Below, in pieces: positions 1 to 64,000 of a stretch of DNA of 64,000 nucleotides. Location of the stretch: positions 62,001 to 126,000 of the forward strand of contig NZ_NVWY01000001.1 in assembly GCF_002733835.1 (NCBI RefSeq), read 5' to 3'. A program made the translations under genes and the position numbers. Origin of the DNA: Alcanivorax sp. Its GTDB lineage: Bacteria > Pseudomonadota > Gammaproteobacteria > Pseudomonadales > Alcanivoracaceae. Under the pieces are notes generated by a model. That model had not been told where the DNA came from and did no database searches. It worked only from the letters and a program-made list of their open reading frames with translations. How positions within the stretch are numbered: position 1 is the first letter of the stretch; each line of letters opens with the position of its first letter.

Positions 1-210
1 TGGCGAGAAATCTACGCCACCCTCATCGGAGCAGGCCACCGAGCTGACCAAATCGGAGGCTACACCGAGCGACAAATAATGCTGTACTTCGATGCAGCGT
101 TACGGCGTGAGCGGCACCAGCGGGTTGCCCGGTTTAATGATGTTCGGATGGCCTTTGGTGCAGATAAGGACAATGCGAAAAGCTATATAAAAGCGCTCAC
201 GGATAACTGA
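1..210 (+). CDS. Phage tail assembly chaperone-like protein, C-terminal part
   Basis: An open frame runs from the window edge to TGA at 208-210 and gives 69 residues including [18 protein letters not shown]. Its position just upstream of the tape-measure gene is where siphophages place the tail chaperone (gpG/GT type, often made by a programmed frameshift). The motif resembles C-terminal parts of such proteins, in which 'YTxRQI..Y..AA.R' recurs. The start and any frameshift site lie outside the window, so the assignment rests on position and this short motif. Confidence 0.5.
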
Positions 211-286
211 CTGGCGGCCATGGAGGCCGCTATTTTTTTGCCCGCGTTCAAAAGACGATTCCCGCCATACCCGCCATGATCCCCTC

Positions 287-3214
287 ATGGCAGACCAAGA
301 CCTCAAACTCGCGCTCCGAATGCAGGCTGACCTTAAACAAGGTCGGCAAGAGCTGGATGCGCTCGATACCGCCCTGGATGACGTTGGGGAAAGCGCTGAT
401 CGCACCAGCAAGCGATTGGATGACCTTGATGGCAAAGGCCCTGCCAAGGTAAAGCCGGCGGTGGATGCGCTGGATGCTGCCTTGGATGGCGCTGGGGAAA
501 GCGCTGATCGCACCAGTAAGCGATTGGACGACCTCGATGGCAAAGGCCCGACCAACGCAAAAAAGGCGCTGGATGCTGCCACCAAAGCCGCGCAAAACAT
601 GGACGCTGCTGCCAAAAAAGCCCAAAAGAGCGTGGGAGGCATAGGTGCCACTGGCGTGAGAAAGCCTGTCAAAGGGCTGGGCGGCGACGTCGACGAGGCT
701 GCTGCAGCCATGCAGCGTGGCGGGCTGTCTGCCGGTGAATACCGGATGGCCATGCGGCAGCTGCCGGCTCAGATCACTGATATCACCACAAGCCTGGCGT
801 CGGGCATGCCGATCTGGATGGTGGCCATCCAGCAAGGCGGCCAGCTGAAGGATTCTTTTGGTGGGGTGAAGCCCGCCGCGCGCGCCTTGATTTCCTCCAT
901 CAAACCCATGCCGCTACTGTTTGGCGGAGTTGCCGCCGCCGTGGGTTTGGCCGTTGTCGCCCAGCAGAAAGGGGCCAATGAAGCGCGCCGGTATAACGAG
1001 GCGCTGATTCTTACCGGCAATATTGCAGGCACCAGCTCAGACCAGCTTAGTGACATGGCTCGCCGGATTGATGATGTGGCGGGCACCCAGGGCAATGCTG
1101 CTGCAGTCCTGGCAGAAGTGGCTCGCACCGGGAAAGTAGCGGCTGACCAGATCGAGCAGGTTAGCCGTGCCGCGATCGCCATGGAGATCGCTACCGGTAA
1201 AGCGATTTCCAGCACGATTGATGAGTTCGTCAAGTTAGCGGAAGACCCCGTCCAGGCCATTGCTGACCTGAATAACGAGTATCACTTCCTGGATGCATCG
1301 GTGTACTCGAATATTGTGGCGCTGAGGCAGCAGGGGCGCGAAGTTGAGGCGGTTAAACTGGCGGTCGAAGCCTACGCCGATGTGGTCGAAAGCCGAGCCA
1401 AAGAAATATCTGACGATATCGGCCTGCTGGAGCGTGCCTGGAAAGGCGTTAAGGATGCCGCCAGCGAGGCTTGGGATAGCGCGCTGAATATCGGGCGTGA
1501 CCGGACCAGGCAGCAGCAACTGGATGATATCAATGAACGTATCAAGCTATTCGAGGAGCTGAACGAGAAGAGTTTATTTAAAAGTGACGGGGAAGACTCG
1601 GGGATCAAGGCGTTGAAGGTTCAGCGTGATGCCTTGGCTCAGGAGATCGAAGATGAGGAGCGTCTAGCAAAAGAGAAGGCCGAAGCCCGTCAACTAGAAG
1701 CTGAAGCTATTAAGGCCATGGCTGAGGTGGACAAACTCACCCGTTCCAATCTAAGCAACGAAGAAAAGCGGGTGGAGGCCATCAAGGCCTATCGCGAACA
1801 GCTGGATGCAATTCGGGAAACCAACCCCTCTGATAGCCGCCTGGATGAAGCAACGGTTGCCAAGAATATTGCTGGCATTAATGAGCGCTACGAGACGAAA
1901 GACCCGGATGCTGATCGTCGCGAACGGGAGGCCAAGCAGCGCCAGAAAGAGATGGAGTCCTTCGTTTCCCAGCTTGAAAAGCAGGCGGCGGTGGCGGGCA
2001 AATCTAAGGATGCGACCCGTGCCTATGAGATCAGCGAGAAAGGCCTGACTGGGGCTCTATTGCAGCGAGCGCAAGCCGCTAACGCCGCCATCACCCAGCA
2101 GGAAGAGCTGAACCAGGCGATGGACGATGCGGAAACACTTAATGGCATCGCCGCCCGCTTGCTGTCGCTGGATGGAAACAGCTTTGATGCCAGGGGCAAA
2201 GAGCTGGAACAGGAATTCGCCAAGTTGTTAGCACGGCTAGAGGCACGCGGTGATGAAGCCGGTAAAACTCTGGTCAGGGAGCTGATCAATAAAGAACAGC
2301 TGCAGGCTGGCCTGGATGACTTCCAGCGCCAAATCGACACCATCACGCGCGGTGCCAGCAGCCAGCGGGATCTACTCTCTTCCCAATTCGAGGCTGGCCT
2401 AATCTCCCAGCCGGAGTACCGCGAAGGGCTGGGGGAGATCGACAGCAACGCGGTGTCGCAGCTTGAGCAAATGCGTGACGCGGCGCAGGAGTACGCCCAG
2501 GCAATGGGTGACCCGACGATCCTGCAGAACTTCGACGCAATGGTGCTCGGCTATCAGCGCGTGAACGACCAGACCCAACGCTTCCTGGCTGACGGCCAGC
2601 AGATGAACGAGATGCTCTCTACGGGCTTATCTGATGCCCTGCTGAACGTAGCGGATGGCACGCAATCTGCCGGGCAGGCATTCCGTCAATTCGCTGCTGA
2701 TTTCCTGCGCCAGCTCGCCCAGATGATTCTGAAGCAAATGATCTTTAATGCGATTAGCGGCGCGACGGGTGGCGGTGGCATCGGCGGTGCCGTTGCCGGC
2801 GCTGCTGCAGGTGCGTTCGCCGAAGGCGGCTATACCGGCGCTGGCGGCAAGTACCAGCCTGCAGGTGTGGTCCACCGTGGTGAGTATGTGCAGCCCCAGG
2901 AGGCACTGCGTGAGCCTGGCGCCCTGCAGTTTATGGAAGCCTTCCGTCGCGAGGGCATGCGATCGCTGGCCCGTTTCCAGGGCTATGCCGATGGCGGCCT
3001 GGTGGGTGCCTCCGCCGCCACGCTGGCGCGCAGCCCGGCGGAAGCCATGGGGGCAAGTGTTCCTGCGCCGCAAGTGAACCAGCGTCTGCTGCCGATTTTG
3101 TCAGACGATGTGGTGGCCGATGCACTGCGCGGCCCGGCCGGTGAGGAAATGCTAGAGCTGCACATCACGCGCAACCCCAGCAAATTCAACCAACTGATTA
3201 AGGGAGGTGGGTGA
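287..3214 (+). CDS. Phage tail length tape measure protein
   Basis: This 975-residue protein is rich in Ala, Gln, Glu and Lys and has long predicted coiled-coil stretches (about residues 20-125 and 430-640). A hydrophobic segment near 208-225 is followed by a helical region with a TMP-like core. Near the C terminus a Gly/Ala-rich hydrophobic segment ([20 protein letters not shown]) precedes a [13 protein letters not shown] motif, typical of lambda-type tape-measure proteins. The protein sets tail length and is ejected with the DNA. It is the longest gene of the tail operon, and its TGA abuts the ATG of the next gene, whose Shine-Dalgarno (AGGGAGG) lies inside it. The N terminus carries a 36-residue tandem duplication. 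Confidence 0.9.
356..571 (+). repeat. In-frame tandem duplication inside the tape measure gene
   Basis: Residues 24-59 and 60-95 are near-identical 36-residue units. Both contain [19 protein letters not shown], and the DNA copies are also very similar. A degraded third unit may begin at residue 96 (DAATKAAQ). Because the tape measure acts as a ruler, a duplication of this kind can change tail length. Confidence 0.85.
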
Positions 3215-4429
3215 ATGCCCGTCGAGATTGGTACAGCCAACGGGCACTTGGACCTGCTGCACCGTTTGCAGCGGTTTGTGTGCGGCCATGGCACCTGGAG
3301 CACTGCGCCGCAGTTCACCGGGGCTGGCCCTGGCACCATTAGTGATATCGCCACCGCGCCCGCCACGGTGAGCGAAACCTGGACCTTCACCTGCAGCAAC
3401 GCGGACACCGCTGGGGAAGAGGTGTGGGCGATCACCGGTTCTGTGACCGGCGCCACTGCTGATGCCACCACGGGTATCGCTTATGCCAACGGGCTAATCG
3501 AGTGTCTGATTACGGGCACGGGCTATGAGGTAGGTGACGAATTTTCGTGGGACGTGACCCAGGGCCTCATGAGCGCGGCGGGCGCCGCCTGGACCCTGCT
3601 GAGCGAAGGCCTAGACGGTGGTTTTGACCAGGACTATTACTTTCGCGCGCCGGGGCTGACGGGGTCTGAGGAGATATATCTGAATGTCGCGGCGTACCAG
3701 AGCAGTGCCGATGACTATTTCAACTGGGAGGCTCGTGGCGCGATCGGCCACGAGCCGACTTTTGCCTTCAATGGGCAGCCGGGCACCAGCCCGAACGCCA
3801 ACCTGCTGCTGTGGGCCGATGCCATTCCCTACTGGCTGGTGGCCAACGGCCAGCGGCTGATTCTTGTGGCCAAGATCTCAACCACCTATCAGCTGCTGTA
3901 CCTGGGCAAAATTCTCCCCTATGGCACGCCGGCGCAGTTTCCCTACCCGGTGCTGGTGGCGGCGACCACCGACCGCGCGAGCACGCGGTGGTCCGCCGCT
4001 GACGCTGACACCTCCAGCATCCTCAACCCTGGCCGTGGGGCGTTCCTGTACACAACAGACGGCGGCTGGAAGCGGATACAGAACCGATACCGATCTAGCT
4101 CAGGCGCTTGGGAAACCGATTTCTTCGATATTTTCCCCACCCATCAATATGGATTCGGCAGCCGCGATGGAGCATCGCATGAGTTCCAAGGGCCGCAGAT
4201 TCACCCCGCCCCGGATGGCTCCTACACGCTGCTGCCGTTGGTGCCGCTTTGCCGCAACGCCAGCTATGCCTCATTAAATCAGTACGGCGAGCTGGACGGC
4301 CTGTTCTGGGTAACAGGAACGGGGAATGCGGCGGAGAACATTCTCTCGATTGAGGGAGAGGACCACCTGGTGGTTCAAAACATTTACCGCACTAACTGGA
4401 CCGAATACGGCGCAATGAGGCTCACCTGA
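3215..4429 (+). CDS. Phage tail protein, unknown role
   Basis: 404 residues; the start ATG directly abuts the tape-measure stop and has a strong AGGGAGG ribosome site. The N-terminal part (about 40-120) is Thr/Ala/Gly-rich beta-strand sequence, and the rest contains many Trp/Tyr residues and short strands, as in virion structural proteins. I do not recognise a named family. By order after the tape measure it corresponds to the structural genes seen in D3112/B3-type transposable siphophages, probably a distal tail or hub accessory. The gene overlaps the next by one base (TGATG). Confidence 0.65.
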   Translation: MPVEIGTANGHLDLLHRLQRFVCGHGTWSTAPQFTGAGPGTISDIATAPATVSETWTFTCSNADTAGEEVWAITGSVTGATADATTGIAYANGLIECLITGTGYEVGDEFSWDVTQGLMSAAGAAWTLLSEGLDGGFDQDYYFRAPGLTGSEEIYLNVAAYQSSADDYFNWEARGAIGHEPTFAFNGQPGTSPNANLLLWADAIPYWLVANGQRLILVAKISTTYQLLYLGKILPYGTPAQFPYPVLVAATTDRASTRWSAADADTSSILNPGRGAFLYTTDGGWKRIQNRYRSSSGAWETDFFDIFPTHQYGFGSRDGASHEFQGPQIHPAPDGSYTLLPLVPLCRNASYASLNQYGELDGLFWVTGTGNAAENILSIEGEDHLVVQNIYRTNWTEYGAMRLT

Positions 4430-5394
4430 TGGCATATGAAACAGGCGTTGCAACCGACGTGATTGATCTGCTGGCGAAAATTCGGGGCATGGCCGTGGGG
4501 CTGGGCTGGACGATTGATCGAAACGAGCCAACGGAGCTGGCGCTGCACCACGCGGATGCGGGGTTTTTCACGCTGCTGGCGCAGCCGGAAGAAGACGATA
4601 TCCAAACCACTGACTACCCACGCCCTTATATCTATATTTGGGGGCAGACCGGGTTTGATGCGGGGGCGGCGTACAATACGCAACCGGGATCATCGGGTGG
4701 GAGATACGGCAGAACCGACGCCCTACGAGGCCCCTTCGCGGCATACCACCTGTTCGGAACGACGCAGTACATTCATTGCGTGGTTGAGATTGTGCCTGGG
4801 GAATTCGCGCACTTTCATTTCGGCCGCCTGGATAAGTCTGGCGACTACCCCGGCGGGGAATATGCCACCGGCACCAATTGGCGCTATAACCTCCAATACG
4901 CTAATACTCATAATCGCGACTCGTTGAGCCCCTTTCACGCTGTGCCTTTCGATGGCCTCAGCCGTCATGCTACGGGTCAGGGCGTAGTGAGATTAGACGT
5001 CCCAGGCTACACGGAGGAATGGGGGGAATTTTATGACGTTAATTCGTCAAGTTTTAGTGTTGCATGGGGACCGGCTCGGCTGGGCGCCAATACATGGCGA
5101 TCGCCTTACACCTTCTATTGGCTGTCCACGCCCAACACGGTAAACGCGGTTGCACCGTTGGCACCGTGCTTGGTGTCCTTTGTATTGCGTGGAGAAAAAA
5201 CCTTCTTGGCCGGCGCCCCGGCTGACTTGCGGATTGTCAATCTGCGCAACCTGACGCCCGGCGAGACCATTACCATTGGCCCCGATGAATGGCTGTGCTT
5301 CCCACTGAAGAAGCGGGGTTTAGGCCAGTACGGGCCGAATTATCAGGTGAATTCTGGGCTGTTCGGCTTGGCGTACCGGAAGGTGTTGCCATGA
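4429..5394 (+). CDS. Phage tail protein, unknown role
   Basis: 321 residues beginning MAYETGVATDVIDLLAKIRG. The helical N-terminal 40 residues (IRGMAVGLGW) are followed by a beta-rich body with many aromatic residues (YPRPYIYIWG, FAHFHFGRL). The pattern and size fit a phage virion protein that packs against its upstream neighbour, but no characterised family is evident. It is translationally coupled on both sides: TGATG with the previous gene and ATGA with the next (5391-5394). Confidence 0.6.
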   Translation: MAYETGVATDVIDLLAKIRGMAVGLGWTIDRNEPTELALHHADAGFFTLLAQPEEDDIQTTDYPRPYIYIWGQTGFDAGAAYNTQPGSSGGRYGRTDALRGPFAAYHLFGTTQYIHCVVEIVPGEFAHFHFGRLDKSGDYPGGEYATGTNWRYNLQYANTHNRDSLSPFHAVPFDGLSRHATGQGVVRLDVPGYTEEWGEFYDVNSSSFSVAWGPARLGANTWRSPYTFYWLSTPNTVNAVAPLAPCLVSFVLRGEKTFLAGAPADLRIVNLRNLTPGETITIGPDEWLCFPLKKRGLGQYGPNYQVNSGLFGLAYRKVLP

Positions 5395-7079
5395 CGCCGG
5401 CGTTGCACGGGATCTGGCCTGCGTCGGCGGGGTTAAACCCCATGCTGAACGCTGCCCGTGCGCTGCCGGGTGAGCTGGGGGTGTCGGTGCTGGCCGGGGA
5501 AGTGGCCAACAGCAGCGAGACGCTCAACACTCAGCCCGTTGCCGAAAATCCGCGCACGCCGCCGGCACGGCGGCTGGTTCGGTTCCTGGACGACTATTAT
5601 TTCCGTATTCATGTGACACCGCCTGCGCTCGATGTGGGCAATGTGGTGTCTGCGCAAACACACCCTGTGCGGATCTGGAATGCATATCTTGAGCCGAGAA
5701 CGCTCAACGACCTGGCTGCCGATAACGCTGAGGGCATTCAGCTTGCCGGCCCGGATGAGCCGCCGATGGAGTTTGCGCCGCTGCGTGAGCACGTGTGGGA
5801 GGTGGCGGTTGGGGTCGATGGCCCGCCGGTGGTGGATGCCTCTTTCACGTGGCAGTTCACCGGTGAGCCGCCTGCGGTACTCCCCATCACGGGTAACCGC
5901 ATTACGGCTTGGCCCTGGGCGCCGAACTGGCTGGCCAGTGTCCAGGAGCGCCTGGAGTGGTTAACCGACATTTTGCAGAGCCAGTCCGGTGTGGAGCAAC
6001 GCCGGGCCGGCCGTGATTTGCCACGGCGCTTCTACGGATTTTCTATTCTGGCTGAAGGTGCCGATCGGGCGCTGCTGGACCTCGCCGTTTTCGGTTGGGG
6101 GTCGCGGCTGTGGGCGCTACCTATCTGGCAGGACGTGCAGTGGCTACCCGGGGTTGCGGCTGGCAGCCCGGAAATCGTTTGCGATACGCGCCATCGCGAT
6201 TTTCAAGACGGTGGATTAGTGCTCTTGCTGGGTGAGCGTGCGGCAGATTATGAGGTACTGGAGATCCACACGCTTGAAGAAGACAGGATCGGGCTGCGCA
6301 ATCCGGTGCAGCGTGAATGGCCCCACTCGGTGCGGCTCTTTCCGGTTCGGACTGCGCGGCTGACCGATCAACCTGCCCTGACGCGGCTGACTAACCGATT
6401 GGTGGGTGGTGAGGTGGAGTTCCGGCTGGAGACGCCATCGACCTGGCCACAAACCCACGTCCTGCCAGAGTACCGAGGCTGGCCGGTGTTGGAGATCCGG
6501 CCGGAGGAAAGTCGCGATCTGAGTTTGTCTTACCAACGCCTGATAAATGTGCTCGACAACGGCACGGCATCGCCGAATGTACGCGACAGGGCGGGCATTG
6601 GTTTCCCGGTGCAGGGGCATGGCTGGCTGCTGGAAGGCGCTGAGGAGCGTGCGAATTGGCGCAGCCTGATGTACGCGCTGCGCGGGCGCCAAGGCGCCCT
6701 TTGGTTGCCCACGTGGATGGATGATTTAGAGGTTGTGGCACCAGTGGCTACCACCACGGCATTCATTGATGTGGCTCACGTTCAATACGGGCGGTTCGCG
6801 GCGGGGTTCTCTGGGCGCCGCGATATTCGTTTGGAGTTGAGCGACGGAACCGTCCGTTACCGCCGTGTGCTCGGGGCCACCGAGTTAGATGCTTCTACAG
6901 AACGGCTTAGCTTGGCCGAGCCCTGGGACGTGGCCTTTGATGCTGACCAGGTGCAACGCGTGAGCTGGATGGCGCTGATGCGCCTGGAGAGCGATACCGT
7001 GGAAATTGAGCACCAGACTGACGTAGAGGGTGTTGCCCGTTCACAGCTGGTATTCCGGGGGGTGCGCGATGAGCTATGA
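5391..7079 (+). CDS. Phage tail hub/minor tail protein
   Basis: The start was set at ATG 5391, which overlaps the upstream stop as ATGA and has GGAAGG eight bases upstream. A longer open frame from 5289 would overlap the previous gene by 106 bases and is not favoured. The 562-residue product has a beta-rich C-terminal half with a motif of the form WRSLMYALRGRQGALWLPTW (about residues 421-440), similar to minor tail/hub proteins that precede gpL-like genes. It probably forms part of the tail tip between tape measure and central tip. The exact family is uncertain. Confidence 0.65.
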   Translation: MTPALHGIWPASAGLNPMLNAARALPGELGVSVLAGEVANSSETLNTQPVAENPRTPPARRLVRFLDDYYFRIHVTPPALDVGNVVSAQTHPVRIWNAYLEPRTLNDLAADNAEGIQLAGPDEPPMEFAPLREHVWEVAVGVDGPPVVDASFTWQFTGEPPAVLPITGNRITAWPWAPNWLASVQERLEWLTDILQSQSGVEQRRAGRDLPRRFYGFSILAEGADRALLDLAVFGWGSRLWALPIWQDVQWLPGVAAGSPEIVCDTRHRDFQDGGLVLLLGERAADYEVLEIHTLEEDRIGLRNPVQREWPHSVRLFPVRTARLTDQPALTRLTNRLVGGEVEFRLETPSTWPQTHVLPEYRGWPVLEIRPEESRDLSLSYQRLINVLDNGTASPNVRDRAGIGFPVQGHGWLLEGAEERANWRSLMYALRGRQGALWLPTWMDDLEVVAPVATTTAFIDVAHVQYGRFAAGFSGRRDIRLELSDGTVRYRRVLGATELDASTERLSLAEPWDVAFDADQVQRVSWMALMRLESDTVEIEHQTDVEGVARSQLVFRGVRDEL

Positions 7080-7887
7080 CGTTCTGGACGCCTCGCTGGC
7101 GCAAGCCAGGCCGCTGCGCCTTTATGAGTTCGCACGCGGTGCGCAGCGGTGGCGCTACACGAACGCAGGGTTGGATGTGGTGCACGATAACCAGACTTTC
7201 CATAGCGTGTTTATTACCGATGACGGCATTCGCCAGACCGGTGAAGCCAGCGCGGATGCGCTGAATATCGAGGTGCCACTGGATTTGGAGCTGCTCGGCA
7301 TCTATCGCATTTACCCACCGAGCACGCCCATTGAGTTGACGATCTGGGATAAGGATCTCGGTGATCCTTCGGCCTTGGTTCAGTGGGTTGGCATTCTGAG
7401 TGATGTGACGCTCAAGCGCCGGGCCGGTAAGGCGAAGCTGGTGTGCCGCCCATTGTCCTCTGAACAGGACAATACCGGCCTGCGGTTGGTGTGGGGGCGG
7501 CAGTGCCCTTATGCGCTCTACGATGCCAACTGCCGTGTGGATAAAGAGCTGTATAGGACGACGGCCGTGCTTGCGGGTGCCGCGGGCATCACCGTGACCG
7601 CCGGCCTGTTCGCTGGCCAACCGGATGGCTGGTTCACTGGGGGTTTTATCGAGTGGGAAGCGGTTTCCGGCGCGGTGGAACAGCGCGGCATCGATGAGCA
7701 TGTGGGCACTACGCTGACCCTGCTGGGCGGCTCTGTGGAGCTGGTTGCTGGGCTGGAAGTGCGAGCCTACCCAGGGTGCGCGCGATCGGTATCTGTTTGC
7801 GACAGCAAGTTCAGCAATGTTGAGAACTACGGTGGGGTGCCGGCGCTGCCGGGCAGTTCCCCGTTTGACGGCAACCCGGTGTTCTGA
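7069..7887 (+). CDS. gpL-like tail tip protein, Phage_BR0599 family, probable Fe-S binder
   Basis: The start ATG at 7069 overlaps the previous gene by 11 bases; the product is 272 residues. The C-terminal part shows GRQCPYALYDANC and PGCARSVSVC, so four cysteines at 146, 155, 237 and 244 are spaced C-X8-C and C-X6-C. This is the spacing recalled for the four cluster-binding cysteines of lambda gpL. The C terminus (NVENYGGVPALPGSSPFDGN) is typical of the BR0599 family. The role is a tail-tip/hub component that joins the tape-measure complex to the central tip. Fe-S binding is inferred from the spacing only. Confidence 0.8.
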   Translation: MSYDVLDASLAQARPLRLYEFARGAQRWRYTNAGLDVVHDNQTFHSVFITDDGIRQTGEASADALNIEVPLDLELLGIYRIYPPSTPIELTIWDKDLGDPSALVQWVGILSDVTLKRRAGKAKLVCRPLSSEQDNTGLRLVWGRQCPYALYDANCRVDKELYRTTAVLAGAAGITVTAGLFAGQPDGWFTGGFIEWEAVSGAVEQRGIDEHVGTTLTLLGGSVELVAGLEVRAYPGCARSVSVCDSKFSNVENYGGVPALPGSSPFDGNPVF

Positions 7888-7896
7888 GGAGCCATT

Positions 7897-8127
7897 ATGT
7901 GGGTTCAGATTGCGATTATGGTTGTCAGTGCGATCGTCAGTGTCGCGCTGGCACCGAAGCCACCGAAACCGAAGCCTGCGTCTTTCACTGATTTCGATTT
8001 CCCGGCGGCGGATGAAGGAACGCCCCAGGCGGTGGCGTTCGGGGACGTCTGGTCCACGGGTTGGACGGTGCTGGGGGTTGGCAATTACCGCACTAGCCCG
8101 ATCCGGACCAAGGGAGGCAAGAAGTGA
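7897..8127 (+). CDS. Small membrane-anchored tail tip accessory protein
   Basis: 76 residues starting MWVQIAIMVVSAIVSVALAP, one hydrophobic segment (3-19), then a Pro/Lys-rich linker and a short globular piece (EGTPQAVAFGDVW). This layout recurs in short genes just before the large tip protein of transposable siphophages, where the 'EGTPxxVxFG' stretch resembles the N terminus of tip-associated proteins. AGGAG lies 7-8 bases upstream of ATG. The precise role is unknown. Confidence 0.65.
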   Translation: MWVQIAIMVVSAIVSVALAPKPPKPKPASFTDFDFPAADEGTPQAVAFGDVWSTGWTVLGVGNYRTSPIRTKGGKK

Positions 8128-8330
8128 GTGAGCCGCTGGTTTACCCCCGTCATATTCACGCCGCTGGGCTTTGCATGTCTGGTGCGCGTGCCTGGTTTAA
8201 GCGCCATGGCATAGCCTTCGAGGACTGCCGCCGTGGATTGTTGACGGCACAGCGGGTGGAAGCCACTGGGGATGCGCTGGGCTTACGCGTCGCGACTATA
8301 GCGCGGGAGGACGCCGATGGGCAGCAGTAA
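8124..8330 (+). CDS. Small phage tail-region protein
   Basis: 68 residues from GTG 8124, which overlaps the previous stop (GTGA); a strong AGGGAGG lies upstream. The core RHIHAAGLCMSGARAWFKRH followed by FEDCRRG is of a type seen in small genes wedged between gpL-like and tip genes of D3112-type phages. Two cysteines (17 and 35) are present. It may be a tail-tip assembly factor, but no function is established here. It overlaps the next gene by 14 bases. Confidence 0.65.
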   Translation: MSEPLVYPRHIHAAGLCMSGARAWFKRHGIAFEDCRRGLLTAQRVEATGDALGLRVATIAREDADGQQ

Positions 8331-10521
8331 GCGCGTCACTGTCGGGTTTCGGTATTACTTCGGTATTCACATGGGCATTGGTCGTGGCCCTGTGGATGAG
8401 CTGGTGGAAGTTCGGGTGGGCGATCGTCGGGCCTGGAGTGGCTCCGTAACGAGCAGCCAGCGCATTAGCATTAATAAGGGGTATTTGTTTGGCGGTGATG
8501 AGGCGGAGGGCGGCATTGTCGGTGGGCTGGATGTGATGATGGGCGAGCCTGACCAGGCGGTGCTGGGTCGCTTGCAGAACATGCTGGGCGGCTTGGTGCC
8601 TGCTTTTCGGGGCATGTTTACGCTGTTCTTTGATGGCCAGATCGGGGCCATCAATCCTTACCCGAAACCTTGGAAGTTCCGGTACCGCAGGATCATGCAG
8701 GGTTGGGACGGTGCGACCTGGTACCCCTCTAAGGCGCGGATCGAATTAGCGGGTGGTGCAATCCACGCCATGAACCCCGCCCACATCCTGGTTGCTTGCC
8801 AGACTGACCGCCGGTGGGGGCGCGGCCTTAGCGATAACCGTATCGACTATCAGTCTTACACGGAGGCGGCGGATCGCCTTTACGATGAAGGCTTTGGCCT
8901 TTGCCTGCTCTGGACCCGGAAAGAGTCAGTATCCGCTTTCATGCAAACGGTGATTGATCACATCGGCGCGGTGCAATTCATTAGCCGCCGTACGGGCCTG
9001 ATGACGCTCCGGCTGATCCGTGATGATTATGTATCTAATGAGCTGCCGCTGTTCGATTACGCCAGCGGTTTGCTGTCGATCGATGAGGATACACTTTCGG
9101 CTGGCGAGACGATCCCGAACGAAGTGGTGGTCGACTATCGTGATCCTGTCACGAATGAAGACCGCACCGCTCGGGAACAAAACCTCGCGGCCATCCAATC
9201 TGCCGGCACGGTAATCAGTACGAGTGTGGCGTTCCCTGGGCTGCCAACCCACGAGCTGGCGAGCCGGGTGGCACAGCGGGAGATCCGCGTTCAGCGGGGT
9301 GTTCGCAAGTTCAAGGTTCGGCTGGACCGGCGCGGTGCCGACCTTGAGCCTGGCGCGGTGTTTCGCATTAGTGCGCCAGACGACGGCATCGACCAAATTG
9401 TGCTCCGCGCTGGGCGTATTGAAGCGGGAACGGTCAATGACGCGGCGATTACTGTCACGGCGCTGCTGGACGTTTTTGGCCTGCCGAGCAACGTTTATAC
9501 CGAGCAGCAACCTTCTACCTGGCAGCCTCCGAACCGCAGTGCGCAGCCAGCGCTCTATGAAAGACTGATGGAGGTTCCATATCGCGACCTGGTGCAAGAG
9601 ACCACGCAAGTGCAGCGCGATGCCCTGGAGCCTGATTCCAGTTTTCTGAGTGCGCTGGGTGTGCGCCCCAGCGGGCTGTCGTTGAACTACAGCCTCACCA
9701 CGCGGATCGGTGCGGCCGCGTTCGAGAAGCGCGACGTTGGCGACTGGGTGCCAACCGCTGAGCTGGCTGCGGAGATCGGCCCGGACGATACGGTGATCGC
9801 TATCTCCGGAGGCATTGACTTAGACCAGGTCGAGACCGGTTTAGCAGCATTAATCGGCGAGGAAATTGTTCGGGTCGATAATCTGGACACCGAGACGATG
9901 GTGGTGACGCTTGCGCGGGGGTGTGTAGACACGGTTCCAGTCCGGCATCCGGCGGGGAGCCGGATCTGGTTCTACGAGACCAGCGCTGCCGCTGACCCGA
10001 CTGAGTATGTCGACGGCGATACGGTAGAGGCCAAGCTCATCACTCGAACCACTGGCGAGGAGCTGGCCCCTGCGCTGGCGTCTACATTGTCCCTGCAGTT
10101 GGATCAACGCCAAGCACGGCCGTATCCGCCAGCGCGTGTCCGGATCAACGACGAATATTGGCCGGTAGAGCTGACAGGAGAGCTGGCCGTTGATTGGGTC
10201 CACCGTGACCGCCTGTTGCAGCAGGATGTACTGGTGCCCTGGACCGACGCGGGCATCGGCCCCGAGCCCGGAACCGCTTACCAGGTAACTCTGCTGCAGG
10301 GCGCCAGCCAGGTGCAGCAAGAGAATACCTCTGGCACCACCTCAACCCTGACCCCCACCGAGGATGGCCAGTACACCATTACCGTGTTGAGCCAGCGTGA
10401 TGGCCTGGATAGCTGGCAGGCGTTCGAGCACACCTTTACCTGGTACCGAACTGAACCCATGGCCACGGAGGCAGGAGAAATCATGCTGACCGAGGCCGGC
10501 GAAGAGATGATCGTGGAGTAA
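8317..10521 (+). CDS. Central tail tip / host specificity protein (gpJ-like)
   Basis: 734 residues, the largest gene after the tape measure. The N terminus (KRVTVGFRYYFGIHMGIGRG) starts a tail-hub fold as in putative phage tail (J-like) proteins. A helical segment (RRWGRGLSDNRIDYQSYTEA), beta-strand domains near 330-420, and a fibronectin-like C-terminal region (about 610-720) follow. It is expected at the tail tip, where it contacts the host envelope. ATG 8317 has GGGAGG 6-7 bases upstream. The gene is shorter than lambda J (1132 residues), in line with transposable siphophages. Confidence 0.8.
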   Translation: MGSSKRVTVGFRYYFGIHMGIGRGPVDELVEVRVGDRRAWSGSVTSSQRISINKGYLFGGDEAEGGIVGGLDVMMGEPDQAVLGRLQNMLGGLVPAFRGMFTLFFDGQIGAINPYPKPWKFRYRRIMQGWDGATWYPSKARIELAGGAIHAMNPAHILVACQTDRRWGRGLSDNRIDYQSYTEAADRLYDEGFGLCLLWTRKESVSAFMQTVIDHIGAVQFISRRTGLMTLRLIRDDYVSNELPLFDYASGLLSIDEDTLSAGETIPNEVVVDYRDPVTNEDRTAREQNLAAIQSAGTVISTSVAFPGLPTHELASRVAQREIRVQRGVRKFKVRLDRRGADLEPGAVFRISAPDDGIDQIVLRAGRIEAGTVNDAAITVTALLDVFGLPSNVYTEQQPSTWQPPNRSAQPALYERLMEVPYRDLVQETTQVQRDALEPDSSFLSALGVRPSGLSLNYSLTTRIGAAAFEKRDVGDWVPTAELAAEIGPDDTVIAISGGIDLDQVETGLAALIGEEIVRVDNLDTETMVVTLARGCVDTVPVRHPAGSRIWFYETSAAADPTEYVDGDTVEAKLITRTTGEELAPALASTLSLQLDQRQARPYPPARVRINDEYWPVELTGELAVDWVHRDRLLQQDVLVPWTDAGIGPEPGTAYQVTLLQGASQVQQENTSGTTSTLTPTEDGQYTITVLSQRDGLDSWQAFEHTFTWYRTEPMATEAGEIMLTEAGEEMIVE

Positions 10522-10524
10522 GAC

Positions 10525-11610
10525 ATGGCTAAGCAATGGTCGGAGATACGAACAGAGCGCCCTGCAGGGCCGCTTACCGGTGCGGAGATCACCGTGGCTG
10601 CGCAAGGCGGGCAGACGGTGGGGCTGACATACCAGCAGCTGAAGGACTGGGTGAAGTTCAAGAACAACCTCAGCGCAACTACATCCCCGGCGGCCAACGA
10701 TGACAGCACGGCGGGCTATGAGGCTGGTAGCCGGTGGTTGGACAACACGCCCACGCCAAAGGTGTGGTGGATCTGCACTGATGCGACTGCAGGGGCTGCG
10801 GTTTGGGACGTGCTGTCGCTGTCGGTAGATGAGCTGGGCAGCGCGGCCCTCGTGAATACCGGCACTGGGGCCTCTGATGTGCCGTTGAATAGCGATCTGG
10901 GCAGCGCAGCGTACTCCAACATGGCGGAACTGCCGTTTTCTAACATCATCGCCCAGGCCGGACGTTTCACTACCCCGGCAGGGCCTTTCGATCTTTACGC
11001 CACCGGGCTCTTCGACAGCGACGTCAGTGATTCCCTGTCCCCATACAACGGGGCAACGGTTACTGAAGTAGGTAAATTCATTCACGATAATGCAGATTTC
11101 GGGGGCGGAGGGGCATCCCTAACTGCCCCGACTTTGGACCTACTTTCCGCCATGGGTAGAGCGGGGTCCAACGGGCGGTACGGTGTGGAGTTCTATATTG
11201 CCGAGTACGCAGCCGGGGGCGGGACCGGTGGAGCTTCCTTGTTCCCCAGTGGGACTCTATACCTGATGTCCATCAATCTTTCTCGGGCGATCTTCGCAGC
11301 GTCCGGTAGATGTACTTTTACCGCGTGGGTCAGGGCCGTGGACGGGCCTATCGGGTTTCGGTCCTTGGGTCCGATTGTGACTGAGTTCGACGGAGTGGCG
11401 CAGGGAACAAACCCGGAGCTGGTGCCCGCGGATGGTTGGACCTTTGTTAGGGTGGTCTCCCAGATCTCTACAGGCTACGTGGCCGCTTGGCCGGGAATTT
11501 CTGGGCAGTCTTCTGTATCGAAGGCCCAGATTGCCATCCCGGCAATTTTCCCGGGCAACGTAGACGCGGGTATTTACTCCGCGCCCATACCCAATGCGGG
11601 GACATTCTGA
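10525..11610 (+). CDS. Phage tail fibre / receptor-contacting protein
   Basis: 361 residues, three bases after the tip gene stop. The N terminus (MAKQWSEIRTERPAGPLTGAE) looks like a virion attachment segment. A middle part (about 55-110) resembles short fibre repeats (WLDNTPTPKVWWICTDA). The C-terminal domain is Gly/Ser/Phe-rich with predicted beta strands and no close family visible. Position between the tip protein and a DUF4376 fibre-assembly-type gene supports a fibre role. Such C-terminal regions are usually the variable host-range part. Confidence 0.65.
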   Translation: MAKQWSEIRTERPAGPLTGAEITVAAQGGQTVGLTYQQLKDWVKFKNNLSATTSPAANDDSTAGYEAGSRWLDNTPTPKVWWICTDATAGAAVWDVLSLSVDELGSAALVNTGTGASDVPLNSDLGSAAYSNMAELPFSNIIAQAGRFTTPAGPFDLYATGLFDSDVSDSLSPYNGATVTEVGKFIHDNADFGGGGASLTAPTLDLLSAMGRAGSNGRYGVEFYIAEYAAGGGTGGASLFPSGTLYLMSINLSRAIFAASGRCTFTAWVRAVDGPIGFRSLGPIVTEFDGVAQGTNPELVPADGWTFVRVVSQISTGYVAAWPGISGQSSVSKAQIAIPAIFPGNVDAGIYSAPIPNAGTF

Positions 11611-12050
11611 TGAGAATCTATCGAGACGGCGAATACTTTGCGACCGGTGCGGATTTGGCACTTATCGCTTCAGTGGCCGACGAGCCCGTGTCCCTCTACA
11701 GCTTCCATCCTGACGATTACCGGGCCTACAAGCTGGCCGAGATCAAAGCTGCTTGCGAGGCAGAGCTTTCCGCCCTGCAGAGCGCGTACCCCCAATCGGA
11801 GGTGCTGAGCTGGGACAAACAAGAGCGAGAGGCTCGTGCCTTTGTTGAAAACCCGGCCGCTCCGGTGCCGCTGATCTCTGCCCTTGCAGCGGCGAGAGAG
11901 GTTGACCCAGCTGACCTGGTTGACTGGATCATCCTGAAAGCGGATGCGTACACCGCAGCCATAGGTGCAGCGCTGGGGAAACGTCAAAAACTGGAAGACC
12001 AGCTGGCGGCCCTAGCCGATTGGGAGGATATGGCAGAAGTCCATTGGTGA
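11610..12050 (+). CDS. DUF4376-type tail fibre assembly protein
   Basis: The start ATG 11610 overlaps the fibre gene stop (TGATG); the product is 146 residues. A longer frame from 11487 overlaps the fibre gene and is rejected. The helical region from about residue 39 (AEIKAACEAELSALQ) through SWDKQEREARAF and the C-terminal helix match the DUF4376 pattern found in tail-fibre-adjacent phage proteins. It probably acts as a chaperone or accessory for the fibre. A rho-independent terminator follows 29 bases later and closes the tail operon. Confidence 0.7.
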   Translation: MRIYRDGEYFATGADLALIASVADEPVSLYSFHPDDYRAYKLAEIKAACEAELSALQSAYPQSEVLSWDKQEREARAFVENPAAPVPLISALAAAREVDPADLVDWIILKADAYTAAIGAALGKRQKLEDQLAALADWEDMAEVHW

Positions 12051-12078
12051 TTTTGTCCTCGTTCAAAAGCCAGCAGGT

Positions 12079-12108
12079 AAGAGGCCTCCATATAGTGGGG
12101 GCCTCTTT
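12079..12108 (+). terminator. Terminator after the tail operon
   Basis: AAGAGGCC at 12079-12086 pairs with GGCCTCTT at 12100-12107 around a 13-base loop, followed by a short T stretch. It lies just after the last tail gene. Confidence 0.7.
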
Positions 12109-12287
12109 GGTATTAATGGCTATCAAATCTGGGAGCAGATCCATGTAATCAAAAGAGGAGCGCCCGCCGCTGGGTGCAGCAACACCCGGCGGCGAGCCCA
12201 ACCCGCAGCAGTACCTGCGAGCCGGCAAGGCATCCCCACTCCGCGCGGAGCGAGAGAAGCCTAGCAGAATACGAAAAGGCTTTGCAG

Positions 12288-12416
12288 ATGATAAAAAAGG
12301 ATTTCAGGTGCCAGCGGTGCAACAAGAAGCTGGCCGAAGCGATCTTCACCTGGATCAGTATCAAATGCCCTCGCTGTGGGCATACCAACACGGAGAAGGC
12401 CCAAGAGCCTCGATAG
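12288..12416 (+). CDS. com: Com-like zinc-finger translational regulator
   Basis: 42 residues, MIKKDFRCQRCNKKLAEA and onward, with cysteines 8, 11, 27 and 30 as two CXXC pairs. This matches the Com family of Mu-like phages, whose zinc-finger protein binds mRNA to allow translation of the downstream DNA-modification gene (mom in Mu). ATG 12288 was chosen because the family begins only a few residues before the first CXXC; an upstream extension from 12174 in the same frame is low-complexity and unlikely. The gene ends 10 bases before the methyltransferase ATG, so coupling is likely. Confidence 0.8.
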   Translation: MIKKDFRCQRCNKKLAEAIFTWISIKCPRCGHTNTEKAQEPR

Positions 12417-12421
12417 AGGAG
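12408..12421 (+). promoter_or_regulatory. Possible SD-sequestering hairpin ahead of the methyltransferase
   Basis: CCTC (12408-12411) can pair with GAGG (12416-12419) around the loop GATA. GAGG is part of the Shine-Dalgarno AGAGGAG that serves ATG 12427. In Mu, Com relieves an inhibitory structure in the mom leader; this small hairpin is a candidate counterpart. The stem is only 4 bp, so the assignment is tentative. Confidence 0.35.
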
Positions 12422-12426
12422 TTTCT

Positions 12427-13218
12427 ATGCCAGATCCGATCATCCCTTGGCTGGGCGGCAAGCGTCGCCTGGTCGACCGCATCATCCCCTTCATTCCTCC
12501 CCACAAGTGCTATGTGGAGCCGTTTGCCGGTGGCGCAGCCATGTTCTTCATGCGGCCTGTGCCGGCAGAGGTGGAGGTGCTCAACGATATCAATGGGGAG
12601 CTGGTCAGGCTTTACAGGGTGGTGCAGAACCACTTGGAGGAGTTTGTCAGGCAGTTCAAATGGGCGTTATCCAGCCGGGAGGTCTTCAAGTGGCAACAGA
12701 TGACCAGGCCCGAGACCCTGACGGATATCCAGCGTGCCGCGCGTTTCTATTACCTGCAGCAACTGGCGTTTGGTGCCAGGGTCGATGGCCAGTCCTTCGG
12801 TACCGCGACCACCACACCGCCAGGCCTCAATCTGCTGCGCCTCGAGGAGAGCCTCTCAGCAGCCCACCTGCGGCTTTCCAACGTGTTCATCGAGAACCTG
12901 GCTTGGCAAGACGTCATCAAGCGCTACGACCGGCCCCACACCCTGTTCTATATGGACCCGCCGTACTGGGAGACCGAAGGCTATGGGGTAGATTTCGAGT
13001 GGGAGCACTACGAGGAGATGGCTGAACTGATCGGCGAGATCAAGGGCAAGGCCATCATTAGCCTCAACGACCACCCAGACATACGCCAGGTGTTCTCCAA
13101 ATATCACATCGAATCGACGGACATCAGGTACACGGTGGGAGGGGGTAAAGGGGTGCAGCGGAGTGAGGTGCTGATCTTCAGCTGGGATATCCAAGCGGAG
13201 CCGGCGGGACTATTCTGA
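12427..13218 (+). CDS. Phage DNA adenine N6-methyltransferase (Dam family)
   Basis: 263 residues from ATG 12427 with AGAGGAG five bases upstream. Motifs run in the alpha-class order: PWLGGKRRL (7-15), the AdoMet-binding VEPFAGG (30-36), NDINGELV (53-60), and the catalytic DPPY at 177-180. These are D12/Dam-type features, giving N6-methyladenine. No restriction partner is adjacent, so it is an orphan methylase likely protecting phage DNA or altering host sites. It takes the place held by mom in Mu and is probably under control of the Com-like protein. Target sequence cannot be deduced. Confidence 0.9.
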   Translation: MPDPIIPWLGGKRRLVDRIIPFIPPHKCYVEPFAGGAAMFFMRPVPAEVEVLNDINGELVRLYRVVQNHLEEFVRQFKWALSSREVFKWQQMTRPETLTDIQRAARFYYLQQLAFGARVDGQSFGTATTTPPGLNLLRLEESLSAAHLRLSNVFIENLAWQDVIKRYDRPHTLFYMDPPYWETEGYGVDFEWEHYEEMAELIGEIKGKAIISLNDHPDIRQVFSKYHIESTDIRYTVGGGKGVQRSEVLIFSWDIQAEPAGLF

Positions 13219-13250
13219 CTCGACTGAAAGGGCTTTGCGCTCTGTGAAAG

Positions 13251-13292
13251 AATCCGGGCCTCTCATTTATCTCGCAAGAGACCCGGATTTTT
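13251..13292 (+). terminator. Terminator at the end of the phage methylase unit
   Basis: AATCCGGG (13251-13258) pairs with CCCGGATT (13282-13289), extended by TCTC/GAGA inside, followed by TTTTTC. It is a strong rho-independent structure close to the prophage right end. Confidence 0.85.
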
Positions 13293-13327
13293 CGCGCGCG
13301 GCTTCAAGGCGCTTTTTTCGTTATGAG
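13288..13327 (-). promoter_or_regulatory. Possible transposase-binding sites at the prophage right end
   Basis: On the minus strand, AACGAAAAAAG (around 13312-13322) and TTGAAGCCGCGCGCGAAAAA (13288-13307) repeat a CGAAAAA core about 25 bases apart. Mu ends carry sites of the form GAARYRCGAAA. The resemblance and the location suggest attR-side binding sites, but the match is partial and the terminal TG/CA base pair was not identified. Confidence 0.3.
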
Positions 13328-13348
13328 GCCCAATCTCGGCAGGTTTGC

Positions 13349-13383
13349 CAGCGTGTTGCATGCTGCGTGAAGCATGCTGCAGC
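13349..13383 (-). repeat. Heptad-period repeat, family 3
   Basis: Five 7-base units on the plus strand: CAGCGTG, TTGCATG, CTGCGTG, AAGCATG, CTGCAGC. The array lies downstream of the 3' end of the minus-strand gene at 13468 and beyond its terminator. The same unit types recur at 57618 and 55375. Confidence 0.75.
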
Positions 13384-13393
13384 CGCAGAGCGG

Positions 13394-13424
13394 CAAAAAA
13401 AAGGGCCGGCAAAGTGCCGACCCT
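13394..13424 (-). terminator. Terminator of the COG3687 gene
   Basis: On the minus strand AGGGTCGGCA pairs with TGCCGGCCCT around a short loop and is followed by a run of eight T. It lies 45 bases after the stop of the gene ending at 13468 and marks host sequence to the right of the prophage. Confidence 0.85.
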
Positions 13425-13467
13425 GAAAGTCACCGGAAAAGGGAGAGCTCGGTGAATTGGAAAACGG

Positions 13468-14313
13468 TTAAGCGGCTTCCTCTTTGAGGAGGTTGCCAAG
13501 CAGGGCCTCGAAGTTTTGCAGCTGCTCGCTGTTATCGTGATCCCACGGATGAAAACCGGGTTTGAACCAGTCGAACCAGGGCTTGGTGATGTTCAGGAAA
13601 ATCCCTTTGCGGCCCCAGGTGTGTTTGGCCACGGCGCGCCAGCCTTTCAGGTCGGTCAGGCCGCCCTTGATGCGCACGTTATGCAGGTAGAAGGGAATGA
13701 ACAGGGCAAAGAAAATGCCAGTGGCCAGCACCAGGGTGCCGCTGCGCAGTGCGTAGGCGCCCAGGTTGCTGTCGTCGCCGATCACCGTGCGGTACACATC
13801 GAAGGCCACGGCCTTGTGTTCGGTTTCTTCCAGGGCGTGCCAGTTCCAGATCGCCTTGTAGCCTTCGTCGGCGCCTTCCATGATCTCGGGCAGATCCAGC
13901 AGGCCGCCGCCGAGAATGGCGGTCAGGTGTTCCAGTGCTACGGTGGCAGCCAGCTGAAAGGCTTTGGGGCTATATTGCTGGGCGGCCCCAAGCAGCTTGG
14001 CAACGAAAGCTTCCTGGGCATGCAGCGGAATCCCTGCCTGGGCCACGAAGTCGTTGTACTCTTCGTGCTCACGGCCGTGCATGGCTTCCTGACCGATAAA
14101 GGCAGTGACTGCCTTTTTCAGTTCCGAATCGGTAATCTGGTCGCGATAGTGGCGGACGCTATCGATAAAGAAGCGCTCACCCACCGGGAAGAACAGACTC
14201 ATGGTATTGAGGAACTGGCTGACATTCAGGCCGTCCCGGTGCCAGGTAAGGGCCTTGGCCGGGTTCAGGTTGAATTTCAGGTTGCGGCGTATGGGCAGAA
14301 TTGAGATCGCCAT
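13468..14313 (-). CDS. COG3687/PF10118 ferritin-like predicted metal-dependent hydrolase
   Basis: 281 residues from ATG 14313, with GGAGGG upstream; the frame is open further upstream but lacks family sequence. Metal-ligand-like residues are spaced as in a ferritin-like helical bundle: QEAMHGREHEEYNDF (75-89, E76 and H79), LEHLTA (127-132) and HALEETEHKAVAFD (159-172). A hydrophobic segment lies at about 194-211. The family is annotated as metal-dependent hydrolase, but the substrate is unknown. It is common in oil-degrading and lipid-accumulating gammaproteobacteria. It diverges from the gene at 14400. Confidence 0.85.
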   Translation of the reverse strand: MAISILPIRRNLKFNLNPAKALTWHRDGLNVSQFLNTMSLFFPVGERFFIDSVRHYRDQITDSELKKAVTAFIGQEAMHGREHEEYNDFVAQAGIPLHAQEAFVAKLLGAAQQYSPKAFQLAATVALEHLTAILGGGLLDLPEIMEGADEGYKAIWNWHALEETEHKAVAFDVYRTVIGDDSNLGAYALRSGTLVLATGIFFALFIPFYLHNVRIKGGLTDLKGWRAVAKHTWGRKGIFLNITKPWFDWFKPGFHPWDHDNSEQLQNFEALLGNLLKEEAA

Positions 14314-14399
14314 CGTGCGTCCCTCCGTAACTGTTACATCATTCAATGATACAATTGCTGTGCGCAGCATCAAGAACTTTTCATCGGGAAATGCAAAAA

Positions 14400-15395
14400 A
14401 TGGCGGGTAATAAACAGGAAGTGGCAAATCGTTTACTGGATGGGCTGGTCGATTATCTGCTGGCGCGTCTCTCGCCGGAACAGCTGGATTCACTGGTGGT
14501 TGAGGAGCTGGACTACGTGCTTGAGCGGGCGGCGGGTTATTCCCTCAACCAGTGGGTGCAAGCTGAGCAGGTGTTTGCCACGGCGCAGAAATACGCGGTG
14601 GAGATGGATATCAGCGGCGCGATTCCTGAGCTGGTGGGCGATATGGTGGAACGGTTTTATGACCACGCCATCCAGAGTGAGCGCACCGTGGAGGATGTGG
14701 TCGACGAAGCCGTAGTGATGGCGCTGCTGGACAAGGGGCTGGAAATTCCCCTGTCGCGGCAAGGCATGGCCTGGCTGGGGCGTAACCCGGTGCTGCTGGC
14801 CTTGCTGGCAGGCGGTGCGCAACTGGGGCTCAAGACGTTGCTGCATCAGGGGCTGCCCGGCCCCCTGCGCAGCCAGCTGAGCAAGCGCTTGCCGGAACGC
14901 TGGCTGGCCAGCCTGGAGGCACGACTGCAGGAATGGTTACTGCGTCGCACGGAGCAATTGTTGAGTGATCCGTACCTGTATCGCGACGAGAACCTGGATG
15001 AGTTGCGCGAGTTGGTGAAGGTGGGCTGGCAGGACTTTTCCCAGCGCCCGGTGGCGGACCTGAAGGAGCTGGTGAGCAGCGAGGATATTCAGGAGCTGTT
15101 CGTGATCGTGTTCGAGTACTGGCGGGATCTGCGCCACACGGATTACTTCAATGCCATGCTGGAAGCGGGCGTGCAGGCGTTTTTCGATAAATATGGTGAT
15201 ACCAGCCTCACTGGCCTGCTGGATGAGCTGGGCGTCACCCGCGAGCTGATGCTTGATGATGCCCGCCGCTTCCTGCCGCCAGTGATGGCCAAGCTGCAGA
15301 GCGAAGGGCTGCTGGAGGCGTGGCTGCGTCGGCACTTGGAAGGGTATTTTCGGGCGGAGGAGACGATAGAGCTGCTGGGATCAGTTGACAGTTGA
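14400..15395 (+). CDS. Conserved helical protein of unknown function
   Basis: Starts at ATG 14400 or ATG 14391; GGGA lies upstream, but the spacing suits neither start perfectly. About 331 residues, mostly alpha helix rich in Leu, Glu and Arg; a mildly hydrophobic stretch near 125-145 (NPVLLALLAGGAQLGL) may touch the membrane. No family recognised. It diverges from the COG3687 gene and may share its promoter region. The last four residues (SVDS) and the stop are encoded by a heptad repeat array, and an IS element begins 20 bases further on, so the native 3' end may have been altered. Confidence 0.75.
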   Translation: MAGNKQEVANRLLDGLVDYLLARLSPEQLDSLVVEELDYVLERAAGYSLNQWVQAEQVFATAQKYAVEMDISGAIPELVGDMVERFYDHAIQSERTVEDVVDEAVVMALLDKGLEIPLSRQGMAWLGRNPVLLALLAGGAQLGLKTLLHQGLPGPLRSQLSKRLPERWLASLEARLQEWLLRRTEQLLSDPYLYRDENLDELRELVKVGWQDFSQRPVADLKELVSSEDIQELFVIVFEYWRDLRHTDYFNAMLEAGVQAFFDKYGDTSLTGLLDELGVTRELMLDDARRFLPPVMAKLQSEGLLEAWLRRHLEGYFRAEETIELLGSVDS

Positions 15396-15416
15396 TAGTG
15401 GACAGTTGACAGCGTG
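15382..15416 (+). repeat. Heptad-period repeat, family 1
   Basis: Units CAGTTGA, CAGTTGA, TAGTGGA, CAGTTGA, CAGCGTG in strict 7-base period. The second unit contains the TGA stop of the gene at 14400. The IS3 element starts at 15415. A 28-base stretch is identical to the array at 23165 read in the sense of plsC. Confidence 0.85.
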
Positions 15417-15447
15417 GAGTGCCCCCGATTTAGTAGACACCTAATGA

Positions 15448-16260
15448 TTAAACGGTCGCAGCATAGGCACTGGGGGAAACTCCTCCCAGTGCCATGTGCC
15501 GACGCACATTGGGATAGTACTGGTCCGTATAGTAACGAACTTCGCTCGCCATTTCGTCTCGGCCTATCTCTCCAAGAGGGCGAGTCCACTCCTTTTTTAG
15601 CAAGGCAAAGACACTCTCGGCACAAGCATTGTCCCAGCAGTTGCCGCGCCGGGACATGCTGATGGTCACCTTTCTGTCATTGAGCCAACTCAGCACCTCT
15701 TCACTACGATATTGGCTGCCTTGGTCTGAGTGGAACAGCAAATCACGCCCCGCAGGTTTCTGGCGCCTCCAGGCCTGTTTCAGCGCCGCTATAACCAATT
15801 GTGAGCAGTTAACCGGCCCCATCGCACGGCCCACGATCTGACGAGTCCCCAGATCCAGCACAACGGCAATGTAGAGCCAGCCTTCTTGGCAGCGGATCTG
15901 GGTAATATCCGACACCCAGACACGGTTGGCCTTCCCAACCGAGAACTGGCGATTCAGCAGATTGGGCAACACCGGTAGAGACGACTTGGCCTTGCGGTAG
16001 CCGGGCTTGGGCGCCGTACGCGAACGGTAGCCCGCCGCCTGCAGCAACCGCTGAACCTGATTTTTCCCACAGCAAAACCCCGCATCCTGGGCATGCAGCC
16101 AGAGCTTACGGTAACCCGGTATGCTTTGCTGACGACGAGCCTCTTTCAGAAGGAAGGCCAAGAGGGCGTCATCGCGCCTCTGTTTTGGCCCCGGACAACG
16201 CTGACGCTCCCGCCAACGGTAATAGCCTGCTCGTGAGACATCGAGTACTGCGCACATCAC
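15448..16260 (-). CDS. IS3-family transposase ORF B (DDE integrase domain)
   Basis: 270 residues. It has a helical HTH_21-like start (LDVSRAGYYRWRERQR), and then the rve core: VSDITQIRCQEGWLYIAVVLD (first Asp), LLFHSDQGSQY (second Asp) and RGNCWDNACAESVFALLKKE (Glu), the DD(35)E catalytic triad of IS3 transposases. It is expected to be made as an OrfAB fusion by -1 frameshifting in ORF A; the fused frame passes through FAFIDACRSQAWPV just before the first ATG here. The full-length triad suggests a working enzyme. Confidence 0.93.
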   Translation of the reverse strand: MMCAVLDVSRAGYYRWRERQRCPGPKQRRDDALLAFLLKEARRQQSIPGYRKLWLHAQDAGFCCGKNQVQRLLQAAGYRSRTAPKPGYRKAKSSLPVLPNLLNRQFSVGKANRVWVSDITQIRCQEGWLYIAVVLDLGTRQIVGRAMGPVNCSQLVIAALKQAWRRQKPAGRDLLFHSDQGSQYRSEEVLSWLNDRKVTISMSRRGNCWDNACAESVFALLKKEWTRPLGEIGRDEMASEVRYYTDQYYPNVRRHMALGGVSPSAYAATV

Positions 16261-16307
16261 CGATACCGGCCAGGCTTGGCTACGGCAGGCATCGATGAAG
16301 GCAAATC

Positions 16308-16625
16308 TTATTTGCCGTGCTTGGCGAAGTACTCGTCCGCCTTTTTTAGGATTTCATTCTCCAGCTCGGCTCGCTTGAGCTGCTTTTTCAGGCGAGAAAT
16401 CTCTCCTTCCAGGTCTTTGAGGCTTTTATCGGGTCCCGTGTTCTGGACGGATTTAGCAGACGGTTTCTTGGTCACAATCCATTCTCTTCGCCAGCGGCTT
16501 AACAATTTTGGGTGTATGCCTAGCTTGCCAGCTAGTGCGGACTGTGTCTGCGTGGTGGATAGCGAGGCCTGCACGGCCTCGCGTTTGAAATCATCGCTGA
16601 AGTAGCGCTTGGCTTTGTATTTCAT
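16308..16625 (-). CDS. IS3-family transposase ORF A (HTH)
   Basis: 105 residues from ATG 16625 with GAGAAGG upstream. The N-terminal helix-turn-helix (FSDDFKREAVQASLSTTQTQ, then ALAGKLGIHPKLLSRWRREW) binds the IS ends, and a leucine-zipper coiled coil (KSLKDLEGEISRLKKQLKRA) follows. The slippery heptamer A AAA AAG in the LKK codons (plus-strand 16341-16347) allows the -1 shift that joins it to ORF B. It overlaps the ORF B frame by the usual amount. Confidence 0.92.
   Translation of the reverse strand: MKYKAKRYFSDDFKREAVQASLSTTQTQSALAGKLGIHPKLLSRWRREWIVTKKPSAKSVQNTGPDKSLKDLEGEISRLKKQLKRAELENEILKKADEYFAKHGK
16341..16347 (-). promoter_or_regulatory. Programmed -1 frameshift site of the IS3 element
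   Basis: On the minus strand CTA AAA AAG in the ORF A frame gives A AAA AAG. A -1 slip continues as KGGRVLRQARQIRFAFIDAC into ORF B. This is the standard IS3/IS911 signal. Confidence 0.8.
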
Positions 16626-16681
16626 GACACCTTCTCTCCAAATGAAGGTGTCTACTTTTTCCGGGGCATTCCAACCGCGCA

Positions 16682-16713
16682 ACTATTCACTATTCACTGT
16701 TAACTATTAACTG
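16682..16713 (-). repeat. Heptad-period repeat, family 1 (diverged)
   Basis: Plus-strand units ACTATTC, ACTATTC, ACTGTTA, ACTATTA, ACTG. It lies immediately downstream of the dctM stop (16718). Read in the dctM sense it gives CAGTTAA, TAGTTAA, CAGTGAA, TAGTGAA, the same family as the arrays at 15382 and 23165. Confidence 0.8.
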
Positions 16714-16717
16714 CCTT

Positions 16718-18007
16718 TTACCGCACCAACCAAAGACTGAGCTGCGGGATATAGGTAATCATCAACAAGGCGATGATCAATATCAGCATGAAGGGAATCG
16801 TTGCTGCGAACAGCTCGGTGACTTTCTTCTTGAAGCGGTAACTGGCGATAAACAGGTTCATGCCCACCGGCGGAGTGATATAGCCGATCTGCATGTTCGC
16901 CACGAAGATGATCCCCAGGTGCACCGGGTCAATGCCGTAACGCAACGCCACCGGCAGGATCAGCGGCACCATAATCACCAGCGCGGCAAAGATATCCAGC
17001 AACGCGCCCAGCAACAGCAGCAGGATATTGAGCAGGATAAGGAAGGTAATCTTGCTCTCAACATGTGTCTGGATCAGGGCAAACAATTTCTCCGGCACAC
17101 CGGCATACACCAGGTAATCCGAGAAAGCCTGCGCCACCGCCAGAATCAGCAAAATACCGCCCACCATGATCATGGAATCGCGCATGATGGTCGGTAGCTT
17201 GCGCAGCGAGATTTCCCGATACAGAAACACCTCGGCCACCAACACATACAGCGCCGTCACCGCCGCCGCTTCACTGATCACCAGGAAACCGGAGAAGATC
17301 CCACCGAGCACTACCAGCGGCAGCGGCAGCTCCCAGCGTGCTTCCCAGAGCGCATCGACCAGCTCCCGGAAATCAAACGCCTGCCGGGGAACATCGGTGC
17401 CCCGCGTGGCCCACACACAGTAACCGTAAAGCAGCACGATCATCAGCAGCGCAGGCAGCAGACCAGCCAGATACAGATCGACAATTTCTACCGTCGGCAT
17501 ATCCAGCTGCTGGGACATTTGCTGGGCGATAATGCCGTAGATCAACAAGGGCACCGACGGCACCAGCAACAACCCCAGACTGCCCGAGGAGGTCACCAGG
17601 CCCAGGCTGAATTTTTCCGGGTAATTGCCTTTCACCAGCGCCGGCAGCAACAAGGCGCCCAACGCCACAATGGTGACACCGGAGCCGCCAGTCAGGGCGG
17701 TGAAGAACGCACAAGCAATCAGCGCAACAAAGGCCATGCCACCGGGCATCCAGCCGAACGCGGCCTGGCTGAGCCGCAACATGCGGTCGGCGGTTTTCGA
17801 TTCACTCAGCAAAAAACCGGCGAAGGTAAACAGGGGCAACGCCATCAGCACCACGGAATTACTGAGCTGATAGATGTCGATGTGCAGCACCGCCAACTCG
17901 ATTTCCAGAGTATAGAAACCCAGTGCGGCTGCGCCGAGAATAATGGCAAACAGGGGCGCGCCCATCAGCGCCAGCACCACCAGCAGGACAATCGCCGCAA
18001 TGATCAT
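16718..18007 (-). CDS. dctM: TRAP transporter large permease, DctM subunit
   Basis: 429 residues, the usual DctM length, with about twelve hydrophobic helices. DctM-family signatures include the N-terminal LALMGAPLFAII, GGSGVTIVALGALLLPALV near 110-130, and VNLFIAS-like GMNLFIASYRFKK near the C terminus. It forms the ion-coupled inner-membrane channel of the transporter. ATG 18007 overlaps the dctQ stop (ATGA), so the two are coupled. A heptad array follows its stop. Confidence 0.93.
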   Translation of the reverse strand: MIIAAIVLLVVLALMGAPLFAIILGAAALGFYTLEIELAVLHIDIYQLSNSVVLMALPLFTFAGFLLSESKTADRMLRLSQAAFGWMPGGMAFVALIACAFFTALTGGSGVTIVALGALLLPALVKGNYPEKFSLGLVTSSGSLGLLLVPSVPLLIYGIIAQQMSQQLDMPTVEIVDLYLAGLLPALLMIVLLYGYCVWATRGTDVPRQAFDFRELVDALWEARWELPLPLVVLGGIFSGFLVISEAAAVTALYVLVAEVFLYREISLRKLPTIMRDSMIMVGGILLILAVAQAFSDYLVYAGVPEKLFALIQTHVESKITFLILLNILLLLLGALLDIFAALVIMVPLILPVALRYGIDPVHLGIIFVANMQIGYITPPVGMNLFIASYRFKKKVTELFAATIPFMLILIIALLMITYIPQLSLWLVR

Positions 18008-18513
18008 GGCGTCGGCTCCTGCAGTTTCGGCCGCTTGCCAATTAACCCCAGAGCAAACAGCACTACGTAGCGCAGTGCCATGACCGAGAAGCCCACCGGG
18101 ATAATGGCTTGCAACAACCAGCTCGGCACACTGGCAAATGCCGGCGAAGCGTACTCATACTCTTCGATTACGAAGTGCACGCTATACCAGGCCACCAACA
18201 AACAGATAAAGGCGGTGAACAGATCCACGAAGGTGGTCAGGAAGGGATGGTACTTTTCCGGTAACAGTGACGAGGCCACATCAATGCGGATGTGCTCGTC
18301 ATTACGTGAGGCAATCATCGCGCCCAGCAAGCCAATCCATAGCACCGCGTTCTGCAACAGCGGCTCGATCCATACCAGGCTGGTGCCAAAGAAATTGCGC
18401 AGCACAATCTGCGCCACCGCCAGCAGGATCATAAACAAAAGGACGGCCACGATAAGGCCGTCCTCGATATGGTGAAGGGTGCGATGCACCCCACGTAGTA
18501 GCGCTGCCATCAT
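18004..18513 (-). CDS. dctQ: TRAP transporter small permease, DctQ subunit
   Basis: 169 residues with four transmembrane helices (about 20-42, 52-70, 91-112 and 137-158). The sequence LRNFFGTSLVWIEPLLQNAV after helix 1 is typical of DctQ. It pairs with DctM in the inner membrane and docks the binding protein. It overlaps dctP and dctM by ATGA at both ends. Confidence 0.9.
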   Translation of the reverse strand: MMAALLRGVHRTLHHIEDGLIVAVLLFMILLAVAQIVLRNFFGTSLVWIEPLLQNAVLWIGLLGAMIASRNDEHIRIDVASSLLPEKYHPFLTTFVDLFTAFICLLVAWYSVHFVIEEYEYASPAFASVPSWLLQAIIPVGFSVMALRYVVLFALGLIGKRPKLQEPTP

Positions 18514-19499
18514 TGCCCGTCGCGTTGCTTGGCAAGAATGCCGTTCAGGCGGTCGAGCATGGCCTGGCTAATTTCACCCTCTTCCACCAGCTCCGCCGTA
18601 GCGCGCTCGGCGTAGCTGTGCCATTCCTCGCGTTGTTCTCCGCCGGGCTTGATCACTTCCAGGCCCTGCTGCTGAACGGCGGCAAAGGCACTCAGGTTTT
18701 CCTTGCGGCTTTGCGCATCCAGTTTGTCGAAGGTGGCTTCCAGTACCGTGCGGACCACCTGCTGGTCTTCCGGGCTCATGCGTTTGAAGTATTTCTCGTG
18801 GATACCCAGCATGCCGAAGGTATAAAGCAGAGGCATGTCAGTCAGGTAGTTCACCCGGGAATACCATTGCAACGTCAGGGCCGCCACCGGGGGAGCGGCG
18901 AAGGCGTTCACTGCACCGGTCTGCAGAGAGGTCAGAACGGAGCCGATATTGAGCAAAATGGGGGAGAGCTCGAAAGCCTTGGCCGCTTTCGCGGAGGCTT
19001 CATCGTTGGCCGGCAACCACAGCTTTTGGTCGCGCAGATCGGACACGCTTTTTACCGGCTGCTCGGACATGACATAAGCGAAGCCACCGTCCAGCAAACC
19101 AAAGCTGACCCAGCCACCGTCTTCCAGGCCTTTCTGGATGACCGGGTCCAACTCGCTGCGCACCGCATCCACTTCATCGTAGTTATTAAAGGCTAGCGGC
19201 ACGTTGAGAATCTGGCTGTCCTTGTAGGCGGAAGCAAACGCACCGCCCTGGGCCACCAGGCCATGGAGCTGGCCGATACGGATTTTGCGCTCTACCGCAC
19301 GATCATCACCCATCACCCCACCAGGGTAGATTTTCAGCTTTACCCGGCCTTCGGTTTGCGCCGCAATATCTTTGCCGGCTTTTTTCAGGCCGGTGACGAT
19401 GGTGGTGCCATCCGGGTACAGGGTAGAAATTTTCAGGGTCGTCGCAGCGGTGGCAACCAGCGGCAACAGCGCGATCAGAACAGTGACAAGGCGCAGCAT
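18510..19499 (-). CDS. dctP: TRAP transporter periplasmic solute receptor, DctP family
   Basis: The start ATG 19499 has AGGAG seven bases upstream; a GTG two codons earlier overlaps the SD. 329 residues with a signal peptide (MLRLVTVLIALLPLVATAA) and a DctP/SBP fold: LKISTLYPDGTTIVTGLKKA, GRVKLKIYPGGVMGDD and DLRDQKLWLP. DctP proteins use a conserved Arg for carboxylate; here the GVRDLRDQKLW-like region holds DLRDQKLW. The neighbouring TAtT protein suggests a TPAT-type system, for which hydrophobic or larger ligands have been proposed. The substrate is unknown. Confidence 0.88.
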   Translation of the reverse strand: MLRLVTVLIALLPLVATAATTLKISTLYPDGTTIVTGLKKAGKDIAAQTEGRVKLKIYPGGVMGDDRAVERKIRIGQLHGLVAQGGAFASAYKDSQILNVPLAFNNYDEVDAVRSELDPVIQKGLEDGGWVSFGLLDGGFAYVMSEQPVKSVSDLRDQKLWLPANDEASAKAAKAFELSPILLNIGSVLTSLQTGAVNAFAAPPVAALTLQWYSRVNYLTDMPLLYTFGMLGIHEKYFKRMSPEDQQVVRTVLEATFDKLDAQSRKENLSAFAAVQQQGLEVIKPGGEQREEWHSYAERATAELVEEGEISQAMLDRLNGILAKQRDGQ

Positions 19500-19507
19500 A
19501 AACACTC

Positions 19508-20380
19508 CTAGAAATAATCGTCCGCGCCGGCAAGCAGGACTTCAGCCTGCTGCTGCGCATAAGTATTTTGCAGGGTCAGGCCGTGAACATCAGGGTCCGC
19601 CGCCAGCACCTCATTGAGCAAGCGGTCGTGCAACTCCCGATCGAACACCAGGCGCGCGTACTTTTCCGCATACAGCACCTGGGCCATCAGGTTCTTGCCG
19701 TCGGACAGTACTACCGCCTCTTCAAAGTGAGCTTTGGCCTGTTCGGGCTTGCCGCCCAGCGACGCCGGCAGGATGCTGTTCAGCACCCCCAGATACATAT
19801 GTGCCTGACCGTGCTGATAGCCTTCATCCAGCGCCACGATGCGCTCCATGATGGCTTCCACCCGGCCCAGTTCCGCTACCGCATTCCAGTCACTGGTGTT
19901 CTGCTGGATATAACCCGCCCAGGCGCTGCCCAGGGAAAACAGCACCGGCACATCGCCTTTGTCGGCCTCGTCCAGCAGGGATTCGAATTCGGGCACCGAC
20001 AGGCTGCGCAGATCGCAGTAATCCTTGTGGTGGGCACAGGCGGCACGGAAACCGTAACCCAGCGCCTTGTCGCTAAGTTTGCGGGCCCGCTCAGGGTCTT
20101 CCACAAACAAGCCGGCGTAGGCGCCATAAAGGTCCGCGCCACTGCTGAGCAGGGATTCGCTTTCCGGCCAGTTCTCAATCAGGCCATCGACCATCAGCAA
20201 ATAGGTGGGCAGGCCGTCTTCGACCAGCTGCAGGTCATTGTTGTTGAGGACACCATAGGGCAGGTTGTCGTCAACATGGGCCAGGGAACAGCCTTGCAGG
20301 GTAACTACCGCTGCGAAGAAGAGAGAAGGTACCCAGTAAGGTACAGAGCGCCACTGCATAGGTCGCTGGCATCCTTTCAT
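19508..20380 (-). CDS. TAtT (T-component) lipoprotein of a TPAT-type TRAP transporter
   Basis: 290 residues with a lipobox (VTLQGC, Cys about 31), so it is probably an outer-membrane or periplasm-facing lipoprotein. The body is all-helical with TPR-like repeats (YGAYAGLFVEDPERARKLSD; YLGVLNSILPASLGGKPEQA). This pattern matches the TRAP-associated TAtT family described in Treponema (TatT/Tp0956-like), where a trimer of TPR proteins contacts the solute receptor. It is first in the operon TAtT-dctP-dctQ-dctM. Start 20380 is taken; ATG 20359 is an alternative. Confidence 0.85.
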   Translation of the reverse strand: MKGCQRPMQWRSVPYWVPSLFFAAVVTLQGCSLAHVDDNLPYGVLNNNDLQLVEDGLPTYLLMVDGLIENWPESESLLSSGADLYGAYAGLFVEDPERARKLSDKALGYGFRAACAHHKDYCDLRSLSVPEFESLLDEADKGDVPVLFSLGSAWAGYIQQNTSDWNAVAELGRVEAIMERIVALDEGYQHGQAHMYLGVLNSILPASLGGKPEQAKAHFEEAVVLSDGKNLMAQVLYAEKYARLVFDRELHDRLLNEVLAADPDVHGLTLQNTYAQQQAEVLLAGADDYF

Positions 20381-20481
20381 TATTGTGACTTCATCGTTTT
20401 GGCTGTCTTTATAGCAGCCCCCCTACCCTAACTCAAACCGGCAGGTGGCTCTAAGGCGTTTCTTGCGGGCATTCCCGGCCA

Positions 20482-21321
20482 TTAACGGGCCTGGTTTTCG
20501 CCCGATTCCCCGGCCTGCCGACCACGGTGCCAGAAGCCGAAGCCGGCCCCCAGCGCACAGCCGCTGACCAGCCCGGCCAGATGCGCCGCATTGGCCACCA
20601 CGCCGGACAGGCCCACAAAGCAGATAACCATCCACGCCAGCATGAAAATGACGATTTCCTTGCGCAGGGCCACCCCAGCGCCGGGATTAAGCTTGCCATA
20701 GATCCACAGGTAGCCGAGCAGGCCGTACACCACCCCGGACAGCCCGCCAAACTGGGGGCCTGAGTAGTAAAACTGGGCCAGGTTGGACGCCGCAGACGTA
20801 ATCACGGTCACCAGCACCAGCTGGGTGCCAGACTGCAACCGTTCGATCAGACGCCCCAGGTCAGACCACCACAGCAGGTTGAACAGGATGTGCAGCAGGG
20901 AAAAGTGCAGGAACATGGGAGTCAGCAGCCGCCAGGGCTGACTGGCCAGCCCTTCCACCACCCGGGGAAACAGGAAGGCATTATAGATACCGTAGCCGAT
21001 CACATAGGTCGATAGATACACCACCGCACAGGCAATCAGAATGCCCCGCGTCACCCAGCCCATGCTGGCAAACCAGCCACCGGACAACAGCGGTTGCGGA
21101 CGCCCGGTTAGCGGCTCCACCGGCTGGCGATGCTGCTGGTGGCGCAGGTCGTTGATCAATTCCTGCAGCAAGGCGTGGGCATGCTCATACTGCGCCGGGT
21201 TTTGCAGCTCAATGATGTGCTGCCCGTCGGCTTCCCGGCGGTCGACAGCAAAGCCATTACGCCGCAGGGTTTTCACAAACAGGTCCGCCAGTTCCGGCTG
21301 CGGCGTGCGAATCAGTTCCAT
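20482..21321 (-). CDS. glpG: Rhomboid intramembrane serine protease GlpG
   Basis: 279 residues from ATG 21321 (GGAGGGG seven bases upstream), almost the E. coli length. A cytoplasmic alpha/beta domain (1-60) precedes six transmembrane helices. The catalytic dyad is Ser195 in GLSG and His247 in NAAHLAG; His139/His144 and Asn148 (HFSLLHILFN) match the oxyanion-hole residues. It cleaves membrane proteins within the bilayer. It overlaps the upstream lipoprotein gene by 10 bases. The C terminus lacks rhombosortase features, so it is unlikely to process the GlyGly-CTERM proteins further right. Confidence 0.92.
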   Translation of the reverse strand: MELIRTPQPELADLFVKTLRRNGFAVDRREADGQHIIELQNPAQYEHAHALLQELINDLRHQQHRQPVEPLTGRPQPLLSGGWFASMGWVTRGILIACAVVYLSTYVIGYGIYNAFLFPRVVEGLASQPWRLLTPMFLHFSLLHILFNLLWWSDLGRLIERLQSGTQLVLVTVITSAASNLAQFYYSGPQFGGLSGVVYGLLGYLWIYGKLNPGAGVALRKEIVIFMLAWMVICFVGLSGVVANAAHLAGLVSGCALGAGFGFWHRGRQAGESGENQAR

Positions 21322-22388
21322 GCAAGCCCCTCCAGGGCATCGGTACGTTGAGCCGGTGTTAGCGCCACCAAATTGTCCACCTGCTGCCAGAAGCAGCCCC
21401 AGTCCCGCTGACACTGATCCAGCAGGCGGGCAAAGGCCGGCACATAATCGTTATAGTCGCTGACCCCGTTAAGACGGGCATTGTTCAATCGCCCATCAAA
21501 GAAACCGGCGTAGGCTTTCAGGGCCGGCTGCGCCTGGCTGTCACGGGCAAACCGGTCACGGGCCTGTTGCAGGATACGGGTTTTCTCCCGGGCCAGCGCG
21601 TCGGCATCCTGCGCTGACGCATACAGTTCCTTCAGCGCCGCACGCGTCGCCTGCACAATGGCCATAAAGGCATCCTGCACCTGTTCACGCTGCTGCCAGT
21701 AAGCGGCGGATAACGGCTCACCACTATGGGCGAAGTAATCCACTGCCCCTTCCCGGCCGACCAGGGTCGCCAGGGACTCATTGAAACGGGTGTCATCCTT
21801 GATATACACCTTGCGGTGCACCAGTTCGTGGATCAGCAATTGCGCCAGTGACGGACGAGAGCGCTCGAGCATGGGCGTGGTCAGCGGGTCGGCAAACCAA
21901 CCCAGTGTGGAATAGGCGATGGCACCGCCCACGAACGTGTCCATGCCGTCTTCAGCCAGCAAATCCGCCTCGCGGATGGCGCGATCCTTGTCAAAATAGC
22001 CCCGGTAGCTGACACAGCCGATCATCAGGTAGCACCAGGTTTTTGGCGTCAGGGAATACGCCGGGGCCGCCAGCACATTCCATACCACCGCATCCTGCTC
22101 CAGCGCCACATACTGGTGGTAGACATCCTCTGCCGGCAACGACAACGCCTCACCGGCAAACGCGATAACCTGCTGACTGAAGCGCAACTGGTCAGCCAAC
22201 TCAGGTGAGGTGCTGGCATCGTTCAATACGTCGGCTACCGGTTCACGCTTGCCCATCAACGACCAGTGGCCTTTCACTGCCTGGCCGTAATAGCCCACCT
22301 GACAGCCCGGGAGCACCACGCACAGCAACACACCTGCCAGCGTCGACCTGAAGGTCGCCCAGTGTTCACGCAGGAAAAATATCTTCAT
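21312..22388 (-). CDS. Putative aminopeptidase lipoprotein (PF10023)
   Basis: 358 residues with signal peptide and lipobox LPGC (Cys29). It carries the zinc-protease motif HELVH at 187-191 and a second Glu (E204 in FNESLATLVG), the arrangement of the PF10023 'putative aminopeptidase' family. QVGYYGQAVKGHW after the lipid Cys is strongly conserved in that family. It acts in the periplasm, probably anchored to the outer membrane. It stands 10 bases after efpL and overlaps glpG, so it is one operon with two proteases. Peptidase activity is by family only. Confidence 0.88.
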   Translation of the reverse strand: MKIFFLREHWATFRSTLAGVLLCVVLPGCQVGYYGQAVKGHWSLMGKREPVADVLNDASTSPELADQLRFSQQVIAFAGEALSLPAEDVYHQYVALEQDAVVWNVLAAPAYSLTPKTWCYLMIGCVSYRGYFDKDRAIREADLLAEDGMDTFVGGAIAYSTLGWFADPLTTPMLERSRPSLAQLLIHELVHRKVYIKDDTRFNESLATLVGREGAVDYFAHSGEPLSAAYWQQREQVQDAFMAIVQATRAALKELYASAQDADALAREKTRILQQARDRFARDSQAQPALKAYAGFFDGRLNNARLNGVSDYNDYVPAFARLLDQCQRDWGCFWQQVDNLVALTPAQRTDALEGLAWN

Positions 22389-22398
22389 CCGGTGGCAA

Positions 22399-22965
22399 TC
22401 AGGCCCGGGACATGAATTTACGTTCGGCGGTATTCACCCGCACTTTTTCCCCTTCCACGATATATTCCGGCACCTGCACCACCAGGCCAGTGTTCAGGGT
22501 GGCGGGCTTGGTGCGGGCGGATGCGGAAGCGGCCTTCATGGCCGGTGTGGTTTCAGTGACCTCCAGCACCACGGACGCCGGCAATTCCAGACCGATAACG
22601 GCGTCTTCCACTTTCAGAGCCAACACCCCTTCGGTTTCTTCCGTGATGAACGCCAGCTCATCGCTGATATCTTCCTGCTTGAGCAAGTATTGGGAGAAAT
22701 CCTCATTATCCATGAAGATGTAGTCATCCCCGTCCACATAGGAAAACTGCACCGCACGGCGCTGCAATTCCACCGTGGCCACGTCATCATCCCCCTTGAA
22801 GCGCTCTTCAAACTTGGGGCCACCACCGACGGCACTGGCCTTTACCCGGTACAAGGTGGCCGCACCCCGGGCAGAAGGCGACTGCACCTCAATCTGGCGG
22901 ATGGCATACAGGGTGCCGTTGACTTCGATAACGTCGGATTTTTTCAGTTCACTGGCGCGGGTCAT
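22399..22965 (-). CDS. efpL: Elongation factor P-like protein EfpL (YeiP)
   Basis: 188 residues from ATG 22965; the frame is open to 23127 but the extra sequence is not family-like. The three EF-P domains are present. The tip loop reads [11 protein letters not shown] with Arg33 where canonical EF-P has a modified Lys, the hallmark of EfpL/Yei[17 protein letters not shown] and the C-terminal [16 protein letters not shown] also match. It relieves ribosome stalling at proline-rich motifs. It heads the efpL-lipoprotein-glpG unit. Confidence 0.93.
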
Positions 22966-23149
22966 GGCAGGGCAATGTCCTTGTGAGTAAAAAGACATGG
23001 TATCCGAGCTTAAAGGTGTGGCGCCAGATAACAGGGAGGAGGAATACAGTGGACAGCGAAAAGAAGGAAAACCCTTCTCTGTTTGGAAAGCCAGGCAGCC
23101 GCACCCAAATGCTGAGCGCCGCCTCAAGCATTGAAAACAAGGACAAAAA

Positions 23150-23965
23150 TCAACCGCGAGCTTTCAACTGTCCACTATCAACTGTCAACTGCTCTGCTAC
23201 CCGTCCATGCGCCTGCACAGACAGCGCCTTGCGATCCATGCCTTCCCCATCCAGAGGCGTACAAGAATGCAAGCGTATGCGGATTTTTTGGCGGAGCAGC
23301 ATAGCCCACAAGTGATGGTGGAACTCATCGTCACCAATAAAGGCCAGCCCCGGATCCGGGGCGCCCATGCTATCCAGGTAGCGTACCGCTAACGGTTGCA
23401 CCGGCACGCCCGCCAGCAAGGGGGCATCGAACAATTGCGGGAAAAAGCGGCGCAGGCTGGAGCCATCGGTGGTGGTGCCTTCCGGGAACACCAGTACCGT
23501 GTGCCCCTGCTGCAAGCGGCTGGCGATTTCCTGGGCCTTGCGGACGGACTCACCACTGCCGCGCTTGATAAACAGGGTACCCATGGCCCGGGCCAGGGTG
23601 CCGATCAACGGCCAGTCACCCACCTCCGCCTTGGAGAGAAAATACAGATGCCGCTGGCTGGCAATCACAGGAATATCCAGCCACGACACATGGTTACTAA
23701 CCAGAAACACCGGGGCTTCCACCCGGCTCCCCGTGACCGTCAACTCCACCCCGAGGATACGCAGAAAACGCCGGCACCAGCGTTGCTTGGCGGCCAACAC
23801 CACAGGCCGATACGGTGACCAGAACGCCCCCAGCAAAAACGCCAGTATAAAGCCCCACAACAGGTAGAGGACAACGCGGATCACCCGCACCATGCGACGC
23901 AGTTGCGGCCAGAGGCCGCTTTGCGGATAAGGACTGACGCTGACGCTATCGTTCATTTCACTCAT
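23150..23965 (-). CDS. 1-acylglycerol-3-phosphate acyltransferase-like protein (PlsC/OlsA type)
   Basis: 271 residues. One or two hydrophobic helices (28-48) anchor it to the inner membrane. Acyltransferase motifs are NHVSWLD (His92, Asp97), FIKRGSGES (132-140) and [10 protein letters not shown] (160-169). It moves an acyl chain to a lysolipid. Because the next gene upstream encodes an OlsB-like enzyme, it may be OlsA, which adds the second chain of ornithine lipid, rather than a second PlsC. The last ~13 residues ([13 protein letters not shown]) are encoded by a family 1 heptad array and are probably not part of the original enzyme. Confidence 0.88.
23165..23192 (-). repeat. Heptad-period repeat, family 1, inside the plsC 3' end
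   Basis: Plus-strand units CAACTGT, CCACTAT, CAACTGT, CAACTGC. In the gene sense it reads CAGTTGA, CAGTTGA, TAGTGGA, CAGTTGA, identical to the array at 15382 over 28 bases. It is translated as the enzyme's C-terminal tail. Confidence 0.85.
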
Positions 23966-23996
23966 GCCTCTGGGCCGGTTTCCAGGGTTTCGCTGT

Positions 23997-24021
23997 CAAC
24001 TGTCCACTATCCACTGTCAAC
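23997..24021 (-). repeat. Heptad-period repeat, family 1
   Basis: Plus-strand units CAACTGT, CCACTAT, CCACTGT, CAAC. It lies within 6 bases of the stop of the OlsB-like gene (24027), between it and the downstream plsC start, with the same orientation to the preceding gene as the other family 1 arrays. Confidence 0.8.
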
Positions 24022-24026
24022 GGGCT

Positions 24027-24893
24027 TCACACCGCCTGGGCCGGCTGCATGAAGTGCTGCACATAACGGGCGGGCAAGTCCTCCACCGCCATCAGCACAA
24101 AGAAATCCAGGCAGTTAAAATCCGGGTCCCAGCACGGCTCACCGCACACTTGAGCTCCCATGCGCAGGTAGGCCTTGAGCAGCGGCGGCATTTTCACACT
24201 CTCCGCCTGGGTATCTCCTGGTAGCGCCTGTAACCGCAGATGCGGCTGCACGCGATGCCCTGCCTGGCTCAGGTGCCGCGCCTGGATACGCTGATTAACC
24301 GCTGCCACGTTATAGCCTTCACTCAGCGCGATACTGGCGCAGCCCAGCAGGTAGCGCACATCGTTTTCCAGCATGTACTGCGCCAGCCGCGCCCACAGCA
24401 CACTGATAACGGCCCCGTTGCGGTGTTCCGGGTGAATACAGGTGCGGCCGATTTCTGCCAGCTTGCCCTCCAGCTGGCTCAGCATGGTCAGATCAAATTC
24501 ACCGCTGGAATAGAAGCCTCCGGTCCGGTGCAAGCGCTCACCCGGCAGCACGCGGGTGTAACCCACGATTTCCCCGTTACGGTTATCGCGGACCACCAGA
24601 TGCAGGCAGTGGCGATCAAAACGGTCCCGGTCGAGGCCGAACGGGGCACTGAAACTGGCACCATACTCTTGGGAGAAGATGCGATAGCGCAGGCGCTGGA
24701 TTTTCAGAATTTCCCGGCGCGAGCGGGTGAAATAGGCCGTGAAGCGGCCCGGCGCCGGGGCCTCAAGCGCCCTCTCCGCGGCCATGTCGCGGGGAAAGCG
24801 AAGAATCTCGGCGGTGGCCACGAACGGCTTGGTGAAGGCCCCTTTCAATTGCGGGCTTAACGCTTTGATCTTTCCTGCAGCTTGCGCAAGCAT
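24027..24893 (-). CDS. OlsB-like ornithine N-acyltransferase (GNAT fold)
   Basis: The start ATG 24893 has GGAG seven bases upstream (an in-frame GTG lies four codons earlier). 288 residues. The core is an acyl-homoserine-lactone-synthase/GNAT-like domain: LRYRIFSQEYGASF, DRFDRHCLHLVVRD, GEIVGYTRVLPG, EIGRTCIHPEHRNGAVISVLW. This is the OlsB pattern, the acyl-ACP-dependent first step of ornithine-lipid synthesis. The C-terminal part (LKAYLRMGAQVCGEPCWDP) also fits. Its neighbour is the PlsC/OlsA-like gene, consistent with an olsBA pair. Confidence 0.85.
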   Translation of the reverse strand: MLAQAAGKIKALSPQLKGAFTKPFVATAEILRFPRDMAAERALEAPAPGRFTAYFTRSRREILKIQRLRYRIFSQEYGASFSAPFGLDRDRFDRHCLHLVVRDNRNGEIVGYTRVLPGERLHRTGGFYSSGEFDLTMLSQLEGKLAEIGRTCIHPEHRNGAVISVLWARLAQYMLENDVRYLLGCASIALSEGYNVAAVNQRIQARHLSQAGHRVQPHLRLQALPGDTQAESVKMPPLLKAYLRMGAQVCGEPCWDPDFNCLDFFVLMAVEDLPARYVQHFMQPAQAV

Positions 24894-25021
24894 AGTGTAC
24901 TCCACTGGCAGTTTCGGCCAGTGTCGTCAGCCGCCATGGCAAGGCAGTGACATTTGCATGACATTTGCGCGACACACGCAGAATGCGCCTGACGTTAACG
25001 AAAGCGCCGCAGGAGAGCACC

Positions 25022-25282
25022 ATGGACGCCCCCCGCATTGCCCACACCGTACCGTTCCCGCTGCCCGTCAAAAAAGGCGATACGGTCTACTGGTGCGCCT
25101 GCGGCCTCAGCAAGACCCAGCCCTATTGCGACGGCAGCCACAAGGGCACCGGCTTCTCCCCGGTGCCCTACACCGCCACCCGGGACAAGATTGTGTTTTT
25201 CTGCGGCTGCAAACACAGCAGCAAAGGCATGATCTGCGATGGCAGCCACGTGGCACTCAAAGGCCAGGAATCCAGCCCGTGA
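25022..25282 (+). CDS. Two-domain CDGSH iron-sulfur protein
   Basis: 86 residues from ATG 25022 (AGGAGA upstream). Two CDGSH motifs each have the C-X-C-X8-C-X3-H spacing: Cys25/27/36 with His40 ([16 protein letters not shown]) and Cys61/63/72 with His76 ([16 protein letters not shown]). Each should hold a [2Fe-2S] cluster in the 3Cys-1His manner; the tandem form resembles MiNT-type proteins. There is no membrane anchor. It overlaps the downstream gene by GTGA, so they are co-transcribed. Its role in redox or iron handling is by family. Confidence 0.92.
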
Positions 25283-26199
25283 TAGGCAAGCGTCACCCCT
25301 TCATTACCCTGATGCTGGGGCTGCTGGCCAGCGGCATTCAGGCCGATCCAGCGCCTGCCCCGAGCCCCCCGCTTCAGGTCGCCGTTCCCGCCGATGTGTA
25401 CCACGACTATCAATGCTGGTTAAGGCATCGTCAGGTACTGCGTATAACCGACTACCGGGGCGATTGCAGCCGCCGGGACGTCATCGAAGTCGCGCTGCTT
25501 CAGCAGGCCCTTGCCCTGGGTAGGGGCGCTGTTGGTGGCACTGCAGGGCAGAGTGGAGAGGTTAGAGGAAACAGCCACGAACTGGAGTGGGTCATCGTAA
25601 ACAGCTACGAACGGACCCTCACAGAAATGGATCAAGGGCGCCTGGACCTGGCCGCCACCTCACTGTGGCGAGAGGATATCGCGCTGCGCGATAACCTGTG
25701 GGCCAGCACGGCACTGCTAGGGCCCGGCAGCAATCTGGCACAACTGTATGGGCGGGCAGAAACCGCGAAGAACACAACCCTGACCGAGACCGGGCAATTG
25801 GCCGACTTTCGCCTGGTCAGCTCCCGGCAGTGGCGAGCAGACTGGCAGTTGCTAACGAACCTGCCCCATGGCGAGCTGCTGGATGCGCCCCGCTGGATGA
25901 CCATGGTTCGCTGGGTAGAAAGCGGGCGGGCGGACCTGCTGCTGGCCCCGCCCCTCACCGCCGGCACGCCCGTGCTGCGCGTCAAGGGCAGCACCCTGCA
26001 CCCGGTGCCCGGCGGCATCCTGTGCCTGCCGGGCAGCCGCCATTTTGCGGTTTCCCGCCAGCACCCTGAAGCCGACGCCATCCAGCAAGCACTGAATAAG
26101 GGCATCAACACACTGCGCCAGCAAGGCCGCCTGCGCCGGGCCTATGAGCAGGCGGGCGCCCTGCAGGCGCCCACTCATACACTCAATCACTGCCAGTGA
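25279..26199 (+). CDS. Periplasmic family 3 solute-binding-like protein
   Basis: GTG 25279 overlaps the CDGSH stop (GTGA), with AGGAA upstream; 306 residues. A signal peptide ([12 protein letters not shown]) is followed by a two-lobe binding-protein-like fold: [24 protein letters not shown] (the 'L..GR.D' segment typical of SBP_bac_3), and [11 protein letters not shown] later. There is no transporter gene beside it, so it may act as a sensor or orphan receptor. An in-frame open stretch to 24739 lies across the intergenic region and opposite olsB and is not coding. Confidence 0.75.
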
Positions 26200-26209
26200 G
26201 GGAGCGCCC

Positions 26210-28876
26210 TCACCCGGTGTTGCGCAGGCCCGCCGCAATACCGGCAATGGTCACCATCAGTGCGCTTTCCAGGGTCTCATCACCGTCCTGCTGACGTAGC
26301 CGCGCCATCAGTTCCGCCTGCAGCAGATGCAACGGGTCGGTGTACGGGTCACGCACGCGGATGGACCAGCGCATCACCGGATTGTTATCCAGCAGATCTT
26401 CGCGGCCAGTGAGCGCAGACAAGGCACTGACCGTGGCAGTGAGCCGCTCACGCAGCACCTCCCCCAAACGCATCAGGCCAGCATCATCGCCAGCCAGGCG
26501 CTCTTCATACCAGGCCGCCACCCGCAGGTCGGACTTGGCCAGTACCATTTCCAGCATATCCACCACGCCCTGGAAAAACGGCCACTCGCTGGCCATTTCC
26601 CGCACCATGCTATTTTGTGCCGCATCGTTCTGGGCATCTTCCAGAGCGGCACCGGTGCCCAGCCAGGCGGGCAGCATCAGGCGGATCTGGGTCCAGGCGA
26701 ACACCCAGGGAATCGCCCGCAACGAGCTGATGCCCTGGTCCGACTTGCGGCGGGCCGGGCGGCTGCCCAGGGCCAGCCGCGAGAGTTCGGTTTCCGGCGT
26801 CACGGTACGCAGGTAACGCACCAGTTCGGGCTCATCGCGCACCACACCCCGATAGCCCGCCACAGAGGTATCGGTCAACGCCTGCATCTGCTGGCGCCAC
26901 TCCGCCCGCGCCGCCTGGGGCGGCAACAGGGTCGCCTCCAGCGTCGCCGCCACATACTGCTCCAGGTTGAACACCGCCACCGACGGGCGGCCATATTTGA
27001 AGCGAATCACCTCACCCTGCTCTGTCACCCGGATGCGACCGGCCACCGAGCCCGGCGGCTGTGACAACAACGCCATGCGGGTGGGCGAGCCGCCGCGGGA
27101 AATGGAACCGCCACGGCCATGGAACAGGGTGAGCGGAATGCCGTTGTCGGCAAATAACGCAGTGAGCTTTTCCTGGGCACGGTACTGGGCCCAGGCGGCA
27201 CCGAGAAACCCGGCGTCCTTGGCGGAATCGGAATAGCCAATCATCACTTCCTGGCCCGCCGCCACCCGCTCCCGGTAGAACGGCAGCGCCAACAGGGCCG
27301 ACATGGTCTGCTCTGCGCCGTCCAGATCGTCCAGGGTTTCAAACAGCGGCACCACGCGCATGGGCTCGCGGACACCGGCGATTTTCTGCAGCAGCATCAC
27401 CGCCATCACATCGGACGGCGTGGTCGCCATGGAAATCACGTAGGCCCCCAGCCCTTCACTGCCCTGCTCGGCAATCACCTCACAGGTGGCCAACACCTCG
27501 GCCACCTCGGGGGTACAGTGTTCACTATCGCGGAAGGCGGCATCAATGAGCGGCCGGCGCGCCTGCAGTTCCTCTACCAGAAACGCCTGGCGGGCCGCTT
27601 CATCCCAGTCGTTGTAACTGCCCAGCTGCAGATAGCGGGTAATCGCATTCAGCACCTCACTGTGGCGGGTGGATTCCTGGCGGATATCCAGCCGCAACAG
27701 GGTAATCCCGAAGCAGTTCAGGCGGCGCAGGGTGTTCTTCAAATCACCGTCGGCGATATCGCTCAACCCCACGGCGCGTAACGAGCGATCCAGCATCTGC
27801 AGCGGCGCCATCAGTTCTTCGCGGCGCAGGTACGCGTCCCCCTCCGGCACCGGCAAGCCTTCCACCTGCGCTTCCATCTGGCGACGGGTCAGGCGCAGGC
27901 GGCTGCGCACATCGCGCAACAACACCCGGTACGGTTCGTGGGTGGGGCCCGTGGCGGCCAGCAGTTCCTCACTGGCGGCTTTCATGGACAAGTCCGCCAG
28001 CAAATTCTCCACATCCCGCAGGTACAGATCCGCCGCCATCCAGCGCGCCAGCAGCAACACTTCGCGGGTCACCGGGGCGGTGACGTTGGGGTTGCCGTCC
28101 CGGTCACCGCCCATCCATGAGGCCAGCTTCACCGGCGCCCAGTCTGCTGGCGGCGCGGGCAGGCCCTGCTCGGCCAGCTGCGCTTCCAGCCGGCGTAAGA
28201 CATCCGGTACGGCCTGCCACAGGGATTGCTCAATGGTGGCAAAGCCCCATTTGGCTTCGTCCACCGGGGTGGGCTTTTCACGGCGGATTTCATCGGTGCA
28301 CCAGGCCGCCAGGATCACCCGGCGCAGCCGTTCACGGCGCAACTGGCGCTCGTCATCATTAAGATCGGAACGGTCCAGCTCACTGAGCAGATCAGCCATC
28401 TGGTCATACTTGCGAATCAGGGTGCGACGAGTGACCTCGGTGGGGTGCGCGGTCAGCACCAGCTCCACGGAAAGATCTTCCAGCGTGCCCGAGATCTGCG
28501 GTTGTGCAATTTGGTTATCCGCCAGACGCTGCAACACATCCTGCAACCCCTGATCGGTCCCCGCGTCCCCCGGATACCGCTGGTGCTGACGATGCAAGCG
28601 CTCCCGGTGATGCTGCTCGGCAATATTACTCAGGTTGAGAAACTGGCTGAACGCCCGGGCCACTTCCAGCAGGGTGGCGTCGTCCAGGGGAGAGAGCAGG
28701 TCGCGTAGCGACGCCAGCGACTCGCCTCCCTCGGTGCGCGTCGCCACAGAGGCCTGGCGGATTTTTTCCACCGTCTCATACATGGAATCGCCGGCCTGCT
28801 GGCGCAGGCATTCACCCAACAAGTCGCCCAACAAGCGGACATCGTCACGCAATGGTGCATTTACATTGTGATCCAC
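26210..28876 (-). CDS. ppc: Phosphoenolpyruvate carboxylase
   Basis: 888 residues, the usual length. Catalytic His144 sits in LVLTAHPTEVTRR, and the second signature is FHGRGGSISRGGSPTRMAL with GYSDSAKDAGFL ahead of it. The C terminus ends AGLRNTG, as in most bacterial enzymes. It carboxylates phosphoenolpyruvate to oxaloacetate and refills the TCA cycle. The start is GTG 28876 with AAGGAGG four bases upstream. It is convergent with the CDGSH/binding-protein pair, with 10 bases between. Confidence 0.96.
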   Translation of the reverse strand: MDHNVNAPLRDDVRLLGDLLGECLRQQAGDSMYETVEKIRQASVATRTEGGESLASLRDLLSPLDDATLLEVARAFSQFLNLSNIAEQHHRERLHRQHQRYPGDAGTDQGLQDVLQRLADNQIAQPQISGTLEDLSVELVLTAHPTEVTRRTLIRKYDQMADLLSELDRSDLNDDERQLRRERLRRVILAAWCTDEIRREKPTPVDEAKWGFATIEQSLWQAVPDVLRRLEAQLAEQGLPAPPADWAPVKLASWMGGDRDGNPNVTAPVTREVLLLARWMAADLYLRDVENLLADLSMKAASEELLAATGPTHEPYRVLLRDVRSRLRLTRRQMEAQVEGLPVPEGDAYLRREELMAPLQMLDRSLRAVGLSDIADGDLKNTLRRLNCFGITLLRLDIRQESTRHSEVLNAITRYLQLGSYNDWDEAARQAFLVEELQARRPLIDAAFRDSEHCTPEVAEVLATCEVIAEQGSEGLGAYVISMATTPSDVMAVMLLQKIAGVREPMRVVPLFETLDDLDGAEQTMSALLALPFYRERVAAGQEVMIGYSDSAKDAGFLGAAWAQYRAQEKLTALFADNGIPLTLFHGRGGSISRGGSPTRMALLSQPPGSVAGRIRVTEQGEVIRFKYGRPSVAVFNLEQYVAATLEATLLPPQAARAEWRQQMQALTDTSVAGYRGVVRDEPELVRYLRTVTPETELSRLALGSRPARRKSDQGISSLRAIPWVFAWTQIRLMLPAWLGTGAALEDAQNDAAQNSMVREMASEWPFFQGVVDMLEMVLAKSDLRVAAWYEERLAGDDAGLMRLGEVLRERLTATVSALSALTGREDLLDNNPVMRWSIRVRDPYTDPLHLLQAELMARLRQQDGDETLESALMVTIAGIAAGLRNTG

Positions 28877-29057
28877 TGTGCCTCCTTACGGTGCAGGAAC
28901 ATTCGCCAACGCCTACCATACCGACTCTTCAGGTCCAGACCATGACCGGTAAACGCCTCTCAACGTACAGTTTTAACAAGATTACACCGCCGGGCATCTT
29001 TATTCCGCTGCCAGGGTGCCGCAACATAGGCCCCCTAATGAACCTGGGATCGACTCA

Positions 29058-30002
29058 ATGATGAACACCTCAAGCCGTATCACCTCGGATCAGGGTGTGG
29101 TGCTGATGCAGTATCTGGCGCGGGCGCTGTTTGCGGGCCTGGCGGTGATGTATTTCCACCATGCGGACCATTTTTTCTTCACCCTGCCCCAGGCGACACC
29201 GTGGCTGCTGTTCAGCGCCTATATCGGCATTCAGCTTTTGCTGTTGATCTGGCGCCCGGCCAATGCTGACGCCTTCGCTTCCGCGCTCGACCTGCTGACC
29301 CTGGGTATCGTGCTGCTACTGGATGCTGGCGACCCACCGCCAACCATGGCCCTGCTGTTTATCGCCGTGCTCAGTAACGGCCTGCTGCATGGGCTCAAGC
29401 GTTTCCTGATCATGCTCGCCGGGGCCGAAATCGTGCTGGCGTTTGTGTTACCCATCCGCCTGAGCTACACCGATGCCCCCACCGCTTCTGCCAGCCTGTT
29501 CCTGGTCGCGGCACTCAGCGCCTGCATGCTCTATTTCGGCTTGATGATCTGGCGTAACCAGCATCTGTCCCGGGCCGCACTGGAAGCCACCTGGCGCGAC
29601 CCGGATACCGACTTCATCAGCCGCGAAGCCCTGGTCAGTACCGCTGGCTGGCTAGTGCCACTGCATGATCGCATTTCCTCGCCGCTGACCCTGGCGCTGG
29701 TGCAACACAACGAACTGCCACTCCTGGCCGACCGGGTCGCCCAACGCATCCGCCGCAGCGATGTGGCCGCCCGCTATGATGAACAACACCTGGCCCTGCT
29801 GCTGCCCTGCACCGCCACGGCCGCCGCCGAGCAGCTGCTCAATGATCTGCGCGACCGGCACCCAGGCCTGCGCGCCGCCGTAATGACCCTGACCGATGGC
29901 GACGCCGCCCTGGAGCAGGCGTTCTCTCACCTGCAGACGTCCATGGCCCGCACCACGGAAGAAGATAACCACTGGCTGGCCCATGCGCCGCCAATGAACT
30001 GA
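29058..30002 (+). CDS. Membrane protein with a degenerate GGDEF-like C-terminal domain
   Basis: 314 residues from ATG 29058. Six transmembrane helices occupy about 20-165. The C-terminal part has the secondary pattern of a GGDEF domain (DTDFISREAL, then VAQRIRRSDVAARYDEQHLALLLP, then AEQLLNDLR). At the position of the GG[D/E]EF loop (about 239-244) it reads RYDEQH, so catalysis is unlikely. It may be a c-di-GMP-related sensor that has lost activity or a new scaffold. Family assignment is from pattern only. Confidence 0.65.
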   Translation: MMNTSSRITSDQGVVLMQYLARALFAGLAVMYFHHADHFFFTLPQATPWLLFSAYIGIQLLLLIWRPANADAFASALDLLTLGIVLLLDAGDPPPTMALLFIAVLSNGLLHGLKRFLIMLAGAEIVLAFVLPIRLSYTDAPTASASLFLVAALSACMLYFGLMIWRNQHLSRAALEATWRDPDTDFISREALVSTAGWLVPLHDRISSPLTLALVQHNELPLLADRVAQRIRRSDVAARYDEQHLALLLPCTATAAAEQLLNDLRDRHPGLRAAVMTLTDGDAALEQAFSHLQTSMARTTEEDNHWLAHAPPMN

Positions 30003-30163
30003 GCCAGCCACGTCGCACGTCTGACGCCACAGGCCTTGACCTAACCCGCGAGGGAAGTCAGGCCTGTCACCGCAAGGCACCTGAAACAAATAAAACACGC
30101 TTCGCTCACACAGCCTTGTCGGCCTTTGCGCTAAACTGATCTAAATAATGACAAGGCATCCCT

Positions 30164-31849
30164 ATGCCCCTTCGCACCGTTTTCACCACTTTGCTCGCCG
30201 GCCTGCTGACCACCCTCGGCACGCTAGCCCAAGCCGCCGACAGCCCCAGCGCGCGCATTGTCGGTGGTAACCAGGCCCCTGCTGATCGCTGGCCGTGGAT
30301 GGCACAACTCGCCATCGACGACCCCAATCTTCCCGGCGGCTATCTGCTCTGTGGTGCCAGCCAGCTCAGCCCCCGCTGGGTACTCACCGCTTACCATTGC
30401 ACCCAGTACCAGAATGATGCCCTGGCCACCGCCAATCGCATGTTTGTTTATATCGGTGAAACCGAACGCAAAGGCACCTCACCTCAACCGGGGCGCATTC
30501 CGGTAGAAGCGATTTACCGCCATGCGAACTTCAATAATTTTTCCTTTGCCCATGATCTTGCCCTGTTGCGTATTCCTGCCACCAGCAACAACCAATGGCC
30601 GAGCCTGGCGGACAACGGTACCTTTGCGGAACTGGAAGGCCGTTCATTGAATCAACGTGACGAAGCAGTAACCGCCTTGGGGTGGGGCCAGACGGGCAGC
30701 GGCGACCTCAGTGTCTTTCTGCGCGAAGTGCAACTGGATTACATCCCCAAAAATACCTGCCAGAGTCTTTCCACCCTGATCATTCCCGATTCAACCATCT
30801 GCGCGGCAGAGCTGAATCCGGTCAACAATATCAACCAGGACACCTGCTTCGGCGACAGCGGCGGCCCCCTGTTTATCGGCGAAGAGCCCAACCCCTGGCT
30901 GGTCGGCCTGACCAGCTTTGGCCTGGAAAACTGTGCGTCTGGCGCCCCCGCCGGGTACAACCACGTCACCAAAGAAATTGCAGAAATCGAGCGGCTGACC
31001 ACGCAAGGCGGCGTACCGCTGGTGGATATGACCATCAGCGGTGGTACGAGGCGCCACTATCAACCCCTAAACGGCACCCAGACCCTCACCGCTACCCTGC
31101 GCAACAACAGCACCAGCAATACGGCCACCGACGCCACTGTGAGCCGCTCGCTCATCGGCAGTCTGACCACCAGCGCCCGCTTTGACTGGAACGGCTGCAG
31201 CACCCTGACCTCTGCCAGCCGCTGTACCGTGGCCAGCAACCTGGCCGCGGGCGCTTCCCGCACAGGTAACGTGGCGGTGACCGACAGCAGTGGCACCGAC
31301 CAGGTCGTCACCCTCACACTCAGGGCCAGTGCCGATGAAAACGACTACCGCCGCCGCAACGATAGCCTCACGCAGGAAATTGTTTTTTCCGACAATCCCG
31401 ACCTGGCCCTGTCCGCCGCCCAACAGACCAGCAGCCCCACCCGAGCCACAGTAGCGCTAACCCTGAGCAATCACTCTCCGCTGAATGCCGCCACCAACAC
31501 CGGCATCAGCTTCCCGCTCCCCGCCAATACTCAACTGGTCAACGGCCCGGCACTGGGCTGCCAACAAAGCAACCCGGTGTACTGCCCTGTCGGCAACCTC
31601 AGCCCGGAACAAAGCGAAATCCTGACACTGGAGTTCACCACTGACACCGGCATCAACCAGGCTTTCACCTTCACCGCCAACGCCGACCAAAACGACATCC
31701 CCGGCGACACCGATACACAGGCGGATGTCACCGTGCAGTACAACGCCACCGTCAACACCGCTGCAAGTGACAGCAGCGGAAGCGGAGGTGCGTCACTGTG
31801 GCTGGGGCTCATGGCATTGCTGCTGGGCGTGCGCCGACAGCGCAACTGA
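30164..31849 (+). CDS. Secreted trypsin-like serine protease with GlyGly-CTERM tail
   Basis: 561 residues: signal peptide (1-25), propeptide cut before IVGG (32), and an S1 domain with His78 (TAYHC), Asp131 (HDLALLRI) and Ser232 (GDSGGP). Asp226 lies six before Ser232, which predicts cleavage after Arg/Lys. Two beta-rich repeats follow (290-410 and 415-530). The C terminus SSGSGGASLWLGLMALLLG followed by RRQRN is a GlyGly-CTERM sorting signal handled by rhombosortase and type II secretion. It stands alone between small intergenic gaps. Confidence 0.9.
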   Translation: MPLRTVFTTLLAGLLTTLGTLAQAADSPSARIVGGNQAPADRWPWMAQLAIDDPNLPGGYLLCGASQLSPRWVLTAYHCTQYQNDALATANRMFVYIGETERKGTSPQPGRIPVEAIYRHANFNNFSFAHDLALLRIPATSNNQWPSLADNGTFAELEGRSLNQRDEAVTALGWGQTGSGDLSVFLREVQLDYIPKNTCQSLSTLIIPDSTICAAELNPVNNINQDTCFGDSGGPLFIGEEPNPWLVGLTSFGLENCASGAPAGYNHVTKEIAEIERLTTQGGVPLVDMTISGGTRRHYQPLNGTQTLTATLRNNSTSNTATDATVSRSLIGSLTTSARFDWNGCSTLTSASRCTVASNLAAGASRTGNVAVTDSSGTDQVVTLTLRASADENDYRRRNDSLTQEIVFSDNPDLALSAAQQTSSPTRATVALTLSNHSPLNAATNTGISFPLPANTQLVNGPALGCQQSNPVYCPVGNLSPEQSEILTLEFTTDTGINQAFTFTANADQNDIPGDTDTQADVTVQYNATVNTAASDSSGSGGASLWLGLMALLLGVRRQRN

Positions 31850-31915
31850 CTTGTCTGCCTGTCACCGCACCTTTATTCTTCCCGGTTTACTGATCAGCAC
31901 ACTGGGGAGACGTAC

Positions 31916-33844
31916 GTGAAGGCCAAGCCAAGTTATCGCGCCGACATCGAAGGCCTGCGCGCACTGGCCGTCATCCTGGTGATCCTGTACCACTATCAGG
32001 TGCCGGGCATTACGGGCGGTTTTATCGGTGTCGATGTCTTTTTCGTCATCTCCGGTTTCGTCATCACCCAGCTACTGGAGCGGGCCTTCCAGAAAGGAAC
32101 TTTCCGGTTTCGCGATTTTTATGCCCGCCGTATCCGCCGCCTGGTGCCGGTGTTTCTTCTGGTCTCCACCGCCACCTTTCTGATGATCTCGCCGTTTTAT
32201 ATCGGCGACGCCTACTATATTTTTGCCAAAAGCTGGATCGCCTCACTGATCGGGCTGAGCAACCTCTACTACTTCAACGAGCTCACCCAGTATTTCGCCC
32301 CGGAAACCCTGTCGCTTTCCCTGCTGCATACCTGGTCGCTGGCCGTGGAGGAACAGTTCTATCTGCTTTGGCCTGCCTCCCTGTACCTGGCCTATCGCTT
32401 CGGCAAAGGCCGCAACGCCCACTGGCCATTCCATATCACCCTGGTGGCCACCTTTGTGTTATCGGTCTATATGGCCAGCGCCCACCCCGCCGCTGCCTAC
32501 TACCTGCTGCCCGCCCGCCTGTTTGAATTCATGCTCGGTACCGGCGTCGCACTATTCAGCCAGCAGTTACCTCGCCTGAACCGGGGCAGCGCCGAAACCC
32601 TGGCGCTGATCGGCCTCACCCTGATTGTGGCCACCGCCCTGCTGATCACCAAGCACGATCACTTCCCCGGCTATAACGCGCTGTGGCCCACCCTCGGCAC
32701 CGCCATGGTCATCTACGCCGGCCTGCATCAGCCTGGCACCTTCACCGCACGGCTGTTGAGCCTGCCAGTGATGGTTTTTCTGGGCGGCATTTCCTATTCC
32801 CTTTACCTGTGGCACTGGCCACCGGTGGCGCTGATGCATTACCAGCTTATCGAGCTGACCTGGTTGAACCGGTTGCTGCTGATGGCTGGCGTCGTCGTCC
32901 TGTCCTGGCTCAGCTTTCGCTTTGTGGAAAACCGTTACCGGCACCGGGAGTGGAGCTTCAAGAAATCATTCCTGATCTTCATTCTGGCGCCGCTGATTGG
33001 CATCTGGGCAATCCAGTCCACTATCCGCATCGCCGATGACATCAGCTTCCGTATTCCCGAAGAGCGCCGCGAACTGTACAAAATTATCGCCAACAACAAT
33101 CCAGCAGACCTCTACAAACGCTGCTTCAAAGGCGAGCCAGTGGAATTCAACAGGAGCGACGCCTGCCTGTTCGGCGCCGAACCGGAAAACGGCCAGCCCA
33201 ACAGCATGTTGATTGGCGACTCCCACGCCATCGCCCAGATCGGCTTTATCGAACAGCTACTCAAGGGCACAGACTATTCCATGCTGATGGTCACCCGGGC
33301 CTCAACCCCATTCTTGCCCCCGGCCATAGCGAAAAAAGTCCAGGCCTCAGACCCAACCAAAGTGGCTCGTAACCAAGCCCTCAGCGACTACCTGAGCCAA
33401 CGCCCCATGACAGTCTTCATCGGTGCCTGGTGGAATTCGTACCTTAAGTCTGAAAGCTATCAACGCCACTTCGTAGACACCATCGGCTGGCTGAAAGATC
33501 AGGGGCACACCGTCATCGTGATGGAAGACGTGCCCGAGCTGCCCTCTTCCTCTTACGCAGAATGCCTACTGAAAAACATGGACGATTGCACGATCAGCGC
33601 TGCTGGCGTAGAAGACTCACTCGACAATTTTTACCGGTACAAACAAGCCGTCCAGCAGCGCTACCCGGACGTGCAGTGGCTTAACCCCAGAAAAGTGCTG
33701 TGCGATGGCGAACGCTGCCAGACCGTCCTGAACGGCATCCCGCTCTACCGCGATGAAAGCCATCTGAATAACGTGGGCGGGATTGAAATTGGCAAGGAAT
33801 ACCTGAAGCGATTCGGCAATCCGCTACCCGGCGCCCAGCACTAA
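31916..33844 (+). CDS. OafA/YrhL-type acyltransferase with C-terminal SGNH domain
   Basis: 642 residues from GTG 31916 (GGGGAGA upstream). The N-terminal acyltransferase_3 domain (1-360) has ten or so helices and the signature YRADIEGLRALAV and GFIGVDVFFVISGFVI. The C-terminal SGNH esterase/transferase domain shows IGDSHA (Gly434-Asp435-Ser436-His437) and DESHLN (Asp613, His616). Such fused enzymes acetylate surface polysaccharides such as O antigen or exopolysaccharide. It is followed by a hairpin terminator. The glycan partner is not in the window. Confidence 0.92.
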   Translation: MKAKPSYRADIEGLRALAVILVILYHYQVPGITGGFIGVDVFFVISGFVITQLLERAFQKGTFRFRDFYARRIRRLVPVFLLVSTATFLMISPFYIGDAYYIFAKSWIASLIGLSNLYYFNELTQYFAPETLSLSLLHTWSLAVEEQFYLLWPASLYLAYRFGKGRNAHWPFHITLVATFVLSVYMASAHPAAAYYLLPARLFEFMLGTGVALFSQQLPRLNRGSAETLALIGLTLIVATALLITKHDHFPGYNALWPTLGTAMVIYAGLHQPGTFTARLLSLPVMVFLGGISYSLYLWHWPPVALMHYQLIELTWLNRLLLMAGVVVLSWLSFRFVENRYRHREWSFKKSFLIFILAPLIGIWAIQSTIRIADDISFRIPEERRELYKIIANNNPADLYKRCFKGEPVEFNRSDACLFGAEPENGQPNSMLIGDSHAIAQIGFIEQLLKGTDYSMLMVTRASTPFLPPAIAKKVQASDPTKVARNQALSDYLSQRPMTVFIGAWWNSYLKSESYQRHFVDTIGWLKDQGHTVIVMEDVPELPSSSYAECLLKNMDDCTISAAGVEDSLDNFYRYKQAVQQRYPDVQWLNPRKVLCDGERCQTVLNGIPLYRDESHLNNVGGIEIGKEYLKRFGNPLPGAQH

Positions 33845-33866
33845 CCCCCTGGACCTGCCTCTGTCA

Positions 33867-33893
33867 GCGGTTCTGTCAGCACAACAGAACCGC
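33867..33893 (+). terminator. Hairpin after the OafA-like gene
   Basis: GCGGTTCTGT (33867-33876) pairs with ACAGAACCGC (33884-33893). There is no T run after it, so termination may be weak or the structure may only stabilise the transcript. Confidence 0.5.
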
Positions 33894-34120
33894 GCCCCCT
33901 CTCCCTAGTAACCAGTTTTGACTGTCGATGTGCTCGGCGCCCTCCTCTCCTCACTTTTCCCCTGCAAAAAGGGTCGCGAATACGTGACAAGCATCACAAT
34001 CTCTTTCGCCAAAAAAAAATCACCCTGATTTGTAAGTCTTTGCTGACAGGAAAAAACGCTCAGCACCTTATACTCCCCGCCCGATGAAAAACGCCGAATG
34101 CAAGACACAGGGGAATTATA

Positions 34121-35569
34121 GTGAGAAATCAGTGGTATCGTATTAGTCGCGCTGTTATTTCAATGGTGCTTTTCAGCGCTGCGGCTCCTGGCTTTGCAAG
34201 CCTGGAAGCTCAAGGCCCCGAGCACCTCGTTAACACCACCTCATCCGGTTACGAAGCAACACCGCACATAGCCGCAGACGGGAATAATCAAACGCTGATC
34301 GTTTGGACCTCTGAAAACCGCCTCTCCGATGTTGGCCCAGCCATTAAAGGGCAATTTTACAACCAATTTGGTGAAACAGTTGGTCCAGAGAGAACCCTGG
34401 TCGATGCGGACCAAAATATTGCTCGCATTCCTGAACAGAACGACTACCCACACATTGCAATGACCATGTGGAACGATGGTGCTTTTGCTCTCGCCTGGTC
34501 GGAAACCGGCGACCCCATCAGTGACATCGATAACGACTACAATCTGGTGCTTCAATTCTTCAATAACGACGGTTCTCCAAGCGGTGAGCCTCTCACCGTT
34601 GCAAATACCAACGGCAAAGAAGCACTACCCGCCCTCGCCCACAACGACACCGGCCTGGTCATCGCCTGGCAAACCTTTCCCACTGCACTGGATAAATCCA
34701 TTGATGGCAACACACTGACTTTTCGGCGTTATAACAAAAGCGGCAACGCCACAAGTAACGCAGTTACCGTCACGCTGCCCATGCCGCTCAGCAACCTGGG
34801 GGCTATTCCAGCCGTTGCTCTGAATACCAATAACGCGGTATTCCTTGTATGGGGAGCAGATATGCAGGGCAAGAAAACCGGAGAAGAAACGTCACCGCAT
34901 TACGCTATTAGAGGCGCGCTTTTCGCTGCGAATGATAATCCGATAGGCGAAACATCCACCCTCTTTAGCATAACCGATGTGGGTAGCTACCCCAGCGACG
35001 TACACGCGGTCACACTAGACGAAAACCACTTCATCGCCGCCTGGGATAGCGGTAATTACGGAAGCCGGGACCCAATGGCACGGACTGTTTCGCTGACCGG
35101 GAATCTTGGTAGCGTCATTGGCCAACAAACCCAGGAAGATAATGCCATCTCGGCTATCGCAAGGGCAAAAAACGACAACGCCTTTATCGTCTGGAACCGT
35201 AACGACGGATATAACGATAAGACACTTTATACTCAACAAGTCACCATCAACGGCCTTGTAGGCGAACCTCAACAAATCTCCACCTACACCACGCCAGAAG
35301 AAAACCATGTGGCTCTTGCCACAGACAGCGATGGCACGCTCATCGTTACCTGGGAAAGCTGGATAGAGAATGATGACGACGCACCGGATATTTATGCCCG
35401 CCGTTTTGAGGTCACGCAAAGCAGCAATACAGAAACCGGCGGAGCAAGCAGTGGAGGAGGAAGCAGTAGTGGAGGCGGTAGCCTGCCCCTTGCTTTGCTT
35501 ACTGCTCTCGTGGCGTTCGGCAGGTTTCGCAGGAACCACTGGCGGATCTCGGACCGTAGGTCAGATTAG
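34121..35569 (+). CDS. Secreted beta-propeller-like protein with GlyGly-CTERM tail
   Basis: 482 residues from GTG 34121, signal peptide to about residue 26. Six or so blade-like repeats of 50-60 residues have the form 'h(A)..g.hhhaW.S' (IVWTSENR, LAWSETG, IAWQTF, LVWGAD, AAWDSG, IVWNRNDG, VTWESWI), as in propeller or FG-GAP-like exported proteins. The C terminus SGGGSSSGGGSLPLALLTAL followed by RFRR is a GlyGly-CTERM signal. The frame continues 9 residues past RFRR; the last ones and the stop come from an interspersed repeat. The DNA is less GC-rich than that of neighbours. Function unknown. Confidence 0.8.
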   Translation: MRNQWYRISRAVISMVLFSAAAPGFASLEAQGPEHLVNTTSSGYEATPHIAADGNNQTLIVWTSENRLSDVGPAIKGQFYNQFGETVGPERTLVDADQNIARIPEQNDYPHIAMTMWNDGAFALAWSETGDPISDIDNDYNLVLQFFNNDGSPSGEPLTVANTNGKEALPALAHNDTGLVIAWQTFPTALDKSIDGNTLTFRRYNKSGNATSNAVTVTLPMPLSNLGAIPAVALNTNNAVFLVWGADMQGKKTGEETSPHYAIRGALFAANDNPIGETSTLFSITDVGSYPSDVHAVTLDENHFIAAWDSGNYGSRDPMARTVSLTGNLGSVIGQQTQEDNAISAIARAKNDNAFIVWNRNDGYNDKTLYTQQVTINGLVGEPQQISTYTTPEENHVALATDSDGTLIVTWESWIENDDDAPDIYARRFEVTQSSNTETGGASSGGGSSSGGGSLPLALLTALVAFGRFRRNHWRISDRRSD

Positions 35570-35591
35570 CCTGAAAGGCGTAATCCGACAT
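35556..35591 (+). repeat. Interspersed ~35-base repeat, copy 1
   Basis: GTAGGTCAGATTAGCCTGAA followed by AGGCGTAATCCGACAT. It supplies the TAG stop of the preceding gene. Other copies are at 52146 (inverted), 52193 and 55272. Confidence 0.85.
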
Positions 35592-35619
35592 CCAGGTACG
35601 CAATGAAAGCGCAGGTGTA

Positions 35620-36621
35620 TTACACCGCCTGAAACTGCTCCAACGCCGCCAGAATATCCAGCGCATGGCGGCGCTTCACCGGGTCATGCAGATCCACCGT
35701 CACCATCAGCTCATCCACCTCTACCGAATTCAGCAACTGATCAAGCTGTTCCTGAATAGATTCTGTCGTCCCCAGCAACTGCAACCCCAGAAAGCCCTTC
35801 ACGCCGGCTTCTTCTTCCGCATTCCACAACCCGGCCATGCCCTGCACCGGGGGCTTCATCCACAACGGCTGGCCCCGGAACAGGGCGAGGATGCGCTGGT
35901 AACTGGTGGTGGTCAGGTACTGGGCCTCCTCATCGGAATCCGCCGGCACCGCAGGTACCGTCAACATGGCATAAGGCCTGTCCAGCTGAGCGGAGGGCTG
36001 AAACTGATCCCGGTAGATACGCAGCGCTTCACGGTACAAACGCGGCGCAAAATGCCCGGCAAAGGCATAGGGCAAGCCCTTCTGTGCGGCCAGCTGCGCG
36101 CTGTACAAACTGGAGCCCAGCAACCAGATCGGCACTTCGGTGCCCGCTCCCGGAATCGCGTTCACAGCCCGTGACGCATCCAACGGCCCCAGCAAACGCT
36201 GCAACTCCGCCACGTCCTGGGGAAACTGCTCCGCCCCCAGACCTTCCCGACGCAAAGCACGGCTGGTCATCGGGTCGGTTCCCGGCGCACGGCCCAGGCC
36301 CAGATCAATCCGATCAGGATAGAGACTCTCAAGAGTCCCGAACTGCTCGGCAATCACCAGCGGGGGGTGATTCGGCAACATCACCCCCCCGGACCCCACC
36401 CGAATGGAATCGGTCGCCCCGGCAATATGCCCGATCAACACCGACGTCGCGGCGCTGCTGATCCCCTGCATATTGTGGTGCTCCGCCAGCCAGAACCGCT
36501 GAAACCCCAGCGCTTCCGCATGGCGGGCATAGGCAACGCTGTTGGCCAGCGTCTCACCCACGGTATCTCCTTCGCGGACCGAGGCGAGTTCCAGCAGGGA
36601 AAACGGTACAGACTTCGTCAC
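35620..36621 (-). CDS. Luciferase-like (LLM class) flavin-dependent oxidoreductase
   Basis: GTG 36621 is taken as the start because TGGAG lies about seven bases upstream; 333 residues. The TIM-barrel luciferase-like family is evident: [52 protein letters not shown] and [11 protein letters not shown], all typical of the YhbW-like group with conserved His at EHH. It uses FMN with an unknown substrate. It is convergent with the beta-propeller gene. Confidence 0.9.
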
Positions 36622-36786
36622 AGTACACTCCAGATCCAGCAAACAACGGGTACCCATGATTTCTGATTAACCCGCAGTTTGTCGAGAACACCATTATCAT
36701 GCCTGGATCAGCCCGGGGCGCGTCCCGCGATTCAGCAACAGAAAATGGCAACAAGTCGGTATCCCACCCTCCCGAAAGCCCGCCAA

Positions 36787-36815
36787 AACAAAAAAGCCCC
36801 GGATTACCGGGGCTT
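36787..36815 (-). terminator. Terminator of the large lipoprotein gene
   Basis: On the minus strand AAGCCCCGG pairs with CCGGGGCTT around TAAT and is followed by a T-rich run. It lies 25 bases after the stop at 36840. Confidence 0.85.
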
Positions 36816-36839
36816 GACACTCAGCTTGCGTTAATTTTC

Positions 36840-38501
36840 CTACGGGCAGTATTTGGCAATCAGCGCACTATCATTGGTCGCCCACTGAGTGATCTGCACG
36901 CCGTTTGACAGGCTGATATAGTCCACCCTGTCAGTATCGTCATTGATGCGGAACAGCGTATCGTGGGCAAATAAGATCTCTCGCTGTGGGCCGGCTTCAG
37001 CGTAACGCATACGCTGTGGCTGAAGAGATTCCTTCTCTGTTTGGTCGTCGAAATGGATCAATCCAACATACTTGGGGTAGCGGGCCTTGTTGTCCGTGCC
37101 AATGGTCGCATGCTCACATACACGTTCTGCCACATCACTCGTGACTACCGTCAGGCTTTCACCAATCTTGTCATTAACCTCGTTAAAGAATGCTTCAACG
37201 CCCGGCTCCATGAAGTCCAGCGATTCATAAGCCAGAACATGTGCCAGCTTGTCTGGCCCTGATAGATTAGTCTCCATCAGAATCAAATCATCCATATCAA
37301 GGCCATCCCTTGAGACAAAAACCATAGATCTCTGGATGAGCGGGTCACCTGTGGGAATTTCGACACGTACGCCATTAACACTCGGGTCATCGAACAGACT
37401 TACATACTCAGCGGTTTCCATATCAACAGACCAACCCGGAATAAACTCTCCGCCCTCTGGATCCTGGCCGTTATCACCTGCCGCAACACCAATCATCGTG
37501 CCTTCACGGTGGTAACTAATCTCCTCACCTTTGGGGAAAAGCGCCCATTCAGATCCGCCATCCTGAGAATAGGCAATTTCCGCCCCGACACCATATTCCA
37601 TCTCCAGAATGCGCTGTCTAAGCGGGATATTGGCGCGGTAATTTACTGTCATGTCAGGAAGCGGCATAGCGAAAATCGCATTCTGCGCGTCTTCGTTGCC
37701 GTAAGTTTCAACCCAGCTTTCCAGCTCCTCCCTGAATTCGGCACCAAAATCTGAATAAACATAGCCACCATTGAAATCGTTCAGCATCCCGTCAGTCACA
37801 TCCGTAGAAAGGCTTTCAAGCACAGCCAGCGCCGGCATAGCTTGAGCATCGCCAACTCGTGCCAAGGCGCCCAGCACCGCAGCATGCAGATCCCCAAGCG
37901 CAATAGTCTGGCTATTGGTGGCAGGCATCTCCGACAGGATATCGGGAGGAGACGTAATGGAGCGAATGCCTCCATTGACCAACTTCGCAACCGAATCATT
38001 CAGCAACTCCACCCTTTCAGCATCAAGCGGGAAATCGCCCTTACTTAACGCAAGTTGCCAGGCGATTTCAGTGAAAGGAGTAACAGCTGTGCTGGCAGGA
38101 TCTTTAGTGATCGCATGAAATTGGCTACCCTCGGCAAGAGCAATTTCACCCGCCGACTCATCGAAGTAGCTGCTATTTTCACCCGCCGTAACCTCGACAA
38201 TTGCCGGCTCAAGGCTACTGTAAGTAACCTCGATAGCGGCTTTGCCTGTTTCGTCCAGAGCCCCTTCACCAATAACTTCGCTATAATTGGCTCCATAGAT
38301 TTTGACTGTGGCATTGGTGATCCGCCCCAGTGAAGCCGAGACAGTTACGGTTTCAGACAGCGTACTACCATTATCTCCGCCGGGGTTACCCCCGCCCGGA
38401 CCGCCGGTAGTCGCGGAGGAAGATCCCCCGCCACCACCGCCACAGGCAGAAAGCGTTGCACCCAGAAAAAGAACAGCATATTTATTGAACCTCGAACTCA
38501 T
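36840..38501 (-). CDS. Large exported lipoprotein, unknown function
   Basis: 553 residues from ATG 38501. The lipobox is LSAC followed by a Gly/Ser-rich linker (about 19-45), so it is probably an outer-membrane lipoprotein. The next 100 residues look like a carboxypeptidase-regulatory/Ig-like beta domain (SLGRITNATVKIYGANYSEV). The rest is mixed, with two cysteines near the end. No family recognised. Codon use is more AT-rich than the neighbouring housekeeping genes. A terminator follows, and broken transposase pieces lie upstream. Confidence 0.75.
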   Translation of the reverse strand: MSSRFNKYAVLFLGATLSACGGGGGGSSSATTGGPGGGNPGGDNGSTLSETVTVSASLGRITNATVKIYGANYSEVIGEGALDETGKAAIEVTYSSLEPAIVEVTAGENSSYFDESAGEIALAEGSQFHAITKDPASTAVTPFTEIAWQLALSKGDFPLDAERVELLNDSVAKLVNGGIRSITSPPDILSEMPATNSQTIALGDLHAAVLGALARVGDAQAMPALAVLESLSTDVTDGMLNDFNGGYVYSDFGAEFREELESWVETYGNEDAQNAIFAMPLPDMTVNYRANIPLRQRILEMEYGVGAEIAYSQDGGSEWALFPKGEEISYHREGTMIGVAAGDNGQDPEGGEFIPGWSVDMETAEYVSLFDDPSVNGVRVEIPTGDPLIQRSMVFVSRDGLDMDDLILMETNLSGPDKLAHVLAYESLDFMEPGVEAFFNEVNDKIGESLTVVTSDVAERVCEHATIGTDNKARYPKYVGLIHFDDQTEKESLQPQRMRYAEAGPQREILFAHDTLFRINDDTDRVDYISLSNGVQITQWATNDSALIAKYCP

Positions 38502-38643
38502 ACATCCCCACATATATCTTTGGTTATCGCTTCCATGACAAATCTCCCAGCTGGAGGAGATCAAACCGTGGGAGGGTACAGAAAGGGTAACGCGGGGAAA
38601 CTGGGAGCATTGAAGATATGTCGACTGGTCTTAATATTTACGA

Positions 38644-38691
38644 CATCTGCCATCTAAGCGTAAGAGATATCTTACGCTTAGATGGCAGATG
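38644..38691. repeat. Perfect 22-bp inverted repeat with a 4-base loop
   Basis: The left arm 38644-38665 and right arm 38670-38691 are exact reverse complements (CATCTGCCATC... to ...GATGGCAGATG) around GATA. It has no T run and does not serve a visible gene as a terminator. It abuts the point where the RAYT fragment loses similarity. Confidence 0.9.
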
Positions 38692-38724
38692 CCAGAAATC
38701 GGAAAAACAGAAAAGGCAGCAAAG

Positions 38725-38898
38725 GAATACATCAACCAAGGGCGCCAGACGATCCACCACCCACTGCCGGCGATGCTCGTAGTCTTGGCCAGAATAATGA
38801 TCCTTGCCACACAGAAACGCCCGGCGGACGCAGCGGCAAATGCAGTGATAGTACGGAGTATCGCCCAATGAGACTTGCTGGTAACGCGCTCGAGTCAT
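38725..38898 (-). pseudogene. REP-associated tyrosine transposase (RAYT), N-terminal remnant
   Basis: From ATG 38898 the frame encodes MTRARYQQVSLGDTPYYHCI followed by CRCVRRAFLCG, the typical start of RAYT/IS200-like proteins, to about residue 58 (RLAPLVDVF). After that the similarity stops, before the HUH motif and catalytic Tyr, and the frame runs through unrelated sequence into the hairpin at 38644. About 100 or more residues are missing. It is not functional. Confidence 0.75.
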
Positions 38899-39064
38899 GG
38901 TCGCCTCCTTGCTTATCCATGACTCTAAAATACTGTCCTTATGAACAGACAAACATCAGTGAAGGCCGATGCACCCCGTAGGAAATCCGCCAAGTGATGG
39001 ATGTCCTTTATTATTTTTTGCTCAATGACTAGTCCGACTTGTGGGCAACAGTGCACGCGGGGGC

Positions 39065-39262
39065 CAGGTCTCCCATTTCCCATTTACGACCTGTGAAGCA
39101 GCTCTCTCATTATCAGCGAACGTACAACAATAATAAGGAGACCATGGCAAATGCATGGCTTGACGGACACTACACTCTTACCCAGATCGGCGAACATTTT
39201 GGTTGCGGACGATCCACCGTCAACCGCGCCGCAAAAACCTTTCGTGAGAAATGGGAGACCTG
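39065..39262. repeat. 15-bp inverted repeat enclosing the HTH remnant
   Basis: CAGGTCTCCCATTTC at 39065-39079 is the exact reverse complement of GAAATGGGAGACCTG at 39248-39262. The pair encloses the transposase C-terminal fragment. Confidence 0.8.
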
Positions 39263-39263
39263 A
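39090..39263 (+). pseudogene. Transposase C-terminal HTH remnant
   Basis: The frame includes MANAWLDGHYTLTQIGEHFG followed by CGRSTVNRAAKTFREK, which matches the C-terminal helix-turn-helix found on RAYT-like transposases. It lies on the opposite strand to the N-terminal piece at 38725, so the two are not one simple deletion product. ATG 39144 has AAGGAG just upstream and could give a 39-residue HTH peptide, but the similarity upstream of it (RTYNNNKET) argues for decay. Confidence 0.6.
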
Positions 39264-39285
39264 CACCCGGGTCCTGTGAAGGCCT

Positions 39286-39738
39286 CTATCTCGATGCTAA
39301 TAAAGCATCGAATATATCATCAGCTAAATACTCCTTGGATAGATCCACATTTAAGACCGCATTCATAAATGGTTCAGGCGGCAAATAACTATGAACCGTA
39401 ATATAGTGATATACCATTGATGGCGAGGCAAAGTATCCGTCCCCTTCGCTATTTGGTATTAGAATCTCACTCATCCCCAGCAACTCTTCCTCACCATTAC
39501 TGAAAATCACCACCTCTCTATCCCCACATAAATCACAGGGATGAACGCCTCTAATCCTATTAAAATTCGCATCAAAACCAGCTCCACCAATAATTACCGA
39601 TGCCAGTTTTTGACAAAATACCGAAGGAGAATCCCCCTTCGTAAACTCCTTACCACCATCAAGCCAACCAACATTCAGAATTTGTTTTACAGGCTTAGAC
39701 AAGTGGTACTCGTAAAGAGACAAATCATTAAAAAACAT
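39286..39738 (-). CDS. cdiI: Candidate CDI immunity protein (DUF7919-like)
   Basis: 150 residues from ATG 39738, eight bases after the cdiA stop. Recognisable pieces are LNVGWLD (21-27), RGVHPCDLCG (63-72, with a CXXC pair) and HYITVHSYLPPEPF (111-124), the pattern of a small cytosolic family (DUF7919-like) found beside polymorphic toxins. No signal peptide. It is more AT-rich than the host average, as is the toxin end. Position gives the immunity role; the target is the Stv-like C-terminal region of CdiA. It has not, to my knowledge, been tested. Confidence 0.7.
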   Translation of the reverse strand: MFFNDLSLYEYHLSKPVKQILNVGWLDGGKEFTKGDSPSVFCQKLASVIIGGAGFDANFNRIRGVHPCDLCGDREVVIFSNGEEELLGMSEILIPNSEGDGYFASPSMVYHYITVHSYLPPEPFMNAVLNVDLSKEYLADDIFDALLASR

Positions 39739-39745
39739 ATTTTCC

Positions 39746-42700
39746 TCAGTATTCAAAGAATGCCGTACACGCAGCCCAATCAACGCACCCCATGTTAGGC
39801 GACAAAACTTTATCCAACGTAGTGGGAGTCGCCGTTGTAGTTGAACGCGAATATATGTTCAGTTTTGTTGGTTTGGACAATGTGTAATTGGGTATTTCAG
39901 CTCCAGGTAGCCAGCTCGCCATTCCCTCGATATCTCGGACAATCCGCTCATTGGTTCGTGCAGCATTGCTTAAACCAAACCAATCACCATTTTCAATATA
40001 TCTGCCTGTTTTATCCAGAATCGAAATACCGGGCCGAGGCAATGTAATTGCTGTTCCGTCGGGAACAATAATGTTTCCATCAGGCGTGAATAAAGTCCCA
40101 TGCCCTGCCAAAGAGCGGCCCGTACCTCCCTCGGTAACTGTCCTCGCAAACGAATGACCTGATTCCAAATTGTTTATAACAAGCGGGGTAGGCTCTACCG
40201 TTGTCGTTAGCGGACCAAAATCTGATTCAGCCCAATACGAACCATTTACGGTTCTAACTTCGTTACTGTTTGCAACAACAAATTCCGGAGGCATCGTACC
40301 CGAATCAACCTCAAAAAACCTAAATTGCCCCGGATTAGAATCCCCCCCCCGCCCAAAGGTACCAAGCCTTGAAGCCTCATCCCACAAAGTGGTGGCATAA
40401 CGCGCGCCACCCGAAGCAATATCATCAAGCAATAACGCTCCGCCACCACCGAATACGGCGCCAGTCGGAAAGCCCGCCATCCCCGCGATCATTTCGTCCG
40501 CCATCAGGGTCAATTTGTGACCCTGACTATAAAAATACGACGCAGGATTACTGGCAAATAGCCCAGCCTCTGCTGAGGCGAGTCCAGTCAAACGCAGAGC
40601 CCCAATCGTGCCGACAGCTGAGCCTAAAATCATTAAATTCTGAGATCCAGCTTTGCTTGCAGATTCGGATGAAAGCTTGTCAAAAAGGCCTCTGGACAAA
40701 TAATAAGCATCGCCATTGCCTTTCAGCATTAGGCCATTTTCCCTATCCGTAAGAATATTGAAGAACATATTGGGGTCTTCTACTCCTCCCGGATAAATAC
40801 CCTTAGCAACATTCCAGAACTCCCACTCATACGCATCGAATTTCCCAAAATCATAATCTGATGCCTGGAACAATGCCGTTTTATGTCCATCCGTACTCAC
40901 CAGTGAATTATTCGGGTCTGAATGCGCGATTTGGACCAAAAAAGCAGCCGCCTCGTTGTTCGCCTTAATCCTATCGCTATAAGTAGCATCCACTTGACGC
41001 AACCCTTCCAGAAGAAGGTCTGATAAAGCCTCAGCTACAGTCATGCCGGGATGCAGTGCCGCATAGGCCTGAGCCTGCTCCCGTATGGCAATAACTTCAT
41101 TCTGGTGCAGCTGCCGGTTCCAGGTGGTGCCCTGTTCGGCAATCCAGGCGCCCTGGGCATTACCGGTACTGGCACCACCGACGATGCGAGATAGGGCTCG
41201 CAGGCGCTCCGGGCTGTTGCCCGCAAGATCCACCAACAAGGGCATCAGCATTTCATTGGTGCCTGCAGCGCTGGCACCGTCCGCGCCGCCCAGCGCTTCA
41301 CCCACGGCCTGGTGAAGGGCAATTTTCAGGGCACTACCGTCTTTCACGCCTTGAGCCGTTCCCTGCTCACCGGCTTCGGTAAAGCCGGCAATCGCCTGTT
41401 GTAATTGCTCAGGATTATCGGCCGCTACACTGCCGATCTCGGCCAGCAGGGTTAACAGACGATCAGCTGCCTGGTCTTCAGGAACGCCCATTGTGTCCGC
41501 AAGAATCTTGCGCAGCGCATCGTATTCCGGGAAGCGCTTGATTTCTTCCGTGAGTTTGCGGGTCAGACCGTGCTCGTGAATCAGCACGCCCAGTTCGGTG
41601 ATTTTTCTGTCACCGAGGACTTTGATAACAGAAGTGACCACATCCTGTGGAAGACCCAGCGTGGTTGACACATCCCGGGCAATTTCCTTGCGCCCACGCT
41701 CCGTCACTAACCGGTGATCCACCGTCAACTCAGCATCCAGGCCACCAGTAATTTCATTCCTGGTGATTTCCTGCACGTTGTCAGTATCACGGTTCAGGCC
41801 GGCCAGATTGCTGTTCTTGTCGCTGTCGTCATCGCGAACAATAAGCGTTCCTTCACCCACAGTGGCACGGGTGATTCCTTCCTTGTCATGGCCGTTGCGG
41901 TGGGCACTGAGTGTGGTGCTGCCCTGGGGCGCTTTTTGTTGCTCTTTCAGGTCCAGAGGGTTGAAGCTGGTGCTTACCCCCCAGCCGCTGTTGCTGCCAC
42001 GGTCATAATCCTGGATGTCCGTATAGGCGAAGGTGCCGGTATCCAGAGTGAAGTTGTCCGGATCACCACCACTGATCACGGCACCGTCCACTTGGGCGTG
42101 GCCGTCTACGGTCACGTTAAAGGCCTCTTCCCCATGGAAGCTGCTCACCTGGTCCACCCAGGCCCGTTCGCTGGAGCCTGAAGCCGTGTTGTAGCCACCA
42201 TTCGCGCTGAAGCCCTGGCCGCCGCCCAGGTTGAGACCGCGGTTGCTATGCTCGCTGGTGCTGGTGTTCTGCAGGGAGGTGACGGTCAGGTTGCCAGTAT
42301 TCCCTGCGACCTCTCTGGCCCAGACATTGCCCCCACGGATCGTGGTTTGATCCTTCACGTCCAGGTTCATCAGGCCGTCAACGTTGACCGCACCATACTG
42401 CCAGTATTGGGACTGGCTCTGCTGTTCGCTGGATTGGGTTCCCAGACCACCGGAAAGGGCATCCACTGCCGCCGCACCCGCAAGGTTGCTGCGGCTGCTG
42501 CTGGCAACCGTCAGAGTGGAAGTATGGGTTTCTGTGCTGCTCTGGTTGCTATAGGTGTCGGCTACCGCTTCTACCGTGAAGCGATCCACATCCAGATCCA
42601 GCCCGCCACCATCGTGAATATCCAGTCGACTGCCCTGCAGGGTCAGGGCCTCACCCTTCAGGTTCATGCCACCCGCGCCCAGCTGCACCTGGCTACCCCG

Positions 42701-45700
42701 GTGGGTCAGCGCTTCGCTGCTGCTGGTATGCTCCGTGGTTTCCGTGGCCATTTGCACATCGCCGTAGAAACCGAAAGCCGGGGCATTTTCGATAGCACCG
42801 GAAACAGAGGTGGCCGCCTGGAGGCCTACCGCCTGCTGCTGAAGCAGAGCCAATGTCAGATTGGCTTCGTAATCGCCAATGTCGGTGATACGGGGATCAT
42901 CCTTGGCGGCCTGCAACGCATCATAGGCTCGCTTCACATCCTCGGAGGCTTTTACGAAATCATCCGCTGCATAGGCGGCATCCACGTAACTATTGCCGAC
43001 GCCGGCCGTCAGGCTGGTGTCTTCGCTGGTGGACTTATAGGTGGTTCGCTCGTATCCCTGCGCGGCGCCAAAGCGCATTTCTCCGCCGATGTCGGCATCC
43101 AGGCCGCCAGCAATAAAATCACTGCCGATAACGTTGACGTTACCGTCCACCTGCATGTTGATCAGACCACTCACCTGCAGCAGGCTACCTAGCGCCTTGC
43201 CTTGCTCAAACAGGGTTTCTTCGCGATAACGTTCACCCTCGATGCCCGCGTAGAGGCGCCCACGGTCATAACCGCCAGTGAAATTATCGAACGAGTTGCC
43301 GTAGCTGGCCTGGTAATCGCTGAGGGTTTCCAGCCCGGCAGCCAGATTCACATCCCCACCGGCGGTCATGGCCATATTACCACCACTGAGAATCTGGGAG
43401 GCCACCGCCGTCATATCATTACCGGCGGACAGCGTAAGGTGTTGGCTATCCTGAACGACAGACTGGGTCAGGGTGACACTCTCAATACGCCGCTCTTCGC
43501 CTTCCCGTTTGATGCTGACATCGTCAGGCAGATCATCGGGGCCGGAAAAATCACCGGTGAAGACACCGGTCGCCGCACCCGCCATCTGGGTAAGAGCACC
43601 ACCTGCAGCACCCAGATAATCCACGCCGAATTTTTCTTTCTTATAGTAAGACGAGTGATGCTTTTCACCGGCGATGATGGAAAGGTTGGCCTCATCATTT
43701 TCCAGTACTGTCTGGCCATCCAGCGGGTTGATCAAGGTGCCCGCCAGTAGAGCCGTACTTCCCTGAATCTGAACTTCTCCTTCACCCTCGTCACGCAATC
43801 CCGAAACGGTAGAGCCCTGAATATGCATGTCACCGGCGGATTGCAGGAGCAGGCTTCCCTGGGCATCGAGATTCGAGCCTTGGGAGGTGGCACTGTAATT
43901 ACCGGATGCTTGTGTGTAGCCCTTTTCTCCATTCAGAGCATTGGCCACTGTGGCCTTGGTCACATCAGCAAAATCCAGAGGATTAAAGGTAGCAAGGCCA
44001 CCACCCAGGCCGAGGGTTGCCATGCTGGCAACCATGCCGCCAATATCCGCCTTGGAGCTTTCCTTATAACTGTCGTACTGGTAGATATCGTGGACATCTC
44101 GAATCAGCAAACCCGCCTGATCGTTGGTCAACGTTTCTTTCTCGGTGCTGTAGAGGCCCGCGCTGGCTATCAAATCTCCGCTTGCGGAAACATCCGTGTT
44201 TTCAAGCGCAATGCCATTAAGCCCCATTATCTGCACATCCCCACCGGATTGCAGATTGGTTCCCTGGTGGGTTATCGACAGGGTGCTTTGCCCGCTCTGA
44301 CGAGCGCTGATAGTGCCTTTTTTGCTCTTGTGCTGCTCGTAGCTATAAACGTTTGCGGCGCTGCTCAGATTGAGCTCACCACCACTGGCGATCATGGTAT
44401 CGCCACCAGACTCAAGGTTTGCTGCTGTCAGATTTATATCCCCTTCAGCACCGGAGTGACCTAACAAGTTACCAAGTTCATTCTTGTTCGCATTAATGAG
44501 CAAATCACCCAAAGCCACCAGGTTGCTGCCAACCACCCGCTGAGAGTGACTTTCTGTCGTTTGCTTTGCGCTTTTACCAAAACTCCCATCATCCTTGCGG
44601 TAGCTATAAAGAGAATCGCTTTCCAGCGCATAACCTACGGTGATATCGCCCTGTGCCTTCAGCTGAATATCGCCTTCACTATCCAGGTCACTGGCCATGA
44701 TGGACAAATCATTTTCTGCCTCCAGCAACATATCCAGGTTGCTATGGAGGTTACTACCGAGTTGTCGGACCTTGCTTTGGGTGAACTTCACATCCCCCTG
44801 ATCCATGTGACTACCTTGGCTAACGGCAACGCTTTCCACGGAAAGGTCTCCATCGGCCACCAGCGTCAGCAACCCGGCATCTACCTTGGCCCCCTGCAAA
44901 CGGATATCTCCACCGCTGGTTACAGACAGGTTATCCGCCCTCAACTGTGCCTGTTCAGTTAACCGTGTCATCCAGTTAAGGGAATCCCCTACAGCGTCGG
45001 CCAAGGTGGCCACCTCAACATTACCGCCGGCATCCAACGCCAGAGTTTGGGCCACCAGCTCACCACCAAGGTTTTGAATATCCTGCGCACTTTTCAAATC
45101 CAGCGTATTACCCGCAACCATCGAGCCTGCGTTAGTGATGCCTCCCTGCTCTGCGACCACCGCTGTGCTGTTTTCCGCAACAATATCGCCATGATTAGTC
45201 ACGTTATCCCCGCTGATGGCTACATCTTCACCACGCAATTGCGGGCCATCCATGACGGCACTACCCTGGGCTAGATACAGCACCGGCACCAGAACCTGAT
45301 ATCCCGCCACATCTTGTTCCTCGAGCCACACCATATCCTGCTGCAATGCGTTAACCTGATCTGCTGTCAAGGCCACACCCACACTCAGTTGTAGAGATTC
45401 AGCCGCAGCAAAGGCGTTATCCATTAACCAGCGAAATTGCTCTTCGTCACTCTTGAAATCAGGATCAAGAAACCGGGTACCGGTTGCGGCTAATACCGCA
45501 TCACGGACAAGGGTCGTTTCATAATAGCTGTCACCGAGTCTTTGAACGCTCTGATCCGGCTCCATGCCAAGGCGATTGATCAGATATTCGCTACCCAGAA
45601 AACCATCCAATGTTGCAAACAGGGGGTTGGTTTCAATCAGATAAAGGTGACCGGGATCATCATTAAAGATAAAAAGGCCGTGGGCTCCGGGAAGATTAAA

Positions 45701-48202
45701 CCCCAGCGAGAGAGGATCAAACCGAAACAAAGTGTCCGAGCTGTGTTCACCTGTGTCGCCATAAATGGCATCCATGGCAGAGCCAAAGCTAAACGCGACG
45801 CCTTCTCTCTCAGCACCATTACTCACTTTCTCAGCATCGATAGTGAGCTTACCACCTGCACTAACCAGCGCGTTGATTACGGTTTCTGTCAGAATATTCG
45901 TATGACTGGTTGCTCCACCACGGTTGCAGCTTACCCGACTACTATCACATAAATACCAATTTTCTGAGGTCGGAATGGTCGTGTAGGTGTAATATTTTTT
46001 CTTGGTACCTCCTCCGGAGCTCTTCTTTCTTAGCCAAGATTTATCGACACGAGCCACCTCCTTTAAACCAACCATATACGCTGTATTTTCGAAACGACTT
46101 GCCTTAATAGCTATGTCGTTACTCGCCGCAATTACGCTGGCATTATTAAACAGATAATCCCCCACAAGCCAAAGATCACTACCAGCCAAGAGTTTTGATT
46201 GTCGAGGCGAGGAATAAGACTGTACGATTTGTCTTTGATATTTATGACGGTAGGTCGTGTTATGACAGGCACTGTTTCTATTTCGATTAAAACAACGACG
46301 GTCATACTCTCTGTCATAGCTATAAACAGGATCATCCCAAACGATTTCAACTTCTGGTTCACTGGCCAGCCTTTGCTCGAACTCTGCTGCCACAATGCGG
46401 ATTTTTCCTTCACTGGCAATTAGTCCGGATTCATTGTTCACTCGCCGTGCCCAGCTGGACTTATCTTCCCAAATAGCATCCATAATCTCCGAGAGATAAC
46501 TACCTGCAACATCCAAATTTCCTACAGCATAAATATCCCCGTAGTTATCCAGATCATCCAGGTATAGCGCCATCTCACCGGCGGACAATAATAGAGAGTG
46601 CGTTCCATTTCGTAACCTTTCACCGCTAAAGGTCAGACTTTGAAGCCCCGCCATGTCTCCATGATTTTCCAGGTCACTTACTGCCAGGCTCATATCACCT
46701 GCAGAGCTAAACACACCCTCATTACGCAATTCGTTGGCAGTAACTGACACATCACCATGCACCTGCCAATCAGCTTCAGGGCCAATGGATACTGTTTCCG
46801 CGTTCAAATTAAACGCATCATCAGCACTTACTTCACCTCTATGTACATAGTTTTGGGTCGTTAGCGATATCGCCTGGCCTGCCTGTAACGCTCCCGCCTC
46901 GTTGTTCAATTCTCCCGTTGTAATTTCCAGATACCCAACAGCATCAATTTCCCCGCTATTGACGAGGCCGTTAGTGGCGCTGACTTTCACTTCACCCTGA
47001 CCCGCCACTTTGCCTGTATTGGTAAAACTCTCAGTTGCTATCTCTGCTGCACCCCCAGCCAGAACGTCGCCATTATTGGTTACATGTTCTTCCGCCAGAA
47101 TGGTTACCTGATCTTCACCGGTTACGGAAACATCGCTCTCGACACGGGTCTGGTCAGAAATGATCGTTATTGCATCAGCATTAACATCATTACCTTGAAG
47201 ATGGATGTTCCCAGCATTCATCGATAAATGCCCTTCAGCGGCGATACTTCCCACTGCGCTCACAGCGCCTAACGACGCAACCTGCATATCTCCTTTCGCA
47301 CTGGCGTCAGCAAAAACCACATCTCCCTGCGCCGACAACACCAAGTCCCCATTCTGCGCCGCCACCGGCGCATCCAGTTTCACCCCCACACCATCTTCAT
47401 TGGCGATAAGCCGAATGCGGTTGGCATACATGCCGCCCAGTGCACTGGAATCGATGGCAAAGCCCGGCTTGTTGGTGCCGGTGGTTTCATTCGAGATGGC
47501 CAGGGTGTCGCGGTCTACCCGTTGCTGGCCGGTGACGATGTTCAGTGAGTCTGCGTGCAGCTCGCCGGCCACCTTGACGGAGCGGGCGATGAGATCGAAG
47601 CGGTCGGTATTCGACCCGTTCAATCCGTTCTCGCCAATGCCAATACGGCCACCCTGCACATCAAACCCCTGCAGCTCCCCCCCTTCCATGATCGATTTAC
47701 CGGTGGTCAGGGTGGCGTGGTTGGTATTGATAAAGCCACAACCGTTACAGCTGATACCATTGGGGTTGGCCACTACCACATCGGCGCGGGCGCCGCCGAC
47801 TTCGATATAGCCCCCCAGATTGGACGGGTTCTGGCCGATGACTTCATTGAGAATCAGGCTGGCGGAGCCATTGTGCAGGTTCGGATTGCCTTCGATATAG
47901 CCACCCAGTTGGGTTTGCGTTACCTGCTGGCTGTTATTGAGAACAACGCCTTTGCTGCCGACGTTGAAATCGTTATAGAAATTTTGCGATACCCCTTTGC
48001 TGTTGGGGTTTTGAATATTGACCACGGGCACGCCATTGGCGGCTTCATCCATCGTCGGCCGCCCATTGGTGCCATGGGTGGGTGTGATGGGCTGTGCGGA
48101 CAGCAGCATGGGCTGCCAGATCAGCAACAACGACAACGTGTACACCAGACCACGACGGACCGGCTTGGCGGATGTCTCAGAATTCGGCATAAAGTGAGGC
48201 AT
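39746..48202 (-). CDS. cdiA: CdiA/filamentous haemagglutinin-type contact-dependent inhibition effector
   Basis: 2818 residues, exported by the two-partner route. A signal peptide (about 18-36) and TPS domain (37-300) carry the hallmarks NPNL and NPNGISCNGCGF. Haemagglutinin repeats (AGNDM, SAGGDLxx, GSxLxAxGxL patterns) follow to about 2200, broken by a 600-900 segment that would hold the receptor-binding part. The last 120 residues have RSLAGHGTLFTPDG and IIVPDGTAITLPRPG, similar to the Stv 'putative adhesin' domain of polymorphic toxins. No VENN motif was seen. The 3' 1.5 kb is AT-rich. The start overlaps cdiB. Confidence 0.9.
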   Translation of the reverse strand: MPHFMPNSETSAKPVRRGLVYTLSLLLIWQPMLLSAQPITPTHGTNGRPTMDEAANGVPVVNIQNPNSKGVSQNFYNDFNVGSKGVVLNNSQQVTQTQLGGYIEGNPNLHNGSASLILNEVIGQNPSNLGGYIEVGGARADVVVANPNGISCNGCGFINTNHATLTTGKSIMEGGELQGFDVQGGRIGIGENGLNGSNTDRFDLIARSVKVAGELHADSLNIVTGQQRVDRDTLAISNETTGTNKPGFAIDSSALGGMYANRIRLIANEDGVGVKLDAPVAAQNGDLVLSAQGDVVFADASAKGDMQVASLGAVSAVGSIAAEGHLSMNAGNIHLQGNDVNADAITIISDQTRVESDVSVTGEDQVTILAEEHVTNNGDVLAGGAAEIATESFTNTGKVAGQGEVKVSATNGLVNSGEIDAVGYLEITTGELNNEAGALQAGQAISLTTQNYVHRGEVSADDAFNLNAETVSIGPEADWQVHGDVSVTANELRNEGVFSSAGDMSLAVSDLENHGDMAGLQSLTFSGERLRNGTHSLLLSAGEMALYLDDLDNYGDIYAVGNLDVAGSYLSEIMDAIWEDKSSWARRVNNESGLIASEGKIRIVAAEFEQRLASEPEVEIVWDDPVYSYDREYDRRCFNRNRNSACHNTTYRHKYQRQIVQSYSSPRQSKLLAGSDLWLVGDYLFNNASVIAASNDIAIKASRFENTAYMVGLKEVARVDKSWLRKKSSGGGTKKKYYTYTTIPTSENWYLCDSSRVSCNRGGATSHTNILTETVINALVSAGGKLTIDAEKVSNGAEREGVAFSFGSAMDAIYGDTGEHSSDTLFRFDPLSLGFNLPGAHGLFIFNDDPGHLYLIETNPLFATLDGFLGSEYLINRLGMEPDQSVQRLGDSYYETTLVRDAVLAATGTRFLDPDFKSDEEQFRWLMDNAFAAAESLQLSVGVALTADQVNALQQDMVWLEEQDVAGYQVLVPVLYLAQGSAVMDGPQLRGEDVAISGDNVTNHGDIVAENSTAVVAEQGGITNAGSMVAGNTLDLKSAQDIQNLGGELVAQTLALDAGGNVEVATLADAVGDSLNWMTRLTEQAQLRADNLSVTSGGDIRLQGAKVDAGLLTLVADGDLSVESVAVSQGSHMDQGDVKFTQSKVRQLGSNLHSNLDMLLEAENDLSIMASDLDSEGDIQLKAQGDITVGYALESDSLYSYRKDDGSFGKSAKQTTESHSQRVVGSNLVALGDLLINANKNELGNLLGHSGAEGDINLTAANLESGGDTMIASGGELNLSSAANVYSYEQHKSKKGTISARQSGQSTLSITHQGTNLQSGGDVQIMGLNGIALENTDVSASGDLIASAGLYSTEKETLTNDQAGLLIRDVHDIYQYDSYKESSKADIGGMVASMATLGLGGGLATFNPLDFADVTKATVANALNGEKGYTQASGNYSATSQGSNLDAQGSLLLQSAGDMHIQGSTVSGLRDEGEGEVQIQGSTALLAGTLINPLDGQTVLENDEANLSIIAGEKHHSSYYKKEKFGVDYLGAAGGALTQMAGAATGVFTGDFSGPDDLPDDVSIKREGEERRIESVTLTQSVVQDSQHLTLSAGNDMTAVASQILSGGNMAMTAGGDVNLAAGLETLSDYQASYGNSFDNFTGGYDRGRLYAGIEGERYREETLFEQGKALGSLLQVSGLINMQVDGNVNVIGSDFIAGGLDADIGGEMRFGAAQGYERTTYKSTSEDTSLTAGVGNSYVDAAYAADDFVKASEDVKRAYDALQAAKDDPRITDIGDYEANLTLALLQQQAVGLQAATSVSGAIENAPAFGFYGDVQMATETTEHTSSSEALTHRGSQVQLGAGGMNLKGEALTLQGSRLDIHDGGGLDLDVDRFTVEAVADTYSNQSSTETHTSTLTVASSSRSNLAGAAAVDALSGGLGTQSSEQQSQSQYWQYGAVNVDGLMNLDVKDQTTIRGGNVWAREVAGNTGNLTVTSLQNTSTSEHSNRGLNLGGGQGFSANGGYNTASGSSERAWVDQVSSFHGEEAFNVTVDGHAQVDGAVISGGDPDNFTLDTGTFAYTDIQDYDRGSNSGWGVSTSFNPLDLKEQQKAPQGSTTLSAHRNGHDKEGITRATVGEGTLIVRDDDSDKNSNLAGLNRDTDNVQEITRNEITGGLDAELTVDHRLVTERGRKEIARDVSTTLGLPQDVVTSVIKVLGDRKITELGVLIHEHGLTRKLTEEIKRFPEYDALRKILADTMGVPEDQAADRLLTLLAEIGSVAADNPEQLQQAIAGFTEAGEQGTAQGVKDGSALKIALHQAVGEALGGADGASAAGTNEMLMPLLVDLAGNSPERLRALSRIVGGASTGNAQGAWIAEQGTTWNRQLHQNEVIAIREQAQAYAALHPGMTVAEALSDLLLEGLRQVDATYSDRIKANNEAAAFLVQIAHSDPNNSLVSTDGHKTALFQASDYDFGKFDAYEWEFWNVAKGIYPGGVEDPNMFFNILTDRENGLMLKGNGDAYYLSRGLFDKLSSESASKAGSQNLMILGSAVGTIGALRLTGLASAEAGLFASNPASYFYSQGHKLTLMADEMIAGMAGFPTGAVFGGGGALLLDDIASGGARYATTLWDEASRLGTFGRGGDSNPGQFRFFEVDSGTMPPEFVVANSNEVRTVNGSYWAESDFGPLTTTVEPTPLVINNLESGHSFARTVTEGGTGRSLAGHGTLFTPDGNIIVPDGTAITLPRPGISILDKTGRYIENGDWFGLSNAARTNERIVRDIEGMASWLPGAEIPNYTLSKPTKLNIYSRSTTTATPTTLDKVLSPNMGCVDWAACTAFFEY

Positions 48203-49877
48203 GGAGTGTGTACTCGCTGTCTGTCAGTTCCGTTGAATGCTGATCCATGGGCCAGGAAATCTCGGTGGTCAGTTGCACCGAGCGGTAGCCCAACCGCAAT
48301 CCCGCGGTGGTTGAATCTATGCGTGAAAAACCCAACTCGTTCTGATTGCCCGGCACCACTCCGGAGTCATACGCGGCAAAAGGAATTACCGAGACAGGCC
48401 CGGTGATCGGCGGGTAGCCATCGAACTGCACGCTGCCCGCCACGGCTGAGTTGCCATTCAGGGTAATATCCCGATACCCCCGAACCACTGAACTGGATGC
48501 CACCGATAACCGTTCCGAGGGAAACAAGACATCGTTGGCATACTGTGCATTCAACCGTAACGACAGCGCGCCATATAACGGCTTTATAAAGCGATTGGCT
48601 GTAAGATATGTCTGATAGCGAGTGTGCGTTTTCTCTGCAATTGAGACGTCACCCGGAAGGTGTGTTGCCGGCCCCGTGCCCCAGCCTTCTTCCACGGTAA
48701 CGGTGCCCGCCAGCTGGGTGCGCCCCCAAAGGTGTTTGGCATTGATGCGCCCACCCAAGGCTTTCAGCTGGTAGGAACTCACCCGGATGACCGCATCGTC
48801 CAACAGGTTCTCGGTATCGGAGTAGGCGCCTAACAGTGAGAACGACAACCGGGAACGGTTGCTACGATACAAAGTACGGGTCAGTTCAATTCGGGATGTA
48901 TCCGTGGCACCAGTGGTTTCAAAACGCTGGAAGATCCCCTGGATTTCGTTTTCATACTGTTGGCGGTTATAGCTCAACGCCAGGTTCCAGTAGCCCAGGC
49001 TAATGTCATAACTGAGCCCGGCACCCCAGGCACGATCCGAAAACTCCGTATCCAGATCGCTGTTCAGCGATAGAGAGATCCTGTCGGTGAGTCCGAAGGG
49101 GCTGCCCCAGTCCAGCCCCGCCTGGGCGGTGCCATGGGTAACATCCCCATAGTGCTCTTCATCCAGCACCAGGGTGCCCCGGTAGCGCCGTGGCCAGTCC
49201 GCCTGGCCCAGCACCACCGTGCCACCCTGCTCTTCACCTGGCGCCAGATCCATCTTGGCGTCCAGGTGCGGCAATCGCGCCAGGGTTTCCACCGCGTGCT
49301 CCAGATCACGCAGGTTGACCAAATCACCGGGCGACGCAGGCACCGCCCACTCCAGCACGCGCACGGGCATGCCCACGGCCTCGAAGGATTCCACACGACC
49401 GGCCACCACCAGAAGTACCAGGGTGCCGGAGGCGATATCCTGTTCGGGAATCAATACGCGGCTAGTGACATAGCCCTTGTCGATCAACGCATTGGAAAGC
49501 ACCGCCTGCAGGGCGCGAATGTCTTTCATGCCAATGCAGGTGCCTTCTACCGCATCAGCGGGCCGCCGAAACCAGCGACCAAAAGGAAGCGGAGCATCCC
49601 CCAGCGTTTTGAGTTGAACCGATTCAATCTCAAAACAGCGGTCGGATGCACCAGAGCCTTCCGGCACCGGCATGCGCAGGTCCGGCCCTTCGCCGGGCAC
49701 CCGCATGTCTTCTAGCTGCTGCTGCTGACGCTGGCGCTCCTGCTCCTGCAGGCGGTCGAACATGCGTTGCTGGGAATTCGGGGCAGGCGCGGCCGTTACC
49801 GCCCCTGCGCCTCCAATACCCATACAGAGACAGGCGGCGATAACGCCGTAACGAAACAATGGGTTTTCCCCCAACAT
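48177..49877 (-). CDS. cdiB: CdiB/ShlB-type two-partner secretion outer membrane transporter
   Basis: 566 residues with a signal peptide (1-30), a Gln/Arg-rich helix (38-57) that plugs the pore, POTRA-type domains (about 80-210: CFEIESVQLKTLGDAP; GYVTSRVLIPEQDIASGTL) and a 16-strand barrel ending in Phe (LHASLYAEF). This is the FhaC/ShlB/CdiB family (Omp85 superfamily), which exports the CdiA partner. It overlaps cdiA by 26 bases. It diverges from the coiled-coil gene at 50021. Confidence 0.93.
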   Translation of the reverse strand: MLGENPLFRYGVIAACLCMGIGGAGAVTAAPAPNSQQRMFDRLQEQERQRQQQQLEDMRVPGEGPDLRMPVPEGSGASDRCFEIESVQLKTLGDAPLPFGRWFRRPADAVEGTCIGMKDIRALQAVLSNALIDKGYVTSRVLIPEQDIASGTLVLLVVAGRVESFEAVGMPVRVLEWAVPASPGDLVNLRDLEHAVETLARLPHLDAKMDLAPGEEQGGTVVLGQADWPRRYRGTLVLDEEHYGDVTHGTAQAGLDWGSPFGLTDRISLSLNSDLDTEFSDRAWGAGLSYDISLGYWNLALSYNRQQYENEIQGIFQRFETTGATDTSRIELTRTLYRSNRSRLSFSLLGAYSDTENLLDDAVIRVSSYQLKALGGRINAKHLWGRTQLAGTVTVEEGWGTGPATHLPGDVSIAEKTHTRYQTYLTANRFIKPLYGALSLRLNAQYANDVLFPSERLSVASSSVVRGYRDITLNGNSAVAGSVQFDGYPPITGPVSVIPFAAYDSGVVPGNQNELGFSRIDSTTAGLRLGYRSVQLTTEISWPMDQHSTELTDSEYTLHASLYAEF

Positions 49878-50020
49878 GGCTATCCTTGCCGATTATGATC
49901 ACACTGCCGCAGCAGGAAGGTTCATTGCCTTCTCGTAGTTGTGTATTGTGCTGCGGCGAATTAACAGGCGGCGATTCTACACATTCGGTTACGCAAACGG
50001 ACTTGAGAGACAGCACGGAC

Positions 50021-51175
50021 GTGAACTTCATCACACGGATCTCGGCACAAACTGCCCAACGGTTTTTTCTGGCCCTTTTTCTGGCTTTTTTTAGTACGGC
50101 AGTGCATTGCAACGTGCGCCAAGCCATGGCCCCACTGACGGATGCCTCCGCCAATTCTGACCATGCGGTTGAAGAGGCTCTCAAGGCCAGCAAGGCTCTG
50201 AAGCCAGCTGAAAAACTGGTTTTACAGAACCGCCTGCGCCTGCGGCAAGCCGCCATGATGATGGTTAACAGCCAGTTCACTCAGGCCCGGGAAATCTTGA
50301 GCACAATAGAAACTGCCAGCCCCTCCGGTGCTCAGGCAGGCCTGTTGATGGCCGAAAGTTTTCGCCTGGAAAACAACACCGAGCAGGCAAAAAACTGGTT
50401 TCTACGCACCGCTCGGCACTTCCCTTACCGCCCGCAAACCCTTTCTGGCTTGATGAGCGCCGCCCACGACCAACGGACCACAAACCCCGGCCTCTCCCTT
50501 GCCCTTTACCAGGAAGTGGAAGCACAAAGTCAATTTGCCGAAGACCAACTGAGCACCCTGAGGGCCAGCGGTCACATCGATCCGCTGGCCGTTATTTTTC
50601 CTTCCGAAATAAATGATGATGTGCGCAAGACGTTATTAAAAAACTGCTTGCACCACCCGGATCTCGACCTGCTGCACGCGTCGTCCAGACTCCAGGAAGC
50701 TGTAACCACTCTTCTGCAACTGCAGGCACAAAACAGACAATTAACCGAGCAGCTCAATGCACTAACGCAAAAACTGGCCACATATCAAAAGCAACGCAGT
50801 GACATAGAATCCACCCTCAGCAGCAATGCCAGCCAACTCACTTCGCTTAAAGGACAGCTGGTCCCCAATGAATTCAGCCCTGACCAGACACGAATCCGCC
50901 AGCAACTCACCCAGCTGACCAACCAGCAAACCCGACTGCGCGCCCAAATCGCCTTCATCGACCAGGCAAGTGAGTCTCTGCCCGGCATTATTGACAAGAT
51001 CGACCGCCAAACCCGCCAGCTGCACAGTGCCGCCATGACTCAACTCAAGGGAAGTCAGGTCGACGTGGAGACGGTGTTGAATAAAAGTTATCAGGCGTAT
51101 TTAAGTGACCTGCGCAACCTGACCGCAGAAGCCAAGCTGCAACGTGCAGAAATACAAATATCGGCTTCGCCATAA
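50021..51175 (+). CDS. Periplasmic TPR/coiled-coil protein divergent from cdiB
   Basis: GTG 50021 gives a signal peptide (RFFLALFLAFFSTAVHC); the frame is open upstream to 49859 but there it covers the divergent cdiB start. 384 residues. Residues 35-170 have helical TPR-like repeats (AREILSTIETASPSGAQAGL; AKNWFLRTARHFPYRP), and 215-330 is a long coiled coil (QNRQLTEQLNALTQKLATYQ). The C terminus is helical. No family recognised. Because it shares the promoter region with cdiBAI, a role in surface display of CdiA or adhesin export is possible but inferred. Confidence 0.65.
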   Translation: MNFITRISAQTAQRFFLALFLAFFSTAVHCNVRQAMAPLTDASANSDHAVEEALKASKALKPAEKLVLQNRLRLRQAAMMMVNSQFTQAREILSTIETASPSGAQAGLLMAESFRLENNTEQAKNWFLRTARHFPYRPQTLSGLMSAAHDQRTTNPGLSLALYQEVEAQSQFAEDQLSTLRASGHIDPLAVIFPSEINDDVRKTLLKNCLHHPDLDLLHASSRLQEAVTTLLQLQAQNRQLTEQLNALTQKLATYQKQRSDIESTLSSNASQLTSLKGQLVPNEFSPDQTRIRQQLTQLTNQQTRLRAQIAFIDQASESLPGIIDKIDRQTRQLHSAAMTQLKGSQVDVETVLNKSYQAYLSDLRNLTAEAKLQRAEIQISASP

Positions 51176-51304
51176 TACGAGGGCGGCTGCCCTCGCCCTC
51201 TTCTTCCATTGCTCTGCATGCTGCTGTCGCCCTGCCTTCTGCCCTACCTTTTCCCGGCATCCTGTGGTTCACTGCCGGCATCACGCCCCGGAACACGGTT
51301 TGCC

Positions 51305-52114
51305 ATGCCCACACTCAAATGCCCCAGTTGCGAACAGGTCCTGCGCCTTGCCGGCAATAGCTGGCACTGCGATAACGGCCACCAGTTCGATCGTGCCAAG
51401 CGAGGTTACACCAATCTGTTGTTGGCGCAGCAGCGCCGCTCCCGATCACCGGGGGACGACAAGGCCATGGTGCAGGCGCGCACGGCTTTTCTTGAACTGG
51501 GCCGTTATCAACCATTGGCAGATGCCCTGCTCGCCCACCTGCCGGATGAAGAACCCGCCTGGCTGGATATCGGCTGTGGCGAAGGCTGGTACACCGAGCA
51601 GTTTGCCCAGCGTTTGGGCGGCGTGAATGGTGTGGGCGTGGATATTTCCAAGTTCGCGGTGGATGCAGCTGCCAAGCGTAACAAGCGCATCACCTGGCTG
51701 GTGGCCAGCGGCGCCCGGCTACCGCTGTTTGATGCCAGCCAGCAAACCGTATTTGTGCTGTTCACCCGCTTGTTCGTGGATGATATCGCCCGGGTGCTGC
51801 AACCCGGTGGGGAATTGATTGTTGTCGGTACCGGGGAAACGCACCTGCTGCCGTTGCGCGAAGCCCTGTACGACGATGTGCGGCAAAGCAGTTTTGATGC
51901 GGGCAAGTTTCTGGATGATCGCTTCGAGCTGATCTCCAGCGAGACCCTGCATTGCCAATGGGTTCCGGACTCAGAAGAAGAGCTCCGTAACCTGCTGGCC
52001 ATGACCCCCCATCACTGGCGGGCACGGCCGGATGCGAAAGCCGGCATTGGCGCCCTGGCCGGCCAGCCCATGAACGGACATTTTGTGATTCAGCGTTGGC
52101 AGCGGGTGGCGTAG
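51305..52114 (+). CDS. rlmA: 23S rRNA (guanine-N1)-methyltransferase RlmA
   Basis: 269 residues from ATG 51305. The N-terminal zinc-binding segment CPSCEQVLRLAGNSWHCDNGH (Cys6, 9, 22 and His26) and the following FDRAKRGYTNLLL are diagnostic of RlmA (RrmA). The Rossmann-type methyltransferase domain has LDIGCGEGWYT. It methylates G745 of 23S rRNA by AdoMet in E. coli. An interspersed repeat pair follows the stop. Confidence 0.93.
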   Translation: MPTLKCPSCEQVLRLAGNSWHCDNGHQFDRAKRGYTNLLLAQQRRSRSPGDDKAMVQARTAFLELGRYQPLADALLAHLPDEEPAWLDIGCGEGWYTEQFAQRLGGVNGVGVDISKFAVDAAAKRNKRITWLVASGARLPLFDASQQTVFVLFTRLFVDDIARVLQPGGELIVVGTGETHLLPLREALYDDVRQSSFDAGKFLDDRFELISSETLHCQWVPDSEEELRNLLAMTPHHWRARPDAKAGIGALAGQPMNGHFVIQRWQRVA

Positions 52115-52145
52115 ATTGCGTTTATCAAACGTGATGTCGGGTTCG

Positions 52146-52227
52146 TGTCGGATTACGGCTACGCCTAATTCGACCTACCTGGAAAGGGTTTCGTAGGTCG
52201 AATTAGCCTGAAAGGCGTAACCCGACA
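52146..52227. repeat. Inverted pair of the ~35-base interspersed repeat
   Basis: A reversed copy (TGTCGGATTACGG... 52146-52178) faces a forward copy (GTAGGTCGAATTAGCCTGAA... 52193-52227) across a 14-base spacer, giving a long stem-loop. It lies between the convergent rlmA and monooxygenase genes and may act as a terminator. Confidence 0.85.
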
Positions 52228-52248
52228 ACATGTCGCACAGCCCTCCCA

Positions 52249-53865
52249 TCACCCCTCTCTCTTCCCAAGCACTCGCTCCAGATACGACAGCAAGTCATCC
52301 GCATTGCTCACCGGCGCCCGGTAAGCCAGATGCCCGTCCGGGCGCATCAACCAGAGCCGGCCCTGATCGCCGAATGCGCTGGCAAACTCCCCTTCATGGT
52401 CACGCCAGATACGGGTGGTACCTTCCCGGGGCACATCTTCATCTGCGGTGGCCTGCGCCGCAATCACGGTCAGGTGCACGCGCTCACGGTATTCCTGCCC
52501 CAAACGATCACTCAAGGCATACATCACCAGCCGCTCGTTATGCTCGGGGGATTCGCTCAGCTGCAGCAACAAATGATGTACCGGTTTGCGCAACAAACCG
52601 TGCAACTGATGCAGATGCCCGGTGCGCACGGATTTCAGCGCCGCATCCGGCAGCCGATCGCCCGGCAGCGGCCCCTGATGCCGCCAGCCCACGTCGGCCT
52701 CCGGCCCACAGGTGACCAGCGGCGAATTGCGATAATGCACATCCAGCTGGCTGGCCGTACGCAGCAGTCGACTGGAAATATTGCGGCGGCTGCCCGCCAG
52801 CTTCAGCAGGGAATCCCGGCTGCGCCGCAACATCGGCAGTTTCACCAATGAGGCCCGCGACAGCATATCCACCCCGTAAAGCATTTTCTCCGCCACCGGC
52901 CGCCGTTCCTGCTCATAGCTATCCAGCAAGGCGCCCTGCCCAAACCCCTTGAGGTAAAACGCCAACTTCCAGCTCAGGTTGAACGCATCCGCGAGGCCGG
53001 TATTCATGCCCTGGGCGCCCAGTGGACTTTGCACATGGGCCGCGTCGCCGGCCAGGAAAACCCGGTTACGCCGGTAATGCTGAGCCAGCCGGCGCTGTAC
53101 GGAGAACTGGCTCAGCCAACGGGGTTCACCCAAATCAGGCACGTCCCCAAGAATCGACGTTAGCCGTTCGCTAAAGGGCGCCAGACTTAATGGTGTTTCC
53201 GGCGTCTCACGGCTGGCCATAATCAGCCGCCAGCCCTTCGGCAGAGGCAAGGCCAGCAACAGCCCTTCTTCCCGCAGGAAACCATGGGAGCGGTCGTTGC
53301 TCCAGGGCGCGTCCCAGGGCACATCCGCCAGCAGGAAATGCTCGCTGTAATCCACGCCCTTGAAACCGATGCCAAGCTGCTCACGCACCGTGGAACCCAC
53401 GCCATCGGCTCCCACCAGCAGCTCGGCATTGAATGTCTGCACCTCCGCCCCCTGGCGAATACGCGCTTGCACGCCGCTGCCGTCCTGACGGAAATCCAGC
53501 AGCTCGGCACTGCGAATCAACTCGCCGCCCAGCATCCGATATCGGTCGATCAACACCGCCTCCACCTCGGATTGCGGACAACTGAGCACCCACGGGTACG
53601 GCGCTTTCAGAGCAGTGAGGTCCAGTTCGAAGAGAAACCCTTTATCCCCGTATACCGATACAGCCTTGAGGCGCCGCGACGCCTTGCGGATCGGCGCCAG
53701 CACATCCAGCGCCTCAAAGATTTCCAGCGAACGGGCATGCAGGCCCAGCGCTCGGGAATACGGCGATGGCGCCGCAAGACGATCGATGATGCAACAGTGG
53801 ATACCGTGGCGGCGCAAGCCGATACCCAGTGCCAGCCCGGTGGGGCCCGCACCGACAATCAGCAC
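52249..53865 (-). CDS. FAD-dependent aromatic monooxygenase (PheA/TfdB family)
   Basis: 538 residues from the first classical start, GTG 53865, which begins inside the FAD Rossmann motif LIVGAGPTGLALGIGLRRHG. The family normally has about ten residues ahead; here they are IAISENRTPQ if translation starts at ATC 53895 (GGAGAG six bases upstream) or ATT 53889. Other motifs are VGADGVGSTVR and FLAGDAAHVQSPLGAQGMN (FAD GD motif). It hydroxylates aromatic or polyketide-like compounds using NAD(P)H. The substrate is unknown. Confidence 0.88.
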   Translation of the reverse strand: MLIVGAGPTGLALGIGLRRHGIHCCIIDRLAAPSPYSRALGLHARSLEIFEALDVLAPIRKASRRLKAVSVYGDKGFLFELDLTALKAPYPWVLSCPQSEVEAVLIDRYRMLGGELIRSAELLDFRQDGSGVQARIRQGAEVQTFNAELLVGADGVGSTVREQLGIGFKGVDYSEHFLLADVPWDAPWSNDRSHGFLREEGLLLALPLPKGWRLIMASRETPETPLSLAPFSERLTSILGDVPDLGEPRWLSQFSVQRRLAQHYRRNRVFLAGDAAHVQSPLGAQGMNTGLADAFNLSWKLAFYLKGFGQGALLDSYEQERRPVAEKMLYGVDMLSRASLVKLPMLRRSRDSLLKLAGSRRNISSRLLRTASQLDVHYRNSPLVTCGPEADVGWRHQGPLPGDRLPDAALKSVRTGHLHQLHGLLRKPVHHLLLQLSESPEHNERLVMYALSDRLGQEYRERVHLTVIAAQATADEDVPREGTTRIWRDHEGEFASAFGDQGRLWLMRPDGHLAYRAPVSNADDLLSYLERVLGKREG

Positions 53866-54046
53866 CTGCGGTGTGCGGTTCTCGCTAATGGCGATGGTAC
53901 ACTCTCCTTATGGCACCCTATTGGCGCCCCTGCCTGGCACTATGCCCACGGGGGTAGCCCGGTCTGCCTGCTGCCCACCGGACACGTCTCTGTGCCTGTG
54001 GCCTGCAACAGCCGCGCCAACACGTGAACGCTTACCCGAGCCCATC

Positions 54047-55174
54047 ATGGCACATTCCACCACACCCTCCATGACGCCTGCATCGCGCAAAATTATCCAC
54101 GTGGACTGCGACTGCTTTTACGCCGCCGTGGAAATGCGGGACGACCCTAGCCTGCGCGGCCGCCCGGTGGCGGTGGGCGGCGACCCGCACCGGCGTGGCG
54201 TGATTGCCACCTGCAATTACCCGGCGCGGCAATTTGGCGTGCATTCAGCCATGGCATCTTCCCAAGCCCTGCGGCGCTGCCCGGAACTGGTTATTGTGCC
54301 TCCGAACTTTGACAAATACCGCAAAGTTTCCGCCCAGATCCATGACATTTTTCGTCGTTATACAAGCCTGATCGAGCCGTTGTCACTGGACGAGGCCTTT
54401 CTGGACGTGAGCGCCAGCGAACAATTCGATAATAGCGCCACCCGCATTGCCCAGGCATTGCGCCAGGACGTTCGCCGGGAGGTGGCTATTACCGTGTCCG
54501 CAGGCGTCGCCCCCAACAAATTTCTGGCCAAGGTCGCCAGCGACTGGCGCAAGCCCGACGGGCTATTTGTGATTCCCCCGGCCCGGGTCGAGGAATTTGT
54601 GGCCGCCCTGCCGGTGAACAAGATTTCCGGGGTGGGCCGGGTCACTGGCGAGCGCATGGCCGGCCTGAACCTGAAAACCTGTGGCGACCTGCAACAGCTA
54701 AGCCGGCTGGAGCTGGGCCAGCACTTCGGCAGTTTTGGCGAGCGGCTTTATCACCTGTGCCGCGGTGAAGACAGCCGCCCAATCCAGACCGGCCGGCGGC
54801 GCAAATCGGTATCGGTGGAGCGCACCTACGACAAGGACCAGCTCACCCTGACGGACTGGCTCCGGGAGCTGGAGGGGCTGATTGAAAAGCTGAAGGAGCG
54901 GTTTGCCAAACTGGATCAGCATTACCTGATCAGCGGGCTCACCGCCAAGGTGAAGTATCAGGATTTTGTCAGCATGAGTTGTGACAAGGCCGGCAACGAC
55001 CTGGATGCCGCCCACTTCGAGGCCCTGTTCCGCCAGCTTTGGGAGCGACGCGAAGGCCCGGCCCGCCTGCTGGGCATCGGCGCCCGGCTGCGCGATTTGA
55101 AAGCGCCCCAGCAACCGGACCTGTTCCCGGAAGAAAGGGACAAGGCCCTGCATAGCCAGCGAAACCGGATGTGA
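54047..55174 (+). CDS. dinB: DNA polymerase IV (DinB, Y family)
   Basis: 375 residues from ATG 54047; a longer frame to 53615 lies opposite the monooxygenase and is not coding. Catalytic acids are Asp20 (IIHVDCDCFY) and Asp115-Glu116 (SLDEAFLDV). Little-finger signatures include SVERTYDKD. The C terminus (QPDLFPEERDK) resembles a beta-clamp-binding motif (QPDLF). It copies damaged DNA with low fidelity. A LexA box was not seen in the short upstream gap. Confidence 0.93.
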   Translation: MAHSTTPSMTPASRKIIHVDCDCFYAAVEMRDDPSLRGRPVAVGGDPHRRGVIATCNYPARQFGVHSAMASSQALRRCPELVIVPPNFDKYRKVSAQIHDIFRRYTSLIEPLSLDEAFLDVSASEQFDNSATRIAQALRQDVRREVAITVSAGVAPNKFLAKVASDWRKPDGLFVIPPARVEEFVAALPVNKISGVGRVTGERMAGLNLKTCGDLQQLSRLELGQHFGSFGERLYHLCRGEDSRPIQTGRRRKSVSVERTYDKDQLTLTDWLRELEGLIEKLKERFAKLDQHYLISGLTAKVKYQDFVSMSCDKAGNDLDAAHFEALFRQLWERREGPARLLGIGARLRDLKAPQQPDLFPEERDKALHSQRNRM

Positions 55175-55271
55175 CAGGAGGCGTGGCATGCTGCACGCTT
55201 CAACGCGGTGACAGGCCGGGGCAACCGGCAAGCAGTTTGTCTCGCACTGAAGCCTTATGGACGCGTAGCAC

Positions 55272-55306
55272 GCAGGTCAGATTAGCCTGAAAGGCGTAAT
55301 CCGACA
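55272..55306 (+). repeat. Interspersed ~35-base repeat, copy 4
   Basis: GCAGGTCAGATTAGCCTGAA followed by AGGCGTAATCCGACA. It lies 98 bases after the dinB stop. Confidence 0.85.
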
Positions 55307-55374
55307 TTTCGCTGGTGGCCCACGGCGATTCGCGTTCTTTGTTAACGCCAAAGAGAGAGCCCAGTTGGCGCCTG

Positions 55375-55396
55375 TTGCGTGCAGCGTGTGGCGTTC
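55375..55396 (-). repeat. Heptad-period repeat, family 3
   Basis: Plus-strand units TTGCGTG, CAGCGTG, TGGCGTT ending exactly at the stop codon of the small gene at 55397. A weaker run (GGCATGC, TGCACGC, TTCAACG) lies near 55187, after dinB. Confidence 0.65.
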
Positions 55397-55612
55397 CTAG
55401 TGCACCCTCTGACAAACCCGGTCGTGCAGATGCGCCGGAATCAGCCCATCCATCAATTCCCGGCCACGGCGCTGTACCGGCTCCATTTGCGCATCCAGGT
55501 AGGCATCCAGCGTGGCCACACAATCGGCGCAACGGGTGACGGTGGCCGAATCCGGGTGCTCGGACGCCGCTTTCACGGCCTGTTCCAGTTGGTTCAAATA
55601 TTTGAGCAACAT
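55397..55612 (-). CDS. Small conserved-looking protein, unknown
   Basis: 71 residues from ATG 55612 with AGGAGC seven bases upstream. It is alpha-helical throughout and has cysteines 28, 31 and 67 (TRCADCVATLD holds a CXXC). No family recognised. GC-rich third positions and a good ribosome site support it being real. It sits alone after dinB on the opposite strand. Confidence 0.6.
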   Translation of the reverse strand: MLLKYLNQLEQAVKAASEHPDSATVTRCADCVATLDAYLDAQMEPVQRRGRELMDGLIPAHLHDRVCQRVH

Positions 55613-56029
55613 GCTTTGCTCCTGAGTCTCACTCTCTGGGAAGACCTGTTCAGCGGCCCTCTAAACTGATCAAGCTTGGCCGATAATGACGACAACCTCA
55701 TGACAATGCGTTGCCCCATATCAACATAACAGGCGACCAAGCCTGTATCGGGAAGTCCTGCACGAAGAGTGCCTGTGAACATACCCGCCTTGATGTTAAA
55801 TCGGACGCACGTGCCGGCCCGTCGTTCCCCGATGAAATGTAAAAACACCTGTCCGCCGACGGGCGGGCTTCCGGCTTGAAAGCAGCCCCCTCACCCCCCA
55901 ACACTCCTTTCTCACCCGGACTACGGTACTCTCTTTCATTCTAGCTCTGGTACTTTCTCTGAAAGCGATGACAGAACAAGCTCAATACCGGTATTAAACC
56001 GACCTGCTTATTTGCGACGGACCGACCTT
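55613..56029. other. 417-base intergenic region upstream of ppnN
   Basis: The stretch separates the divergent genes 55397 and ppnN and must hold both promoters. A minus-strand open frame (55594-55848, GTG start) overlaps the small gene's start, has poor codon use and no recognised family; I leave it out. No clear operator, RNA or repeat was seen. Confidence 0.5.
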
Positions 56030-57397
56030 ATGACCGAAACGGTATCGACCATTGTGGCGCCGGAAGGCAGCCTGGAAATACTCAGCCAGCATGAAGTGGA
56101 GCGCCTGCGCGACACCTCCGGCAGCGGGCTGCATGATCTCTTGCGCCGCTGTGCCCTGGCGGTGCTGAACTGCGGCACGCCCACCGATGACAGCCGCGAG
56201 GTACTGGAAACCTACCACGACTTCGAGATCGAAGTGATCCAGGAAGACCGCGGGCTGCGCCTGAAGCTGGACAACGCCCCGGCCGGCGCCTTTGTGGACG
56301 GACGCATGATTCGCGGTATCCGCGAGCACCTGTCTGCGGTGCTGCGCGATATCGTCTACGTGGCCAACGAGATCCAGAACAACGACCGTTTCGACCTGAA
56401 TAACAGCGAAGGCATTACCAACGCGGTATTCCATATTTTGCGCAATGCCGGGGTACTCAAAGCCGGAGCGTCACCAAATATGGTGGTTTGCTGGGGCGGG
56501 CACAGCATCTCCCGACACGAATACGACTACAGTAAAAGCGTGGGCTACCAGCTGGGCCTGCGGCACAAGGATATCTGCACCGGTTGTGGTCCTGGCGCCA
56601 TGAAAGGCCCCATGAAAGGGGCCCATGTGGCCCATGCCAAACAACGGGAGAAAGAAGGCCGTTATCTGGGGATTTCCGAGCCCGGCATCATTGCCGCCGA
56701 AGCGCCCAACCCCATCGTCAACGAACTGGTGATCATGCCGGATATCGAAAAGCGCCTGGAAGCGTTTCTGCGCCTGGCCCACGGCATCATCGTGTTTCCC
56801 GGCGGGGTCGGCACCACCGAAGAGATTCTCTATTTACTGGGCGTACTGCTGCACCCGGACAACGCGGACATTCCCCTGCCCATGGTGCTCACCGGCCCGG
56901 CCAGCAGCGCCGATTACTTCCGCCAGGTAGATGCATTCATTCGCTATACCCTGGGTGACAAGGCGGCCGAGCGCTATCAGATCATTATCGATGACCCGGA
57001 AGCCGTGGCCCTGGCCATGTGCCACGGCATTGACCGGTTGACCCTGTTCCGCCGGGATAACGACGATGCCTTTTACTTCAACTGGCGCCTCAACGTGCCG
57101 CTGGCATTCCAGCACCCGTTCCTGCCCACCCACGAAGCCATGGCCGCCCTGAACCTGGACACAAATCAACCGGTCCACGAACTGGCCGCCAACCTGCGCC
57201 GCGCCTTCTCTGGCATCGTCGCCGGCAACGTAAAGGAACATGGCATCCACGCCATCGAACAGCACGGTCCCTACAAACTGCACGCCCCCAACGCGCTGAT
57301 GACGCATCTGGACGAGCTGCTCAAGGCATTTGTGGACCAGCAACGCATGAAACTGCCAGGCAGCCATTACGAGCCCTGTTATGAGCTGGTGGGGTAA
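56030..57397 (+). CDS. ppnN: Nucleotide 5'-monophosphate nucleosidase PpnN
   Basis: 455 residues from ATG 56030. The LOG/lysine-decarboxylase-like signature is FPGGVGTTEEILYLLGVLLH, with GCGPGAMKGPMKGAHVAHAK before it. Length and the long N-terminal domain match PpnN (YgdH), which releases the base from nucleotide monophosphates and is controlled by (p)ppGpp in E. coli. It stands alone, with a terminator after it. Confidence 0.92.
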   Translation: MTETVSTIVAPEGSLEILSQHEVERLRDTSGSGLHDLLRRCALAVLNCGTPTDDSREVLETYHDFEIEVIQEDRGLRLKLDNAPAGAFVDGRMIRGIREHLSAVLRDIVYVANEIQNNDRFDLNNSEGITNAVFHILRNAGVLKAGASPNMVVCWGGHSISRHEYDYSKSVGYQLGLRHKDICTGCGPGAMKGPMKGAHVAHAKQREKEGRYLGISEPGIIAAEAPNPIVNELVIMPDIEKRLEAFLRLAHGIIVFPGGVGTTEEILYLLGVLLHPDNADIPLPMVLTGPASSADYFRQVDAFIRYTLGDKAAERYQIIIDDPEAVALAMCHGIDRLTLFRRDNDDAFYFNWRLNVPLAFQHPFLPTHEAMAALNLDTNQPVHELAANLRRAFSGIVAGNVKEHGIHAIEQHGPYKLHAPNALMTHLDELLKAFVDQQRMKLPGSHYEPCYELVG

Positions 57398-57423
57398 CAG
57401 ATAACGGCTAATAACGAGCCACA

Positions 57424-57569
57424 CTGTAGGAGTTCCCTTCCAGGGGACGAACCGGCCCGTAAACATGGAAAGATCGAGATCACGGGTTGCTCAACCGTCG
57501 ATTGCAGCAGACGGTTATCTCTGTCGCCTCGCTGCGCTCGGTTCGTCCCCTGGAAGGAAACTCCTGCAG
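57424..57569. repeat. 31-bp inverted repeat enclosing an ~84-base centre
   Basis: The arms 57424-57454 (CTGTAGGAGTTCCCTTCCAG...) and 57539-57569 (...CTGGAAGGAAACTCCTGCAG) match as reverse complements apart from two bases. It sits 27 bases after the ppnN stop in the gap to the SDR gene. Confidence 0.8.
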
Positions 57570-57585
57570 CGGCTTCGTAGACAGC

Positions 57586-57613
57586 AAAAAGCCCCGGAAA
57601 ACCGGGGCTTTTT
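57586..57613. terminator. Bidirectional terminator between ppnN and the SDR gene
   Basis: AAAAAGCCCCGG (57586-57597) pairs with CCGGGGCTTTTT (57602-57613) around AAAA. It serves the convergent genes on both sides. Confidence 0.9.
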
Positions 57614-57617
57614 CGTG

Positions 57618-57652
57618 TTGCATGTAGCGTGACGCGTGCTGCGTCTCCTGTG
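57618..57652 (-). repeat. Heptad-period repeat, family 3
   Basis: Plus-strand units TTGCATG, TAGCGTG, ACGCGTG, CTGCGTC, TCCTGTG, ending at the TAG stop of the SDR gene (57653). Its first unit equals one in the array at 13356. Confidence 0.75.
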
Positions 57653-58423
57653 CTACCGCGGCTGCATACGGATACCGCCATCGATACGGATGGTTTCGCC
57701 GTTGAGGAATTTGTTCTCGATCATGTGGCACACCAGCTGACCATATTCCTGCGGATGCCCCAGGCGTTTCGGGAACTGGGTCATTTCGATCAGCGGCTGC
57801 TTCACCTTGTCCGGTGCCGCATTCATCAGCGGGGTGTTGAAAATCCCCGGGGCGATGGTATTGCAACGGATACCCAGTGGCGCCAGATCACGGGCGATGG
57901 GCAGCGTCATGCCGACCACGCCGCCTTTGGTTGCCGCGTAAGCAACCTGACCAACCTGGCCATCAAAGGCTGCTACCGAGGCGGTATTCACAATCAGGCC
58001 GCGCTCGTTATCTTCACCCGGCTCATTCTCGGCCATGGCTGCCGCCGCCAGGCGCGCCACATTGAAAGTACCGATCAGGTTGATCTGCACCACCATGTTG
58101 AATACGCCCAGATCGTGCGGCTTGTTCTCGCGGCCCACGGTTTTCATGGCAGAACCCACACCGGCGCAGTTAACACACACATGAATGGCACCAAACTTGG
58201 CCACGGTGGCCTCCACCGCGGCTTTAACCGAGGCTTCGTCTGTCACGTCAGTCTGGGTGAAGGCTGCATTATCACCAAGCTGGGCCGCCACTTCCGGGCC
58301 TTTCTTGTCGTCACGATCAAAAATCATGACCTTGCCGCCCTTGGCAATAATCGCTTCTGCAGTCGCCTGGCCCAGGCCTGAGGCACCACCCGTAATCACG
58401 GCCACTTTATCGGTAATATTCAT
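57653..58423 (-). CDS. Short-chain dehydrogenase, 3-hydroxyacyl-CoA dehydrogenase-like
   Basis: 256 residues. Nucleotide-binding TGGASGLG (11-18) and NNAG-like NCAGVG (85-90), catalytic Ser149, Tyr162 and Lys166 (YAATKGG). The close overall match to HSD17B10-like enzymes (DRDDKKG after strand 2 favours NAD) suggests 3-hydroxy-2-methylacyl-CoA or 3-hydroxyacyl-CoA oxidation in fatty acid or branched-chain catabolism. It is monocistronic. Confidence 0.88.
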   Translation of the reverse strand: MNITDKVAVITGGASGLGQATAEAIIAKGGKVMIFDRDDKKGPEVAAQLGDNAAFTQTDVTDEASVKAAVEATVAKFGAIHVCVNCAGVGSAMKTVGRENKPHDLGVFNMVVQINLIGTFNVARLAAAAMAENEPGEDNERGLIVNTASVAAFDGQVGQVAYAATKGGVVGMTLPIARDLAPLGIRCNTIAPGIFNTPLMNAAPDKVKQPLIEMTQFPKRLGHPQEYGQLVCHMIENKFLNGETIRIDGGIRMQPR

Positions 58424-58611
58424 ATGCTCTCCTTCTTGTGAAAGGTAGAAAGGTAAAGAGGGTCCATAAAAGGTTATCGCAGAGTATACCCAGCTCGGCG
58501 CAGAGGCTCATTGTTGCTTTCGCTCAAACCGGGACTGCTTTAAGGTGAGATTGCGTCATTGCAGTCATTATCAAACAAACCGCTTTGACCCACGGCATGG
58601 GAGGGAAAGCC

Positions 58612-59877
<1,266 letters not shown>

Positions 59878-59912
59878 CAGGCGCACCACTCCGACTTCTT
59901 GCAGAGGCTAAG

Positions 59913-60902
59913 ATGAAGCATCAACAGACTCCGTTGAACCACCAGCAGCTTTGCCCGAACCTGACGTTTTACGATCTGTACCCACCAGCCACCGATATGC
60001 TTGCGGAGGTCAGCCAGTCCCTTTCAGCTCCCGGCCCGTCCCTGCACCCCAAGTATTTTTACGATGAAGCCGGCTCCGCCCTGTTTGACCGCATCACCCG
60101 CACCCCGGAGTACTACCCCACCCGTACCGAAACCTCACTGCTGACCGGCTATGCTGAAGAAATCCAGGCACGGCTCAACCAACCGCAAACCATTGCCGAA
60201 CCCGGTGCCGGTAGCTGTGAAAAAGTGCGCCTGCTGCTGGATGCCTGGCAGCCCCGTCACTACATGCCACTGGAAATTTCCCGTGAGTGCCTGCTTGGCG
60301 CCTCTCGCCAACTGGCCCAGGATTTTCCCGACGTGCACATCAGCGCCGTGTGCGCCGATTACTGCCAGGCGATGGCCATGCCACAAGCCTTGGCACAACC
60401 GGGGCGGGTGGTGTTTTTTCCCGGCTCCACCATTGGCAATTTTGAACCGGCCGCCCGCAGCGAATTTCTCAAGGGGCTACGCAAACTGGCCGGCCCCGGC
60501 GGCGCCCTGCTGATCGGCGCGGATTTACAAAAGGCCGATACACAGCTGAATGCTGCCTACAACGATGCCCAGGGGCTTACTGCGGCCTTCAACCTGAACG
60601 CCCTGCATCACCTGAACCGGGAACTGAACTGCCAGTTCGACACGGACAACATGCGCCATGTGGCGTTCTATAACCGCGCACAGCAACGCATTGAGATGCA
60701 CCTGGAGTGCCTGTGCGATCAGGACATCCAGCTGGGAGAACGCAGCCTGACCCTGAAAAGCGGTACCCGTATCCATACCGAGAATTCCTACAAATTCACC
60801 GTAGAAAGCTTCAGTGCCGAACTGGTCGCCGCCGGTTTCACCCCGCTAAGCTGCTGGACGGACCCACAAAGCCTGTTCAGCCTGCACCTGGCCCAGGCAT
60901 AA
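59913..60902 (+). CDS. egtD: L-histidine N-alpha-methyltransferase EgtD
   Basis: 329 residues. Family features are PKYFYDEAGSALFDRI and PEYYPTRTE (near 46-73) and AdoMet-binding EPGAGSCEKVR (96-106). It methylates histidine three times to hercynine, the EgtB substrate. egtC and egtE are absent, so a two-gene arrangement common in proteobacteria is present; the lyase step may be done elsewhere. Confidence 0.93.
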   Translation: MKHQQTPLNHQQLCPNLTFYDLYPPATDMLAEVSQSLSAPGPSLHPKYFYDEAGSALFDRITRTPEYYPTRTETSLLTGYAEEIQARLNQPQTIAEPGAGSCEKVRLLLDAWQPRHYMPLEISRECLLGASRQLAQDFPDVHISAVCADYCQAMAMPQALAQPGRVVFFPGSTIGNFEPAARSEFLKGLRKLAGPGGALLIGADLQKADTQLNAAYNDAQGLTAAFNLNALHHLNRELNCQFDTDNMRHVAFYNRAQQRIEMHLECLCDQDIQLGERSLTLKSGTRIHTENSYKFTVESFSAELVAAGFTPLSCWTDPQSLFSLHLAQA

Positions 60903-61046
60903 CGGGAACGTAAAAGCTGTGCCCCCCGATTGCGCAAATAGTGTGAACCGGTTCCAGTGCCGTTATACTGAGCGGCGTTTTTCTGTCCATACTTGCCAAC
61001 GATAATAAATGGGGCTGCGGTGATAACCGTGGCATAGGGAGATCGG

Positions 61047-61571
61047 ATGCTTGAACTGATCAGCGCAGCGCGCCGGCGTAAACGCCCGCCTACGCACCAG
61101 TTGTTTGATGTGGTCACCATGGAATTCCGGGTGGGCCTGCTGGATATCGACCTGAACATGCATCTGAACAACGCCAAATACCTTAAGTTCATGGACCGTA
61201 GCCGGCTGGAACATGCCGTGGTCACCGGCTTGCTCAACCGCATGCTCGAAGCCCGCTGCAACGGTGTCGTGGCCAATACCGAAATTGCCTATATCCGTGA
61301 ACTGCGCCCCTATCAGCAATTTCAGGTGCATACCCGGATCCTCGGCTGGGACGACAAATACGTGTACTACGACCAGCGTTTTGAATCCCAGCGCAAACTG
61401 CACACCCACGCCCTGCTGCGCGTTGCCAATGTCTACGGTGGCAAATCGGTGAGCCCACAGACGGTGCAGGAAATGACCGGCATGAACCTGACCTCCCCCG
61501 CCTTGCCGGAATATGTGGAGCAATGGAAGCGTTTGCTGCAGACCAAGCGGCGGTTGACGGAAAGCGACTAG
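61047..61571 (+). CDS. Hotdog-fold acyl-CoA thioesterase-like protein
   Basis: 174 residues from ATG 61047 (GGGAGA upstream). The core LLDIDLNMHLNNAKYLKFMD (LDxxxHxNNxxYL) is the 4HBT_2/THEM6-type hotdog signature, and the length fits. It probably hydrolyses an acyl-CoA, but several of these proteins have no proven activity. The gene is followed by a heptad array and a palindromic terminator. Confidence 0.85.
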   Translation: MLELISAARRRKRPPTHQLFDVVTMEFRVGLLDIDLNMHLNNAKYLKFMDRSRLEHAVVTGLLNRMLEARCNGVVANTEIAYIRELRPYQQFQVHTRILGWDDKYVYYDQRFESQRKLHTHALLRVANVYGGKSVSPQTVQEMTGMNLTSPALPEYVEQWKRLLQTKRRLTESD

Positions 61572-61578
61572 CGACCTG

Positions 61579-61615
61579 GCTACGAGCTACGAGCTACGAG
61601 CTACGAGCTACGAGC
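61579..61615 (+). repeat. Heptad-period tandem repeat, family 2 (5 exact units)
   Basis: Five exact copies of GCTACGA start 7 bases after the thioesterase stop codon. Confidence 0.95.
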
Positions 61616-61653
61616 AGCAAGATAGCCCAAGATACGAATAAAACAACCGCCCA

Positions 61654-61691
61654 ACAGTAAAAAGCCCCGAACGTTCGGGGCTTTTTACTGT
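61654..61691. terminator. Perfect 38-base palindrome, bidirectional terminator
   Basis: ACAGTAAAAAGCCCCGAAC joined to its exact reverse complement with no spacer. It has GC core and A/T outer arms, so each strand ends in a T run. It stands between convergent genes. Confidence 0.92.
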
Positions 61692-61695
61692 TCAC

Positions 61696-61730
61696 CTAGC
61701 CACTAGAAGCTCGCAGCTCATAGCTGCTTA
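61696..61730 (-). repeat. Heptad-period repeat, family 2
   Basis: Plus-strand units CTAGCCA, CTAGAAG, CTCGCAG, CTCATAG, CTGCTTA; the last includes the TAA stop of the DUF2846 gene. Confidence 0.8.
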
Positions 61731-62321
61731 TTCCGTCGAATAGGTATAAAACGGCGCCCAGCGCTTCTCTTTCACGCCACTGCCACCGTAATACACCCCC
61801 GGCTCATCCAGCCGCAGATCGGCGATTTCCCGCAGCGCCAGCGCGCGGGGCACCTGTTGCAGTGGCCCGGCCTGCTGGTAGTCTTCCGGGTTGGCAACCA
61901 GCTCTTCCATATCCAACGGACGGGTTTCCGAATAGCGGAAGAAGTATTCCTGCCCACCATCCACCTTCAATGGCATCTCAAACACCATCTTCAGATACAA
62001 CACACTGAGCGGGCGGCGAGCATAGAAATCGTGGGTGCCCGCGGGCAGTTCCAGCCATTCATAGGCACCGGCCTTCAGGCCGAACAATTGGGAGGAATCC
62101 ATGAAAAATACCGGCGCCTGGACTTCTTCGTAGCCCCAGCGGGTAATCGGACGGTAGATATAGACCATGGCATTACGTGGATCGAGCGTATCCATGGGGG
62201 CAAAGGTTTTCCCCTTCGGCGCATCCAGGAACGCCCCGGGGGTGGAAGGAATCCCCATTCCCACTCCAGAACAACCCGAAATAACCCAAAGGCAAGCCGC
62301 CAGCAGCACAGCCAATCGCAT
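61728..62321 (-). CDS. DUF2846 lipoprotein
   Basis: 197 residues with signal peptide and lipobox ISGC (Cys17). The DUF2846 region (AMVYIYRPITRWGYEEVQAP; ELPAGTHDFYARRP; GGQEYFFRY) is clear. It is an envelope lipoprotein of unknown role. Its stop lies within the terminal unit of a heptad array. It is convergent with the thioesterase. Confidence 0.88.
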   Translation of the reverse strand: MRLAVLLAACLWVISGCSGVGMGIPSTPGAFLDAPKGKTFAPMDTLDPRNAMVYIYRPITRWGYEEVQAPVFFMDSSQLFGLKAGAYEWLELPAGTHDFYARRPLSVLYLKMVFEMPLKVDGGQEYFFRYSETRPLDMEELVANPEDYQQAGPLQQVPRALALREIADLRLDEPGVYYGGSGVKEKRWAPFYTYSTE

Positions 62322-62563
62322 TATTATTCTCCAGCGTTGCCATATCCGGTGCTCCCGGATCGGCCCTGTTTATTATTGCGTGCAATATAAAAGCATTTTG
62401 ATGGCCCAACTATGGCCGATTTACCCGCATTGCTCAAGCGCGAGAGGCCCGGCATGCCGGCTCTGGGGCCCGCCCCATACGGCGTGGCGGGCAAGCGCTC
62501 AATTTACCGGCAACCGACCAGCGCCGCTCTCCCAGAGCCGGGGTTTTCTGTTAGGATTTCGCC

Positions 62564-63064
62564 ATGGCAGTAAATCGAATCCACACCCCCTGTATTGGCG
62601 TCTGTTCCACCGTTTTCGGTGACACGGTTTGCCGTGGCTGTCGCCGTTTCAGCCACGAGGTGGTGCACTGGAATGGCTATACCAACGAGGAAAAGACCAT
62701 CGTCTGGCGGCGCTTGAACCTGCTGCTGTGTCAGGTGGTGGACAACTACTTTGTGGTAGCGGACGCCGACCGCCTGGCCGCCGAGCTCGATTTCCAGAAC
62801 CTGCGCTATCAGACCCAGCTGTCCCCCCAGGGCTGGGTACCAGAGTTGCTCAAGGCTGCGGGTTCCAAGATGATTCCCTACGACCACTTTGGTCTGCACG
62901 CCCTCCCCCCCACCGAAGCCATGACCCCGCGCCAGCTGTACGACCAGATCAGCGCCGAATGCCACGCCCTGTCCCAGGCGCACTACGACCGTTCCTACGC
63001 CCGCCCGGTGACTCTGGTAGCAGAACTCACCGAGCACGCCGCCCGGGAGAAGGGGTTGATCTAG
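62564..63064 (+). CDS. DUF1289 Fe-S-cluster-like small protein
   Basis: 166 residues. The N terminus has TPCIGVCS and CRGCRRFSHEVVHW, with cysteines 10, 14, 23 and 26, the DUF1289 signature. The remaining 110 residues are unusual for the family, which is often only 60-90 residues, and have no recognised domain. The TAG stop is the first stop in a heptad array. Confidence 0.85.
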   Translation: MAVNRIHTPCIGVCSTVFGDTVCRGCRRFSHEVVHWNGYTNEEKTIVWRRLNLLLCQVVDNYFVVADADRLAAELDFQNLRYQTQLSPQGWVPELLKAAGSKMIPYDHFGLHALPPTEAMTPRQLYDQISAECHALSQAHYDRSYARPVTLVAELTEHAAREKGLI

Positions 63065-63106
63065 CTTCTAGCTTCTAGCTTCTAGCTTCTAGCTTCTAGC
63101 TTCTAG
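63061..63106 (+). repeat. Heptad-period tandem repeat, family 2 (6.5 exact units)
   Basis: Six exact copies of CTAGCTT and a partial CTAG. The first CTAG contains the TAG stop of the DUF1289 gene. Confidence 0.95.
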
Positions 63107-63184
63107 TACATGATCGCCAAGGCATTCGTTGGAGCAACAACGAAACGCAAAAAAGCGCCAACACCTGAAGGATCATTGTTTTAA

Positions 63185-63212
63185 CTCGCCGCTAGAAGCT
63201 CGCCACTTGCTC
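63185..63212 (-). repeat. Heptad-period repeat, family 2, inverted
   Basis: Units CTCGCCG, CTAGAAG, CTCGCCA, CTTGCTC. It faces the array at 63061 as a rough inverted copy across 78 bases. Confidence 0.65.
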
Positions 63213-63278
63213 CTGTCATTTGTCCCCATCTGACCGAAACAGCCCTTCACCAATACACCATTCACTGGCACAGTTGCG

Positions 63279-63290
63279 GAATGATCATTC
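63279..63290. promoter_or_regulatory. Palindromic operator candidate for the TetR regulator
   Basis: GAATGATCATTC is a perfect 12-base palindrome 24 bases upstream of the TetR start, a common site for self-regulation. Confidence 0.5.
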
Positions 63291-63314
63291 ATTCACTTTC
63301 TGTGCGAGCTTGAT

Positions 63315-63923
63315 ATGGCCAACGCTTCCCCCACCAGCGCCCCTGCCAAAGAGTCCCGTAAGCGGGAACAGATTATCCGTGCGGCACTGAGCGTGTTTGC
63401 CAAGCACGGCCTGCACGGCACGCCGGTGCCCCCCATCGCCACGGAGGCCGAGGTGGGCGTCGGCACGCTATATCGCTACTTCGACAACAAAGAATCCCTG
63501 ATCAATGCGGTATTCCAGGACAGCAAACAGCGGCTGCAGGACCGTCTGCTCACGGATCTGGACTTGATGCATCCCTCCCGCGCCCTGTTCGACACCCTCT
63601 GGGCACGGCTCACCGCCTTTGCCCGGGATGAACCGGACGCCTTCCAGTTTCTGGAAATGCAGGATCACCACAGCTACCTCACCGAAGAAAGCCGCCGCCG
63701 CGAACAGGCCTTGCTCATCCCGCTGGGAATGATGGTGATCATAGGCCAGCGCACCGGCCTGCTCGGCAATCACATGAAACCCGACCTGGCCATCGCCCTG
63801 TTCTGGGGCGCCTTTGTTGGCATATTCAAAGCCGAACGGCTGGGCTACCTGACACTCAGCGATGATGACCTTAAACAGGCAAGAGACGCCTGCTGGCTCG
63901 CCATTGCCAATCACGATCACTAG
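63315..63923 (+). CDS. TetR/AcrR-family transcriptional regulator
   Basis: 202 residues. The N-terminal HTH (RKREQIIRAALSVFAKHGLH, then VGVGTLYRYFDNKESLINAV) is typical TetR_N. The C-terminal ligand domain is helical and not assigned. The next gene starts 12 bases later on the same strand, so the regulator may control an SDR/epimerase unit and itself through the palindrome at 63279. Ligand unknown. Confidence 0.9.
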   Translation: MANASPTSAPAKESRKREQIIRAALSVFAKHGLHGTPVPPIATEAEVGVGTLYRYFDNKESLINAVFQDSKQRLQDRLLTDLDLMHPSRALFDTLWARLTAFARDEPDAFQFLEMQDHHSYLTEESRRREQALLIPLGMMVIIGQRTGLLGNHMKPDLAIALFWGAFVGIFKAERLGYLTLSDDDLKQARDACWLAIANHDH

Positions 63924-63935
63924 GAAACGATAGCC

Positions 63936-64000
63936 ATGACCCCAACCCATATCCTGATTACCGGCGGTGCCGGCGCTATTGGCGGCCAGCTTGCCGGCCA
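63936..64000 (+). CDS. NAD(P)-binding SDR/epimerase-like protein, 5' part
   Basis: Starts at ATG 63936 with AGGAAACGAT upstream and runs past the window edge. The 21 residues seen (MTPTHILITGGAGAIGGQLA) hold the Rossmann TGGAGxIG motif of the extended SDR/epimerase class. It is probably co-transcribed with the TetR gene. Confidence 0.8.
   Translation, partial: MTPTHILITGGAGAIGGQLAG

What the first reader, a model, noticed from the sequence alone, without database searches (positions are those of the whole stretch)
13349..63212. A set of intergenic arrays with strict 7-base period sits at gene 3' ends in fixed orientation
At least eleven arrays (13349, 15382, 16682, 23165, 23997, 55375, 57618, 61579, 61696, 63061, 63185) are built of 7-base units. 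They fall into three families: CAGTTGA/TAGTGGA; GCTACGA/CTAGCTT; TTGCATG/CAGCGTG. Ten of the eleven follow the 3' end of a gene, most of them on or within tens of bases of its stop codon, and within a family the orientation to that gene is mostly the same. Perfect tandems (61579, 63061) look recent, others decayed. Heptad STRR repeats are known from cyanobacteria; I do not know of a described class like this in a gammaproteobacterium. A 3'-end-targeted repeat, or a role in mRNA ends or termination, are possible explanations.
Basis: partly seen in the sequence, partly recalled or inferred. Interest (0 to 1): 0.8.

Follow-up and report, generated by a model that had tools for sequence, protein, structure and literature searches.

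The report
Seven-base repeats ending intergenic palindromes
The seven-base repeats are real and common at gene ends in this marine bacterium, and many are the two mirror-image ends of small repeated DNA elements lying between genes; similar repeats with the same orientation occur in distant bacteria, so a known but unexplained repeat class gains an anatomy.

Summary
In 864 kb (24%) of this genome, 7-base periodicity in noncoding DNA is far above chance (51 segments; six shuffles averaged 0.0). Arrays overlap or abut stop codons: 39 of 70, expected 14.9, sd 3.2.

They are two things. (1) The CAGTTGA/TAGTGGA family is no simple tandem: its arrays are 4x7 = 28-bp end arms of about 160-bp, gene-free, dispersed palindromes. 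Paired arms point inward (21 of 21); of 79 arms with at least four units 76 have exactly four. One exact 28-mer recurs 53 times in relative G201, while cores between exact arms are about 66% alike. Window arrays 15382, 16682, 23165 and 23997 are such arms. (2) GCTACGA/CTAGCTT arrays behave as slippage repeats (two units fewer at 61579 in the nearest relative). TTGCATG/CAGCGTG is the reverse complement of an ACGC family.

Heptamers near 3' ends are already described in Xanthomonas, and a related heptamer in Beggiatoaceae, so that novelty claim fails. The mirrored-end anatomy, an inward polarity shared with other phyla, and whole-element replacement at fixed sites seem new. The mobilising factor was not found; a terminator role is weakly supported.

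The parts
15382..15412 (+). Left arm, AGTTGAC subfamily; 15383-15410 is the exact 28-mer AGTTGACAGTTGATAGTGGACAGTTGAC; holds the stop codon of ORF 14400-15395
15413..16669 (-). Insertion sequence with HTH_Tnp_1 and rve ORFs (IS3-like by recall) between two arms of different subfamilies; edges approximate
   Evidence: synteny with G013 begins only beyond it
16681..16712 (-). Right arm, AGTTAAC subfamily; 5 bp beyond the stop of ORF 16718-18007 (DctM)
23048..23190 (-). Palindromic element at the 3' end of ORF 23150-23956 (acyltransferase): 28-bp arm at 23163-23190 (1 mismatch to the 28-mer), other arm shorter by 21 bp (three heptads) than in the G010 ortholog; low end approximate
23994..24022 (-). 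Lone decayed arm (28-mer with 2 mismatches) 5 bp beyond the stop of ORF 24027-24893 (GNAT acetyltransferase)
61579..61615 (+). Perfect (GCTACGA)5.3 array 7 bp after the stop of ORF 61047-61571; two units fewer in G013, other heptads or none at the same site in congeners
61659..61686 (.). Inverted repeat with A- and T-tracts (terminator-like) between the two arrays; a comparable hairpin lies there in several congeners
   Evidence: sequence
61696..61726 (-). Decayed AGCT-type array beside the stop of ORF 61728-62258
63060..63106 (+). Perfect (TCTAGCT)6.7 array holding the stop codon of ORF 62564-63064; G013 has a different repeat at this place
63185..63215 (-). Decayed AGCT-type array, possible inverted partner of 63060
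57618..57650 (-). Decayed array of the ACGC family (reads as ACGC from the minus-strand gene), 3 bp beyond the stop of ORF 57653-58423
13349..13380 (-). Decayed ACGC-family array between convergent ORFs
55375..55400 (.). Weak ACGC-like array (10/19 lag-7 matches); may be chance

Best explanation
The heptads of the CAGTTGA/TAGTGGA family are the terminal inverted repeats of a family of gene-free, dispersed, palindromic intergenic elements: four related heptads (28 bp), a short GCG-rich border, a core with its own hairpin (inner gap most often 104 bp), then the mirror image, about 160 bp in all (shown). Copies are many, whole elements are replaced by other subfamilies at the same site, and in a rich genome the 28-bp arms stay nearly uniform while the cores drift (shown by comparison). 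I infer that the arms are recognition sites of a factor acting in trans, a recombinase or transposase that binds tandem heptads, so that these are MITE-like passengers. They sit between stop codons because coding and promoter DNA exclude them, and because an arm that reads stop codons in most frames can close a gene it lands in (inferred). Other heptad arrays (AGCT, partly ACGC families) grow and shrink by whole units through slippage, giving the perfect tandems at 61579 and 63061 (unit-step change shown at 61579).
For: Inward pairs only: 21 FR, 0 RF/FF/RR within 250 bp among 70 arms. Length 151-164 bp in 15 of 21 paired elements, six exactly 160, inner gap mode 104. Exactly four units in 76 of 79 arms with at least four, none of identical units; 27 three-unit runs (reversed-sequence control: 3 of three, 3 of four, 1 of six units); AGCT runs range to 14 units and 13 of 28 with at least four are perfect. 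Among the 70 longest BLAST rows shown of 631, AGTT-element regions align at 62-75% over 153-187 bp, several pairs in both orientations. Exact 28-mer: G201 53, G010 19, G000 5 copies, reversed-pattern control 0. Up to 3 mismatches: G201 85 places, 53 exact, against 66% mean core identity in elements chosen for exact arms. Nearly confined to one family: 13 of 293 genomes match, 7 of 12 in family f1, six others with 1-11 matches. At three of four sites occupied in both G006 and G010 the elements are of different subfamilies between the same flanks. All 14 exact short elements read from G201 abut at least one stop. Unit-step change of 14 bp; 21-bp loss in one arm of the window element. An insertion sequence picks these elements out: 4 of 4 copies in G201 and the one own copy lie in them.
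Against: No autonomous element was found: the long arm pairs read (window; L315, L327, L335 of G201) hold an insertion sequence that has its own ends. No consistent target duplication around the elements by eye. Identical arms around unlike cores are odd for simple transposition. No clean empty site beside an occupied one was seen. 28 arms are unpaired. Y1 (RAYT-type) transposases occur in element-poor genomes too, though not in G015, and the three own-genome loci have no heptads nearby.
Confidence: 0.62

Rival explanations
1. No transposition: palindromes grow in place. A terminator hairpin stalls replication; slippage with a 7-nt step lengthens a flank, and template switching across the hairpin copies it to the other side in inverted form. 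Ectopic gene conversion between copies keeps arms alike within a genome.
For: At the 61047-61571 3' end several congeners keep a similar terminator-like hairpin while arrays beside it differ by species (AGCTACG, AGTTTCG, AGCTGTG). Perfect arrays and unit-step changes. In-place replacement of whole elements. The two arms of an element are usually of one subfamily (by eye). Needs no transposase and suits a wide distribution.
Against: AGTT arms are fixed at four non-identical units in a set order, the same 28-mer at 53 loci and in two genera. Slippage gives variable, homogeneous arrays, as in the AGCT family.
Confidence: 0.25
2. Portable bidirectional terminator or 3'-end module kept by selection: arms and core form one long hairpin that ends transcription from both sides and insulates convergent genes.
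For: 3'-end and convergent bias: of 86 arrays 23 lie between convergent and 3 between divergent genes. Outside the arms T is enriched at positions 4-6 (0.48, 0.53, 0.35 in Alcanivorax-type, 0.64, 0.64, 0.62 in G201/G010, against 0.23 and 0.20). Terminator-like hairpins on 13 of 64 element strands against 3.8 in shuffles.
Against: Convergent intergenic regions without heptads score as well or better: 36 of 124 strands, both strands in 12 of 62 against 2 of 32 elements. No T enrichment beside pairs of other phyla (9 of 30 ends T-rich, background 0.33). Polarity is inward also at 5' edges, which a 3'-end role does not predict. Rfam finds nothing in the window or in 7 further loci.
Confidence: 0.2
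3. Ordinary heptanucleotide simple-sequence repeats produced by polymerase slippage; 3' bias is selection only.
For: Heptameric repeats are reported as over-represented in many bacterial genomes (a 2007 survey as cited in PMC4692102). Perfect arrays at 61579 and 63061; two units fewer at 61579 in G013.
Against: Does not give fixed-length mirrored arms, near-constant spacing, a shared 28-mer or inward polarity.
Confidence: 0.15

Closest known systems
GGGAATC / GGGGA(C/T)T heptameric repeats of Xanthomonas and Nostoc (Rehm et al. 2015, PMC4692102; found passages and the transcriptome and discussion sections read)
   Same: Heptamers, intergenic, preference for four units, close to the upstream ORF; [quoted passage not shown] inverted pairs occur in Xanthomonas; no function found.
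   Different: G-quadruplex-forming units; not described in what I read as terminal repeats of an element; our AGTT units have no G-runs.
TAACTGA direct repeats of Beggiatoaceae, Cyanobacteria, Bacteroidetes (MacGregor 2015, PMC4679880; abstract, first of five parts of the results, summary read)
   Same: Related heptamer (reverse complement TCAGTTA against CAGTTGA), overlapping phyla, 2-6 units per set in the main genome.
   Different: Placed mostly before start codons and read as a possible translational signal; one inverted repeat listed, no arm pairs in what I read.
MITEs (miniature inverted-repeat transposable elements)
   Same: Short, gene-free, dispersed, terminal inverted repeats.
   Different: No parent element or target duplication found; arms are four tandem heptads; cores vary more than arms. 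A minisatellite inside a MITE of Porphyromonas gingivalis (PMC4596501, start of abstract seen only) is a near parallel.
REP/BIME palindromes with RAYT transposases (recalled; PMC3733652 start of abstract seen)
   Same: Intergenic palindromes; REP-like hairpins lie inside some G201 elements.
   Different: No heptads near the three own-genome Y1 transposase genes.
STRR heptamers of heterocystous cyanobacteria (recalled)
   Same: 7-bp tandem units in intergenic DNA.
   Different: Not compared here beyond AGTKRAY hits in cyanobacterial records.

Membership tests
MITE | Terminal inverted repeats at both ends | tested here: met
   21 of 21 close arm pairs inward; exact mirrored 28-mers in 17 elements
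MITE | Short, no coding capacity, many dispersed copies | tested here: met
   ~160 bp; tens to hundreds of arm matches in several genomes
MITE | Target-site duplication | tested here: inconclusive
   Flanks of 17 elements inspected by eye, none consistent
MITE | Autonomous parent with the same ends | tested here: inconclusive
   Long arm pairs read hold an insertion sequence with other ends; sought only in fetched stretches
Heptameric repeat class of Rehm and MacGregor | 7-bp units in intergenic DNA near ORF ends | tested here: met
Heptameric repeat class of Rehm | Strand rule: downstream on coding strand, upstream on non-coding strand | tested here: met
   AGTT arms inward 64 of 68 in Alcanivorax-type sequence, 60 of 69 in other phyla
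Heptameric repeat class of Rehm | G-quadruplex-forming G-runs | tested here: not met
   Units of the main families lack runs of three G (by inspection)
REP/BIME with RAYT | Palindromes flank or accompany a Y1 transposase gene | tested here: not met
   No lag-7 array in the three own-genome Y1 loci; Y1 genes also in element-poor genomes
Intrinsic bidirectional terminator | Hairpin followed by a T-tract on both strands | tested here: inconclusive
   2 of 32 elements on both strands, 0 in shuffles, but 12 of 62 convergent regions without heptads
Known RNA family | Rfam match at gathering score | tested here: not met
   0 matches in the window and 7 loci
Integron attC | Recombination site recognised by an integron integrase | not tested
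   Considered only because of position after stop codons

The most novel reading that the evidence does not exclude
Heptad arrays across bacterial phyla are one class: the ends of palindromic intergenic elements that read inward from the neighbouring gene at both 3' and 5' edges, kept alike within a genome and exchanged as whole cassettes at fixed sites by an undescribed, widespread factor that recognises four tandem heptads.
Probability: 0.3. Interest if true: 0.8.

Novelty: new variant of a known kind. Interest (0 to 1): 0.55.

Why it matters
Heptamer repeats have been reported from cyanobacteria, Xanthomonas and giant sulfur bacteria without an agreed function or origin. Recognising them as mirrored element ends with a shared polarity turns a curiosity into testable questions: what recognises tandem heptads, how cassettes are swapped at fixed gene ends, and why the period is seven. 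It also gives a probe (an exact 28-mer) in Alcanivorax-type bacteria for finding the factor, and an insertion sequence that seems to recognise the elements.

Tried and rejected
Rejected or unsupported: simple slippage for the AGTT family (fixed four unlike units); a purely mRNA-sense signal (inward polarity also at 5' edges); stop-codon supply as the general function (AGTT arms at 3' ends close more frames in sense than antisense in 29 of 34 in the Alcanivorax set, 2 the other way, and 24 of 42 elsewhere, 6 the other way; other Alcanivorax heptads 8 for and 4 against of 22); G-quadruplexes (no G-runs); Rfam families; RAYT association; portable terminator as main explanation; the insertion sequence as the parent element (own ends). 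The tetramer-plus-three-variable-bases idea was dropped because choosing the register by the tetramer biases it. The strand rule by G/C content fails for non-AGTT heptads in Alcanivorax-type sequence (14 G-rich inward, 18 C-rich, 5 ties); ACGC arrays of the own genome read inward in 21 of 22, AGCT arrays show no rule (9 in, 8 out). In other phyla part of the non-AGTT excess comes from arrays overlapping ORF ends, where stops in the array can bias it (29 G-rich, 3 C-rich, 2 ties); wholly outside ORFs it is 14, 5 and 2 ties. A telomerase-like reverse transcriptase was considered and not tested. Some arrays scored in G013 are runs of N (three of 21 sites, and one array at a fourth). The first gene finders failed or missed genes and were replaced. 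Paper searches; no listed title or start of abstract describes heptad-armed palindromes; that is limited to that open-access library, those terms, and what the listings show.
Full report
Setting. The window is G000:C57:62001-126000 of a 3.596 Mb assembly in 64 contigs. Alcanivorax and Alloalcanivorax records appear in the named pattern scan, and relative G015, of the same genus as the window, is one contig of 3,120,143 bases, which is the size I recall for A. borkumensis SK2. I did not identify the species, and the genus rests on that recall.

Is it real? In 864 kb of the genome (window plus 40 stretches; 774 predicted ORFs, 85% coding) lag-7 segments were sought in 567 noncoding regions with 40 bp of gene on each side. 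51 reached the threshold; six dinucleotide shuffles gave a mean of 0.0; lags 3-6 and 8-13 gave 0-4; 14 and 21 are harmonics; coding DNA gave 1. A slightly lower threshold on all DNA gave 73 arrays. In 86 arrays with two neighbours the nearest gene edge was a 3' end in 65 and a 5' end in 21; 60 lay between codirectional, 23 between convergent and 3 between divergent genes, against 329, 92 and 108 such regions. Re-placing each of 70 arrays at random in its own gap (up to 16 bp into the genes), 39 overlap or lie within 8 bp of a stop (expected 14.9, sd 3.2) and 1 of a start (expected 7.8, sd 2.5).

What it is. Of 58 groups of arrays in the own-genome sample 15 hold two arrays within 250 bp; by eye these are inverted, two AGCT cases being ambiguous because the unit is nearly palindromic. 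For AGTT-type units, 21 pairs were found in G000, G013, G006 and G007 together, with 28 arms unpaired; 15 of 21 are 151-164 bp, six exactly 160, and the commonest inner gap is 104 bp. The common pattern is: purine-rich flank, four heptads, a GCG-rich border, about 28 nt, a hairpin of the type GAGGCCGCGCCC...GGGCGCGGCCTC, and the mirror image; not all cores hold that hairpin. Among the longest BLAST rows shown, such regions align with each other at 62-75% over 153-187 bp, several in both orientations. Close pairs are always inward: 21 FR against 0 RF, FF or RR. Unit number discriminates: AGTT runs number 37 of two, 27 of three, 76 of four and 3 of more units, and none of the 79 with at least four is made of identical units (reversed-sequence control: 68, 3, 3 and 1); AGCT runs range to 14 units and 13 of 28 with at least four are perfect. 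The third family is the reverse complement of ACGC units.

Dispersal. Lag-7 segments number 57 in 984 kb of G000, 16 in 280 kb of G013, 7 and 14 in 100 kb each of G006 and G007, 0 in 100 kb of G015, and 0 or 1 in 80-100 kb of each of six other genomes of the family and order. Pattern AGTKRAYx3 matches G006 163+146 times, G007 143+134, G000 16+17, G013 3+2; reversed control 0, 1, 5 and 0. In 293 genomes of the order 13 match: seven of twelve in family f1 (from 4+9 to 97+108), and six others with 1-11; five f1 genomes have none. The exact 28-mer AGTTGACAGTTGATAGTGGACAGTTGAC occurs 53 times in G201, 19 in G010, 5 in G000, 3 in G102, 2 in G008, 1 in G222, with no reversed-pattern match. With up to three mismatches there are 85, 43 and 29 places in G201, G010 and G000; the reversed control (66, 31, 12) is uninformative there because the unit is nearly its own reversal. 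Window 15383-15410 is one exact copy. In 94 within-genome pairs of elements chosen for exact arms, the interiors average 66% identity (46-84%). In one search all 14 exact short elements read in G201 abut at least one stop codon, 13 of 14 on the right side, and 2 of 3 read in G010 do (crude ORFs).

Turnover in place. G006 and G010 (87.5% identical over 98 kb) share four occupied sites; at three the arms and core belong to different subfamilies between the same flanks, at one they are orthologous; two G006 elements have no element at the site in G010, and two G010 elements had no flank match. The window element at 23048-23190 is the ortholog of one of G010's, with 21 bp (three heptads) missing from one arm, while G006 carries another subfamily there. 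Between G000 and G013 (92.0% over 172.5 kb) the 61579 array differs by 14 bp, one arm at C57:237524 is AGTT in G000 and CACGCAA-like in G013 while the other arm is identical (a run of N lies between in G013), and the 63060 array faces a different repeat. At the 61047-61571 3' end, congeners carry different heptads in the same place and direction, and some carry none.

An insertion sequence marks the elements. The window IS lies between two arms, without matching 3-bp flanks, at a synteny breakpoint, so the two arms probably come from two elements (inferred). G201 holds four copies of a related IS (HTH_Tnp_1 and rve ORFs; OrfB identical among them, 68% to the window's). Three lie between two heptad arms and the fourth beside one arm, at different places in the element, each between 3-bp repeats (GAC, TTC, CGC, AGA; my reading). 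A 44% homolog in G007 has no heptads nearby. Its ends differ from the arms, so it looks like an IS that targets the element rather than its parent.

Polarity and breadth. In these loci close inward pairs number 18 (three from Alcanivoracaceae records), RF 0, FF 1, RR 6. Near gene edges, AGTT arms outside Alcanivoracaceae (75 loci) read inward in 60 of 69, and other heptads are richer in G than C inward in 43, against 8, with 4 ties. Restricting to arrays wholly outside ORFs (1-25 bp), AGTT arms read inward in 23 of 27 at 3' and 13 of 15 at 5' edges, other heptads 14 against 5 with 2 ties; at 26-150 bp the rule is lost at 3' ends (4 in, 6 out) and kept at 5' (9 in, 1 out). The same strand rule is stated for GGGAATC repeats by Rehm et al. 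(PMC4692102). The named loci were chosen by an AGTT pattern, the ORF calls there are crude, and in Alcanivorax the G/C rule fails for non-AGTT heptads (14 against 18, 5 ties).

How it may work. Shown: mirrored four-unit arms, uniform arms with drifting cores in G201, site persistence with sequence replacement, unit-step change. Inferred: a trans-acting protein that recognises tandem heptads. Not found: the protein, a parent element, a target duplication, an empty site. Terminator-like signals are above shuffles (13 of 64 strands against 3.8) but not above convergent regions without heptads (36 of 124), so I do not adopt termination as the main role.

Prior art. Rehm et al. (passages, two sections) and MacGregor (abstract, part of the results, summary) describe similar repeats; both leave function open. 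The 2007 survey noting excess heptamers is known to me only through Rehm's text. PMC6749651, PMC4853749 and PMC3542288 were seen as found passages only. None of nine paper searches listed heptad-armed palindromes in titles or abstract starts.

Noticed in passing
window 15413-16669; L362, L365, L366, L367 (G201): An insertion sequence (HTH_Tnp_1 + rve ORFs) lies in heptad-armed elements in all 4 G201 copies and in the single own copy, at different places, with 3-bp flank repeats in G201: it seems to target these palindromes. The own copy marks a synteny breakpoint against G013.
   Followed up: partly
G201 loci L317, L319, L320, L323, L326, L331: Elements whose central hairpin is replaced by a REP-like pair (AAGCTTGCTTGCAAGCGAA...), i.e. 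one repeat class nested in another between the same 28-bp arms.
   Followed up: no
G006:C1 near 3849873-3850250; L336 1077-1538: Two longer arm pairs (gaps about 300 and 407 bp): the first holds another inverted repeat (AAGGAGCCCCTGAATAACTCCTTGC), the second a 118-codon ORF that was not examined.
   Followed up: no
L105, L106, L107: Three Y1 (RAYT-type) transposase genes, each beside GTAGGAGC- or GTAGGTCG-type palindromes rather than heptads.
   Followed up: partly
own contigs C4, C27, C35, C36; G013 loci with N in cores (e.g. entry 275084): Some contig ends and runs of N fall in or beside these palindromes, so draft assemblies may under-report them.
   Followed up: no
window 352-576: A 108-bp tandem repeat (2.1 copies) inside ORF 287-3214.
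   Followed up: no
window 39746-48202: A single ORF of 2818 codons on the minus strand; not examined.
   Followed up: no
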